64,000 bases of DNA from Echinarachnius parma (taxonomy: Eukaryota > Echinodermata > Echinoidea > Clypeasteroida > Echinarachniidae): positions 32,296 to 96,295 of the forward strand of contig JBAMJV010000840.1 in the NCBI GenBank assembly GCA_037951105.1, read 5' to 3'. Every line of letters begins with the position of its first letter. The first letter of the stretch is position 1. Both the position numbers and the translations under genes were made by a program. A model generated the notes under the pieces. The model was not told where the DNA came from. It saw nothing but the letters and a program-made list of their open reading frames with translations, and searched no databases. Below, piece by piece: positions 1 through 64,000 of this stretch.

Positions 1-371
1 AACCCCCCCCCCCCCCCCCCCCTCCAATCAGTCAGTCCGCTGATTAGAAGTGCACATGAACTGGAAGAACTGAAAGAACAAATTATGTAAAACCAAATCC
101 TGAAAGTTTTAATCAAGAAATTGATATGCCAACCTTTAATACACTCTTTATGAATTATATTTCATTCCCAATTTTGCATTCTCTAACAGTTGATGATGAA
201 AAATAATGCTGAAAACAGCTTTAATAAATCCAATAAAATGAGTCAAAAGAGGGCCTGAGCTTTCGATCCTAGCAAAATCTTCTTCAGAGGCAAACTGATA
301 GGTTTGTTTATTTCATTTCGTAATAAATAATAAATACTTCTACATAAATGTATAAATTACTATTTCCACAG

Positions 372-479
372 AGAGAGTTTTTCTACTGCGCTGCACTGAC
401 AACTATAAGGCAGAGACTGGGAGTGCCCCATGAAATGAAGGAGCTTCCTAACACTAGTCTGTTTGAATACATGAAAGAG
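372..479 (+). CDS. BAIAP3: BAIAP3 exon, N-terminal helical segment
   Basis: Acceptor ttccacag and donor gtaagc bound 108 nt, phase 0-0. It encodes REFFYCAALTTIRQRLG and ends EYMKE, matching the helical segment just before C2A in BAIAP3 and UNC13D. First coding exon seen in the window; earlier ones must lie upstream. Confidence 0.8.
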
Positions 480-3400
480 GTAAGCTACCAATAATTAACC
501 TGTTCAGGGCTGATTGAATTTCCTATACCCAGCCAAGTATTTTCAGGACCAGTCTCGAAGGTGTTGATATGTCAAGCCCCGTTTATAGTGACCACCTATA
601 GACGAATCCGGTTTCAAGTCTATAGGGCCATAACTGGGGGGCTTCCATGAGTACAACAAAAGATAATTTGAATAGGTTTTAACCATTATGCAACATGTCA
701 GGTGTATTATTGTCTCCTAAACAGACCTTTGTTCAGCATGCTAGACATGATTGAAGACAGTTATGGCAGACGTAGACTTAAAACCGAATTGGTCTATATA
801 TATAAGGGAAGCAAGAAAAGTGGCCACTGTAGACAGGTGACCTCTATAGGCAGTAGGGTTCTTCAACATTGTTTTCTCTGCACGGGATCTCTTCTGGTGG
901 TCTTTATAGGCAGGTGGCCATTAAAGGGGACCACCAGGCAAAGAACACATAATTATATGTTTTGGTACCGTTTTGTGATATCAAATAGATACCCAACATT
1001 TTGCAAAGGGTTGTGTAATTCATAAACAATGCAATTAATTACCACCACTTACGGCACCATTATTATTTCACGGATGATTCGTTCGCCCATGAACGCATGC
1101 TTTAGAATGGTGATGCGTTTTCCAATTTTTAAATTTTTTCTGGAAACATATTTTTCTGTAATTGTTGATGGAATGAACTACTAAAGATGTTACCTTTCAT
1201 TTATAAAAATATTATTTTTCGGTGGTGGTACCCTTTAAGACAGGTTTGACTGTAGCTTCTTAGCCCCCATACCCTAGACACACAGACAAGACCCACAATA
1301 GACAAAATCTAAATGTTCCTGAGGGACAAGAGGGTGTCCCAAACAAAAAACAATGAAGGTATAGAGAGTAAAAAAATAATTGCCAAATTGAACTATAACA
1401 CCGAAGATAGGATATTTGCACAATTTATTTTGTTTTCTTCTTTGTGCATGTTGAATGTGAAACCAGAAGTTTCTACTTTTTTGTGATATTAGCATGATTT
1501 TGTTGATTATAACTTTCCCTTCTGACTTGGTTTCTTCTTTACTACAGACATTGAATGTGAGACCAGAGGAACATGATGGATTATATGCGCGAGTCAGCCA
1601 TGAAATGGTAACTAACTACACATTGCATTTGCTCGTTTCTTGTTTTTGTATACTGTGTATACTATTTTGTGTATTGGGTCTACCTTGTTGGTGTGCATTT
1701 GTGTTTATTTGGGGTGTATACATGTTGAGTTATGGTTTTGCATTTTTGAAATATTAGTAAAAAAAAGAGCTGAGTTCTGTATTGCACAATGCTCTTTCAT
1801 TATTGTGTTCCTTATGTTGTGTATTTTGTCTCCTTTGTATACATGTATATGGGATGTACATTATATATTTGTTTTTGTGTACAAAATGAATACTTTATTG
1901 CACAATGCCCATTTTGTATTAAGTGTGAAAATGTGTATTGTATATTGGGTCTGTTTTGTTTGTGATTTTGTGTTTATTTGGGGTGTATGCTTACTACTTA
2001 GTATTTATTGTTTTTATATGCAAAATGTTCTTTTGTTATTTGTGTTTGTTGATTTGTTTGTTATTTTGTGTATTTGCTTTATTGTGTTTGTCTATCATGT
2101 AGGCCTTGTGTGTTTGTGTTTGTTTTAAATTCTTTTTGATACTCAATGTGGAGAGTATATATACAAAAATATATGTACTTTTTATATACTGTATGTTAGG
2201 ATGTGATATAAAGTTGTTTTGTCACAATGAATATTGTATATTTAAGAAAAGAGTATTATCTAAACAAAAACAAAGAAAAGTAAAAATGAAATGAAATTGC
2301 TTTTCAGACTTCCCCGCATGCATTCTCATCTTTTCTGGAATCGAGTGGGTCATGCCTCCTTCATTTTAAAAACTATACTATTTTGGTTATAAAGACTTCC
2401 TTTATAACCAGTATCATATATTTATGTAAATTTTGAGACTCATTTCTGCACCTGTAATCCTACACTCTCATCAATTTTGAGCTTGAATATGTATGTACTG
2501 CAAATTCTGGTGTAATGGAGGTTCAAAATGCAAACATTGATATGATCTTTGCTTGAACAATTCTTTATTTTATAATGACAACAACCATAATTACGGTAAC
2601 TTCAAAGAAAGAATCTATTTTGCATGGCACAAAAAAAGATAAAATAATATTTTCATGTTACTATATTTTCTTATTTTGGTTTCTGAATGGTGATTGTGTT
2701 TATTATTTCTCCTCTTGACTTTTTCTTGCATTTATGTGAATAGTGAAATCTTTGGTTCTCTGCATGCTAAGGGGCCTTGCAAAGTTAAACAAATTCCAAA
2801 CATCCAAATCAAATTTGGTAAGAGCTCACCCCACCCACCCACCCCCCTATCCAAACTTTTTTTGGAAATCCATCTCCGACATGAACAGAAAACTCAAATC
2901 AAATAATGACTTTTTAAAAGTCATTAAATGAATTGAGGCGAGTAAAGTGCAGTTTTTGACACTTAATCTTTATTTTGGGGGGGTTTTTCCAATTAAAAAA
3001 AAAAAAAAAAATCCAAAATGGCCCTGGACCCACCCACCCACTTCCCAATCTTATTTGGATGTTTGGAATTTGTTTAACTTTGCAAGGCCCCTAATTAAAC
3101 CCCAAGAATATATATAATCCAAGCCATGAATTGCGTCTTTGCATCCCCAGCCCCCTCCCCTAATCCTTGTTGTAGACGTACTCTCAGCCAAGGGACTTCT
3201 GCCAAAAGACGCAAATGGTAAGATTCTGACCCATCTTCCCATGGTAACTGGGTGTACTGTCATTGTGAATGCTTCATTTACATTCCATGTGCGAGCTGGT
3301 TAAAGTGACATTTGAGTTTTTGCAAGTCGATTTGTACTAATTGTGTTTCACTGCATATTAATTTTGAGAATTAATTTAAATTCATTTTGGTTGACTTGAT

Positions 3401-6400
3401 TTGCAAAATCCTAAGCATTGCTTTAACCAGCTTTCCACCTAGATTTATGGTATATGTTTGATGATGAGGGATCAACTAGCCCAGTGCTTTCATAATGGAT
3501 TGAGAATTTCTTATTTCAGCATTTGTTATCTTGAACAATAAAAACTAATTTTTCTAAAATATATGAGAAGTAATTTGTGAAAGGCATTGGGAAAACCATC
3601 TTTTGGAAATAATTTTTTATTTATTTATTTATTTTATATATCAAATTTATACAGTATACTTCGTATATATATATACTTTTTAATTGATTAATTGACTTTT
3701 TTTTGGGGGGGGGGTGGGGGAATTATTAAGAGTGCTTAAAGGGAAAGTTTCCCCATCATCTATTTATCTTTGATTATGTTCTCTACACATTAAAACATAA
3801 TTTCATGCAAATATGTCCAATGTTTGACCTCTGAACAACGGAGAAGCATCATTCAAAGTCACTCGCTGTATGGGCTAATCCCATTCATCGTGTATATAGT
3901 GTGGAGGCTGCCATTATAATTGTTCAAACCCGGATTTTGAATTGTTCGCGTTGAAATGCTACGTCAAAACCGAACAATCAAGCTCGGCCTCTTTTTTGTT
4001 AGCTCTCGTAGCTCGCAGGGTTTGTGCACAAACACAAGGCAAAACATGAGCCAACAAAAAGAGTAGTTCGGCCAATGTTGGTCAAAGTTGATTATATGTT
4101 GGGGAAACTTTCCCTTTAAGTTTAAATGGGACTTTAAATCTCTTCTTACCTGGGCAGTACAAGTTGTTTTGTTTTTGTTTAATTGTTTTCATTATTTATG
4201 TAATAATAATTAGGATCACATGTTTACCTGAATGTCAGCTTTATGGTATGCCAATTGGACTTTGGTCAAACTCTGTTTACTAGGCATAGCGCTGTTTGAC
4301 CATTATTTGCACATACAAGACTCAATTACATAATGTACGTACTGCACATTGTTGTGGTGCCCACTTCACAAACCCCTCCAAACAACTGGTGCTTGGAGAT
4401 TTAATCATGGTAGGTTAATATTTCTAATAGGAATTCCATATACAGCTTTGCATGCACATTTTCCCACAAAACAGTAGAACACTTGCACACGTTGAATTTG
4501 CTTTAAAGATTAATAAAAGTGTACATTTTACATAAAACAGATAATTTATTCAGAACACTTTATTGTTCTGAGAATTCTATCTACAAGTATGTTTTCCTTG
4601 GAGCTTAATGAGATAATCAACCCTACAAATGTTTTATATTTAGTTACAAAGGCAGCTTTATCGTTAAAATTCCTTAACTTCATTTACACCAACATCTGCA
4701 TCAGGTTTCCGAGCCATTTTATGCTTAGCTTTGCCACGGAATAAACATAAAATTGAATAGAATCATTATTTTCCTGGTGAATTTCAGCTATTTTCATGCT
4801 CTTGCAAAGTTTTTTCCAAAGTTGGAACTTCTTTTCTTGATGCTTTTCTAGTCTAGCCTACTGTCAACATATATTTTAATCGCTTTTGGATAACATTGAA
4901 AATCTGCTGAATATTGAGGGAATTTCAAGAGAAAATGTCTAGAACTTCTTTGTGCAGTAAAAGCCCTCATCCTTGTTTGCATCTTGCACTCCGGAATCTA
5001 CCATTAATGACTCATCCAAAGTTTATTGGAGGTTTGTGTGATTAAATACTTAATCCCTGCATTTAATCAAATTTCATTTCAATGTATTTAAGGTTTCTGT
5101 GATTTTTTTTTTCATTTACACCCCAGTATTGTGTTTGTCTACTCGTAGCTTGTTAATTATTACTAGTTTATCACATTTGTGTCATTTCCAGTAACCTCAT
5201 ACCTTGATTTTATGATATTTCTTGAAACAGAAATCTCACAGTGATTGTTTAAAATTGAATGGAACATGTATCGGGATAAGGTATTATTGTAGTCTGATTT
5301 TTCAGCCGAGTCTGAAAATCTCAGTTGTGTGAGAAAGCTTGTTTTTAAGAAATGAGGGTAGTAAATATGTGATGCCGTTTTGTTTTATTTTTCAAATTTG
5401 TAATAATTTTCATTGGATGATGGTTTCAGGGACCCTGAGCATCTTGCAAAAGATGGATTTAGCGCATTATGTGGGAATGTCGCACAGTCCTGGTAGATTT
5501 GTTCGGGCCTTCGTCTTTCAATACAAGGGTCTTGTGTTTGATTCCCAGCCGCGACACGTGTGTCCTTCAGCAAGACTCTTTATCCACATTTGCTGCTCTC
5601 AACCCAGGTGTAGTAAATGGGTACTTGGCAGGAATTTATTCCTTGAAATGCTTGAGCGCCCCATCATGGTAGCTCGGCTAAAGCCAAGGTAATAATGCTC
5701 CAAGCGCTTTGGGACTTCGGTGATAAAGCGCTATATAAAAATGGATATTATTATTTTAAGATCTTGATATTATTATCATTATTGTAGAAACAAACGTAAA
5801 TCTATTCAACTGGACTTACTTTTTTGCATTACATCAGTGTATCATTGTTATTGTTTTTGTTATTATGATTATAATTATCATTATTATTATTATTATCTCC
5901 ATTAAATTTTAGGGTTCAGCGATCCGTTTTGCACCCTGGGAATCGTCCCGCTGTGGAAGGAGACGAAGAAGGCTGTACGACATGACATTCTGATGGACCA
6001 CTCCAGCTTCGATGCCTTGTCCTTCACACAAATCAAGGAGAAAACACTCAACCCGATGTGGAACGAGCAATTCAGATTGTAAGTTTATTTGAATTGCATA
6101 CTGTAACAGGTTGGGGGCTTGTCCGGGAACTAAACTGACATTTTTCCCAACAAACTTTTCTTTAATGAAATACTAGACAAGTTCAATTCAAGAAGGTTAT
6201 TGAGTAGGAAGAGTTTGAGAAAGACCATGGATAGTTTCGACATGAAAGGGGACCACGCCAGGGTGGACGCCTTGTCCTTCACACAAATCAAGGAGAAAAC
6301 ACTCAACCCAATGTGGAACGAGCAATTCAGATTGTAAGTTCATTTGAATTGAATACTGTAACAGGTTGGGGGCTTGTCCGGGAACTGAACCCACTTTTTT

Positions 6401-9235
6401 AATGTATTCTTCCAAAGAATCACTGCACAGTGCAATTCAGAATAAGAATGATTCCTGTCCAAGTGAACGGAACAGCAGTGTTCTTTTCGCTGCCTAAAAA
6501 TGTTTATTTGATCTTGAATTTGACTTTCATTTTTTTCGATTTTGACTAATATATAGACTGAATTATGCAACTATAACTATATCATTTGATATTTCAACAA
6601 TATTTCTTCATCTTCAAAGCTGTACAACACGACTGTTTATTTGCAAATGTACAAACCTCGACCAGTACTCAAGTATACCTTTATAAAGTAAAATTACATA
6701 ACAAACATTGAAACTTGGCTAGAACAGAGAGCAGGATGTTTCTGCAGAGTTGTGCCAAGTTTTAGTCCAAGGGAATAAGTCGTTCATTGTTTTAACTTAA
6801 TTGATTTTTGATACCATCTTCTGTGAGATGCACAGATTATCAAAGCTAATGAATGAGTGCACTCAACTACACTTTGAAGAGCTCTTTTCTTTTTTGACCT
6901 AGCTGTTATACAGTTATGGGGGTGATTTCTGTTCCCTAAATAAAAGGCTAGTCTATGTAACATGAGTTATATATCATATTGAAGCTTAGATTCTGAACTG
7001 TCATGTCGTGCCATTAACCCGTTCACTTCAAGATTCTGAAATCCTCATAGACTTTGTACATAGCCCACCCGGTTCCTGTAAGCAACCGGTTAACACAATT
7101 TAAATTTTCCAACCTATTGGTCATTTTGCAAATTGAAAAAAAAAAAGCTGTTGAAACTTGTTATGAATTTTTTGCCTGGTTTGTTTTCTTCTTGTACTCA
7201 GTGATGTTGGAGATTTGAATAACGAACAACTGCAGGTTGAAGTCTGGTAAGTTGATCAAATGAAGTCTCACCATATTTCTATTTTATCTTCTGTCTTTGT
7301 TTATTCTTTTTGAAAACTTCTATTTCCTAAATGCTTCCCATTTCCATTTCATCTTGACTTCTTTTCAACATTGTTTAATACCTCTTCTTCCAAATTCAGT
7401 GCAGTCCTCTGAGTAGAGTATTGTACTGTTGTGTGTTGCTGTAGTGCAGTGTGCAGAACTCCAGGAGAGAGCCAGGAAAATAAACTTTTTGAATAATGTA
7501 GGTAGTAATAAAAAGTGCAAGCAAAAAACATCTTTGTTTCTTAGTTTTGGAGTAGGTTCAGTCCTACCAGCACGCTCCTAATAAAGGTGATTGATTGTAG
7601 GGGCTGATATTGTTTCACTGTTTGGAATAGTTTGCCAGTTGGATTGAGGTTGTTTCCCACCGTAGGAATATTTAGGAGAAATTGGAAGACATTGTAGATT
7701 AGATTAGAGAGTCTGTAATTGGAAATGTGCTATAAAAGAATGAATTATGATTATTGTTATATTATTATTTGATCTCTTTTTGTTTATCACGACGAGGATA
7801 CAGTAGCTCTGTCCTACACACAGTACAGAACATTGGAGAGTTGTAGTCTTCATCGAATTAAATTATACAGTTTATCTGTTCTTATTTCTTTACATGTGAA
7901 AAACATGTTCTTTTTTATGCTTTGGATCGTGATAAGGATCGCCTATGCACAAATTGAAGAACATTGGCTAGGTGCCCATTAATTAATTCAATATTTGTCT
8001 GAGATAACCTCATAATTAAACACAATTATACCATTTTTATTGCTTCAAATGTGAATAATGTGTTGTCTTTTTCTTTATCCCTAGGGATCATGACGAGGAT
8101 AGCTCTGTCATGAACACAGTGAAGAACATTGGAGAGGTTTCCGGTTTCAAGGGAATGGGAAGGTACTGACAAAATTATATTAATTATTTAAAAAATTATT
8201 TCAATAAAATATTTAGGCTATTCATATGTGACCGGCTATAGCAAAACCCTGCACTTGTCGGTAATTCATGTTTTGAAGAAATTCACATTTTTTGTTCACA
8301 TAATGTGTGTAAAGCACTAATGATTTTAAAATTGAAACAATCATATCTTCGCCAATTTTTGACCAATTTGTTAGAACAAATGATGAAATGAAAGCTTGTG
8401 ATGAGGCCTTTCTAATGGTATGAAAATCTACTTTTCAATTTTTACAGACAAGTGCAGGGTTTTGCTATAGCCGGTCACATATATAGCAAAACAGAACAGT
8501 GCAGTTCCTTTTATATTTATACAGTCACGTATATTGTAAATGTATTTTATATGTAAACATACAATATGTACAAGTCATTCTGTGAGGCTGTGACATGTGC
8601 AATTGAATTGATTTGAAATTAATTGAAGGAAATGAAACATTTTGTTCTCCAGAAATAGAAAGAATTTTAAAAACATGACTGTGTCATTTTCCAGATCATG
8701 AAACGTCTGTAGGGCCCCGTTTCTAATTGTTATAAATGTCCAATTATATTGTAATTTCCCGGTCATAAATGTCCAATTATTGTAACTACACCATGGCTGA
8801 TTGGTTGTTGGCATGGTAGTTACAGTAATTAGACTTTTACCAACGATTCAATCAGTTTTATAAAAATAGACCCCAGGTGTGAAGGGAACAGGATGGTTCT
8901 GGAAATTAATATCATTATCATTTCAAGAAAATACTCTGGCTTGTCATATTTTGCTCTTGTATTTATACAGTTTTGCCAAAGGGAAGGAGAAAATAGTATA
9001 ATATCTCTCTCCTACTGCAACTTCCATGGCAGGAAATGATTTGCTGGTCACTTGCCAGAGATCAAACAATCTAAGATGTAATCTTTCTAAGTATTAGACT
9101 TCCTTGCCAAACTCAAGGACGATCGCGCTATGACACTATTTGCACTTTTTTGCACATTATGATTTGTGATTGTGCCATTTTACTTGTGTCATTGAACACA
9201 TAAACATACATACACCTGTACACATCTAAAACCAC

Positions 9236-9302
<67 letters not shown>

Positions 9303-12300
9303 GTACATGACAAGGCACACACATAAACATGTACAACAAGAAGACACACATACAACAACACACAAACACACACACATACAACAACACACAAACACACACA
9401 CAACTCACAAACACACATACATAACGACATACACACATACATGAGGACATACACACATACAAGGCATATATTATTAAGTCTTATTTTAGTGCTGTGAATT
9501 TGGCCACTTATTATTATGAAATGTTTCCCATTTATTGGTTTAATACCTTCTTATTTGTTAATTTTGTCTGCAGGTTTTTCAAAGAGGTTGCTCAGTCGGC
9601 CAAAAAGGATGGAAAGAATCTGGATGATTTCCTTGGCTGGGTGACTATTCCCCTCAATGTGAGTTAGTGTCATTTTATACCCTTTTTTAGCCTAGATATA
9701 TATTTCCCTATAGCGTTAATACATGCAGGGCTCAACGCTAGCTATTGCCCAGGGTAAGTTAATGTCGGGCAAGTATAATTGCATAAATGGTCTAGTTTGG
9801 TTGCCTTTTCGGGCAGCTAATTAATTGTTTAACTAGGAGATAATATTGAATTTCTTACATGTAATTCTCATCTAGAAAAAAGCGGGCAACTAAAATTCTG
9901 TTTGGGCAAGTAAAAGTTGAAAATATATGATTGTATATATATGATTGTACTTGCCCGAACGGGCCATTGCAGAGAAACATTAGTATGGAGGCCCGATATC
10001 ATGATATCATCATGCATGAGGTATTTGTAAGATATTTGCTTTACACATGCATTGAGTTCTATCCTCTATGCAGGGATGAAAATTAAAGTGAGCCAAGTCA
10101 AGATGGAAGTCTCAAATATTCAGATAATGATTATTTCTGATTTGGGGAAGATTCATTTTTAACCCTATATAGCCCGGCTCTTAATCTTTAAACGTGATTA
10201 TCACTCAACCCGTTGCCTACGAGTTTGTGAAATCCCCATAGACTTTGTACACAACCCATCCGGTTCGCGTAGTCAAGGGGTTAACTTAAGTACAAAAAGT
10301 GAATTAGCGCCCTTCTCTTCTCAAAAGATGACATGTATTTTGAATTGTAAATAACAATTAATTTTGTTGTTGCTTTTTTCCCCATTTCAATAGACCATAT
10401 CAAGTAAGGGTCTTGCATGTTACTTCCCACTTCAATGTCGATCAGCCAAGTCAAAGGTCGAAGGTGAACTCAAATTGAAGCTTCAGTTGGCACTAAAGGT
10501 AAGCCATTGCAAGAGATGTACATGTATTTTCTCAAATTGATAACATTTTTATCCGGTCTGTTTTTTTATTAATTTGTAATTTAATATCTCTGATAATTTC
10601 CATCAAAATCAGACTTAGTATTAGATTGGAACTTTATACATGGTATATACATGACATATACATGTACATGTACAGGTTCCATAACATTGATTTTCTTTGC
10701 AGGAGAACACTTTTGTAGACCACTATAGGCAGGTTGGCTGTTATAGACATGTGGCTGCCAAGACAGGTGTTACTGTATATCAATCTAATAATCAAGTCTT
10801 TTAGGCAAATTATATTACATTATTGATATTTACATAAATTATTGTCTTATAATTTTGCCTCATAGAAGGAAGCCCCTAAGGCTAGTGCGGTCCACCAAAA
10901 ATAAATACCAATTCATCAAATAATCATAAATTATCAATCAATCAATCGATCGGTCGATCGATCAATCAATCAATCAATCAATTACTTTATCAATCAGACA
11001 ATAATGACAGCTATTTATGAATTGATCGGTCGATCGATCAATCAATCAATCAATCAGTTTATCAATCAGACAATAATGACAGTTATTTATGAATTGATCA
11101 GTCGATCAATCAATCAGTCAATCAATCAGACAGTAATGGTAATTAGTTTTGAATTGATTGGTTTGTAATCATCGTCTATCCCTCACAGAAAGACACTCCA
11201 AAGGCTAATATCGAGTCCCTTGCTGCTGTCCACCAGTATCTGTGGTACTGCTTTACCCATCATGAGGTGTGTGACCAGAGTATGACGTCTTGCAAGTGGG
11301 GCGGCCAGCTCTCTCCCACGGCCACTGCCATCCTACAACAGCTAGCACAGCAGCACCAGCTGCCTGAGATATACCAGCTTGCCAGGTTAGAATGGCTTAA
11401 ACTCTTTCATTGCAATGAACAAGCTTTAATAGTTTGTGAAGGTTTTAATAGTTGCCCTAGCATCTGAGTGTGTCATGAGGTGTGTGATCATAGCACGACT
11501 GCTTACAGGTAGCTTTCTCCCATGGCCACTGCCATCCTACACCAGCTATCACAACAACAGCTCACCAGGTTTGGAAAAATTAAACTCTGTCATCACTAGA
11601 AGCAAATTTAAAGGGGTATTATATCATTTGTCACACCAGTATGCATAGTCTGAGGTAACGTATTCCCAATGGATGACTGTGGCCTCTTACCTCCCCAATG
11701 CCCCCATAGCTATACCAACTGTGTTTTCCGTAATAACTAAATTCAGGGGTAAGTCGATTTGCTAATTTTGAATTAATTCCTCAATTTCAGTTTACAATTT
11801 GCATAATTTCCTTGACTAAACACACTCTATCAGTTTGCAAATGTTTTGTTTGTTGCTGTACTTGTTTTCATTTAATGTGAGTACTCGGAGGACTGCATAC
11901 AGCAAGCGTTGTGTGCTGTCCCACCTTCACCATTTCACACAAATAAATTACAAATTTATGCAATCTGAATTACCGTTACAAAGTATATTCTATATTTAAT
12001 TTTCTTTGACTATGAATAGCCCGTATATTGCCTCCTCACAGCCAGTTCCAGTGCTGTGTGCTGTTCCAGCTTGACATGAATGTCTCTCTTTTTAGTTTAT
12101 TCTTTCCAGATGAAAGTGAATTCACTTTAATAAATGAATTACGAATGTAAACAATCTGAATGACCATGACCAAGTAATACTACATATAGATTGTATATAT
12201 TTTGGAATAAAATGTTGTTCATTTTCTTTGACTCCGAGCAGTCAGTGGATTGCCTACAGCCAGCGCTGCGTGCTGCCCCACCTAGACCTGAACGTCATGT

Positions 12301-15300
12301 TCTCAATCATCACTGGCATCTGCAACCTCTGGGACAACAAGCACCTGGACAAGCAAATGGTAGGACACGGTTCCAATTTAGTTTGCATGATTTTTTTTCT
12401 AAGGATATTGTACGTGATTTGAAATATATGTTGCATTTTAAAGATTGGAATCAGTGTCTTAAACAAAACATCTTGACCCAAACATCATGTTCTCGATCAT
12501 CACTGGCATCTCCAACCTATGGGACAACAAGCACCTGGACAAGCAAATGGTAGGACACAGTTCCAATTTAGTTTGCATGATTTTTTTTCTAAGGATATTG
12601 TACGTGATTTGAAATATATGTAGCATTTTAAAGATTGGAATCAGTGTCTTAAACAAAACATCTTGACCCAAACATCATGTTCTCGATCATCACTGGCATC
12701 TCCAACCTATGGGACAACAAGCACCTGGACAAGCAAATGGTAGGACACAGTTCCAATTTAGTTTGTATGTTGTTTTTTTTTGGTTTATGGAGGATGCGCA
12801 CTGCATGATAGTTACAATTTATGAAGAAGTTACAAATTTCCTTTGTTTCATGCCAAGCTTTGTTGCTATGTGGTTGTGATTGGCCGCTGTGATTTTCTTT
12901 TTCATTGAGTATGATACTGTGTGTTCTTTATTCTGTTGCACTTACCAACATGTGGTATAATTGTGTTTTTTTTCTTCCCCCGTTTTGGTAATTTTCAGAT
13001 GTCGTACTTCAGCAAGTCTTGCGAGGAATTTGTTGACCACTCGATACGCTTGCTACAGAAACAGCATGAGGCATTCTCCTACAAGAACACAGAGGCTGTA
13101 CTGCAACTACACCTCCTCATTCGGTAAATATTAATGAAAATGAAACTTAATTCAAACATATAGGGAAACTGACCAGAAATATATTATATGAATGAAAAAG
13201 AGCAAAGAAAATGGGATTCCAATGGGATTCGTACGAGATCTCCTGATTGCTAGACCGGAGCTCTTACTAACTGAGCTATAGAAAACCCTAGTGTGGTGCT
13301 CGTCCCTGAAACCCCAATAGTTTTCATTTAGATCTTCATTATTTGTTTTACCAATGACAGAACAAATTCATAAAATTTGCATATGTTTCTTCAACAAGAT
13401 CTTAATAACACATTTTCGCACTTAACAATGTTAGTCGAGGAAACTTGTGTGATTATTTTATTAAAGACCAATTAAACAGTTCTACAATCCATGTGCATGT
13501 ACTTGTGTAATCTGTATTATTATGTATGTAATATTGAGTTTGTTTGTCATTACTTGTTTCAACGTATTTATTGCCAGGTGTTTGCTGGTGATTGAGCAGC
13601 TGAGCACGAAACATAGTTGGGGGATATTCAAGGAGAGCATCAAAAACGTCATTTCAGATGCAGTCAAGGTGAGAATTTATTAATTTCTTTTCTTTAATTA
13701 CCTCACAAACAATAGATAGTTTTTTATGAATGTTTAATGCTGACATCATTGTCAAAACATAAATTGTTGATGCGTGGGAAAAGATTTATTGTCTACAAGA
13801 GCGCAGGGTTTCAATAAAACTGTACTCTATTATAAAACCTTTTATTGAAGCTTTGCGTTTCTAAGGTAAAATTTATGACGGAGTGTCTTCTAAAACAGCA
13901 ATTGTCTTCCTTTATTATTGATTCTTCCTTATGATGCATCTGGCAGAACCTTTAATTTACAATGGGTACTCTTAGGACAAAATAAATGGACTATATTCAG
14001 TCATGTCACAATTCTTTACGAATTGAAATATTAATTGGATGTTCTCTTTTATGTATATTTTCATTCATATATATTTTTCATTGCAGAAGAGTGCCAGAGA
14101 CTGGTGCACGAAGCAGCACTTGTTATGCGAGGAAACCTATGAGGCAACACAGTCAAACTTCCTGCCAACGATTCCCTCAGTGACTCTTTTAATACAGGAA
14201 CTCTTTAAATAGGATCAACTGTAAAAAATAAACAAGTATACCATTCCCTTTCTGATTTTGTCCCTTTGCAGAAGAGTGCCCAAGACTGGTGCATGAAGCA
14301 GCACTTGTTATGCGAGGAAGCGCACGAGGCAACACGATCAAACTTCCTCGCGAATGATTCCCTGAGCGATTCCGACAATGATAACGAGGAGGAAGAGACG
14401 CAGGAGTCGCGGCGGATCAAGATCCTAGTGTCGCTGATTGAGAACATGATCCACCACGTCAAGGTCCAGATCCGTCCGCCGGCCCTGATCTACCAGAAGA
14501 CCCTGGATCTCAACCTCATCATGTTGGTGCACATGGAGATGGCAACTAAGGTATACAATCAATCTACAATTTACATTTGCGTATTAAACACAAGAATCAC
14601 AAAATGCTGCACTATTTTCCTCAGTTTTGAAGATGTTGGGAAATGATTTGTTATTATTTGTTCCCCCTTTTTTCTTCCTGCGATTGCATAGCCTATTTTA
14701 CTCCAAACTTTAGGGGTCAGCTCTGCATAATTGTGGACCCCTGTATCTGAAACAGGTGACATACAAATATATTGCCAAGTTTATATCTTTTTTTGAATAA
14801 TGAGTACCTCCACATCTGTTTAGATGAATCATAATATAAAGCAACTAACCTGAATATGATTTGTTTCTCTCTTCAAAATTTGAATTTTTGTTTGCCCAGT
14901 ATCTATAATTAAAGCTGTGTTATTCCAATTAACCATTTTATTATCAATTGAGATATTGTATTTTCTTCTTTTGTCTTTTCATATACTTTTATTGTCTTCA
15001 TTTGTCTTCTAATATTGTGTTAGGTAATGGAGGAAGCAAATGCAATGATGTCCACTGGCAGGAAACTATCGCAGGAGGAGAGCCACCATGCAGCAATAGC
15101 CCTGTTCTCACTCTACCTTGCCATCAAGGGATTCCATCGAGCAGGAGATAGAGAGTAAGATACCAGTCATATTATGGTTGATTATACAGATAAGAAAGGG
15201 ATTAGGTGAGGAGAGGTGTAGAGGGGTAAGGGTGAGGTGATGAGAGGGACGGGGAGGGAAGCGGGGGGCCTAGTGATGTCACTAAGCTATCACAAGCGGA

Positions 15301-18300
15301 GAGCCACCATGCAGCAATAGCCCTGTTCTCACTCTGCCTTGCCATTAAGGGATTCCACCGGGCCGGAGATAGAGAGTAAGAAACCGATCTTATTAGGGTT
15401 GAATATGCAGATAGAGTGAGGAAAGGAGAAGAGGAGGAGGGGGGGGGGGGGGGGGGGGGGGTAGGGTAGAGGGGGGCCTAGTGAAGTTGGAAAGGTATTG
15501 GAATTGGAGAGCCACCATGCAGCTATCGCCCTGTTCTCACTCTACCTTGCCATCAAGGGATTCCATCGGGCCGGAGATAGAGAGTAAGAAACCATTCTTA
15601 TCAGGGTTGATTATACAAATGACAAATGGATGGAGTGAGGAAGGGGGAGGGGTTAGAGTGAGGAGGGGATGGGAATATTGGTAGAATGTCGCAAGAGGAC
15701 AGCCACCATGCAGCGATAGCCCTGTTCTAGGTATTGGTTAGAGATGAATACATCGGGTACCACCTGGTGTTCAAGAAGTCTTTGGAGCAGTGATTTGGCC
15801 AGTAAGAGAGATAACACTGTGTCATATCTAGTGCTCTTTAAAAATGAAGCTAGTACAGTAACTAATGTGTTTTATCTCGTATTTGTCAAGGTATCGTTAG
15901 AGATGGGGACATGCAAGTACCACCTGGTGTTCAAGAAGTCAATGGAGCATTGGTTTGGCCAGTTTGTATAAGATACCACTGTTTTAAATCTAGTGCTCTA
16001 TAAATGGAAGCTAATAACTACTGTGTTGTTTGTTTGTTTGTCTAGTTATCGATTAGAGATGGGGACATGCAAGTACCACCTGGTTTTCAAGAAGTCTGTG
16101 GAGCAGTGGTTTGAGCTGGCTCGCCAGAAAGCCAAGGCTAGGATAGAGAAGGCAGTTGAAGTGGATGAGGTACGAGGGGAGTGTTGCATAAAGAGTTGGG
16201 ATCAATCGCGAAGTTGTGATTTTTGTAAGGGTCTTGTAATTTGATTTGTTGGGATAATGTGAAGGAAGGAAACTAATTGTATGCAAGTTTATTCCAGAAA
16301 GTAAAGTGGTGATGAGTGCAGATGAGGTCATTTCTATACTTGAAGCAGGGCTCGATGCAAGCACTTGCCTGCTTGCCCGGGGCAATTAGAAATTGGTGTT
16401 GGGCAAGGAGAATTTCATAAATTGTCTAGTTTACTTAACGGATTAGGCAACTAAATAATTGTTCAACTACAAGAGCACAATGTAATTTCATGTGTTAGTC
16501 TCATCTAGAAGTAAGAGGGCATGTACATTTTATATTAGAGCTAGTAAAATTTCCAATTGTATGATTTTACTTGCCCGAATGGGCCAGTACAGAAAAAGGT
16601 TTGTGTGGAGGCTTGCTTTAGGTGATAACTGTTAAATAATAAAAAGAAGTAATTTTGTTTTGCCAAGTGAATCTAGGCAATTGTGTGATAGCTTATGACA
16701 ACACCTTTTCAAAGTTGAATAAAGATGAAATTTACACTTCCTGAAGAATGTACCACCTGTCAATCAAATAGTCAGGAACTCTCTGAAATGTAACAACTAA
16801 GGTATTCCATCCATGAAACTTTACAAGAAGCAAGGATGAAATTCACAACTTTGGTATTCTAGCTGTGAAATGTTACAAGAGGCAAGGCTGAAATGTACAA
16901 CCTTGGTATGCCTCTTGTGAAATGTTACAAGGGCCCTTGGTGAAATTTACAAAAACATTATTTGATTGTGGTTGAAATTAACAAGGTGAAATCTACATCC
17001 TTCCTGTCAACAAGTTGGAATTTTGCCCTTTGCCCTGTTTCTCTTTTGTTCTATTATAATATTCTAAATGTATATTATTATTTTATTATTAGAATGATAT
17101 CATTATAAAGGTATATATTAACAATTTCAGTTTATTCTAATTGTAATCTTATTTGATCAACTCCATATAGGTGAGGTTAGTGGATAACATGGTGAAACAC
17201 AGCTCCTCAGCGGTAGATGCCACAACCACATTTGCCCAGGTATGAAGTTTATTTTAAATAAAGCAAAATACTGCTTAAAACTGCTTATAAACAACAACAA
17301 AAATGAAACAATCAAATGTGATTCACTAAGGAGCCTCTCGATCCTAGCAGAATGACAATAAGGTCATGAAGACTATGGACTATATAGACACATGCACACA
17401 TACGCGAAAATACATGAACATTCCCCTGATTAAGTAAAGATTATTCGCCATTGTGCTGCGTGTATTTCATATTAAATATCTCCCTGATTGATGTTTGAAA
17501 TATTCTCCTTGAATTAAACATGTGCTAACCTAACCCGCCGTACGTAGTACGGCGCCTGGCATACTGAGGTGTGTATACCGTGATGGTAACACTTTATAGG
17601 CTTTAACGGCAAACACACTTATAAAAAAAAAAACAATATCATACTTTAAATAACATATCTCGGTTCATACTTACGAATTATGTTATGCATGGGCATCAAT
17701 GATCCAAATCGTAAAATGTCTGATGCTCCATTCGTTTTATTTATACTGAAATTTACTATAAAACTGGCAAGATTACAGAAGTGACGAAAATGGTTTCCGA
17801 ATTTGTTCGCTGCATGCAATATAAGGTGATCAAAAACTTGTCGGCAATGCACCCCTGTACTACGTACCATACATGTGAGTACGGTACATACAGTCCCTGG
17901 CTTACTGTATTGTATTAGTCAACCGATCGCCCCGCGCATGCGCTATGCATTGCCAACGAGTTTTCGGTCACCTGACATTGCATGCAGCGAACAAAGACGA
18001 AGGAAATAACAGTCATCATCATCATCATCATCAATTTGAGGTAAGTTATCATTCTTTTGCAACAAATTAAATAGCAAGCAAGGTAGGTTGAAGGTTTAAT
18101 TCGTGTCTAGAACTAAAAAAAAAAATAATAATAATAGATGTAAAGTTCTTGAAACCACCCGTCGCAAAATTTCTCCAAATTTGTTAACGTCTCGTCTTCA
18201 CAGCGCCGTCCTACGGACGGCGCTGATCACAGTTATCAATTATACAGCTTTCAGTACAGTTAACAAGACTTTTATTTTATGCATTATTTTGTTATTTAGA

Positions 18301-21300
18301 TCAAAGACTTTTGGGTCAAACTGGACTGGCCGGACGCCTCTGGTGCTTATGTCTTTGTTGCCAAGGTTACAGATGTAAGTATGAGCTCGGAATAGAACAA
18401 TAAATCAGTTGATTTATTAAAGTATTGAAAGTGAATCTTGGGAGAGCCATACTTGCATATTTATCACATATCGGCAATAATCATTTATCAGAAAATTAAA
18501 CAGGCTGTACAATTTTATAATTCATTGAAAACCTCCTTTCCCAAAATTGATGCTTAAATGTTGACTCAACAAAACACCTAACTTTTTTGTCAACTCACCC
18601 CCATATCCAACAATACTCATGGTGTGATGTCATAATAGTCAAATGAGGTATTAAATATTATGGTAAATCAGTAATGAATATAGTGGATTGAACTTGACGT
18701 CATATCTACTCATTTTTAAAGAAGGGTTCTAATACTTGAAATGCAAATAGTGAGTGTGCTCTATTTCTAAACAATTATTATGTTGCCATGTTAATAATTA
18801 TAAAGGATATGTACTTCCAACTTTTACAGGACATTCGACAGGGGGCAGTTGAATATGCCAGCATCATCCACAAGAAACTGGCAGATAATCACTTCTACGA
18901 TGATCAGGGCCAGTTTGATGTCACGGATCAGCTCTGCATTGCCGTCAACAACATTGAACAGGTAATAAACTGATTTCTAATTCATTAATTAAGGAAGGAC
19001 TATTTAATAATTGATGTACAAACAGTTTAGTATAAACCAAAGATAGTTTTATCCACAAGAAACTGGAAGATAATCACTTCTATGATGACCAGGGCCAGTT
19101 TGATGTCACGGATCAGCTCTGCATTGCCGTCAACAACATTGAACAGGTAATAAACTGATTTCTAATTCATTAATTAAGGAAGGACTATTTAATAATTGAT
19201 GTACAAACAGTTTAGTATAAACCAAAGATAGTTTTATCCACAAGAAACTGGAAGATAATCACTTCTATGATGACCAGGGCCAGTTTGATGTCACGGATCA
19301 GCTCTGCATTGCCATCAATAACATTGAACAGGTTAGTTTTTAGCATCATACCTAATCTAAAGCTGGTCTCCCATGAGGGCACATTGAGAATGAAGTTTCA
19401 AATGTAAGATGCTTAATACTTTCAGAAAAAAATTTGTTACAAGCCCTTGAATCATTATCTTGCATTTATATCTTAAATATGATATTAACCCTAAAAAGAC
19501 TGGGCTATTTTGAACCTTACAAAAACTGGGGGGTGGGGGGGGGGGGGGTGCTAAAAGGGCCCCCCCCTAAGATCTCGGCAACCGAAACTCCGATTGACTC
19601 CAAATTTGGCATCGTGATAGATGTCCATAAGGTCCACAATATTGCGAAGTAAAACAAAAACAAATAATTAGAATATGCTAATTAGAGCTAATTAATTATG
19701 CAAAAATTGTATTTTTTTGTAGTTTTTGTAGTTTTCTCGGCAATCGAAACTCTGATCGACACCAAATTTGGAATGGTGATAGATGTCCATGAGGTCTACA
19801 ATATTGCATAGTTTAATTTTTGGTTTCAATTATAATATGCTAATTAGAGCTAATTAATTATGCAAAAATTTTATATTTTTTTGTATTTGTTTGCATTTTT
19901 GTTTATATTTCGTGATTCTTATCAAACAAAATTGTGTTCCTGGTGCAGTATACATGTACATGCTAAGATTATATAAATTTACCCAATCTCTGATAAAACA
20001 ACAGGATAATCATGAAAATTGATTAAGTTTTACCGTTTCTATGTTTTTTCTTTGTTTTTATCCTTTTCTTTGTTTTTCTTTGTTTTCTTTGTTTTTCTTT
20101 GTATTAGTCTCTATTATATTGTATTGTTTTATGCAAATGAGAATGCAATAAGTTTTTTCACCATGCCAAAGTGGAATACTAACATTACTTGTGAAAAGAT
20201 GGGTGTAAAACTGCAACATAAAAGGTGCATGTAAAATCTGTGTGTGTTATATGTACATGCAAGAATTAGAAAGAAAAAAAAAAAATCAAATTTTCTGTGA
20301 CACGCGATCGCAAAATGTTACAAAACACATGGATCGTTGACCCGGTGTGCGCAAATTTGGTATCAAAAGTTGCGCAAGACTCTAAGGAAAAAAGTCATGA
20401 AGTGGCACCGTAAAAAAAGCGTTGAGAAGTAATCGCGAAAATAGCGGAGGGGGGGGGGCTAAATCAGCCCCCCCCCCCCCCCCCCGTCTTTTTAGGGTTA
20501 AAGAAAAGGGGTAAAACATATGTATTCTTAAAACAAAAATGTTGCTGCTAAAAGCATTTAGAACACAATGAAGCACAGGCATTTGTAATTAACAAAATTT
20601 TCATTAAATTTTACAGGTGCGACGTTACCTTGACAGCCTACCGACACAACTGGACTACGAGTGCGTCCTTGATGGAGTATTAACTGGGAATACGGTTTTG
20701 TCGCCTCCGAGCAGTGCAACCAAACATTGCACACGATGCTCATGAGCGCTGACAAAGACATGCTTACAAATTAAGTATTGTACTAAACTATATTTCTATG
20801 AATGATTTCACAGGTGCGACGCTACCTTGACAGCCTACCAACACAACTGGACTACGAGCGTGTCCTCGATGGAGTATTATTGGAACATGGTTCCGTTGGC
20901 TCTGATCAGTGCAAACAAACGCTGCACACGATGCTCGCGAGCGCTGACGAAGACATGCTGAATGTCATTGGGCGGGTGGTCAAGCACGTTGGTCAGAAGA
21001 TGGCGCCGGACCTACGCAAGTACATAACGCCGCTCATGTCCGCCCCGCCAGAGATAGAACTGGATGAGGTACATGAGGTTCTTACATATAAATTTTTATT
21101 ATTTATAATTTTTGAATTTTCCCACTGACGAAATTCATAATAACAAGGAATTTTACCACACTAATTATGCAATTTTCTTTTAAAAATAAGTTTAATTTTA
21201 TATATATATTTTCTAGTGTACTGTATGCTAAAATGAACGTTAGCCTATAATGCAAGATGAAATACAGGCAGGAGCACTATAAAAGACATCCTCTATAGAC

Positions 21301-22114
21301 AAATCAGTGGTACAGAAAGTTTGTAAAGTGTGTTAGGACAATGTTTTCAAGCCTTGATGTGTATGATAATAAAGTAATTCCAAGATTCCAGAATTGTATG
21401 TAGTTTTCTCTTTCTGGGTTTATCATCAGTAATGTTTCTATAGAATAGAGAACTCATGATATTCAATTTTCTTTTTTATATGATTATTTTTATGTGGAAA
21501 TTTGCAGTGATTTTAGTAAACTGTGTGTGTTTTTTTGCTCAGGTTATCACCCCATTGATGGAATATCTGGACAGCAATCTCATCACACTGCACAGTTGTC
21601 TCCTCAAGGCAAACTTCCAGAGGTAAGCTGATTTAAATACAACTTTTTATAAAAAGGAAATTTGTTTTTTTTTCTTCATAAAATGGAGCTAGCTAATAGT
21701 AAAAGTGTATCAAGTGTCAACATTATTTAATCTAATCAAATCAAACATTTATATAGAGAAACTGACCAGAAATATATACATTGTAATATAAATGGAAAAG
21801 GAGCAAAGAAAATGGGATTTCTCTGTGATTCGCACTAGGATTTTTCTGTAGCTCAGTCGGTAGAGTGCCAGTCTAGCAATCCAGAGGTTTCGGGTTTGAA
21901 TCCTGGAGAAATCCCATTTTTGGTGCTCTTTTTCATTATTTTAGAACATGAATACTTAGGGCATACTCTAAAGCAATGTCTTCAACAATTCTTCCAATAC
22001 GACATACTCTATGTATTCTACAGATTATTACCGTAAACTCTGTGTATAAGACGCACTCGTGTATGAACGCACCCCCAACTTTCACAGCAATTTTTTTTAA
22101 TTTTTTTTTTAATT

Positions 22115-22145
<31 letters not shown>

Positions 22146-25100
22146 GGGGGGACACCGTGTATTTTTATTTTTTTACCCTGAAGTGCTGTTGGAATGCTTA
22201 TACCACTGGTCTAGGGCATGACAAAAGCTTAATGTTGAATGTAGCATTCATCAATCATTTTCTCACATAAAAATAGTGGTTAGTACACAAATTGCACATT
22301 TATTTAGCAGTAACACTGGTGCTCATAAATATTCATATTCATATTCATGAATATTCATGAGCACCAATACTCACTAAATATAATGCAATTTTCTAAATTT
22401 ACTACTAACTAATTTTAATTATAAGCAAAATTTATAACCACTGGTTAGAAAATTGCATATTTAATTAGTACTGCTGCTCACGAATGTATTAAAGGGTACC
22501 ACCACCCAAAAATAATAATCTTTTTATAGAAAGGTAACATCTTTAGTATTCCACTCCTTCAATAAGTTCACAAAAATATGTTTTCAGACAAAATATATAA
22601 TTGGAAAACGCATCACCTTTCTCAGCCATGCGGTCTGAATGCGCAGACTATTATGCGAGCAGAGCCAGCGGCGCTCTATGCAGAGCGAACGAATCATCCG
22701 GGATTCTATTGACGTACGCGTGAATTGCATTGGCGCACTCGCAAATGCCTGGTCCGTGTGGAACCACGAGATAGCCGTGGTTCCGTAAGTGGTGGAAATT
22801 AATTGCTTTGATTATGAATTACACAACCCTTTGCAAAATGTTGGGTATCCATTTGATATCACAAAACGGTACCAAAACATATATAATGTGTTGTCCTTTG
22901 CCTGGTGGTCCCCTTTAATATTCATTAGCAGCAGTATTACTGCTCAATAAACTTGCAATTTTTACATCTGTAACCAATATTTTTTGTGTGAGAAAAAGGT
23001 ATATTTAGCTGAATGCTACAACTGACTGTAAGTTCTTGTCATACCCTAAACCATGTGTTATACACATTCAACATGACTACAAGGTGTCCCCCCCGCCCCC
23101 CCCCCCCCAAAAAAAAAAAAAAAATTTCTGACGGAAAAAAAGTGCGTCTTATACACGGAGTTTTACGGTAATTTATTTATTTATGTTATATCATTTATCT
23201 AGAATTCTTGAAGAGCTGTGGCTGGTGGTGATGGAGATTTTGAAGGGGATGGTGAATACTGGATTCAAGGTAAGATAAGATTGCATGTTTAAAGGGATAT
23301 AGTAAGTGCAAAAAGTGTTGAATGGTTGATAAAATATGTATTTTTGTGATCGGATATGTCCACTAAGTAATGTGTGACAATTTCAAGTTAAATGGATGAT
23401 ATATGGCTGAGTAATGAGCGAAAGTGCAAAGTGATATTCGCTTACGCATTGCACTGACTTTGTACACAGTTATAACTTTCAAGTGGATAATTAAAAATCA
23501 AACAAATTCAATCGTAAATATCTTTTGAACGAAAGGGAAATTTGAAAACCAAATTCTGTTTCATGTGTCTATTGGTTATATGAATACAACAAGGTAAGAG
23601 AGAACTGCTAAAGTTCTAAGTAAGTTTTGTTGATTTGGACAATTTTACTAGATCCCTAGTGTAATAAACATATCCTATATGAATTAGAATATAGCGTTAA
23701 TGAAATGTTGATGACCCAAAGCAAATTTGTGGCGGCCTGTGCTAGTTTTGAGCCATGTGTTATGATTTAATAAATAAAATCTACACTGCACCAAGGCACT
23801 TGGTGATTTTGATTTTGATTTGAACATGGCAATACTGAGCAATCACCATTCATTGTCCACTTCTGTTCGTATGAATTATAGGTTATAGTTTGGTAAATTA
23901 TTTTGTTGGTCATTGTAATGTTAAAAATTGAAATTATCTTTTAAAACATGCCTTGAATTTGTATGAATACTGAACATATCATGTATTTTCCCATCGTGAA
24001 ATGTTACGTTGCAATAGAATTAGTTTGTGAGAGTCCGTAAGAAAGCCTAGCTTTCGATCCTAGCAGAATCTTTGTCCGGGCAAAATGACATAGAAGAAAT
24101 AAGAAAGTTAGTTTGTGTTTCCTTTCTGTAATGGAACATCCATGTATATGATGCATAATTGTTATTGATGTTTTTTGTTTGGTTTATTTGGAGGAATAAA
24201 ACATGAACAAAAAACAAACACAAAATAAAAGTTATAATTTTCCTGTTTTCAGAGGTTGAATCAACATCCACCAATCGGGCAGAGAATGCATGATGCTTTT
24301 GATGTAAGTTATTTGTATATTTTATTTTAACGGAAAATTATCTTAGAACAAAGAAATCTTTGAATAATTCAGTTCAGTCCAATTTTGCTAATTGAATATA
24401 TACCAAGTTAAACAATACAAATACAAATTAAAAGCTATATTGAATTAGTAATGATACAAACATTGTACTACAAAACTCTGAGATGTTTATGAAATATAAG
24501 AGTAATATCAGTATGTTTCTTTGCTTTTAACTGAGTATGTAAACAAAATATATTGCTCAGCTTAGCAATTTTAATTACAGTTATCTTATTTGTTTTCTTC
24601 AAATTTATGACATTTGACTAAGTATGATTTTTAGTTCAATTTGATTTTTATCCTTTTCAAATGAATTAGGTGGTAGGAAATTTCTTCAATGCGGAAGGCA
24701 AGGGACTGCCTACCACCGTCATCCAGTGTCCGGCGTTCAAAGAAGCTATGGAAAAGCTCAGCAAGTTTGGCACGACAACGAAAAGGCTGATCGAAGACTA
24801 CCTGGTAGCGCGGATCATGCAACAGGTATGAAAATCTTTTAGAACTACAATCAAACCTGTGTATAATGGTCACCTAAAAGGGAAAGAAGAAACATTGCTA
24901 CTGTAGACGGGTGACTCTTATAGACAGGTTCCTTAACATTGTTTTCCTTTCGTTATTATGGTTAGTCAACATTTGTTTAGTCATATGGTTAGTCAAAATT
25001 TGATCCTTTTCATCAAATTGTCTGATCAAATTGAAGGAATTCAATCTTATAAAGCTCCATGGAAATATTTTTGGCCAAAATTTCCTTCTTAATTTTGGTC

Positions 25101-28100
25101 AATACATGCATGCATAAAGATGTAGTGAAAAGTCCATTGTATCAGTTGCCATATTATAATGTTACATACTACATATATTGCAAATTTCTCATCTAGTACA
25201 TTTTCATACTGGCTATTATTATTATTATTATTATTATTTATTCGACCAAAAAGCATAATACAGTGTAAAATACAACACAATTATGCATATTATACAAAAA
25301 TACAGGTTACAATAGACCGCTTCTGTAATGTATGCAAATATTATGCGTAGGACGTCAGACTCCCCCGTTGGCAAGCTTAACAATAGTAACTATGTCCGGC
25401 AAGCTCCGGCAAACCTAGCTTGCCGGACCTAGTTACTATTGTTCAGCTTGCCAACAGAGAGTCTTACGTCATACGCATATTATTTGCATACATTACAGAA
25501 GCGGTCTATTGCGACAAAAGAAAATAGGCTATAACGCTAGAAATAATACAATTTGTAATCCAAATATGTGTGTACCCGTATAAATTATGTAATCAAACTT
25601 CCATGAATTACTATTAAATTCTATTTTTGCTAAGATTAAAATCTTAGGCCCCCTACTACCTCTCATTTTTATTACATGGAGATTTGTTTTAATAGACAAG
25701 CATTTTTCAGCAGTATTTTTCTGGATTATTTTTGTTAGGAAGCAGCAAACAAGGATGATGCTGCTCCCCTGGGGATCCTAACATTCAAGTGCAATTACAC
25801 AAAGAGTCAGCAGAAGCTACGAATCCGGGTCATGAGCGCAACCAACATAAAACCCATGGATAAGGATGGTAAGTTTAATATTCAGTTGTATCAATTTCTC
25901 AATTGTTTATTTATCGTAAGTACCATGATCAATAATGTACAGTTCACTTTAGCGTAATCCCTCACACTTGCTCTAAGTTGATTTTGTACCCTTTGTGTTT
26001 GTGTCGGGTTTATATAGCTTAAAGGGGACCACCACACATAATTATATGTTTTGGTACCGTTTTGTGATATCAAATAGATACACAACATTTTGCAAAGGGT
26101 TGTGTAATTCATAAAAAAAGCAATTATTTTCCACCACCTACGGAACCACTGCTATTTCCTGGTTCCATACAGGCCAAACATTTGCGAGTGCGCCAATGCT
26201 GTTCACGCGTACGTTTGGAGACAATAGAATCCCGGGCGATTCGTTTGCTCTGGACAAATTAGTCTCGTACATTCAGACCGTGATTTAAAATGGTGATGCA
26301 TTTTCCGATTATATATTTTTTTCTGGCAACATATTTTTGTGAACTTGTTGATGGAATGGAATTCTAAAGATGTTACCTTTTGTTTATAAGAATATTATTT
26401 TTGGGTGGTGGTAGGTACCCTTTAATTCTAACCAGCATGCGCATTGAAATACGTTCATGGGAACTACCACCATCAAAAGGGCCTTGTGACTCAATTGCTA
26501 GGGCAACGGTCTAGCAGTTGGGAGGTCTCTGCTTCGTTTCCCAGTGAGACACAATTTTTTAATTCGATTTTCTTTGCTCACTTTTACATTTATTTCATAC
26601 TTTCACTGTCCAAACTTATTAGAATTTGACCAGTGTAGCTGATATTTTTTACATGATTAAAAGAGAGCAAAGAAAATGGGATTCCAACAGGATATTTTTT
26701 ACAGTGCAATGGGTTTTAATATTGCTTTGTGTTTATCCGTCATTCCTTCCTTGAAGCCTGCCTCGAACCCAACAATGTATTGCCAAATACACCGTTTCGA
26801 ATTTAAAAGTTTTTGATAAAGACGTTGACATCTTGACATCTTTATCTTGATATTTTAGGTCTGAGTGATCCCTTTGTGATAATCTACCTCGGACCACACC
26901 GCGTGTTTCCCAAGACACATTTTAAAAAGGGACATGCTTGAAAAAGATACTGAAATTATTCAGAGCGTTTTTAATTGATAGCGTTTCCCACATTTTATGT
27001 TGATTTTTCAGGTCTGAGTGATCCCTTTGTAATAATCCACCTCAGGCCACACCACATATTCCCCAACACATCCCACCAGAAGACGCAGGTCGTCAAGAAG
27101 ACTCTGCACCCGCTCTTTGATGAAACATTTGACTTGTAAGTAAAAACATTTTCTCCTGTCTTGCATGTGACCAAGTACATGTATTGTTACTAATTTACAC
27201 ATCCATTTAAGTAAAACAATTAAGCAGTTCTGAATGAATGAAACAGTTGACTTGTATTAAAGTAAACCATTACTTTCAGCAATTATGTGATGCTAATTTA
27301 CACACCTTCGGTCAAGGTGATACTTCTATGCAGCTACAGATGAACCTCATCTAGAAGCATAAAACTGTATAACATTGAATCCTTTTGTCTCTGAATAAGA
27401 CGCATACTTTTTAAATTCCTTTTGAGGTGGTTTTAGACACGTTTGTCCGTAACAGCCTTAAAGTGGCATTTTAGGTTTGTTTGTATCCTTACATTAATTT
27501 GTATTTATGTCTGCCCCACCTTTACAAAAAACATTAAACTCATTCTAGAAAGTTTGATTTGAGTTTGACATGCATTCTCCAAAGATCCCTGCCCAAGTAT
27601 TTTGGGGATTAGTCATGAAGTGGTTAATTTAAGACTTTCCCTTTGAGATTCTGAAATCCCTATAGACTTTGTACATAGCCCACAAGGTCCCTGTTGGCAA
27701 GGGATAAATTCCATTTAGGCATTTAACTTCTTGGTCTCCATTTTAATACATGAATCTGTTGTTTTGCTTTCATTCCCAGCAAACTCCCGCAGAGCCAAGT
27801 GCAGGCCTACGGAGCCACCATCCACTTCATGCTTATGGATCATGACTTCCTCAGCCACGAATTTGGAGGCGAGGGCTACATGGCCCTCAGCGACGTCTCC
27901 GGCGTCTACGGCAAGCTGGACAAGAATCTGTCCGAAGAGAAGGCCATATCTATCAAGATCTTGCCTGTAGTCACGAAAGGTAGTTAACCCATTCCCTACT
28001 AGTTTATGAAATCTACATAGACTTTGTACATGACCCACTCGGTTCCCGTAGTCAAGGGGTTAAGGGCGGAGGGATTTACTCTGCTATCGCATTCTTTAGA

Positions 28101-28955
28101 GTATGACCGCATTCTGGACTGCCATTGTTAAGTGGGACTGCCCAATAAATACTGAAGAAAAGACCATATTGTGATGAGGGTTCTGGGGGGGGGGGGGGGG
28201 GGGTTCAGAGTTCTGGAAATCTTCTGAAATGGGCCTTGCCAGCTACATTGGAACAGTTAGCTATTATAATTTCCCAGTCGCCAACTAGGGTCAACTGGGT
28301 AAGCCTTAGGTTCCCTCTATTAAAGTTAACCTTAGTTAGCAACTAAAATATCTCCTGTATAATTCTTAGCCACGTCATCCAAAATAGACTTAACAAGGAA
28401 CTAAGCAAGCATGCTTTCATGAATATGAACGCAGAGCACTCAAGAGCAATCAGTTATTTGCCATGGTCGGGCAAGTGACTTCACTGGCCCTCCACTTATT
28501 TTGACTTGCCCTAGGCAATCCGGCAAGTGGCTTTGTAAAGCCCTGCATTTGATGACACACGCAGTACCCCGGGGTACCGTTGTACCCCGGTATCCCGTGT
28601 TGTGTAGCGCCATCTTGTGTCCACTCGAAGTACAACCATATTGCGTTGTGCATGCAGTGTAGCGCGCGCTTGTATGCACGCTATACCCCAGTACAGCCCT
28701 AAAAAATAAATAAATAATTAAACAAAATGGCGGATTTTCATTTGGTACCCAAGGGTACCATTTATGTCATCATTTTTAAAATATAAATTTGCATGAATTG
28801 TTTTGCTCTTCTCCTTCATTCATCTAACGTGGCTTTCTTTGCATTATAACTTTGTCTCAGATGATGAAGCTTGGTCTCACATCCGGACTCTGGTGGAGAG
28901 GAGGGCTGACAAAGTGGCAGCGGAATTCCTGAAGGTGCACAAGATCAAGCATTGA
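372..28955 (+). CDS. BAIAP3: BAIAP3 / Munc13-4-family gene (C2A-MUN-C2B), 26 exons, 5' incomplete
   Basis: A protein of the BAIAP3/UNC13D family, which acts in priming and tethering of dense-core and endosomal vesicles with SNAREs in a Ca2+-dependent way (family knowledge). Twenty-six exons with GT/AG borders were joined by eye and the phases chain without conflict from 5,913 to the stop (about 1,048 codons in all; human BAIAP3 is about 1,190). Order: N-terminal helical part (372-1,607), C2A (5,913-10,498), MUN with MHD1/MHD2 (11,189-24,825), C2B (25,739-27,979), short basic tail. The GFKGMGRFFK stretch after C2A and the HSSSA motif before the second MUN part favour BAIAP3 over UNC13D. Missing: upstream exons, and the exon carrying the first C2A strands (needed between 1,607 and 5,913, phase 0 in, phase 1 out). 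Many exons have decayed duplicates beside them. Promoter not in window. Confidence 0.88.
571..1255. repeat. Dispersed repeat (gtggccactgtagacagg family), interrupted
   Basis: Pieces at 571-630, 783-920 and 1,239-1,255 (gacaggtttgactgta) around the MITE at 921-1,238. Other copies are listed at 10,710, 24,853, 35,153 and 42,558. Confidence 0.75.
921..1238. mobile_element. MITE with TTAAAGGG..CCCTTTAA ends (family B), nested
   Basis: TTAA-flanked, ends AGGGGACCACC and GGTGGTACCCT. It interrupts an older repeat of the gtggccactgtagacagg family: the intact copy at 42,558-42,694 reads across the insertion point. Relatives: 22,489-22,918 (inverted) and 26,019-26,425. Confidence 0.8.
1548..1607 (+). 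CDS. BAIAP3: BAIAP3 exon, segment just before C2A
   Basis: 60 nt between acceptor ctacag and donor gtaact, phase 0-0, encoding RPEEHDGLYARV, the PEEH segment that precedes C2A in the family. The next exon in the protein was not found. Confidence 0.75.
1640..2130. repeat. G+T-rich tandem duplication in BAIAP3 intron
   Basis: A word of about 60 bp (tattgggtct, ttgtgtttatttggggtgta) occurs at about 1,661-1,722 and 1,930-1,992, about 270 bp apart. The long open frames here come from this T/G composition. Confidence 0.75.
2769..3094. repeat. Inverted-repeat element, GGGGCCTTGCAAAG ends
   Basis: Arms ggggccttgcaaagttaaac and inverse ending tgcaaggcccc with about 45 bp of pairing, enclosing ccacccaccc tracts. 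Confidence 0.82.
3736..4119. mobile_element. MITE family F, TTAAAGGG ends
   Basis: TTAAAGGGAAAGTTTCCCC on the left and its inverse ending CCCTTTAA on the right, TTAA-flanked, with no open frame. Confidence 0.82.
5460..5755 (+). mobile_element. SINE-like element with GCGCTATATAAA tail
   Basis: The 3' end ccaagcgctttgggacttcg, gcgctatataaaaatgg and (ATT)n is the tail type common in invertebrate SINEs. The head has a gttcgggcc and gtgtttgattcccagcc (B-box like) region. Related tails at 31,600, 33,290 and 39,485. Confidence 0.7.
5913..6078 (+). CDS. BAIAP3: BAIAP3 exon, C2A core
   Basis: Encodes GFSDPFCTLGIVP and TLNPMWNEQF, the Ca2+-binding loop 1 and central strands of C2A. Enters in phase 1 (the first two bases complete a Gly codon) and leaves in phase 2 at donor gtaagt. 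A partial duplicate of its 3' half lies 255 bp downstream. Confidence 0.88.
6266..6400 (+). pseudogene. Partial duplicate of BAIAP3 C2A exon 3' half
   Basis: About 130 bp, nearly identical to 6,011-6,145, at a 255-bp offset: the SFTQIKEKTLNPMWNEQF part, the donor and some intron (aacaggttgggggcttgtcc). It lacks an acceptor and the GFSDPF part. Confidence 0.85.
7013..7096. repeat. About 80-bp repeat, TTAACCCGTT..GGTTAAC, copy 1
   Basis: Core catagactttgtacatagcc between ttaacccgttcac and ccggttaac. Six more in the window: 10,204, 27,619, 27,984, and three in tandem from 38,241. Confidence 0.8.
7202..7246 (+). CDS. BAIAP3: BAIAP3 exon, C2A strand
   Basis: 45 nt, phase 2-2, acceptor tactcag and donor gtaagt. 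Encodes DVGDLNNEQLQVEV, aligning with the strand before the WDHD loop of C2A. Confidence 0.8.
7785..7850 (+). pseudogene. Decayed copy of BAIAP3 WDHD exon
   Basis: Resembles the exon at 8,085-8,162 (cacgacgaggata, agctctgtc, gaacattggagag) but has insertions and substitutions that break the frame. Confidence 0.7.
8085..8162 (+). CDS. BAIAP3: BAIAP3 exon, C2A Ca2+ loop 3 (WDHDED)
   Basis: 78 nt, phase 2-2. Encodes WDHDEDSS then GEVSGFKGMGR. The Asp pair of the WDHD loop is present, so C2A keeps these Ca2+ ligands. A decayed copy lies at about 7,785-7,850. Confidence 0.88.
8225..8481. repeat. Inverted-repeat element, TATGTGACCGGCTATAGC ends
   Basis: 257 bp with arms of about 36 bp: tgtgaccggctatagcaaaa at the left and its inverse at 8,446-8,481. 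Confidence 0.88.
8705..8880. repeat. Foldback repeat related to 38,939-39,105
   Basis: gggccccgtttct, taaatgtccaattat, catggctgattgg and an inverted end ataaaaatagacccc; same layout as the copy at 38,939-39,105. Confidence 0.65.
9237..9470. repeat. (AC)n microsatellite and AC-rich tail
   Basis: About 60 bp of pure CA from 9,237 to 9,298, then degraded acacacatacaac and acatacacacatacat repeats to 9,470. Confidence 0.95.
9574..9658 (+). CDS. BAIAP3: BAIAP3 exon, C2A C-terminal strands
   Basis: 85 nt, phase 2-0. Encodes FFKEVAQSAKK and DDFLGWVTIPL, the family's conserved DDFLG loop. Acceptor ctgcag, donor gtgagt. Confidence 0.87.
9730..9972. repeat. Dispersed repeat (gggctcaacNctag..ttgccc), copy 1
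   Basis: Carries agggctcaacgctagc, tgtcgggcaagtataatt and ttgcccgaacgggcca. Four more copies in the window. Confidence 0.75.
10204..10285. repeat. About 80-bp TTAACCC repeat, copy 2
   Basis: aacccgttgcctacg, catagactttgtacacaacc, gtcaaggggttaac. Confidence 0.8.
10394..10498 (+). CDS. BAIAP3: BAIAP3 exon, end of C2A
   Basis: 105 nt, phase 0-0. Encodes the last C2A strands, with YFPLQCRS and GELKLKLQLALK. Acceptor caatag, donor gtaagc. Confidence 0.85.
10710..10776. repeat. Fragment of the gtggccactgtagacagg repeat
   Basis: gaccactataggcagg, ttatagacatgtggc and aagacaggtgttactgta match the family end. Confidence 0.65.
10918..11140. repeat. (ATCA)n-rich minisatellite, three units
   Basis: Units of about 85 bp: gatcggtcgatcgatca, (atca)n, atcagacaataatgacag and tatttatgaattgatc. 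Just before the exon at 11,189. Confidence 0.9.
11189..11385 (+). CDS. BAIAP3: BAIAP3 exon, linker and start of MUN region
   Basis: 197 nt, phase 0-2. Encodes HQYLWYCFTHHEV, then WGGQLSPTATAIL, matching the WxGELSxxAATIL segment of BAIAP3. A decayed copy of its second half follows at about 11,478-11,580. Confidence 0.87.
11478..11590 (+). pseudogene. Decayed copy of BAIAP3 exon 11,189-11,385
   Basis: Contains catgaggtgtgtga, ctcccatggccactgccat and caccaggt followed by the same downstream intron words, with substitutions and small deletions. Confidence 0.75.
11880..12110 (+). pseudogene. Two decayed copies of BAIAP3 QWIAYSQR exon
   Basis: Near 11,890 (ggactgcatacagcaagc, gttgtgtgctgtcccacctt) and near 12,028 (cagccagttccagtgc, tgtgtgctgttccagctt). 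Both resemble the 5' half of 12,242-12,359 with frame-breaking changes. The first is followed by a stretch (caaataaattacaa) shared with the second, so they are tandem units. Confidence 0.7.
12242..12359 (+). CDS. BAIAP3: BAIAP3 exon, MUN region (QWIAYSQR)
   Basis: 118 nt, phase 2-0, after acceptor gagcag. Encodes QWIAYSQRC and NLWDNKHLDKQM. Its 3' two thirds are repeated twice downstream at a 190-bp period; its 5' half has two decayed copies upstream. Confidence 0.85.
12290..12770 (+). repeat. 190-bp tandem repeat x3 containing part of a BAIAP3 exon
   Basis: The MFSIITGI..NLWDNKHLDKQM part plus intron recurs so that donor gtaggacac starts at 12,360, 12,550 and 12,740. Copies 2 and 3 lack the QWIAYSQR part and an obvious acceptor. 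Confidence 0.92.
12999..13123 (+). CDS. BAIAP3: BAIAP3 exon, MUN region
   Basis: 125 nt, phase 0-2. Encodes SYFSKSCEEFVDHSIRLL and VLQLHLLIR, matching the family's helical segment before MHD1. Acceptor tttcag, donor gtaaat. Confidence 0.85.
13158..13300 (-). mobile_element. tRNA-like SINE copy, reverse
   Basis: On the minus strand: atagctcagttagtaagagc, ccggtctagcaatcagga and cgtacgaatccc; the plus strand has aaagagcaaagaaaatggga next to it. Shares aaactgaccagaaatat with 21,765. Confidence 0.7.
13578..13668 (+). CDS. BAIAP3: BAIAP3 exon, MUN region
   Basis: 91 nt, phase 2-0. Encodes CLLVIEQLSTKH and ESIKNVISDAVK, matching the helix before the acidic linker. Acceptor gccag, donor gtgaga. Confidence 0.82.
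14087..14190 (+). pseudogene. Decayed copy of BAIAP3 acidic-linker exon, with acceptor
   Basis: Acceptor ttgcag followed by aagagtgccagagactgg and gcagcacttgttatgcgagg, parallel to 14,272. Frame is lost by indels near the end of the copy. Confidence 0.8.
14272..14550 (+). CDS. BAIAP3: BAIAP3 exon, acidic linker and MHD1 start
   Basis: 279 nt, phase 0-0. Encodes SAQDWCMKQHLL, an acidic stretch SDSDNDNEEEE and RRIKILVSLIENMIHHVK, the start of the MHD1 helices. A decayed duplicate of its 5' part, with acceptor, sits about 185 bp upstream (14,087-14,190). Confidence 0.88.
15024..15154 (+). CDS. BAIAP3: BAIAP3 exon, MHD1
   Basis: 131 nt, phase 0-2. Encodes ESHHAAIALFSLYLAIKG, the MHD1 helix matching GLFELYLTLADL in BAIAP3. 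Three partial copies follow (15,290-15,730). This copy has a clean acceptor and the full 5' part. Confidence 0.86.
15290..15970 (+). repeat. Cluster of partial copies of two adjacent BAIAP3 exons
   Basis: Copies of the MHD1 exon (SHHAAIALFS) at about 15,296-15,374, 15,505-15,586 and 15,696-15,730 (truncated), and copies of the following exon (KYHLVFKKS) at about 15,736-15,810 and 15,891-15,970. The truncated third copy runs directly into the first copy of the next exon, an exon-exon join without an intron. A 22-bp or longer poly-G tract lies at about 15,438-15,461. Confidence 0.85.
16046..16169 (+). CDS. BAIAP3: BAIAP3 exon, MHD1 end
   Basis: 124 nt, phase 2-0, acceptor gtctag. Encodes VEQWFELARQKAKARIEKAV. 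Two imperfect copies lie just upstream (15,736-15,810 and 15,891-15,970); both lack the ELARQK part, so this is the functional one. Confidence 0.87.
16345..16612. repeat. Dispersed repeat (gggctcgaNgc..ttgccc), copy 2
   Basis: agggctcgatgcaagcact, ttgggcaagg and ttgcccgaatgggcca, same layout as 9,730. Confidence 0.75.
17171..17239 (+). CDS. BAIAP3: BAIAP3 exon, between MHD1 and MHD2
   Basis: 69 nt, phase 0-0. Encodes VKHSSSAVDATTTFAQ. The HSSSA motif matches BAIAP3 RHSSSAA. Confidence 0.85.
17240..18299. other. BAIAP3 intron with CpG-rich palindromic words
   Basis: Contains cgccgtacgtagtacggcg near 17,536 and a CpG-rich stretch about 17,925-18,000, then (CAT)n at about 18,013-18,031. An internal promoter is conceivable, but there is no start exon to support it. 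Confidence 0.35.
18300..18374 (+). CDS. BAIAP3: BAIAP3 exon, MHD2 start
   Basis: 75 nt, phase 0-0. Encodes KDFWVKLDWPDASGAYVF, matching the ELWVRLAWPDP segment at the start of MHD2. Confidence 0.85.
18830..18961 (+). CDS. BAIAP3: BAIAP3 exon, MHD2
   Basis: 132 nt, phase 0-0. Encodes EYASIIHKKL and QLCIAVNNIEQ, matching ALCVVLNNVEL of the family. Its last 100 nt plus intron are repeated twice downstream with a 185-bp period. Only this copy has the full 5' part and acceptor. Confidence 0.86.
19046..19331 (+). repeat. 185-bp tandem repeat, two extra partial copies of BAIAP3 MHD2 exon
   Basis: The HKKLADNHFYDDQGQFDV part through the NNIEQ end and the following intron recur with donors at 18,962, 19,147 and 19,332. 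Copies are nearly identical (K-L-A to K-L-E), so the event is recent. The copies begin inside the exon after gttttatcc and lack the first 12 codons. Confidence 0.92.
19485..20501. mobile_element. TTAA-flanked element with CCCTAAAAAGAC ends, piggyBac-like
   Basis: TTAA at both edges, inverted ends CCCTAAAAAGAC and GTCTTTTTAGGG, followed by poly-G and poly-C tracts. CCC-starting ends and TTAA targets are piggyBac traits. Interior has a 150-bp direct duplication (tcggcaaNcgaaactc; gctaattagagctaattaat). No transposase frame. Confidence 0.65.
20617..20760 (+). pseudogene. Frameshifted copy of BAIAP3 exon 20,814-21,068
   Basis: Has an acceptor tttacag and matches the first 45 codons (VRRYLDSLPTQLDYE), then small deletions shift the frame to a stop. 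It sits 197 bp before the good copy; both acceptors are in the same phase. Confidence 0.85.
20814..21068 (+). CDS. BAIAP3: BAIAP3 exon, MHD2 to C2B linker
   Basis: 255 nt, phase 0-0. Encodes VRRYLDSLPTQLDYERVL, then KMAPDLRKYITPLMSAPP, matching KMVGDIRKYVQHIS. A frameshifted copy with its own acceptor lies 197 bp upstream. Confidence 0.88.
21543..21622 (+). CDS. BAIAP3: BAIAP3 exon (PLMEYLDSNL)
   Basis: 80 nt, phase 0-2. Encodes VITPLMEYLDSNLITLHSCL, matching APLMKYLDEKLALLNASL. Acceptor gctcag, donor gtaagc. Confidence 0.87.
21765..21940 (+). mobile_element. tRNA-Ala-like SINE bracketed by inverted repeats
   Basis: 21,846-21,907 has an A-box (tagctcagtcgg), an anticodon-arm-like CTAGCAA loop (AGC, Ala type) and a B-box (ggtttgaatcc). 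It is bracketed by caaagaaaatgggatt and aatcccatttttgg. Not a tRNA gene: no acceptor stem closes. Relatives at 13,158, 26,470 and 37,150. Confidence 0.72.
22029..23171. mobile_element. Foldback DNA element with ends TTACCGTAAA, about 1.1 kb
   Basis: Ends TTACCGTAAACTCTGTGTAT and its inverted partner near 23,140-23,171 (gcgtcttatacacggagtt). Arms continue inward with poly-T/poly-G on the left and poly-C/poly-A on the right. A family B MITE is nested in the middle. Confidence 0.85.
22489..22918. mobile_element. MITE family B, inverted copy nested in a foldback element
   Basis: TTAA-flanked; the interior shares ttgggtatcc, atcacaaaacggtaccaaaaca with the other copies in reverse. It sits at the centre of the element at 22,029-23,171. 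Confidence 0.8.
23203..23269 (+). CDS. BAIAP3: BAIAP3 exon (ILEELWLVVMEIL)
   Basis: 67 nt, phase 2-0, just 3' of a foldback element that ends at 23,171. Encodes RILEELWLVVMEILKGMV, matching RVLEALWELLLQAI. Confidence 0.85.
23288..23660. mobile_element. MITE family E, BAIAP3 intron copy
   Basis: Starts TTTAAAGGGATATAGTAAG and ends ACTAGATCCCT. The interior words gcaaagtgatattc and aacgaaagggaaatttgaaaa are shared with 46,288-46,674. Confidence 0.78.
24253..24303 (+). CDS. BAIAP3: BAIAP3 exon, short linker
   Basis: 51 nt, phase 0-0, acceptor tttcag and donor gtaagt. Encodes RLNQHPPIGQRMHDAFD. Position, phase and splice sites fit, though this part is poorly conserved. Confidence 0.72.
24670..24825 (+). 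CDS. BAIAP3: BAIAP3 exon, end of MUN region
   Basis: 156 nt, phase 0-0. Encodes VVGNFFNAEGKGLP, matching LVSFFHAEGQGLP, and RLIEDYLVARIMQQ, matching ECIEQFYLDKLKQ. Acceptor attag, donor gtatga. Confidence 0.88.
24853..24950. repeat. Copy of the gtggccactgtagacagg repeat
   Basis: tcaaacctgtgtataatgg, cactgtagacgggtgac-like words and cattgttttcct match the family start. Confidence 0.7.
25311..25510. repeat. 200-bp perfect-looking foldback
   Basis: Arms start aatagaccgcttctgtaatg and pair with the inverse ending at 25,510, through ttatgcgta and gttggcaagct to a central ccggcaagctccggc. In a BAIAP3 intron. Confidence 0.88.
25739..25868 (+). CDS. BAIAP3: BAIAP3 exon, start of C2B
   Basis: 130 nt, phase 0-1. 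Encodes LGILTFKCNY, QKLRIRVMSATNIKPMDKD. This is C2B strands 1-2 and the first Asp of Ca2+ loop 1. Acceptor gttag, donor gtaagt. Confidence 0.88.
26019..26425. mobile_element. MITE family B in BAIAP3 intron
   Basis: TTAAAGGGGACCACCAC to GGTGGTAGGTACCCTTTAA, with a shared interior (ttttggtaccgttttgtgat). In the intron between the two C2B exons. Confidence 0.82.
26470..26695 (+). mobile_element. Diverged tRNA-like SINE copy
   Basis: gtgactcaattgctagggca, cggtctagcagttggga and cgtttcccag, then inverted ttttctttgctca; a piece with gcaaagaaaatgggattcc follows at 26,665. Confidence 0.6.
26859..26941 (+). pseudogene. Truncated copy of BAIAP3 C2B exon
   Basis: Acceptor attttag, then GLSDPFVIIYLGPHRVFP and a stop shortly after. 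Incoming phase equals that of the functional exon at 27,012, so mis-inclusion would truncate C2B. Confidence 0.82.
27012..27135 (+). CDS. BAIAP3: BAIAP3 exon, C2B core
   Basis: 124 nt, phase 1-2. Encodes GLSDPFVIIHL and QVVKKTLHPLFDETFDF, typical type II C2 strands with the SDP loop Asp. A truncated copy with its own acceptor lies about 150 bp upstream (26,859). Confidence 0.9.
27619..28064. repeat. About 80-bp TTAACCC repeats flanking a C2B exon
   Basis: One copy at 27,619-27,709 (catagcccacaaggtcc) and one at 27,984-28,064 (ttaacccattccctac, gtcaaggggttaa), on either side of the exon at 27,780-27,979. Confidence 0.78.
27780..27979 (+). CDS. BAIAP3: BAIAP3 exon, C2B C-terminal strands
   Basis: 200 nt, phase 2-1. 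Encodes FMLMDHDFLSHEFGGEG, the Ca2+ loop 3. The two Asp of MDHD are kept; the position that is Asp in human BAIAP3 (NDFAGE) is Glu here. Donor gtagtt. Confidence 0.88.
28465..28553. repeat. Short reverse copy of the ttgccc repeat
   Basis: ggtcgggcaagtgac, acttgccctaggcaa and gtaaagccctgca match the family in reverse. Confidence 0.55.
28861..28955 (+). CDS. BAIAP3: BAIAP3 terminal coding exon (primary copy)
   Basis: 95 nt from acceptor gtctcag to a TGA stop. Encodes DDEAWSHIRTLVERR and ends VHKIKH, matching the LEGRTSKEAQEF tail of the family. It is the only copy with the 5' DDEAWSHIR part and the correct phase (1). It heads a tandem array of about eleven further copies. Confidence 0.85.
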
Positions 28956-31502
28956 ATTCAGTGTGACCTTCAGACTCAATCAACTCAGGATGATTCATCA
29001 TCGTAAGGCTTTATTCTATGCTATCGGTCATTTCGTTCCCCACCGTATTAACCTAAGATAACTAAGCTGATAGAATGGCAGATTAAAGTCAGTTGCGAAT
29101 TCTTGAGGTAGTTGATCAGACAGTGATGCAAGGGTTTGATTCAGATCCTGTTGGAGAGAGGCCTGACAAAGTAGCAGCGGAATTCCTCAAGGTCCATAAG
29201 ATCAAGCATTAAACCCAGTGTGAACTTTAGGCTCAATCAACTCAAGATGATTCATCATCGTGAGACTTTATTCAATGATATCTGTCATTTTGTTCCCCAC
29301 CGTATTAACTGAAGATAACTAAGCCGATAGAATGGCAGATTAATGTCAGTCGCAAATTCTTGGGGTAGTTGGTTGATTAAATAGTGATGCATAGGGTTTC
29401 ATTCAGATCCTGTGGAGAGGAGGGCTGACAAAGTGGCAGCGGAATTCCTGAAGGTCCACAAGATCAAGCATTGGTCCCACTGTGACCTTCAGACTCACAG
29501 ATAGAATGGCAGATAAGTCAGTCACGAACTCTTGAGGTAGTTAAACAAACAGTGATGCATAGGGTTTCATTCAGATCCTGGTGGAGAGGAGGGCTGACCA
29601 AGTGGCAGCGGAATTCCTAAAGGTCCACAAGATCAAGCATTGAACCCAGTGTCATGATATTTAGACTCGATCAACTCAAGATGATTCATCATCGTAAGGC
29701 TTTATTCAATGATATCTGTCATTTCGTTCCCCACCGTATAAACCAAAGATAACTAAGCCGATAGAATGGCAGATTAAAGTCAGTTGCGAATTCTTGAGGT
29801 AGTTGATCAGACAGTGATGCAAGGGTTTGATTCAGATCCTGTTGGAGAGAGGCCTGACAAAGTAGCAGCGGAATTCCTGAAGCTGCACAAGATCAAGCAT
29901 TGAACCCAGCGTCGTGATCTTTAGGCTCAATCAACTCAAGATGATTCATCATCGTGAGACTTTATTCAATGATATCTGTCATTTTGTTCCCCACCGTATT
30001 AACTGAAGATAACTAAGCCGATAGAATGGCAGATTAATGTCAGTCGCAAATTCTTGGGGTAGTTGGTTGATTAAATAGTGATGCATAGGGTTTCATTCAG
30101 ATCCTGTGGAGAGGAGGGCTGACAAAGTGGCAGCGGAATTCCTGAAGGTCCACAAGATCAAGCATTGGTCCCACTGTGACCTTCAGACTCATAGATAGAA
30201 TGGCAGATAAGTCAGTCACGAACTCTTGAGGTAGTTAAACAAACAGTGATGCATAGGGTTTCATTCAGATCCTGGTGGAGAGGAGGGCTGACCAAGTGGC
30301 AACGGAATTCCTAAAGGTCCACAAGATCAAGCATTGAACCCAGTGTCGTGATATTTAGACTCAATCAACTCAAGATGATTCATCATCGTAAGGCTTTATT
30401 CAATGATATCTGTCATTTCGTTCCCCACCGTATTAACCGAAGATAACTAAGCCGATAGAATGGCAGATAAGTCAGTCGCGAATTCTTGAGGTAGTTAAAC
30501 AAACGGTGATGCAAGGGTTTTATTCAGACCCTGGTTGAGAGGAGGTCCGACAAAGTGGCAGCGGAATTCCTGAAGGTGCACAAGATAAAGCATTGAACCC
30601 GGTGTGACCTTCAGACTCAATCAACTCATGATGATTCATCATCGTGAGACTTTATTCAATGATATCTGTCATTTCATTCCCCACCGTATTAACCGAAGAT
30701 AACTAAGCTGATAGAATGGCAGATTAAAGTCGGTCGCAAATTCTTGGGGTAGTTGATCAAATAGTGATGCAAGGGTTTCATTCAGATCCTGGTGGAGAGG
30801 TCTGACAAAGTGGCAGCGGAATTCCTGAAGGTGCACAAGATCAAGAATTGAACCCGGTGTGACCTTCAGACTCGATCAACTCAAGACAACTCGTCATTGG
30901 AAGACTTCATTCTATGCTATCTGTCATTTCATTCCCCACCGTATTAACCGAAGATAACTAAGCCGATAGAACGGCATATAAGTCAGTCGTAAATTCTTGG
31001 GGTAGTTGATCAGATAGTAGGGTTTCATTCAGATCCTGGTGGAGAGGAGGTCTGACAAAGTGGCAGCGGAATTCCTGAAGGTGCACAAGATAAAGCATTG
31101 AACCCGGTGTGACCTTCAGACTCAATCAACTCAAGATGATTCATCATCGTAAGACTTTATTCAATGATATCTGTCATTTCGTTCCCCACCGTATTAACCG
31201 AAGATAACTATAAATCTGATAGAGAATGGCAGATAAGTCAGTCGCTACTTCTTGAGGTAGTTGATCAAATAGTGATGAATAGGGTTTCATTCAGACCCTG
31301 GTGGAGAGGAGGTGCACAAGATCAAGCATTGAACCCGGTGTGACCTTCAGACTCAATCAACTCAAGATGATTCATCATCGTAAGGCTTCATTCTATGCTA
31401 ACTGTCATTTCATTCCCCACCGTATTAACCGAAGATAACTAAGCTGATAGAATGGCAGATTAAAGTCAGTCGCGAATTCTTGAGGTAGTTGATCAAACAG
31501 TG

Positions 31503-31670
31503 ATGCAAGGGCTTGGAAGGAATGCTCCCCAGGGAGTGGAGATGGTGCACACGATGTGTGCTGGTTTGCATTGTATCCTATGACTGGGGGTAATATCATT
31601 GTAAAGCGCTTAGAGATGATTATCAATCATATTAGGCGCTATATAAATCGAGTATATTATTATATTATTC
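31503..31670 (+). mobile_element. SINE-like element in the terminal-exon array
   Basis: Ends gtaaagcgcttagagatg, aggcgctatataaatcg and (ATT)n. Inserted between exon copies 11 and 12, which it separates. Confidence 0.72.
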
Positions 31671-31741
31671 AGACTCTGGTGGAGAGGAGGGCTGACAAAG
31701 TGGCAGCGGAATTCCTGAAGGTGCATAAAATCAAGCCTTGA
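31671..31741 (+). pseudogene. Last intact copy of the BAIAP3 terminal exon
   Basis: Acceptor-like attattcag, then an open frame TLVERRADKVAAEFLKVHK ending KIKP and a TGA. Entering in phase 1 from the last C2B exon it would go out of frame, so use as an alternative last exon is doubtful. Confidence 0.5.
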
Positions 31742-31905
31742 ACTCAGTGTGACCTTTAAATTCGATCAACTCAAAGATTTATTCATCATAAGACGTATAG
31801 TTTTGTGAATCGTGTACCAGCACAGTTATCCATTGCCATGGATAACTAATTAGTTTTAAATAATGTCAGGCAAGCCATCAATTGTGGCCTAGCGGTTGCA
31901 AACAA

Positions 31906-32010
31906 GCATGGGCGTCAATACTTACATAATACCTATTCATCAGGGGGGGATGAAGGAATAGATCATCCCCCCCTGATGAATAGGTATCAATGACAGATCT
32001 ACGCCCATGC
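31906..32010. repeat. Palindromic repeat inside the terminal-exon array
   Basis: gcatgggcgt, acctattcatcagggggg and their inverses flank a short centre. It interrupts the last decayed unit of the array. Confidence 0.85.
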
Positions 32011-32295
32011 AAACAAGGCATTTGTCCAGCTCCTGCCCACTTGCAAAAGCTCAAAGTGAAGAAAAGTTGTTTAGAACCATTACTATGTTAACAAGGAGTG
32101 TGATTCAAAATTCATCACTTCGGTAGTACATGTATATGCAATGCTCTCTTATCATCTCATTTCCCACCGTAATAACCGAAGATAGCTGTTAAGCCGATAG
32201 AATGGCAGATAAGCCAGTCAAGAATTATTGGGGAAGTACATGTAGATCAAACGGTGATATCTAGGTCGGCATCCAGACCCTGAAGAGAGTTTTAC

Positions 32296-33683
32296 TGTAA
32301 ATTTGCACCAAGGGTGCAAATCGAAACCACTGACTGCTTGAAAATTTATTCTTGTAGGTTTATATAACCAAACACTAAACCACCTTTGCAATATTCGATA
32401 TCAAGCACCGTTTAATAGGATTTCTTCAATGCTATTATCTTTTGTCCCACCTTTTTTCGTCAAAAGCTTGTGAATTTGCAGTGTTGTCAACATTGTGTGT
32501 ACTTACATGTAGTAGTAGTGCAAAGACAAATCACCAAAACAGTTGGAGTTACTTAAATCTCAGATCATCATTCGATCACCAAGCACTTAACCTGACCTCT
32601 TAATTCTTGTTTAATCTGCAGTCTTTCCATTGTATCATTCAAGAATATCTGATCATTCCAAGAACAAGTTTTCAAATATATTTAACAGATGAACATGAAA
32701 TATCTGAAATGTTTGTTCCCGTATTAAATGTAATATTTATTTCTACACTGAACAAGGTCAACAATGTTCCCATGACAGTATCATTCCAAAATCAACGTTT
32801 GATTTGATTCGCCAACTACAGCAACAGACGGAGCAATTTTTATAATGAATATGAACTAGATTACCTACCACTTTGTGTTTTAGCTTGCCATATACGTACG
32901 CATTATTTAATATGCATTATGCGATTATCTACATGTACAAATGTAGTATGTAGTTTTGAATATTTATGGATTTCTTGTAAGCGCAGCTGTATAATGCTTT
33001 AAACAATGACATTTTGTGACAATATGGTGAAATTATTAAAGTCCAAACCATTCTGATGAAATTTTTGTTAATGAAAAAACATTTCTTTGTAACCACACAG
33101 TCATGCAATAATGTCTGTGCTTTAACACCACTGTGAATATGATATAATTAAATAATTAAATTAATAATTAAATTTGTCTTGATTCTCCCCTTACATAGGG
33201 ATATTGATTCAATAATGATTTGTATAATTATGTGTATTTAAGATCTGATATATGTTTATAATACTGTTGTAACTGTAATTTGTTGTAACGTAAAGCGCAT
33301 AGAGATGTTATTTCATATAATGCGCTATATAAATGTAAATTATTATTATTATGTAAATATTGCTATAAATTCATTATTTATTGTCTTATATTTGTAGGAG
33401 ATTTTATTTACTTAAAATCTATGATATTTCTGTTTGTACATGTGATATGTCTTAGTGGCGTAACTTATACCTGTAGTAGACACTCAATGGTATAGCAATG
33501 TGTGTAACTATGATTGTTGTAGGCTTACTCCAGGGGGAGATCTGCCTCATGCATTTATGTATTTATTTTTTCCCCCTTTGATATTGCAATAAATTATCTC
33601 AGTCATCTTCTGAAACGGTAATTCGTTTTTTTGTTATAAAGTTACATGTTATTTACACATGTATATTTCGTACTTAAGTAAAC
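32296..33683. other. No gene seen
   Basis: AT-rich sequence after the terminal-exon array. Apart from the SINE tail at 33,279 nothing is supported. A cleavage signal for BAIAP3 could not be fixed, although an aataaa occurs near 33,588. Confidence 0.6.
33279..33356 (+). mobile_element. SINE tail fragment
   Basis: gtaaagcgcatagagatgtt, tgcgctatataaatg and (ATT)n match the tail at 31,600. Confidence 0.65.
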
Positions 33684-34275
33684 TTAAAGGGGTAGTTTAG
33701 TTTTGGTAGAGAGGGCGCTGCACATCGCAATTTTTTTGTGAGGTAATGAAAAACTGAGTGTCGAATTTGAGAGAACATGCAATTTTAATGGCAGAATAAA
33801 CTTTATTTGGTCAAAATCGACCCAGAAACGGCTGAAATATCAATAAATATATCTGATCTTATAATTATTTGGGGCCCAAATAATTAGATGATTTTTTGAA
33901 AAAATAAAAAAAATGCTTGCACTTTTTCAAAAATTTTCAAAAGCATTTTTTAAATGGTTGTTGATGATCTCGCTATTTAATCATTATATCAACAAAACAT
34001 CACATGCATAATTTTGGTTGAAAATGGTTGAAACCAATGCCTTTTAAAAAAGCGCCCTCTTGTGTTTTAATGGCTCTTTTTGAATGATAACAGGCGTTTT
34101 ACTTGGTCGTTTGTAATTTTGTATACCTTTCAAGCATGGTGGAGTTATAACTATTAGTTTATAATGTTACTGTGCAGGTTTTGGATAATAATAATACAGG
34201 TTACTTATATAGCGCTATTCACAATGTATCATAGCACTAAAGTTCAGCCTTACCAAAACTAAACTACCCCTTTAA
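33684..34275. mobile_element. MITE family G, TTAAAGGGG ends
   Basis: TTAAAGGGGTAGTTTAGTTT and its inverse ending CCCCTTTAA, flanked by TTAA. A diverged copy in the opposite orientation lies at about 62,432-62,947. Confidence 0.85.
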
Positions 34276-34737
34276 GTTTAGTCTGTATGATGTGTCACTT
34301 GTGAATTTCTTGTGGTAAATTGGTTTTAAAATGTACATGTATAAAAATGTCAAACATATTATGCAGACTTCTTCCATCCGGTTCTTTTTCAGAGTTGTTT
34401 TCCTACCTATTAAGGAAAAGAATAAAAATGTTGCATTATTTATCAAACGCCTACCCACCTATAAATTGACCCTGTACATTTTATTACTGTACATCTCTCT
34501 ATGTTCAAGAAATGTTCTGTGAAGGATGTCTAGATATGTTTCATGACTAAAAACTGTAAATGCTGTGATTAGGGTGCAGATAATGTATTTGTCATGCAAT
34601 GTTCAGGGTTTAGAGTAGTTGGATAAGAATATCGTTTAATTAATACTGTATGCAAAGAAAATGTGCTTCCATTGATTTTCCAAACTTTGTTACTATTGAA
34701 TCATGCCTTTGTTTAAAACATGTTGCCTTCGTTTTAA

Positions 34738-34892
34738 ACCCACTGCACACTCTACGATCCGATCCCATCCAACAAACAATGAAGGTTCTTAACTATAATA
34801 CAAGCTTTCAATACACAGGTCTTGCTTTTATAGTTTAGATATATGCAGTTGCTCATTGGATCGGAATCAGATCGTGTAGCATGTAGTGGGCT
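34738..34892. repeat. Inverted-repeat element, CCCACTGCACACTCTACGATC ends
   Basis: Arms cccactgcacactctacgat and inverse-like gatcgtgtagcatgtagtggg, imperfect. Confidence 0.65.
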
Positions 34893-35152
34893 GGAACAAA
34901 AATGTCATGTTGAATGTGATTTATATATTTACTCTTTTCACATACCATGCTTGAAATTTTAGACAGCATTCCATATTTCTAATGAATTTAACCATTGTAA
35001 TTGTAGTTGACGGTGCTTCCAATTTTGGAGATATTCCATATTATATATATTTTCTATGATCTTATTAAAAAAATAATTTCACAATTTAGTTTGGGTTGCT
35101 TTCGTATCATTTTGTCATTACAGTCATGTACTTGGAACTCTTCATTTGCAAA

Positions 35153-35307
35153 TACAGTCAAACCTGTTTGAGTGGCCACCTGTCTATAGCAGCCAATCTG
35201 CCTATAGATAGAGACCACCAAAAGTGATTTGCTGCAGAGGAAAACAATGTTGCAGCTATAAAGGTCACCTGTCTACAGTGACCACTATACACCGGTTTGA
35301 CTGTACA
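35153..35307. repeat. Short inverted-repeat element, TACAGTCAAACC ends
   Basis: 155 bp bounded by tacagtcaaacctg and ggtttgactgta, with the family words tggccacctgtctatag and cacctgtctacagtgacc. The most compact complete copy. Confidence 0.8.
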
Positions 35308-35450
35308 CACTAACTGTGCACTAACACAAGCAATTATTGCTTTTAGCTTTAGCTTGGAAATGAGCTCATAATAGTTTGTCAAAATTATCAGCTCATGCAC
35401 AAGCAAAAGCAATGTTGGTAATTGTAATTTGTATACATAAGGGCCAGCCA

Positions 35451-35732
35451 GGGGGGCGTTTCACAGATCCCAAGTCAAACTTAACACTAAGTTAGACTCC
35501 ACAATTATGGAATTATAAAAACAGGCCTACAATTTTGATAAAAATCATTAATATTTTCTTTTATTAAAGAGACTTCCAAGTTATTGATGTCCAATGTGGA
35601 AAGTTTCAAATAATTCACATTTTGGGCTCTTGAATATGTTTAATTCCAAATCTACAAAAAATGGCTTTCCATAATTGTTAAGTTCAACTTAGTGTTAAGT
35701 TTGACTTGGGATCTTTGTGAAACACCCCCCTG
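35451..35732. repeat. Inverted-repeat element, GGGGGGCGTTTCAC ends
   Basis: gcgtttcacagatcccaagt and cttaacactaagttagact at the left pair with tagtgttaagtttgacttgg and tttgtgaaacacccccc at the right. Confidence 0.85.
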
Positions 35733-35886
35733 TACTTCACTCTCACATGTACATAGACACCAAGCAAAGACAAATTTTACAGTTTCATTTGACAACAATT
35801 CTTTCCTCTCTGAACAATTTAATTGCATGAATATTACACATCTCACAATTTTACACCACTGTTGAAGGTCGTAATGGCTAAATGCA

Positions 35887-36143
35887 GGGCTCCACACTTA
35901 CATTTTTTGTCAGTGGCCCAGTCGGGCCAGTGAAATAATTTGTTCCCCTTTTCTGGTGGACCAAAAGAAAAATTTACCGGCCCAAAAATTGTATTTCATG
36001 AGTAAATGTTTTACTATTCAAAATATCACTCTTTCCTGATCAAAGTCAAACCTGTGATTGATAGATGAAGCATGACATGAAAGAAAACAAGATTTTTCTG
36101 ATTTTACTGGCCCCGGGCCAGTGCGAGTGTCGAGCCCTGCTAA
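35887..36143. repeat. Diverged copy of the gggctc..ttgccc-type repeat
   Basis: cagggctccacact, gtcgggccagtgaaa and an inverted end gtgtcgagccctgc; foldback layout. Confidence 0.6.
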
Positions 36144-36504
36144 ATGCATTCTGAATGCACATCAAGATATGAAATGATACAAAAAATAAGTTTTACAAAA
36201 ACAACAAAAAATATCACTAGAGTGAACATTATAAAACGAGCTTGTTAAAGGTTGGCATAAGGGTGACCTACAGAAAACCGATTTACAGCTACAGTTGATA
36301 TTGTAGAAGGACAAGATTGTACAGCTTTTCAACAATTCATATTAGCACTATTACTTCAAAGGTACTGGTAAAGGCCATTATGCTACATTACTTTAGATAA
36401 TACAAAAGTTTTGTGGATGGCACATCAAATAGTTCATCACTGAACTGAATAGCTTCTTTATCCCATTATCTCCTACAAGTGCATGAGAACAGTGTGGAAT
36501 AGAC

Positions 36505-36641
36505 CGTTGCAGAAGGAGATGCAATCAATTGTAAGTTACAATTAATTGCAAGTCAGATCATGTATTCTACAAGCCTGAATCTGATTGGTTGAATCGCGCA
36601 AGTTTTTGGACTTGCAATCGATTGTATCTCTTTCTGCAACG
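36505..36641. repeat. Inverted-repeat element, CGTTGCAGAAGGAGATGCAA ends
   Basis: Left cgttgcagaaggagatgcaa and right ttgtatctctttctgcaacg pair, with direct ttgcaagt/acttgcaat words inside. Confidence 0.82.
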
Positions 36642-37139
36642 GGGCCCATGTCCTATAAAATCGTTGATTACGTGCTACAATTTTGTCAGTGTTAACTCAT
36701 GTTATCAACCCCTTCAAGACTAGTCGTGTAAAACAAACGTGGGCAAATCGTTTCTCACACCGCAATAGAACTCTGGCCGAGATCATAACAGAATACCGTC
36801 AGTTGAGAAAGAGAACGGCGTTAAGACACTTTTTTGTACTTTGGAGATACTCATGTTGCAAAGTTTGAAAACCATATTTCCAAAATTAGACATGATTATT
36901 ATCTGAAAATTTTGCATCACATCGAGAGAAGGGTCCTACCAAAAAATCGACTTAATGCCCTTCTGGCTCGTACCCGACAATATGACCAAATTTACTTCAT
37001 CATTTTGGCTACCTAATTGTTGAATATAACAAGAAATCTAATGAATCACACCAAACACATTCTTTTTTTTCCCCTGAAAGACAATGTTTTGTAAATATTC
37101 ACCATTCATGTTTTCTTGATAATTTCACCGGATATTTAA

Positions 37140-37285
37140 AACAATTCTAAATATTTAAATGAAAATGAGCAAAGAAAAATGGATGGTTGAGCACTGGTCT
37201 AGCAATCTGGAGGTGTCAAGTTTGATTCCCAGCGAATCCCATCTTTGCTCATTTTCATTCGTATATTTCTGGTTAGTTTCCATTG
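37140..37285 (+). mobile_element. tRNA-like SINE copy, A-box region lost
   Basis: Between gaaaatgagcaaagaaaaat and its inverse tttgctcattttcattc lies ggtctagcaatctggagg and tttgattcccag. Confidence 0.65.
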
Positions 37286-37754
37286 GTTTGAATCAGATAT
37301 AAATGTTGTAACAACTGTCCCATGGCATAGCAATATGGCATTTTATACCATGAAGGGTAAAATTAATGTTTTTAAAAAATGGGAGGGAACACCAGTTTAG
37401 GAGTTTGGCTCTGTATGGTCACAGACGAGAAACTTTACCAACATGAAAATAAAATGATCCTTGCTTAAGTTGGCACAAAAATAGCGCATTTTTTACAGCA
37501 ATTACTTTGTGTTTTTGACTTTGTAGCAATATCACTGCGTGGAACCACAATACGACAGTCATGTAAATGTACATTGTATGTACAAATAAGGTGCCTCCTA
37601 GACACAAAACTACTTTGATGCAAAACGAACCCTTTCATTTTCCATTGTCTTGAGCTCTTCCTTTTTTAAAGCACCCATTAACAGATTTCCAGTTGTAAAT
37701 CCCATCAGATGGTTAGATTTCCATCAAATCCATTCAAAGCTTTTTTAAAATTTG

Positions 37755-37950
37755 TGTCCTATGATCTGACAGAGATTATTCCCAGTTTTTCACAACTTGA
37801 ACAAATTAATAATTTCAAGATTTCAAGTGGCATAATAATAACCATAACAAACAAATTTGGGCCCTATGATCTGACAGAGAAAGTATTCCCAGTTTTTCAC
37901 AACTTGAACAAATTCATAATTTCAAGATTTCAAGTGGCATAATAATAACA
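37755..37950. repeat. 105-bp direct duplication
   Basis: cctatgatctgacagaga and cagtttttcacaacttga through tcaagtggcataataata occur twice. Confidence 0.9.
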
Positions 37951-38012
37951 GACCTAAATTGACAGTCTCCATACTTGTAGCACCTTTTATGAAGCAGTAA
38001 CATCTCTGAGCG

Positions 38013-38222
38013 GCCCGGCGCAGACAGAGCCGACTCGACCCGATCCGACTGGTTTCAATCAGGCTAGAGTTGGGCCCGGTCGGTCAGAGCAGATTTATCT
38101 TGTTGAATTGGCCCCAACTGGCATCCGACTGTCTCTCGACTGGCAAAATGTGTGTTGCGAGGCACTGAAAACTGAGCCGATCGGAATGACAACCAGTCGA
38201 GTCGGCTCTGTCTGCGCCGGGC
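38013..38222. repeat. GC-rich inverted-repeat element
   Basis: gcccggcgcagacagagccg at the left, exact inverse ending at 38,222, with about 28 bp arms; the interior also pairs loosely. It stands out against the AT-rich surroundings. Confidence 0.87.
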
Positions 38223-38240
38223 ATTACACTACGTGTTCTA

Positions 38241-38474
38241 TCAACCCGTTTCCTACTAGATATTGCAATCTCCATAGAGTTAATACAGGGACCACCGGGT
38301 TCCTGTATGTAATGGATTAACCTGTTCACTACTAGAGTTTACAATCCCCATCTAGTTGCAATACAAAGCCCACCAGGTTCCTGTAGGTAATAAGTCAACT
38401 TGTTCCTTACTAGATTTTTCAATCTCCATAGAGTTATTCCAGGGCCCACCTGGTTCCTGTACGCAATGGGTTAA
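38241..38474. repeat. Three tandem copies of the TTAACCC repeat
   Basis: Units of about 75-80 bp start caacccgtttcctac, taacctgttcactac and caacttgttccttac and share ccaccNggttcctgta. Confidence 0.8.
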
Positions 38475-38674
38475 CCTGGTCATACATGTATGATTCAATA
38501 CCAGCCTACATATAATGGGTGCACACATCTTCACTCCCTTGGGAGCACTCCTTCCAATAGGCTCATGAGCAATTAATAGATGACAATAAAAAATAAAGAT
38601 TCAACCATATTCCACTAAATCATCATTTATACATCTTGGCAGCAAAGTGTTGCATGTCTTGCCCTTACATGCAG

Positions 38675-39105
38675 CTGTGGCCCGGGTGCCAGTGGCCACC
38701 AACTAGTTAGGAGCTACCGTACAACACACAAGTCTATGGTAAGAGTCTATCTGGGCCCAGTTTCATAAAAAGTTTTGCAATTGTTGATCACTATTTACAC
38801 CCCTTGGTAGTGAGGTGATGTATGGCTTGTCCTTAGCTGTGGCCCGGGTGCCAGTGGCCACCAGACAATCTTGTGTTGGCCACCAACTAGTTAGGATCTA
38901 CTGTACAACCCTCAAGTCTATGGTAAGAGTCTATCTGGGCCCTGTTTCATAAAAAAGTTCTGCAATTGTTGTAAGTGTCCATTTATTGTAATCACCTTGG
39001 CAACAGCTGCAATACTCCATGCTGATTGGCTATTGACCTACTAGTTAAAATAATTGGACATTTACAACAATTCAAAAAAAGTTTTACGAAACAGATACCT
39101 CTGAC
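38675..39105. repeat. Direct repeat plus foldback element
   Basis: A stretch with ggcccgggtgccagtggcca and caagtctatggtaagagtc occurs at about 38,680-38,790 and 38,830-38,960. The end at 38,939-39,105 is a foldback (ccctgtttcataaaa, inverse ttttacgaaacag). Confidence 0.7.
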
Positions 39106-39245
39106 ATTTTTGGATGGCTTCTAAAGCCATCTTCAACTGGTCGTCGTTACTTGTGTACATAAATATAAAGTCTCTATTTGGTTTCTTGTCTTGGCAGCAA
39201 GAAAACTTGGGTATATGTACAAACAGATGCCTCCCTGGGGCTGTT

Positions 39246-39299
39246 CTATTTACTGGGGAAGACTCCCCCCACTTCATCGTCATCTCGAACGCCCATGCT
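39246..39299 (-). CDS. COPS3: COPS3 last coding exon
   Basis: Acceptor cctacag, then SMGVRDDDEVGGVFPSK and a TAG stop, 17 residues as in the human tail beginning SMGSQEDD. The last intron is about 2.9 kb. Confidence 0.82.
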   Translation of the reverse strand, partial: SMGVRDDDEVGGVFPSK

Positions 39300-42200
39300 C
39301 TGTAGGAACAAGAACAAAAGAAAAAAGGGGAGGGGGTTAGATTTCTTTTAATATATGGCCTAAAAGAAAAGGGATTGGTAATAAACTTATCAACATTTGA
39401 CTGCAAAATATTGAGTGAAAGCTGTATTTCATCACTTGAAACATACGAGTGAGGGACATATATATATTGGACTTCCTAGTAAAGATGAGTTAACTGCGCC
39501 CTGAGCACCTTGAAAGAGGTGGAATTGGCGCATTAGAAGACTTCTTTATTATTATTACCACAAATAATGGTGAAACACGTCTGTCTGCAGCATTTCCCCT
39601 TAGAGTATTTAATGCTCTGAAGGATGCCTTTTTACGCTTGCTAAAAGATCATCAGAATGTATTCAACTCATCCTTAGCTACCCCTTGGTCCAATAAGGGG
39701 TCCCCTCAAGCTCAAGAATAAATTGCATTCAGTTTCAACAACATGATGAAATCAGGAAGGCCGGGAAAATAAAAGCAATTTGAACTTCGAAGTACTGTTG
39801 CACTGCAACACGGGGAAACTACAGTTCAGTAGGAAGCCCCTGACACAACTAAATGAAGTTATCCTTCCATGGGTGACCGGGAGGCTAAAACAGGAACACA
39901 CTAACTTCGTTCAGAACAGTACTGAACTAAAGATCATCAGTATGTAGCTGCCTCTAGGTCCAATAAGGGGTCCCCCAAAGGTCAAGAGCTAATTGGTACC
40001 AGCTTCAACAACAGGCTGAAATCAGGAAGGGCGGGAAGAACAAAGCAATTTGAAATGTGTACTGTTGCACTGCAACACAGTGGAAGTACAGTTCAATGTG
40101 AAGCACTCGACACAACTGATTGGAGTTATCCTTACATGGGTAGTTGGGAGGCTAAAAGAGGAACACCGTATCTTCTTTCAGAACAGTACAGAACTAAAAA
40201 CCATAAGTATGTATTCTATTCATCCTTATCTGACACTTTATCCAATAAGGGGTCCGGTCAAGGTCAAGAACAAATTGATACGGGCTTCAACAACCAGCTT
40301 AAATCAGGAAGGCCTGGGAAAACAAAAGCAACTTAAAGTACTGCTGCACTGCAACACAGGGAAAGTTCAGTTTATTTGGGAGGCACTCAACACAACTAAA
40401 TGAAGTTATCCTTCCATGGGTGACTGGGAGGCTAAAAGAGGAACACCCTAACTTCTTTCAGAACATTACAGAACTAAAGATCATCAGTATGTATTCTATT
40501 CATCCATAGCTGCCACTTTATCCAATAAGGGGTCCCCTCAAGGTCAAGAAAAAATTGTATTCAGTTTCAACAAACGGCTGAAATCAGGAAGGCAGGGAAA
40601 ACAAAAACAACTTGAAGTACTGCTGCACTGCAACACAGGAGAAGTTCAGTTTAATGGGACGCACTCAACACGGCTAAATTAAGTTATCCTTCCATGGGTG
40701 ACCAGGAGGCTAAAACAGGAACACCCTAACTTCTTTCAGAACAGTACAGAACTAAAGATCATCATCCTTAGCTGCCACTTTCAAGAACAAATTGTATTCA
40801 GTTTTAACAACATGCTGAAATCAGGAAGGGCGGGAAGAACAGAGCAATTCGAAGTGTGTACTGTGTGCACTGCAACACAGTGGAAGTACAGATCAACGAG
40901 AAGCACCAGACACAACTTAATGAAGTTATTCTTTCATGGGTGATCGGGAGGCTAAAACAGGAACACTCAAAGAAGTCAGTAAAGTCTGGAAGTAGTTTGT
41001 CATGATGCCTATGCATGCCAGATCAGTTACCTGTCCTCTCTGCTCTAACTTCTTTCAGAGCAGTACAGAGCTAACGTTTCTACTCAAAGAAGTCAGTAAA
41101 GAGTGCGAGGCACCGACCGATGGAAGTAGTTTGTCATCAAGCCTATGCATGCCTGACGATAAATCAGTTGCAAGTACTGCCTACTGGTCAGACAAGATTC
41201 CTCTAAATCCACATCTACTCTTATGTCATTTGACAAGCTCTTACGGTGAGGGCTCAACTGCTCACTAGCACATATTTAGTCCAGTCACGGCTGTGCAAGA
41301 TCAAGAAGTCCACGGATCCCATGTGCCCCCTAAGCAGAGCTACCAGCATTGAAATGCATCATTCAGGAAGATTTAGGGAAAGTTCATCAGAATCCAGGGA
41401 GATATCTATCAAATGCATACAACCTAATGACAATAATCTTTCAATAATCAGGAAGGTTGGCTATCCGATGCAGTAATCTTGGTCTATTTTCAGGAAGTCT
41501 TCTGCGAAATCAGGAAGACATGGAAGCTCTGTCTTACGGTGAGGGCTCAACTGCTCACTAGCCCATTTTTAGTCCAGTCACGGTTGTGCCAAGATCAAAA
41601 AGTCAACGGTTCCCATGTGCCCCCCGTGCAAGATTGATGTTGAGAGACTATGGAGCACTTCACAGCATCCTGGCCGAACCTACTTCAGCCACGTCAAGAT
41701 TATATTACAAAAGTCGAGGACTGTCTTCATGGATTTACAGTACGTGTATCGCAGTATAACATCAGTGATCTGTGTGTGTTTACCAGTGCTACTCTTCTAC
41801 CGCCCGATTCTAGCCTGCCATTGAGTACTTGTAAAAGTCTTTTCTCTCTTACTTTTTTTTATTCATAAAATGCATGTTTCACGATCAACCACTATCTGTC
41901 CACCACCTTGATATGACTCTTCGATTCCACACCTGTGTACGTGTATCCAGAACTGTTTAGTTTGTGCAACCCCTGGGAGCGCTGATCTCCGAAATAGCAG
42001 AGGGAGAAGAATATAAAGAAGAAGGTGGTTCCTACCTTCATGAACCTTACATCAGTTTTGAAAACAATTCTCCATTTAATTAAATTCAATTAAATAAAGG
42101 TGTATTGCACACGATTGCAGCAATAAGGCTGAATTAAACATGTTTACAATTGTTAAAAAAACGTTTACAATATGTAAATACAACTATATACATGTACTTA

Positions 42201-43324
42201 TCAGATCTTACCTTTTGTACATATTGTGGATTGACAGATATCTCCTGATCCATGCTCTTCAGTTTCTCATCCAGACTGATGCACTGCTGCATCTATGTAA
42301 ATGAGATATGTACAAATCTTATGAATATTCATGTTTTATGCAAATCCTACATTTAATAATTTCTTCTTGTTAGGATTCAATGCTTTAAATGTATATTGTG
42401 AATGCACATCAATCTCCTGATCCATGCTCTTCAGTTTCTCATCCAGACTGATGCACTGCTGCATCTATGTAAATGAGATATGTACAAATCTTATGAATAT
42501 TCATGTTCTATGCAAATCCTACATTTAATATTTCTCCTTGTTAAGACAATATGCATGTACAGTAAAACCACCTAAGGGAAGCAAGTGGCCACTGACCTCT
42601 ATAGATGGGTTCCATAACATTGTTTATCTGTGCAGTGGATCACTTTTGGTGACAACTATAGACAGGTGGCCGCTAAGACAGGTTGACTGTAAATGACGTT
42701 ACACATGCAATCATACATGTATATTTAGATTTTCCAGAGTATAACTGGTTTATGACTGAAATCAAACACGAAAGTTGCGCTCCACCTTACTTGTTGCTCA
42801 AGATGCCTCAGGACTCCCGGGTTGTCGTACATCTCTAGGTTGTCATGGAAACGGACCATTCCATTCTGATTGGATTAAGTAAATCCTCATGTAATTAAGA
42901 AATAATAAAGTACAAATCTGAAAATGCCACAAAACTCCCACATGAATTGATGATTAACCAACTAAAACAAGATGTGAGAAAGTTGATGCACTCAAAACTT
43001 ACTTGTTGCTCAAGATGCTTCAGAACGCCCGGGTTGTCGTACTTCTCCGGGTTGTCATGGAAATGGACCATTCCATTCTGTTTGGATTAGGTAAATCCTC
43101 ATGTAATTGGAAATAAAGCACAAATCTGAACATGCCATAACATTTCCAAATGATTGGATGATTAACCAAATGAAACAAGATGAGAGAAAGTTGATGCACT
43201 CAAAACTTACTTGTTGCTCAAGATGCCTCAGGACTCCCGGGTTGTCGTACTTCTCTGGGCTGTCATGGAAATGGACCATTCCATTCTGTTTGCTTATCGT
43301 CGCATGGATCTCACCATCCTGAAT
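39246..43324 (-). CDS. COPS3: COP9 signalosome subunit 3, C-terminal exons
   Basis: Three minus-strand exons (43,324-43,211; 42,292-42,212; 39,299-39,246), all phase 0, encode the last 82 residues of CSN3, a PCI-domain subunit of the COP9 signalosome, which deneddylates cullins. Matches to the family: NGMVHFHDSPEKYDNP, then CISLDEKLKSMDQEI and NPQYVQK, then a 17-residue tail starting SMG, the same length as in human. The rest of the gene should lie at higher coordinates, but no further exon was recognised up to 64,000. Two of the three exons have partial local duplicates. Confidence 0.88.
39485..39556 (+). mobile_element. Diverged SINE tail fragment
   Basis: gccctgagcaccttgaaag, ggcgcattagaaga and (ATT)n, more distant from the other tails. 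Confidence 0.5.
39640..41090. repeat. About 280-bp satellite in the last COPS3 intron
   Basis: At least four full units and a shortened fifth, marked by tccaataaggggtcc at 39,689, 39,959, 40,241 and 40,521. Shared words include gaaatcaggaaggc, actgcaacacag, atgaagttatccttcc and acttctttcagaacag. A related short piece recurs at 41,045-41,090. No coding potential recognised. Confidence 0.9.
41225..41640. repeat. About 290-bp direct duplication
   Basis: The stretch cttacggtgagggctcaac through catgtgccccc occurs at about 41,237-41,330 and again at 41,533-41,625. Not recognised as a gene. Confidence 0.8.
42212..42292 (-). CDS. COPS3: COPS3 exon, CISLDEKLKSMDQEI
   Basis: 81 nt, phase 0-0, acceptor acatag and donor gtaaga. 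Encodes MQQCISLDEKLKSMDQEI and VNPQYVQK, matching the C-terminal helix of CSN3. Confidence 0.9.
42411..42464 (-). pseudogene. Partial duplicate of COPS3 CISLDEKLK exon
   Basis: Identical for 18 codons, with acceptor and upstream intron also copied, at a 172-bp offset from the functional exon. It then diverges after QEI and has no donor at the expected place. Confidence 0.88.
42558..42694. repeat. Uninterrupted copy of the gtggccactgtagacagg repeat
   Basis: Runs tacagtaaaacc to aagacaggttgactgta. It supplies the empty-site comparison for the MITE at 921-1,238. Confidence 0.75.
42791..43077 (-). repeat. Two partial copies of COPS3 NGMVHFHD exon
   Basis: Copies at 42,791-42,865 and 43,003-43,077, spaced 212 and 208 bp from each other and from the functional exon. 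Each keeps the donor and starts at NGMV right after a caatcag or caaacag word that can act as an AG acceptor in phase 0. The first 13 codons are absent. Confidence 0.88.
43211..43324 (-). CDS. COPS3: COPS3 exon, IQDGEIHATISKQNGMVHFHD
   Basis: 114 nt, phase 0-0, acceptor tgtgtag and donor gtaagt on the minus strand. Encodes DGEIHATISKQNGMVHFHD through HLEQQ, the end of the PCI domain and following helix. Confidence 0.9.
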
Positions 43325-43849
43325 CTACACAAATGAGAAGATACCAATGTTAAATAATAGCCCCCGGTATGTTTTTTTTAGAGAAAACTGAGTCATGATA
43401 CACAGTTTGTGTGGAAAATCATTTGAAACAGCCGGAGTTTGTAGATGACCAGTGCCAGTATTCAATGTCATACTTCAATTCAAGTCAAAATATAGCTTCC
43501 GTATATTACTTAGCCAAAATTGAGATTCTATTAATTCATCAACAGAAATCTTGCAAATATTTTGATGTCATAATGCCTTCAAATATTACATTTACATTTT
43601 GTTTTTACTAAAGTAAAAGTCTACACGATGAACTTAATATGATTTATTAGCCTAGAAAATTCTGAGTAAATTTCTTACTTAATAAGTATTTAATTGAATA
43701 CCAGCCCTGGGCCTGAATTCAGACTTTTGCCTGAAAACGGGTATCCATACTTTTCTTAAAAATGTAAGTTTGAAGTAAATGTTTGATTATTAAAGAAACC
43801 ATAATCACCACCATTACTTGTATTGGGTAAAATATATATTCACATAGTG

Positions 43850-45075
43850 GCGTAGCACTGGGGATGGGTGGGCATCAAGGGCACATGCCCCCCCCCCCCC
43901 CCACCCAATAATTTAATAAAAAATAATAAGAAACTAGATGGATCCTCGACTGCGCACAGTCAAAAATGCCTCCGCTATTACTCAATTTTTATATCAAGCC
44001 GAAACTAACATGCACTGAATTGATTCTGTTAACTCAATTTAGATGATAATCTATCAACTAGATGTTGAGATATATCACAAGAGAAATTTGTTCATACATG
44101 CATATGAGCCATGACCTTGATTTGTTACCCCAAAATTTAATTAATTTAAAAAACACTGGCGTACTGGTGGTGGGGGGAGGCTCTTGCCCGCCCCCCTCCA
44201 AACTAAATTTAATCATGGCTTTTTTCTTATTCGATTCCAGGGATTTCAAAAAGGGTATTTCTAAGACATACCTCAGATAGTACTTCATGTCAAGTCAAAT
44301 TTCTTTCCTAGGTATGCACCAGATTGCATAATTTCAAGTAAAACATTGCAAAAGCTCCCTTACTGTGCATGGGCGGACACTCACTTTCCATCACACCCTC
44401 TCCTCTTGGTTGCTACCCTCCCTCAGATTGTCTTGTATACCTCTGTATTTCCTTGTTTATGTTGTTGTATCATAAATAATATTTGAACTGTAATATTTGA
44501 ACTTTGCAAATATTTTTTTTGGTGCATATTTTATAATGATGTTTTCTTCATGATGCAAATATAACTTTTTCCAGTTGGTAGAATTACGCACTTACCCAGT
44601 ACATGTGTCAAGTTTGAAATTCCTTCCTAGGTATACACTAGATTGCAGTTTCAAGTCCCAAAATGTAAAAACTCCCTACCATGAGAGGGGGGACACCCCG
44701 CCTCTCATACCCTCCCCCCTCAGTTGCTTTGCTCCTTCGGGCTTGGTTGCTAATTCGCTCTCTCGTAAAGTCCCAGTCTCCCCACTCACTCAAAGTTGGC
44801 AAGCCTGCCATTACGCTATACCTGGTGGTAATTTAGATTTTGTTTTGCCCCCCAAAAAAATTTGCCACTGGTTATAAACTATGTTGCGCCCCTTAACCCC
44901 CACCCTCCCCCCCCCCCCCCCCACCCCCGGTCATAAAATCCTGGGCATGCTGCTGGGTAAGACTTTGCTCACTCATCAAAATTGCGTAGCACCCCTCCCC
45001 AATGGCGAGAAGAAATCAACACCTACATGTACATGTATATACCCCTCTGTCAATGGAGGGTGGACTCCCAGGGTT
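43850..45075. repeat. Cluster of C-rich dispersed repeats
   Basis: Pieces with a gtggcgtagc/actggcgtact start and poly-C tracts at about 43,850-43,905, 44,155-44,215 and 44,880-44,935, plus two copies of an ..agattgca..ttcaagt..ccctcccNctca.. segment at about 44,325-44,430 and 44,640-44,750. No gene seen. Confidence 0.65.
43934..44130. repeat. Dispersed repeat (actagatg..cgcacagt), also at window end
   Basis: aactagatggatcctcgact, gcgcacagtcaaaaatg and gcctccgctattac; a second copy at 63,918-64,000 reads aactagatgcatctttgac, gtgcgcagttgaaatgg and gcctccgccattgc, cut by the window edge. Confidence 0.75.
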
Positions 45076-45359
45076 ATAGGACAATGCACTTTTGCACATG
45101 ACAAATCTTTTGAAATCTATTGAATTTTTATGAATGAATTATAAATACATCCCATATGATTACACAAAAGAATCATTAGAATGAAGGGGGGAAATTCTTT
45201 GTTAATTTGTTTTTGTATAGCTCTACTCCCCACACATTAACAGACTAATATGTATATATCTAGTACGCTTGGATATGTATACAGGTAATCAAACAAAAAT
45301 GTGTCCATGATAAACAGAAAATAATTATTTAGCTGTAAAGGCCAATCTACACAATCATT

Positions 45360-45860
45360 TTTCATGGCAGTATAAAAGTATGTATGTGGTTACACGGAGA
45401 GAGAGTGTTCCCTGTTACATACATGTACGTGTACAATGATAATAATATCATCACTAATATCTACAAAATGTTCTTTTCATTGAAAGTTTAAAAGAGAATA
45501 AAAGAAGTAGGCCCGGCAAAGCTACTATAATCTTTTCAAATGTGACATACATGTACTGTCTAACAAATCACGAGAGTCTCGAGATCTACGAGACTCTATG
45601 TGCAGGTACCTCGCATAATCTACGTCATCAGCCTAGCCTTTGTCAAAACGCATGTTAAATGTTCTATCATAACAGGGGCCTATTCCTCTTTCTCAATTGG
45701 TTCCACTGGCTGTTGGTAAAAATATGTGGTTACACAGACACTGATCCATACAATTATATCAATATCATTTACATTTCTAAAATGTTCTTTTCCTTTGACA
45801 AATATGCATTAAAAAGAGAATAGAAGAAAATGCCTGGCAAAGAGAATAACTTGCTCAACC
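45360..45860. repeat. Dispersed copy pair of a stretch also in the FN3 units
   Basis: tgtggttacac at 45,388 and 45,726, and aaaatgttcttttc at 45,467 and 45,780. The first copy continues with gtaggcccggcaaagctact, as in the FN3 units near 49,165 and 52,380. Confidence 0.7.
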
Positions 45861-46287
45861 AATCACAGCACTGCCACGTGTGATTGCGTGAATAGCATTC
45901 GCATTGGTATAAATTGGTGCACGGCCCGCGTACAATATGTATATGTATTCATTCGAGCATACGCATCAAGTAATACACAAGTTACATGAGGTAATGTACT
46001 TCTAAATCTATTTTCTTTATTTTGGTAAATTTTGACTCGTTTATTAACACTTTGACTTGTTTTCACGTGCATTCTCAATAGAACGCACCCTGAACATTTT
46101 CAAGGCAGTCACGGATAGGTTTCAAACATGGACTTGGCAAATTAATTTTTGTATAGGATTTTTTGCCCCGGTGAACCTGTTGGAAGGTGGGTGTTTTACT
46201 GCACACTAAAATCGATTTGAGCATCTTTCTATTAGTGTTTAGTGTTTAGTGAAATACCCCCAGGAGTTGTTATTTGTCAATTATTAC

Positions 46288-46674
46288 TTAAAGGGATCTA
46301 GTAACTTTGTTGACATGTGCAAAAAGTGATGAATGGTTGATGCAATGTATATTGTTGTTATCTCATATGTCCACAGGGTATTGTGTGAAAATTTCAAGTC
46401 AAATGGACATTGTATGGCCAAGTAATGAGCGAAAATGCAAAGTGATATTCACTGACTCACTGCACTCACTTTGTACACGGTAAGAAAAACTCTGGGGGAG
46501 TTTTTCTTATCTGAATACTTCAATCGTACATATCTTTGTAACGAAAGGGAAATTTGAAAAACCGAAACCAGTCCCGTGATTTTATTGTTAATACGAATAC
46601 AACAAGGTATGATGGAACCGCTAGAATTCAAATTTTATTTTGAGGATTTGGACAATGTTACTAAGTCCCTTTAA
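46288..46674. mobile_element. MITE family E, TTAA-flanked copy
   Basis: TTAAAGGGATCTAGTAAC to GTTACTAAGTCCCTTTAA. Fragments of the same family lie in the FN3 units (near 49,040-49,100, 52,230-52,300) and at about 58,019-58,094. Confidence 0.8.
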
Positions 46675-46867
46675 TAGAATTTGATAATGGATTATGTTAT
46701 GTAGTGTACATACAATAACCAGCATTAATTGACTTATCCTCTGAAGTGTATTTGTGTGAGTGTGTCTAGTGTATCTCTCATTTGATGTCCTAAACTCTCA
46801 TTTGATGTCCTAAACTTTGTGAAAATTTGAATTTGTACAAGGATAATCGCAGTGTTTGATGAAGACA

Positions 46868-47216
46868 ATACAAAGCTAGAAGCCGCCATGGAGAGGAGCA
46901 AGAAGAAGCTTAGCAAGCTCATCAAGCGCAATGTGTCGGCCCTTCATGACATCCAGGTGACCATTGACAGATTGATGTTCACTAAACTTTGTTACAATTT
47001 TGATTCAAAGAAGTATAGATAAACGTGCAAATATGAAGCTAGAAGCCGCCATGGAGAGGAGCAAGAATAAGCTTAGCGAGCTCATCGAGCGCAATGTGTC
47101 GGCCCTTCAAGACATCCAGGTGACCATTGAGAGCAAGTTGGCAGAGCTTCAGAAGCCGCCGACAACGATCGATGCTCACGACGAGAAGATCATACTTTAT
47201 ATAATTTCCTCGCTCT
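46868..47216 (+). CDS. Unrecognised coiled-coil segment, two tandem copies (possible exon)
   Basis: Two copies 163 bp apart encode KLEAAMERSKKKLSKLIKR and KLEAAMERSKNKLSELIER followed by NVSALQDIQVTI, a heptad-like amphipathic helix. The second continues ESKLAELQKPP to a stop at 47,216. In both, CAG|gtgacc after DIQ could be a donor, and agataatcgcag before the first could be an acceptor. Amino-acid conservation between copies suggests real coding. Family not recognised, and whether it belongs to the membrane-protein gene that starts 50 bp later is unknown. Confidence 0.45.
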
Positions 47217-47264
47217 AATTTCTCCTCTCAATTCAAACTTGTTATTTCATACAGAGCCTTCAAA

Positions 47265-47445
47265 ATGGGAAAGTCAATCAAAGGTGCCGTACTGACTGCA
47301 CTGGCATTTGCATACATAATTCAGGGAACTCTAGCGCTACAATTGGGGGAATTCTGGAATGATGCTGGAGAAATCGTGACATGTTTGGGCAGCTACTGTT
47401 CTGTAGTTAACAACACCAAGGAATGTCTTGAGAATCATTGTCTAG
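47265..47445 (+). CDS. Signal-peptide exon of the FN3 membrane protein
   Basis: An acceptor tttcatacag at 47,245-47,254 allows 10 nt of 5' UTR before the ATG. MGKSIKGAVLTALAFAYIIQ is a typical signal peptide (basic start, hydrophobic core), followed by GTLA as a likely cleavage region. The mature part has four Cys and an NNT sequon. Donor gtgaga after one base of the next codon (phase 1). Confidence 0.65.
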
Positions 47446-50400
47446 GTGAGACAAAATTATTCAAACAATTCTTTGATGCGTACAGAGCATACTGTAACCA
47501 ACTATGATGCAAAGATGATATCAAAATACATGAACATTCTTTGTGGGATTCAACTTAACTTAGATAACTGGAGTTTATAAACAAGAGATCTATCTATCTA
47601 TCCATCTATCCATCTATCAGGCCATAGTTCATCCAGACGTTGGACAAAGCCCTCGTCATGACACTTCCATTTTCTTCTATCTCTAGCTATCCTGGGCCAC
47701 GTGGTCATTCCCATGTATGATGTTAGTGGTTGTACACTGCATGAACTACTTTGGAGTTCATTACAAGATCATGTAGATTCCATTATCTTTGCTGCTCATC
47801 CTTGAAAACATTAGATAAAAATGCTCAGGCTGAGTGATATACAAGTTATCAAACCAAGTTATCAAATCCACGAGATTCTTCTTACTGAAACGACAAGCTA
47901 AGGCCCCCAAAAGACAAGCATGCACAAGCTTATACATCAATTTGTTAAAATTTTGATCAGTACGGTACAATACAGCCGTTATTTACAAAGTGGATACAAC
48001 TAATGTGTTTAGTCATGTGCATGCAACGTAGTGCAAAGACCATTTACAAACCATACTGTATAACTGTTGTAATATTGTCTGCCCCAGAAATTGTGTTTTG
48101 CAAGGGCTGGCCCTACAAAACCGCAGACTCATTTTGGGCGGGTGTGCTGTACAGAGATCTGTGTGTGAAATTATTGATAAACCTAGTTGTGGAAATATGA
48201 ACTTAACAAGACAGATGAATTCACAATAATGCTATCAAATTTGCCTCTTCTTTGTGTATATTTATTCAACTGATAAAAGGTAAAAGCAACATTTACACAG
48301 CAACAATGAGATAAACTCTAAACTGATATGTACATGTTTTCATTATATAATTTATTTATTTTCTTTATTATTAAACAAGTCGAAAGGGTGGAACTACAAA
48401 ATGGAACAGCCACGATCAACTCTGTAATCGTGACATGGACCCAGCCCCCTGGCCCAGTGGAACGTCACAACATCAATTGCAGCGCAGGAATGGCAGAGCC
48501 ACCCGTCCTGTATTCCAATGGCACTGGACCGTACCAAGCAGAGTGCATTGGACTACAGCCTGGAGAAAGAGTGAAGGTTACTGTCACATCTATCGCTGGT
48601 AGCGAGACTGCCATGGCAACAATAGAGCTAATATCCAGAGATGCCAGTGAGTATTAGTACATACTCCTTTATAAATATGAAAAGTATGTAAATGACAATG
48701 AAAATTATAAAGCATCTTTGACTTTTCATCATGAATCTTGCTTGTGTGCAGGGTTGAGAGCATTGAAATGTAGTGCTCAATCAATCGCTCAATATCTAAC
48801 ACTTTAAGGACCTTGTGAGCATGTTTATTTGTTGGTTGTAGGTCTTTTGTGAACAAATAAGAAGAGGGATAGCAAATAGCTAAATATCTTTACTCGGAAG
48901 ATGGATGCAAACTATACCTAGATGTATGAAGGTATTGCCATGCCACGGTTACACCTCGGCGTGACGGTACCTCAGCGTGACGGTACCTCCGCAGATCACG
49001 TCGGCCCTGTATAGTTTCATGTTAAATCGATGCTATATGGCCGCGTAATGGGTGAAAATGTGAAGTGATATTCACTAACTCATTGCACTGAGAATGACAA
49101 CATTTGACAATAATATCATCACTAATATCTACAAAATGTTCTTTTCATTGAAAGTTTAGAAGAGAATAAAAGGAGAAGGCCCGGCAAAGCTACTACTATC
49201 TTTTAATAGACACTTACCTAAAGGATAAGAAATCCAGCAAAAATTTAAAATACAAATGTATATGAAATATTTATCCTCTGCACTTTAATAGTTAAATTGG
49301 AGTGCTTACAATATATTGGTCAATTAAAGATATCAATAAATTCTTTTGTACACCCTTGCAACACAGGATAAACCTGGTCCATGAACAAATCTAGCGTAGT
49401 CTATTGACAGCAAATGAAACTGTTTAACATGCAATGGACAAAATTTGCAAAGGATGCATTTGTTGCATGTTTATATTTATATGCCTCAAATATAATAAGT
49501 GGCAATAATGACGATGAACTAAAGTCACAATACAAGTCATTGAATTTAAAGGACAATAAAACCCAAGCAAAATGTTGCCTTTCATAGACTTGAAGAGATT
49601 AGGAGGAATAATCTCTGAAAGTTAGAGCATAATCGGGCAAGAAACAAGAAAACTATGGCTCTTTGAAGATGTCCATTTATTCCCATGGGGAACTCAAATT
49701 GGCAACGCACACTGATAAGTTTGTGGACTACTCCCCATATATGTTTTGTACACAAATGTTCCCATTTTTACAGTTTTCTTCATATTCACACTTTTCCATT
49801 CCCCCGACTCATGATGTGTTAATATGTAAAAATGCATTCTATAAAACATATGTTGAACTCAACTGAAGGGTAAACATAAATTTTGAGAAAATTGAACAAA
49901 ATTTAAATTTTGTGTACAAAATGTATGGGGAGTAGTCCACAACTTTATCAGAGTGCGTTGCCAATTTGAGTCACTCGTAGAAATAAATGGCTCTTTTCAA
50001 AGAGCCATAGTTTTCTTATTTCTTGACCAATTGTGCTCAAATGTTCAGGGACTATTCATCCTATTTAGTGTCTTATAGTGCATACAACAATTTGTCCCCT
50101 AGTTATGGAAATATGAACTTAACAAGACAGATGACTTCACGATAATGCCATAAACTTTGCATCTTGTTTTTTTAAATTAATTCAACTGATAACAGATCAG
50201 AGCAACAATCACTTCACATTAAGCTAATGTTGCTTTTAAAACAGGGATATACTCTATAGTCAGTCTATACTGTATGTAATCATAATTTTGTTTTATTTGT
50301 TTTCTTTATTGAACTAGTCCATGCCCTCGAGCTACACAATGGAACAGCCACGATCAACTCTGTAATCGTGACATGGACCCAGCCCCCTGGCCCAGTGGAA

Positions 50401-53400
50401 CGTCACAACATCAATTGCAGCGCAGGAATGGCAGAGCCACCCGTCCTGTATTCCAATGGCACTGGACCGTACCAAGCAAAGTGCATTGGACTACAGCCAG
50501 GAGAAAGTGTGACGGTTACTGTCACATCTATCGCTGGTAACGAGACCGCCATGGCAACAATAGAGCTAATATCCAGAGATGACAGTGAGTACATACTCCT
50601 TAATATAAATGTATGTAAATGACAATGAAAATTATAAAGCATCTTTGACTTTTCATCATGAATCTTGCTTTTGTGCAGGATTTAGAGCATTGAAATGTTG
50701 TGCTCAATCAATCGCTCAGGCTTGGTACGAACAGTCACGTCACGTTCACGTTAACATCACGTGAACGGTTCTGTACCTTTTGTGAAACAGGTCACCCAAA
50801 TCTACGAAGTGTAGGGTAAAGTGACCCAACAATTTGTCGTTTTCCATGCCGGTAAAACTCGAAGTGTCGCGTTAACCAAATCGTGACGTGAGCGTTTAAT
50901 CAAGATTTTTTAAATTGCAAACGCTTGTTACTAAGACTAGACCTACACACACAAAGAGATTTAAAAATGTCGACGAAAATGCCGATACCCCCTTATCAAA
51001 TCTTTTCAATCATTATGTTTATAATATGTACGTGCATAATTCAGAGTAATCTGAGACGATAATATGCAGTTCTGTCATTTAGGTAATGTACAACCATACC
51101 ACTTGCATTATTTGTCTTGTTATTGGAGTATTTCTAAAGACGTGTCGTGCGTGGATTTTGGCAAATGTTGATTTCCAGCTGAATTGCTACACGCAGCGGA
51201 CAATTCAGTTCGCATACGCCTGAAGTTCCCGTGCTCGACGTCTGAGCGTACTGGCCCTTAACGGCGTTGTATGTGCATGTGCATGAGTGAGTGAGTGAGT
51301 TGCAGTGATCAGTGAGTTTAAAAGTAATAAAACAATGATTTGATTAATAGTGTTTATTTATGGTTATTGAATCGAGTCAATCTATCAATTAATCAGTCAA
51401 TCATTATAATGAAACAATCACACCAACCAATCAATATTCAATAAATCAATTAATGTATTTGACATTCGAATTCAAACTAGCTACTTGTAGGCAGTGGCGT
51501 ACCCAGGATTTTTTCAAGGGTGGGTGTAAGGGGGGGGGGGGATATTTCGTCAGACAAATTGAAGTAAGCGGGGGGAGTGTGGGTAGGGGGTGTCCGTAGA
51601 AAATGACCGCAGCCGAGGACGAGACCAGGACCGGTCACAAATTTCGAGGCCGAGACCAAGACATTTCTTGAATTATGTAAGGGGGTGGGGATGGGGGTAG
51701 GGGGTGTCCATCCCCCTGCCCCCAGGCCTGTGTACGCCTATAATTGGTATTTACAGTATAGGTAGGGGGTTCGTTAACGATTAAATTTACCGAGAATTAG
51801 TCTCTTCTCAACGACAATTTACATTAATTTGTTTTACGCAAGCGCCAATTTACGTGAGCTTTCATGAATTGCATATAGTATATCTACAAACTGTTGGGTC
51901 ACGTAACCCAACACTTCGTAGATTTGGGTGACCTGTTTCACAAAAGGTACAGAACCTTCACGTGACGTGACGTCAACGTGACGTGACTGTTCGTACCAAG
52001 CCAATCGCTCAAGATCTAACACTTTGGGACCTTGTGAGCATGTTTATTTGTTGGTTGTAGGTCTTTTGTGACCAAATAAGAAGAAGGATAGCAAAGAGCT
52101 AAATCTCTTTACTCGGAAGATGGATGCAAACTATACCTAGATCTATGAAGGTATTGCCATGCCACGGTTACACCTCAGCGTTACGGTACCTCCGCAGATC
52201 ACGTCGGCCCTGTATAGTTTCATGTTAAATCGATGCTATATGGCCGCGTAATGGGTGAAAATGTGAAGTGATATTCACTAACTCATTGCACTGACAATGA
52301 CAACATTTGATAATAATATCATCACTAATATCTACAAAATGTTCTTTTCATTGAAAGTTTAGAAGAGAATAAAAGGAGAAGGCCCGGCAAAGCTACTATC
52401 TTTAGTAGTGCTGTTGACGAGTCCCGGGTACCCGGGTCCCGCCGAAAAATGTCGAGTCCCGGGCGCAAAAATCGATACTCGATATCCCGAAAAAAAAGCA
52501 AAAAGTCCCCTTTTTGAATGCCCGAGTTATCTACCCACTCTCATTTTCTTTTCATTCCCTTTTCCCTCTTTGAACTCCCGAGTTATCTGCCCACTCTCAT
52601 TTTCTTTTCATTCCTTTTTCCCTCTTTGAACTCCCGTGTTATCTGCCCACTCCCATTTTCTTTTCTGTCCTTTTTGTGTTCATGCACTCTGTAATAATAT
52701 GATCAGCTCGGGAAAAAACAATATTGGAATTTGCTCCGAGTACTAGCAAGACGTGTGCAAAACAAGCTCAGACATGCTGAACTGAATACGAGAGACGGAG
52801 AGAGAGTGTTTTGGAAAGTTATATTCCCGCTTGAATGATACCCGTTTCTTCCGCAGTTTTTTGAAGTGGAAAACGGGGCCATAACAATGTTAAAATATTT
52901 ACGATATCTGCTGAATAAGTTGATTTTCAAATCGGGATTTGTCAACAATTCTGTTTTATTCTAAATATTGTTGAATGTGCGTGATTGTATTTACTTGATT
53001 TGTGGTTTGAAAAGAGAGGAAAGAAAGGTTAATAATGAACAGTTTCAGCGCGATTTTGTTCTGCCGACAACTCAGAAATAGCGCAAATTATTATAATTAG
53101 CAAAGCATTGTTTTGCCCCCCCCCCCCCCCCCCCCCCACCCCGCCCTGTACAGCATGTTCTACTTGGGATAGGTAGAATGATTTCAAATTAATGTTATTA
53201 TCAGTTCAGTTTGTATTTAAAACTTAATTAAATGATAGGAAATATCAAGAATAATATCTGCTGTACTTGCAGAAATAAATTTAGAGAATATTGTCAGATT
53301 TGTAAAAGTTTAATTTGTATTGTTTTCAATTGTTATTACCCCCACCCCCGCCTTGCGAATGGAGTATCCCATTTCATCGTAAACAACGAGCTAACTCGCG

Positions 53401-56400
53401 TCGTCGATATCAGGCGGCGAGCGGTGTATAATTTTCAAAGGCCATGATTGTTTTGACAAGAATAAAACTCCACAATTTAAAAATATTTCATTTTTTGAGG
53501 TTTTCAAACAGTTATCTACAAAACAAGTAAAGTCAAATGGCCGAAATGTAAGAGCACATTATCAAAATTAGCCGTAGTCGAATGATTGTTTGACTGTGAG
53601 TGCATGTGATTTGAGTTGTGTCGGCTGTGCATGCGATGTTGTGACTTGCGTGTTTACGAAGAATCTGATGTTTGTTAACTATGTTTGATCAATAAAACAC
53701 CACAATTTTACAATATGGCAACTGACTAAGGTTTTCAGACAACATTGCACAGAATTTTGAGGTCAAATAACGGTAAATTTGTCCTCTTCTATCATTTTTG
53801 TTATGTCACAGAACCTTTCAATATGCGTTTTGCGTTAATAAAATATTTTGCCCTTCGAGAAAAGGACGACGTGGTGGTATTCATAATAACTTGGGCCCCT
53901 TGATATATTGTCATATCGACTAAGTAATGGTGCAAAATTTACCTATATAAACATAATCATAAACACTACATGTTTTTTTTTCTTCTTTCCTTTTAAGGAA
54001 GATGACAGACGCTCTGAGGCAGTAAAGAGTACCACAGCTTTTTGTTGCCAGGCTCCTTCAAAACATCGGAAAACTTCAGCTTCAACAGACATTCGGGCTT
54101 GAAGAAACAATGTTTCACCCTTGTTTCCGTCCGTCTTGTTCAACTAAATAGTTTTTGTTGTCCTCTTCTTTTAATAATTATAATTTGTTGACTGTCCAGT
54201 TACTTATGTTGATAATGACGATGATGATGAAGATGATATGATTTAATTTTATGTGCGACTAGCGATGGTTTTGATTGTGTGTAAATATTAAGTTCAATCA
54301 GAATATTTTCATCAGTTTATTTTAGTACATCTGATATGAATGATGGTGATTGAAAATAATAAACTTAGTGATGATTAGTATAAATATGTGATGCTGATCG
54401 ATGACAATAAATCAAATAATAAAAACGTATTACAAATAGACAATGACTTGGTAATGAATGAGTAAATGTACTGATTATGTTGATGATTGTATTTTATTAA
54501 ATCTACCGATCAATTGTTAATAATTATGAGGTGAAGTATAGCGATTTCAACTCGCATAAGAAATTTTATCGGTATTTTTCATCAGTATTTTCATCGGCAA
54601 GTGCACCATGAAATGAAAGGGTATCATAAAAAGCAATACTATTGGTAATTGATGTAAACCTGGACATCGGGAATGTCACTTTTCATCAAGGCTGCATGAC
54701 GCTCAGTTTATCCGAGGTAAGCATGACAGGTAGGTAATCTGCTAGTATAAATCTATGTAATCAAATGATCATCATAATAATACTGTACACCCTGAACAAA
54801 AGTAAGTGTATAATGCATTGGTGTAGACCGAACTAGATGGTCATGAGAGTGTGGACTGCTCTTCCGAGAAAGCCTCATGGCCGATAGGCGATATTTGGTA
54901 AACATCGCCCGACATGTTCTGGGTCGCTTGTTGAGTGATGGTTGTGTGCATGTTGTTTTTACTTATTTTATAAACATTCTCTTTAGGTTGAAAAATAAAA
55001 GAGTTTGGGAATTTATTTCTTGTATCGGGAGTGGTTGAGTGATAAAATAAATGTAAATGGTTATCAAATTAATGTTGTAGCAATATTTGTTGAGTATTCA
55101 AGCTCAACTCTGATTACTTATAATAACGTTTCTCACGTAAACTTGTGCAGTTTTAATCGCGAAAGCATTGTTGAATTCAACATTTCAAAATGACACTACT
55201 TACGTTTTTACTAGAGTAAGTGAGGGAGTGATCGCAGTGTCATGTCAGGTGGTTGGCTTCTCTGGCCGCCTCTCTCATCTCTTGACGTATTTGTGAACAC
55301 ATCGATTTCATTGGCTCAATGATAATAATTATAATCTTCACCATCATAAGTTTATTATCACTATCATCTTCATCGTCGTCATAATCATCACCATCATCTT
55401 ATATTCACCATCGGCATTTATATTGTCTTCCGATCATTTATATCATCCATGGTATATAGTTCTCCAATTCAACTTCGTACAAATTATCAGCGCGACAATA
55501 TTCAAGCATTATATAGCCGGGTTATAATTAATTTGATTATAATATTAAATATAGTGTTATCAAGCCAATCGAAGCGTAGTAACATGTATGATGGCATTAG
55601 GAAGCACCAATTGTGTACAAAGTATAGCGTGGTGTATTTATTCAGGGGTGTGAGACCTCCGATTTTACGCGGAATTCCGCTTATTTTTTATTTCTAATTA
55701 CCAATTATTTTGAGTATTAGCACTCAATGGTTTAGCATAATTTTGATGACATATCGAGTGCTACAGTGTACAACGTACCAATTTCGTATTTAGCACATGC
55801 GGAAATAGAGACGTGGTCAATGTGTGTTAGTGATGAAGATACGATCGGCCACCGAGATCATTTGTCTTATTTTCGTCAGAAATTTCGTAATCAAGGTAAA
55901 TTTGGACAGCATGTTACCATAATTCCGTTAAAATCATGTCAGAAATGCTAATACTATAATTCATTTACGAATTTGCTGTATTCTAGAAGATGATTTATTG
56001 TCATAAATGCGCTGCATTTTTGTCACTTGAATGAACATGTTTTCCCAGCGGCGTGACATGCCTATAGCGAAATCAACAAATGGATACATTTCGGGTACCC
56101 GGGACTCGCCCGAAAAATTATCGCGAGTCCCGGGTAGTAAATATACCCGAAATCGACAGCACTAATCTTTAGGCACTTACCTAAAATGCAGCAAAAATTT
56201 AAAAACCAATGTATATGAAATATTTATCCTCTGCACTTTAATAGTTAAATTGGAGTGCTTACAATATAATGGTAAATTAAAGATATCAATAAATTCTTTT
56301 GTACACCCTTGCAACATAGGATAAACCTGGTCCATGAACAAATCTAGCGTAGTCTATTGACAGCAAATGAAACTGTTTAACATGCAATGGACAAAATTTG

Positions 56401-58414
56401 CAAAGGATGCATTTGTTGCATGTTCATATTTATATGCCTCAAATATAATAAGTAGTAATAATGACGATGAACTAAAGTCACAATACAAGTCATTGAATTT
56501 AAAGGACAATAAAACCCAAGCAAAATGTTGCCTTTCATAGACTTGAAGAAATTAGGAGGAATAATCTCTGAAAGTTAGAGCATAATCGGGCAAGAAACAA
56601 GAAAACTATGGCTCTTTGAAGATGTCCATTTATTCCTATGGGGAACTCAAATTGGCAACGCACTCTGATAAGTGTGTGGACTACTCCCCATATGTTTTGT
56701 ACACAAATGTTCCCATTTTTACAGTTTTCTTCACAGTCACAGTTTTCCATTCCCCCAACTCATGATGTGTTAATATGTAAAAATGCATTCTATAAAAAAC
56801 ATATGTTGAACTCAACTGAAGGGTAAACATACATTTTGAGAAAATTGAACAAAATTGAAATTTTGTGCACAAAATGTATGGGGAGTAGTCCACAACTTTA
56901 TCAGAGTGCGTTGCCAATTTGAGTCACTCGTAGAAATAAATGGCTCTTTACAAAGAGCCATAGTTTTCTTATTTCTTGACCAATTGTGCTCAAATGTTCA
57001 GGGACTATTCATCCTATTTAGCGTCTTATAGTGCATACAACAATTTGTCCCCTAGTTACGGAAATATGAACTTAACAAGACAGATGACTTCACGATAATG
57101 CCATAAACTTTGCATCTTGTTTTTTAAAATTAATTCAACTGATAACAGATCAGAGCAACAATGACTTCACATTAAGCTAATGTTGCTTAACTGGGATATA
57201 CTCTATAGTCAGTCTATACTGTATGTAATCATTATAATTTAGTTTTATTTGTTTTCTTTTCAGGAGAAAGTGTGACGGTTACTGTCACATCTATCCCTGG
57301 TAACGAGACTGCCATGGCAACAATAGAGCTATCCAGTGAGTATTACTCCTTTTTTATAAATGTATGTAAATGACAATGAAAATTATATAGCATATTTGAC
57401 TTTTCATCATGAATCTTGCTTGTGTGCAGGGTTGAGAGCATTGAAATGTTGTGCTCAATCAATCGCTCAATATCTAACACTTTAAGGACCTTGTGAGCAT
57501 GTTTATTTGTTGGTTGTAGGTCTTTTGTGAACAAATAAGAAGAGGGATAGCAAATAGCTAAATATCTTTACTCGGAAGATGGATGCAAACTATACCTAGA
57601 TGTATGAAGGTATTGCCATGCCACAGTTACACCTCAGCATGACGGTACCTCCGCAGATCGCGTCGGCCCTGTATAGTTTCATGTTAAATCGATGCTATAT
57701 GGCCGCGTAATGGGTGAAAATGTGAAGTGATATTCACTAACCCATTGCACTGAGAATGACAACATTTGACAATAATATCATCACTAATACATGTACCTAC
57801 AAAAGGTTCTTTTCATTGAAAGTTTAGAAGAGAATAAAAGGAGTAGGCCCGGCAAGGCTACTACTATCTTGACATACATGTACGTGACATTCTGTTTTTA
57901 TAATAAACAAGTCACAAGACTCTGCGTGCATGTTCGTCGCATAATATACGTCATCAGAGAAATTTGAAAAAAAACAAATTAAACCTGTTGGAATCATGAT
58001 TCTATTAATCAAATTATTACAACAAAGCATTAGAGAACTGCTCGAGCTCCAAGTAAGTTTTGAGGATATGGAAAATGGTACTAGATCCCTTTAGAACATT
58101 TACACACAATTCACCTCAGATGGTAATAAGAGGGAATAAAACCAAGAGAACTGGGAAAAAACAGTATTTAACATTATGAATTTTCAATTTCAACCTCTTT
58201 TCCAGAGCCAGATGTGACGTTGCCAGTTGACGGAGAGAAAGACTCTGACGGCGGTGCACAGGATAAGGCATTAACTGGCAAAATAGTAGGTGGAATAGTA
58301 GGTGGAATATTGGGAGGTTCAATCGTGGTTGGCATTGTTGCTTACATGTGTGTAAAACAGAGGCGCAATGCAAACAATGTGAACCACAATGAGTACGAAC
58401 TAGGTATTACCTAA
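47265..58414 (+). CDS. Single-pass membrane protein with signal peptide and FN3-like domains, unrecognised family
   Basis: Five exons chain in phase 1 throughout: 47,265-47,445 (ATG, signal peptide, four Cys), 48,380-48,646 and 50,318-50,584 (FN3-like), 57,264-57,335 (truncated FN3-like), 58,206-58,414 (stalk, transmembrane helix, short tail, TAA). Including all gives roughly 330 residues. The FN3-like exons have VTWTQPPGPV and LQPGE.VTVTVTSIAG, typical of receptor-type FN3 modules, plus two Cys and several N-glycosylation sequons (NGT, NCS). No named family recognised. It could be a cell-surface adhesion or immune-type receptor; that is inference. The introns are loaded with repeats. Expression is not shown by the sequence. 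Confidence 0.62.
47620..47720. repeat. Retrotransposon-derived fragment, also at 61,455-61,560
   Basis: ttggacaaagccctcgtca and ttctatctctagctatcc resemble the 61,480 stretch gcaggaggaaggcctcttca and tctatcttgagctattctc. This is a widespread short repeat type; the exact family is not identified. Confidence 0.5.
48380..48646 (+). CDS. FN3-like exon, unit 1
   Basis: 267 nt (89 codons), phase 1-1, the usual symmetric class of FN3 modules. Contains NSVIVTWTQPPGPVERHNI, GTGPYQAECIGLQPGE and VTVTSIAG. Acceptor aaacaag, donor gtgagt. Confidence 0.7.
49540..50045. repeat. Foldback element in FN3 unit 1
   Basis: Arms containing ctatggctcttt, caaattggcaacgca and ggactactccccatat recur inverted before 50,045. 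The same element is at 56,500-57,005 in unit 2, so it predates the duplication. Confidence 0.85.
50318..50584 (+). CDS. FN3-like exon, unit 2
   Basis: 267 nt, phase 1-1, about 95% identical to unit 1, differing mainly at the first residues (VHALELHNG against VERVELQNG) and at ERVKV/ESVTV. Acceptor aactag, donor gtgagt. Confidence 0.7.
50719..52002. mobile_element. Mutator-like (MULE) non-autonomous element, 1,284 bp
   Basis: Terminal inverted repeats of about 120 bp begin ggcttggtacgaacagtcac and end in its reverse complement. The flanking 9-bp duplication AATCGCTCA (50,710-50,718 and 52,003-52,011) is single in the sister units at about 48,784 and 57,464, which prove the empty site. A 9-bp duplication with long inverted repeats is typical of Mutator-like elements. 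No transposase frame inside. A GGCGTAC-type repeat is nested at about 51,492-51,740. Confidence 0.85.
52406..56164. mobile_element. hAT-type DNA transposon, about 3.76 kb, no intact transposase
   Basis: Ends TAGTGCTGT and ACAGCACTA with subterminal repeats of cgagtcccgggtaccc on both sides. Flanked by ATCTTTAG at 52,398-52,405 and 56,165-56,172, an 8-bp duplication fitting the hAT preference nTnnnnAn. Sister unit 1 (about 49,193) has the uninterrupted ctatctttt site. No long open frame is visible; the longest piece (53,908-54,102) shows no transposase motif, so the element is probably non-autonomous or degraded. Interior has TGATGA-rich low-complexity tracts (about 54,200-54,420 and 55,320-55,410). 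Confidence 0.85.
56500..57005. repeat. Foldback element in FN3 unit 2
   Basis: Near-identical to 49,540-50,045, including both inverted arms. It lies just before the start of unit 3. Confidence 0.85.
57264..57335 (+). CDS. Truncated FN3-like exon, unit 3, with new acceptor
   Basis: Only the last strands remain (ESVTVTVTSIPGNETAM). A deletion joins the intron pyrimidine tract to the CAG of the exon's QPG codons, giving ttcttttcag|GA. The exon is 72 nt and still phase 1-1, so it could be spliced in frame. A further 12-nt in-frame loss removes residues before the donor. Confidence 0.55.
58206..58414 (+). CDS. Transmembrane and tail exon of the FN3 membrane protein
   Basis: Acceptor tttccag, phase 1. 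A charged stalk (DGEKDSDGG) leads to KIVGGIVGGILGGSIVVGIV, a helix with repeated GG and GxxxG spacing that often mediates helix packing, then basic KQRR stop-transfer residues and a tail of about 17 residues ending in TAA at 58,412-58,414. Confidence 0.68.
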
Positions 58415-58711
58415 GTAGCAATTAACTTAAGTGTAAAAACCTTGGGCTGGCAAACCCAATGCCAATTTAAATGGAAAGAAAAGTATTGGTCGAACCAAGT
58501 TACACCATAGTTTGCAGGAGGATATTTTCATTCAAACAAGAGGGTGCTTTGTAGAGACGTGGTAGTTGTTTTTTTTTTTTTTTTTCATTGTGAATTATAT
58601 TTTCTTGTTAATGTAAATTCAACAGAAAGCTTATCAGAATCATTTTCAAGCCACTTTGGAATTTTTTTTTAAAATGCAGAGTCTTTAGAAACACTTAATT
58701 ACATTAGACAG

Positions 58712-58900
58712 GGCTCAACACTAGAACTTGCACTATTGCCCAGAGCAAGCCGACATTGATGTCGGGCAAGTAAAATTGCCTAAATGACTTTATTTGGTTG
58801 CCCTATCGGGAAACTAAATTATTGGTCAACCACAAGAGAAAATGTAATTCCTTACTTGAAAATCTCATTTAAGCAGGCAAGTAAATACTTTGTTTGAGCA
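58712..58900. repeat. Dispersed repeat (gggctcaacactag), copy near the FN3 gene
   Basis: agggctcaacactagaac, tgtcgggcaagtaaaatt and ttggttgccctatcggg, closest to the copy at 9,730. Confidence 0.72.
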
Positions 58901-59930
58901 GTAACATTTTGAAGAAAAAAATCTAACTTTACTAGTATAGATGTAAAGAAAAAAGTTAGTGTTAAGATGTATGTAATGCTGATACAAATTATGTTTATTA
59001 CGCAATCTTACAGCTGTTTCTGGGCAGACATTTATAACACAAACATTGTTTTGTTTTGAAACTGCTGTTTCAAATATGTTTTTGAATATGTCTGGCAATA
59101 TGTATTTCTTTGGGTGCCCACTCAACAAGGACTGTTACCGGTTACTATGCCTTTATATGTCCATGTTTTAAATCACAATTTAAATCATACTACACTGGTT
59201 ATCAATCTACAACATGTTTGAATTGTGTATTCATGAGAACAGTAAACCTTTCAATAATAGTACTGAAACAGCAATACATAATAGAATTCCTTGGTATTAT
59301 TATCATGTCAAAGACACTTAAAATCCCACCTTTTCCATTAATGTGTTATACTTTATAATGTATGTTGTTGGTTTTTCTTCCTTAAAATTATTGATGCACT
59401 AATTGTACTTGTAGGCAATAGAGTGCTATTGTTTTTGAGAGTGTACTGGGTTGACTAGACATGTTGACTGTAATTCGTCACCTTTTAAAAATTTCACATG
59501 AACGTTGACGCTCGTTCAGTCACATCGCGCTCGCGTGAACACAGATACGCATAAACATTGCAATAAATGACGATGTTTGCATTCATTTCATAGCATACAT
59601 AGCATACAAACGGGCCAAACACTTTTTTGTGCCATTGGCTTGGCATCGTACGCAATCGCAATGTTAATTCAAGCAGTAACATGTTTGAATTATTAGTACC
59701 AAAATGTATAAACTAACAGGAGACTCGCTTTTAGTATGATATTTCCGCGATATCATGCATCTCAAGAAGAGTATGACGTCATAAACAAGACACTGTGACC
59801 GTCTTTTGGGTCGCCGGTGAAAACAGGGGTGAACGCGTGCTCAAATCGGACGGTGAGCGTGTGGCCGACGCGTTCACTAGTCAACGTGGTAAAATGAAAG
59901 CAGCCTATTGTGATATATTGTGAGCAGCAC

Positions 59931-60824
59931 TATACACCGTGTCCCAGAAAAAACGAAACCGGGTTTCATGGCAGAAATTTTCTGTCATAATGAATAATTT
60001 AATTGATGATATATATATGCCTGGAAAACTCTGTGTCTCTTCTTTCATTTGATGTGCAACTTATGGAACATACTTCAAGCATGACTAAATTAGAACAATG
60101 GAAAGTGGTGTTACCAATATTCAATTTGCACGCATAAATTTGAAGTTTGGGTGAGTTTTAAGAGTTGTAAACGTACTTATTTTAAAAAGGGACAAACACC
60201 ACATAAAAGTTCATATTTTTATCTTTTACATGACACCTCATGCTAAAAAAATTAATGATTTATGCCAGAGAACTAGTACAATGAAAACATGCCTGATTTC
60301 TGCCCGAATGAGTGAAAGTTGAGTAAGAAGTCGCTCAGCTTTCCTGACTAGCAGCTGACAATGGACGTTGATGCATGAGTGAATTTACACAAACATGGGA
60401 TCAGGAAACAGGCTATATCAGGAAAGTTACTCATTTGGGCTGGAATCAAGCATGTTTTCATTGTATTCGTTCTCTGGCATATATAATTTATTTTTTAATC
60501 ATGAGGTGTCATATAAAAGATAAAATTATGAATTTTCATGTGGTGTCTGTCCTTTTTCAAAATAAGTACGTTTACTACTCTTAAAACTCTCCCCAAAACC
60601 TCACCCAAACTTGCAATTTCTGCGCGCAAATTGAATTTTGGTAACACCACTTTCTATCGTTCTAATTCAGTCATGCGTGAATTATGTGCCATAAGTTGTA
60701 TATCAAATAAAAGAAGAGACACGTAGCTTTTCAGACATATATATATCATCAAGGAAATTATTCATTATAACATAAAACTTCTGCCATGAAACCCGGTTTC
60801 GTTTTTTCTGGGACACGGTGTATA
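59931..60824. mobile_element. Long foldback element, TATACACCGTGTCCCAGAAA ends
   Basis: 894 bp. Arms of about 400 bp pair with few mismatches (tatacaccgtgtcccag; acgaaaccgggtttcatgg; aagagacac; tgccagagaac; ggtgttaccaa). Only about 80 bp at the centre near 60,330-60,410 is unpaired. TA or TATA at the ends suits a TA-target element. No open frame of note. Confidence 0.88.
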
Positions 60825-61898
60825 ACAAACCTGTATTATTATAAAATTACATTTTGTAGGTTAGACTGTTAATGGTGGGTGCCTGGAGTGTGGACATTTT
60901 TCTATATTTAAAACATACCAAAGAGGTGCCCTGCAAAAGGCATATGAAACATAACAGTACTTTAATTGAACCAACTGTGCTTTATTTTCCAAATTGTTGG
61001 TGCTTTGTGTGTGGCCATTTTTTTATTTGTGGGGGTTAGGGTTCAAATTAAGTGATATATATACCATCAATATGTTATACTTCCGACTTATGATGGTAAA
61101 CACTGTAGCCAGTATTATGTGTCATATTTATTTTGAGTGCTTCAAATGATCCTACATGTATTTTCACAGAGGTATTAACACAAAAAGTATTTTAAATAGT
61201 AAGTATAGTATGTGGGAGTGGAAAATGTACATTAATTGCAGTGTACGAGTAATGACAGGGGTAATATCAATGATGCACTGCAAGCAAATAAATTTGTTTT
61301 ATTCTACAAATATACTTATGCTCTGTTTATGTAGTTGTTTTGAATACTTTGTATTTCCCATGCATGTAACAATGAATACTGATGTCCATTTTGGACAATA
61401 ACATCAATTTGAACTTGAACATGTGCGCTATATAAGTAGCCACTACTATACTTCTTCTTCTTCAGCCTACTTCACTCCACTGCAGGAGGAAGGCCTCTTC
61501 ACCAGTTTTCCATTTTGTTCTATCTTGAGCTATTCTCTGCCAAACAATGCCATTTTGTGCTGTTAAACTGCTACCATTATCATTATCTTTATCATCATAC
61601 AAATTTGAATACCCAATTTAATTGGCCAGTAGTGTGCGAGATGTTTTGTTATGATGTAAAATACAGTAAAGCAAATAGAGTGAATAGATGCGTTCCTAGC
61701 TCTGCTCTCGCTATCTCTTAATCTGAGGATCTAGTCCCGCATGATAGACGGATTTGTAAGAAAGTTTAGAATGTCCAGTTTTGTTTGTATTCTCAAGCCG
61801 TGAAATTGGGTAACAAGACGTGGTAGCCACGTAAGAAGAGCAGAAGTTATTTGCTAGTTCTTTGCATCGAGTATTAATTTGCATATAATTTTCTTCCT
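60825..61898. other. No gene seen
   Basis: AT-rich. Frames of 68-81 codons here show no motif. One short repeat fragment at 61,455-61,560. Confidence 0.6.
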
Positions 61899-62430
61899 AG
61901 AATGAGTGTTTTGTACATAGATATGGGATGTGTTAGTTAAGAAGTTTGTAAATTTGTAGTTTAGTATGATGTATTAATAGTGCTTGTTTATACCCGTTAG
62001 AGACTTGGATTGTATTGATCGTTGGAGGGATATAATTCTGATTTAAGATTTAATAGGAATGACTTAAATATGAATTGGGGAATATGTTTATGAATTAATT
62101 ATAAAAAAGAGTTTGTTAATAAATCAATCAGCAGATTACATAATTTTCTTCTAAGGTTCTATTTAAGATATGTGTAAAATAAGAGCTGAGAAGAATGAGT
62201 GTTTTGTACATAGATGTGGGATGTGTTAGTTATTAAAGAAGTTTGTAAATTTGTAGTTTAGTTTGACGTATCAATTGAGTGCTTGTTTATACCTTTTGGA
62301 GAATTAGATTGTTTTGATCGTTGGAGGGATATAACTCTGATTTAAGCTTCAATGTGAATTACTCAAATATAAATTGGGGAATTCATTAATGAATTAATTA
62401 TGAAATGAGTTTGTTAATAATATTTGTGTT
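61899..62430. repeat. Two tandem units of about 293 bp
   Basis: Both start agaatgagtgttttgtacat and share atcgttggagggatataa and gaattggggaat; they differ by many small changes. Confidence 0.88.
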
Positions 62431-62431
62431 C

Positions 62432-62947
62432 TATTTGAGTTTTGGTAAAGAGAGTACAGTTTTGATCAAACTGAATTTTAGTAACCAAATCCTGCACCAT
62501 TACATTACAAACTAATAGTTCTAACTTCACCATGCTCAAAAGGAATAACAAATTACAAACGACTAAGTAAAAAGCCTGTTATCATTCAAAAAGAGCCGTT
62601 AAAATTAATATTTTGCATGTGATGTTTTGTTGTATACTGATTAGATAGAGAGATAATCAACAACAATTTAAAAACCTCTTTTGTAAATTTTTGAAAAGAG
62701 GAAGCATTTTTAAATTTTTTGTAACGGCTGGTTCAAAATTATCGAATATTTGTGGGGCCCCACAATTATTACAAATGGTTATGTTTATGGATATTTCAGC
62801 TGTTTCTGAACCGATTTTTATCAAATAAAGTTTTTTCTGTCATTGAAATTGTATGCTCTTTCGAATTTGACACTCAGTTTTTCATTATGTCACAACAAAA
62901 TTATTTTGTGTAGTGCCCTCTATACCAAAACCCAACTATCCCTTTAA
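62432..62947. mobile_element. MITE family G, diverged reverse copy
   Basis: Shares words in reverse with 33,684-34,275 (gaccNattt..tcaaataaag, cactcagtttttcatta) and ends accaaaacccaactatccct. Left end is eroded. Confidence 0.7.
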
Positions 62948-63627
62948 AAGGAAATAATAGTGGATAAGGGTGAATAAAAACACAAGTTAGATCCATGTAC
63001 TTTGTAAGCTAGATGTTTTTTAATTTCATTTTATTTATTCTATTTCCAGTTTATTTCACTTGTAAAAACTGCAAGAATACAATTAAAACAAGAATAATGA
63101 CAAAAACACATACTAAAAGAATTGACATGAGTAGTATAAGAAGAGTTCATTATTTTGCTTGGGTAGTGGCCAGAAAGGAATGAAATTCTTATAAAAGGCT
63201 GACCCTGAAATCATATTTTTAAAATACTACAAATTTAAAACATTAATTTTGTAAAGCTACAAGTACAACAAACAAAAACAACAACAATTTGATTTAGTAT
63301 GAAAAATAAATAAATATGAGATATAATTGTGAATAATTAAAATAGTTGAAATGAGATAATAAGGAAAGGATAATGATAATGATGTGGCCTCGTATCATAT
63401 TAATTGGATTTAAATCAGCTACTATCCGTGGAGTTATATTATTTAAATCATGATTAATAATAGATTGATACTTGTTCGGTTATGTGATACGATGATTTGG
63501 AAATGATTGTACAGTTGATGTTGTGTGTTTTGGAAAATTTAAATAAAGTCTGCAGTGTGACCCAAGCCTGATGTGTTCTTCCTCTGTTCTTTTCAGGTGT
63601 CTTGTCTAGCTCGCAGTCTGAATCCTT

Positions 63628-63794
63628 GGGGTATATTCTGAAAACGATTTTAAGTTAAAATTGATTGTATCTACGTCACTAAAATATCAAACTGTCCTTA
63701 AGGAAAAGCGAGTTGCTGAAATATATTTTAGTGACGTAGATACAACGTAGATACAATAAATTTCAACTTAAAATCGCTTTCAGAATACACCCCC
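63628..63794. repeat. Inverted-repeat element, GGGGTATATTCTGAAA ends
   Basis: ggggtatattctgaaaacga and its inverse ending agaatacacccc; inner arms tgtatctacgtcactaaaat pair too. Confidence 0.85.
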
Positions 63795-64000
63795 TTTTTC
63801 CTGCATTGTCGCCCAACCGACCACCCCCTAATTCCTTTGTGTTTGCGCCCGACCTGCTTCCCCTAAACCATCACGCAGCCAGGACTACACACAGGCGCTA
63901 CACATTTGTTGAAATAACTAGATGCATCTTTGACTGTGCGCAGTTGAAATGGATGCCTCCGCCATTGCACAATTTATATGAGCAGAGATACCTTTGACCT

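What the first reader, a model, noticed from the sequence alone, without database searches (positions are those of the whole stretch)
6011..57870. Partial-exon tandem duplication as a locus-wide process in three unrelated genes
About fourteen clusters contain local copies of part of an exon plus adjoining intron: BAIAP3 (near 6.3, 7.8, 11.5, 11.9-12.1, 12.3-12.7, 14.1, 15.3-16.0, 19.0-19.3, 20.6, 26.9, 29-32 kb), COPS3 (42.4, 42.8-43.1 kb), the coiled-coil segment (46.9 kb) and the FN3 gene (48-58 kb). Ages range from near-identical to heavily decayed. Introns of the same size with no exon inside show far fewer such direct repeats, so exon-bearing pieces look over-represented. This suggests a continuing mechanism, or ascertainment bias because coding copies are easier to recognise.
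Basis: partly seen in the sequence, partly recalled or inferred. Interest (0 to 1): 0.78.

Follow-up and report, generated by a model that had tools for sequence, protein, structure and literature searches.

The report
Exon-edge tandem duplications in sea urchin
In this sea-urchin-like genome, short pieces of DNA that straddle the edge of an exon have repeatedly been copied side by side, leaving strings of broken exon halves in the introns; in the genes examined exons are hit far more often than introns, for a reason that is not yet known.

Summary
The window, from an echinoid-like 1.2-Gb assembly, holds a BAIAP3/UNC13D-like gene. In its span 12 of 16 hand-listed local duplication clusters contain part of an exon (3.2 expected; 10 of 14 with touching clusters merged, 2.9 expected). 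Both COPS3 exons present also have copies. The FN3 block is a different, larger duplication. Local duplication is general: 57 clusters in 195 kb sampled elsewhere. Exon bias recurs in MAN1/LEMD3, 4 of 4 clusters at offsets up to 700 bp; a REST-like gene and four or five kinesin loci give further cases. In BAIAP3 26% of exon bases but 2.8% of other bases lie in duplications of >=80% identity; in MAN1 8.8% and 0%. Simulated ascertainment lifts the exonic share only from about 0.21 to 0.26-0.29. All 60 exon copies counted are direct; 56 carry one end of the exon and lie on that side, four are internal, none is whole: tandem duplication across one exon edge. Two arrays have chimeric middle copies, a mark of homology-driven expansion. 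The cause of the bias is open; a mutational hot spot at exons is my preferred, unproven reading.

The parts
369..28949 (+). BAIAP3/UNC13D-like gene, 27 coding exons mapped; the first mapped residue is about 95, so the 5' end was not found
   Evidence: tblastn with P0001, P0002 (Diadema antillarum) and P0003 (Lytechinus pictus)
5995..6400 (+). exon 5912-6079: its right part plus intron copied downstream, 151 bp, 92%
7786..8138 (+). exon 8086-8166: decayed upstream copies of its left part, 72-80%
11260..11559 (+). exon 11186-11386: decayed downstream copy of an internal part, 76%
11865..12283 (+). exon 12237-12362: decayed upstream fragments, 76-78%
12279..12778 (+). exon 12237-12362: 190-bp unit x2.6; the middle copy is a single-switch chimera of the outer two
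14081..14372 (+). exon 14266-14553: upstream copy starting at the acceptor, 86%
15063..15728 (+). exon 15024-15155: three downstream copies, about 210-bp units, 76-92%
15726..16113 (+). exon 16044-16175: two upstream copies, about 160-bp unit, 80-84%
18866..19333 (+). exon 18818-18964: 185-bp unit x2.5, 95-98%; middle copy a single-switch chimera; the last copy diverges just after the donor GT
20583..20959 (+). exon 20805-21071: upstream copy, 13-bp filler between copies, 83%
26836..27070 (+). exon 26999-27133: upstream copy of its left part, 84%
28868..32237 (+). last coding exon 28863-28949: array with 10 downstream copies of the C-terminal end, stop and following DNA, about 170-260-bp units
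42221..42546 (-). COPS3 exon 42209-42292: copy of one end, 93.5%, 17-bp filler
42786..43292 (-). COPS3 exon 43206-43324: about 210-bp unit x2.4, 90-94%; the outermost copy diverges just after GTAAG
46867..47133 (+). coiled-coil-like segment duplicated, 104 bp, 93%; gene not verified
19573..19900 (.). intronic tandem duplication with no mapped exon (counter-example)
10941..11162 (.). ATCA-rich tandem repeat in an intron (counter-example, dropped from the 14)
39641..40966 (.). 280-bp tandem array between the genes, no exon recognised (background)

Best explanation
Short tandem duplications (offsets mostly under 300 bp) arise throughout this echinoid-like genome and occur unusually often at exons. 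In most exonic cases one breakpoint lies inside the exon and the other in the adjoining intron. The gene keeps one complete exon, so splicing can stay correct, and the spare half exon, with at most one splice site, drifts in the intron. Later homology between the exon and its half copy lets the unit multiply, by unequal crossing over or slippage. Shown: the tandem topology, the exon bias in BAIAP3 beyond simulated ascertainment, a weaker but matching result in MAN1, further cases in a REST-like gene and kinesin genes, and single-switch chimeras at two arrays. Inferred: purifying selection against whole-exon duplication, and a mutational preference for exons, perhaps because nucleosome-sized exon DNA is excised, re-replicated or re-joined more often, as reported for microDNA in mammals.
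For: BAIAP3: 12 of 16 clusters exonic, 3.24 expected, P 3.3e-6; 12 of 14 without the ATCA repeat and a dispersed-repeat pair, P 2.5e-7; segments enlarged by 100 bp, P 2.9e-4 and 2.8e-5. Merging touching clusters: 10 of 14, P 6.3e-5 (2.1e-3 enlarged); 10 of 12, P 6.8e-6 (2.9e-4 enlarged). MAN1: 4 of 4 clusters in the mapped span at offsets 80-700 bp. Bases in >=80% duplications: exon 869/3324 against other 621/21848 in BAIAP3; 225/2571 against 0/10523 in MAN1; the intronic parts of exon-copy clusters are left out of the second figures. Ascertainment simulation: exonic share 0.26-0.29 (BAIAP3) and 0.33-0.38 (MAN1); P for 12 of 14 is 3.9e-6 to 1.7e-5, for 4 of 4 is 0.012-0.021. All 60 exon copies direct; 45 right-end copies lie to the right, 11 left-end copies to the left, 4 are internal, none whole. 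Chimeras: within the stretch shared by all three copies, 5 of 5 variable sites at 18866 (3 then 2) and 12 of 12 at 12279 (9 then 3) fit one switch. REST-like gene. Kinesin: 5 overlapping pairs among 134 matches, all confirmed in DNA.
Against: The BAIAP3 test is post hoc, on clusters listed by hand, some weak (11865, 7786). With all 16 or merged clusters the simulated null gives P 4.5e-5 to 1.2e-3. MAN1 is not fully blind: one of its clusters (7652-8096) was already tagged when I chose to extend it; the three in DNA fetched later give P 0.035-0.055, and adding an intronic pair at offset 909 (76%), beyond the 700-bp limit, gives 4 of 5, P 0.043-0.073. Only these two genes were scored; the REST-like locus has a cluster at 13333-14034 touching no mapped exon and one at 8555-8729 just beyond the exons. 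The kinesins show cases, not bias, because only copies still recognisable as protein could be listed. DNA without mapped exons also has many duplications (1.5-7.7% of bases at >=80%). Four internal copies and the L030 kinesin copy do not show the simple topology.
Confidence: 0.65

Rival explanations
1. Duplication strikes at random; exonic copies are only seen longer because the functional exon hardly changes and cannot be deleted.
For: In several older exonic pairs most of the aligned length is exon (11260, 14081, 26836). In the simulation conservation raised detection from 0.46-0.47 for intronic to 0.62-0.77 for exonic units at the lower divergence setting.
Against: The simulated effect moves the exonic share only from about 0.21 to 0.26-0.29 in BAIAP3; against it 12 of 16 has P 4.7e-5 to 1.9e-4 and 10 of 14 merged P 4.1e-4 to 1.2e-3. 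Young clusters are mostly exonic too: 4 of 5 that I picked at >=89% identity, P 0.008, or 0.036 enlarged. Loss by large deletion was not simulated and could add to the effect.
Confidence: 0.25
2. Base composition: duplications favour GC-rich DNA and exons are merely GC-rich.
For: Mapped exons are 49.5% GC against 36.7% for the window. Duplicated units outside the window are 2.3 points richer in GC than their flanks.
Against: That excess is not significant (57 clusters, P 0.089) and is small beside a roughly nine-fold difference between exon and intron bases in BAIAP3.
Confidence: 0.15
3. Assembly artefact: unmerged haplotypes placed in tandem.
For: The assembly seems to hold some near-allelic contig pairs.
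Against: The window has no N; copies number up to 25 (MAN1) and pairs diverge by up to 28%; copies follow splice topology; middle copies are chimeric.
Confidence: 0.04
4. Functional alternative or mutually exclusive exons.
For: Some copies keep an open frame and one splice site (18866 cluster).
Against: No whole-exon copy among 60; several copies carry stops or frameshifts.
Confidence: 0.04
5. Exon fragments carried by mobile elements or captured at breaks.
For: Many clusters have 13-200-bp spacers between the copies.
Against: All 60 copies are direct and beside their exon. Of 17 spacers, 9 have no other match in the window and 210 kb fetched by then, 6 match within their own cluster (for one, 4 of 11 hits were printed), and 2 also have short matches elsewhere.
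Confidence: 0.03

Closest known systems
Tandem exon duplication (Ivanov and Pervouchine, PMC9013439; passages and section 5 read)
   Same: Extra copies of exon sequence inside the same gene, made by local duplication
   Different: That paper reports about 2% (human), 0.08% (fly) and 0.06% (worm) of exonic bases with a >=80% homologue; here 27.6% in BAIAP3 and 8.8% in MAN1 (other software, two genes only). Copies here are parts of exons, not usable exons
Duplication of an exon with part of the adjacent intron, proposed for mutually exclusive exons (PMC6071210; passages read)
   Same: The duplicated unit spans exon and adjoining intron
   Different: There whole exons become alternatives; none of the 60 copies here is a whole exon
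Tandem genomic duplication giving new introns (PMC4974935; search listing only)
   Same: Short tandem duplication in a gene
   Different: No sign of a new intron here; the spare copy lies inside an existing intron
microDNA (small circular DNA; passages of PMC6511871)
   Same: Short size class and exon preference (4-10 fold reported there)
   Different: A product outside the chromosome, peaking at 200-400 bp; any link to these duplications is inference
Minisatellites (recalled)
   Same: Expanded arrays such as MAN1 58-65 bp x about 25 and BAIAP3 28.9-32.2 kb
   Different: Units contain an exon edge, and most exonic clusters have only 2-3 copies

Membership tests
Local tandem duplication | Copies direct and nearby | tested here: met
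   60 of 60 exon copies direct, within 3.5 kb
Local tandem duplication | The copied exon end lies on the same side as the copy | tested here: met
   56 of 60; the other four are internal to the exon
Mutually exclusive exons | Each copy complete with both splice sites | tested here: not met
   0 of 60 copies span the whole exon
Mutually exclusive exons | Copies spliced into mRNA | not testable with these tools
   No RNA data
Homology-expanded array (unequal crossing over or slippage) | Chimeric middle copy | tested here: met
   18866: 5 of 5, 12279: 12 of 12 variable sites in the shared stretch; the COPS3 cluster only roughly, with private changes
Dispersed mobile element (introner or similar) | A shared element present at many sites | tested here: not met
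   15 of 17 spacers show no match outside their own cluster among printed hits, in the window and 210 kb; the whole genome was not searched
Reciprocal of microDNA excision | Circles from the same exons in the germ line | not testable with these tools
   Needs circle sequencing

The most novel reading that the evidence does not exclude
Exons, or exon edges, are germ-line hot spots for nucleosome-sized tandem duplication in this lineage, roughly ten-fold above introns, through the same process that throws off exon-derived microDNA; half-exon copies are the chromosomal scar of that process.
Probability: 0.3. Interest if true: 0.85.

Novelty: new variant of a known kind. Interest (0 to 1): 0.6.

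Why it matters
If exons really attract short tandem duplication, mutation is not blind to gene structure at this scale. That bears on how extra exons, alternative exons and new introns begin, and on why some genomes may gain them faster. In the two genes scored, the share of exon bases with an extra copy is above the published figures for human, fly and worm. It also warns that exon-by-exon homology searches in such genomes will return false exons beside true ones.

Tried and rejected
Rfam search: no match at the gathering score. Pfam on the FN3 and coiled-coil pieces: nothing above cut-off. A codon-usage exon finder trained on BAIAP3 touched 19 of its own 27 exons at score 7 or more and returned many repeats elsewhere, so it served only to find genes. 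C20:200-240 kb showed no recognisable gene; C200:1-20 kb gave no usable one. The ATCA repeat and a dispersed-repeat pair were dropped for the 12 of 14 count; counts with both are given. On recheck I replaced a chimera count that had included bases beyond the shared stretch, added the merged-cluster counts, and lowered the main confidence from 0.7 to 0.65 and raised the ascertainment rival from 0.2 to 0.25 because MAN1 was not fully blind. Search for the other BAIAP3 haplotype: the DNA query was swamped by a 710-bp repeat and the protein query did not complete. Literature searches (listings with abstract starts) showed nothing describing an exon-edge duplication bias; most subscription papers are not held.

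Full report
What the window is. A joined peptide of BAIAP3-like exons found 13 proteins; the two best cover the whole query at 54-55% identity, one unnamed and one from Diadema antillarum, and Lytechinus pictus and Strongylocentrotus purpuratus are also listed. tblastn with three of them mapped 27 coding exons on the + strand from 369 to 28949. I infer an echinoid; the species is not given. The window is G000:C839:32296-96295 of an assembly of 1,200,326,526 bases in 14,790 contigs. Of COPS3 only residues 342-406, two exons on the - strand, were found.

The duplications. Self-comparison found 92 local direct HSPs at E<=1e-6 with offset under 5 kb. A permissive run found 64 HSPs with offset 40-700 bp; five first-order shuffles gave at most two each, the best 31.9 bits. 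In the BAIAP3 span I compiled 16 clusters from these by hand; 12 contain at least 20 bp of exon. The four that do not are at 1667, 10941 (ATCA repeat), 19573 and 27610 (a dispersed-repeat pair). Uniform placement of the same segment lengths in the collapsed gene gives 3.24 expected of 16 (P 3.3e-6); without the ATCA repeat and the dispersed pair, 2.85 of 14 (P 2.5e-7). Enlarging each segment by 100 bp gives P 2.9e-4 and 2.8e-5. Five clusters that I picked as at least 89% identical: 4 exonic, P 0.008, or 0.036 enlarged. If clusters that touch are merged, 10 of 14 are exonic, 2.93 expected, P 6.3e-5, or 2.1e-3 enlarged. All this is post hoc.

Anatomy. 29 exon copies in the window and 31 in MAN1 lie within 3.5 kb of their exon, all direct. 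Of the 60, 45 carry the exon's right end and lie to its right, 11 carry its left end and lie to its left, four are internal, and none is whole (left and right on the + strand; arrays count once per copy, so 25 come from one MAN1 array and 10 from the last BAIAP3 exon). That is what tandem duplication across one exon edge gives when one whole exon must remain. Some copies abut; others have fillers of 13-200 bp, mostly without match in the fetched DNA beyond their own cluster. At 18866-19333 and 12279-12778 the middle copy matches the last copy up to one point and the first copy after it: 5 of 5 and 12 of 12 variable sites within the stretch that all three share, and the DNA beyond that stretch follows the first copy too. 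This points to unequal crossing over or slippage between the exon and an older half copy. The COPS3 cluster shows the pattern only roughly, with private changes.

Is it genome-wide? I took twenty-one 10-kb stretches from contigs chosen by number, twenty of them contig starts. L017, about three quarters satellite, was left out; in the other 20, 195 kb without N, 57 clusters with offsets of 80-700 bp were found (0.29 per kb, 19 of 20 stretches), against 26 in the 64-kb window (0.41 per kb). Median offsets were 163 and 203.5 bp. One of the 57 is the MAN1 cluster below. Shared repeats of up to 97.6% identity fit the same genome, and one search places the window in it. Local duplication is therefore not a property of this locus.

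Does the exon bias recur? One contig start held a LEM-domain gene. I extended it because the gene was recognisable, but one of its duplications was already tagged in that listing. Fetching 20 kb more and finding homologues mapped nine MAN1 exons. All four duplication clusters in the mapped span with offsets of 80-700 bp contain part of an exon, including an array of about 25 units of 58-65 bp starting 8 bases after the exon of 10390-10521. One intronic pair at offset 909 (76%) lies beyond that limit. A REST-like zinc-finger gene on C6 has three further copies of the acceptor side of one exon; that exon's start is my reading of the sequence. A cluster nearby (13333-14034) touches no mapped exon. 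In base counts at >=80% identity and offsets up to 1000 bp, exon bases in local duplications are 869/3324 (BAIAP3) and 225/2571 (MAN1); other bases outside exon-copy clusters are 621/21848 and 0/10523. At >=70% they are 1030/3324, 339/2571, 825/21848 and 141/10523. Stretches without mapped exons run from 1.5% (C20) to 7.7% (window 33-41.9 kb) at >=80%, and 19 other stretches have 7.3%. A kinesin-motor search listed 134 matches. By my reading of the list, five adjacent pairs overlap in the profile by 30 positions or more; all five were confirmed in DNA, the best pair of each at 83-93%. Two of the five contigs may be allelic, so they are four or five independent cases. No intron control was possible there.

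Is it ascertainment? I simulated uniform tandem duplication in the collapsed genes, rejecting units that hold a whole exon, with exon sites of the functional copy slowed or frozen, the other copy free, indels, and the same score cut-off. Detected units were exonic in 0.26-0.29 (BAIAP3) and 0.33-0.38 (MAN1) of cases. 12 of 14 then has P 3.9e-6 to 1.7e-5 and 4 of 4 has P 0.012-0.021. Stricter counts: 12 of 16, P 4.7e-5 to 1.9e-4; 10 of 14 merged, 4.1e-4 to 1.2e-3; the three MAN1 clusters fetched later, 0.035-0.055; 4 of 5 with the far pair, 0.043-0.073. Large deletions were not modelled. GC alone is a weak candidate: duplicated units outside the window are 2.3 points richer in GC than their flanks, P 0.089, n 57.

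Is it continuing? Identities run from 98% to about 72%. Two kinesin contigs (L030, L031) align at 96.8% over 696 bp, 95% over 161, 90% over 110 and 80% over 200. In L030 a 157-bp exon fragment, 89% identical, sits 266 bp upstream of the stretch it copies; at that place L031 has 188 bases with no blastn match to it. They may be alleles or recent paralogues. The fragment is more diverged from its exon than the two contigs are over most of their length, so loss on one side is as likely as gain on the other.

What is known. Section 5 of PMC9013439 gives about 2%, 0.08% and 0.06% of exonic bases with a >=80% homologue in the same gene for human, fly and worm. With blastn I get 27.6% (916/3324) for BAIAP3 and 8.8% (225/2571) for MAN1. 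Passages of PMC6071210 propose duplication of an exon with adjoining intron in the origin of mutually exclusive exons. [quoted passage not shown] I saw no report of an exon-edge bias in the searches listed under Tried and rejected.

Verdict. Real, found across the genome sample, ordinary in mechanism (short tandem duplication plus homology-driven expansion), but with an exon bias larger than I can explain away, resting mainly on one gene and supported by a second. The cause is open.

Noticed in passing
window 17526-18236: Repeat of about 710 bp; 39 copies of 635-732 bp at 94-98% were listed elsewhere in the assembly, a lower bound.
   Followed up: no
window 59929-60824: Nearly the whole stretch matches L001 6834-7732 in both orientations (97.6% inverted, 81.6% direct), as a long palindromic element would.
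   Followed up: no
L022 471-2127 (G000:C9:10471-12127): MAN1 exon end expanded to about 25 tandem units of 58-65 bp, starting just after the exon.
   Followed up: partly
window 42209-43324: COPS3 residues 1-341 were not found in the window with a recalled human protein as query; a 3' fragment, or a gene with distant upstream exons.
   Followed up: partly
window 48182-57870: FN3-like segment present in diverged pieces (48.2, 50.1, 57.1 kb) with direct and inverted repeats about 2-9 kb apart.
   Followed up: partly
L030 and L031 (G000:C10331, C4220): Closely similar kinesin loci that differ by presence of an exon fragment; the assembly may hold some haplotype pairs.
   Followed up: partly
window 7014, 10207, 27629, 27984, 38241: Short dispersed repeat family of about 80 bp, 80-86% identical (the 38241 copy 61-66%).
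   Followed up: no
window 39641-40966: Tandem array of about 280-bp units between BAIAP3 and COPS3, no exon recognised.
   Followed up: no
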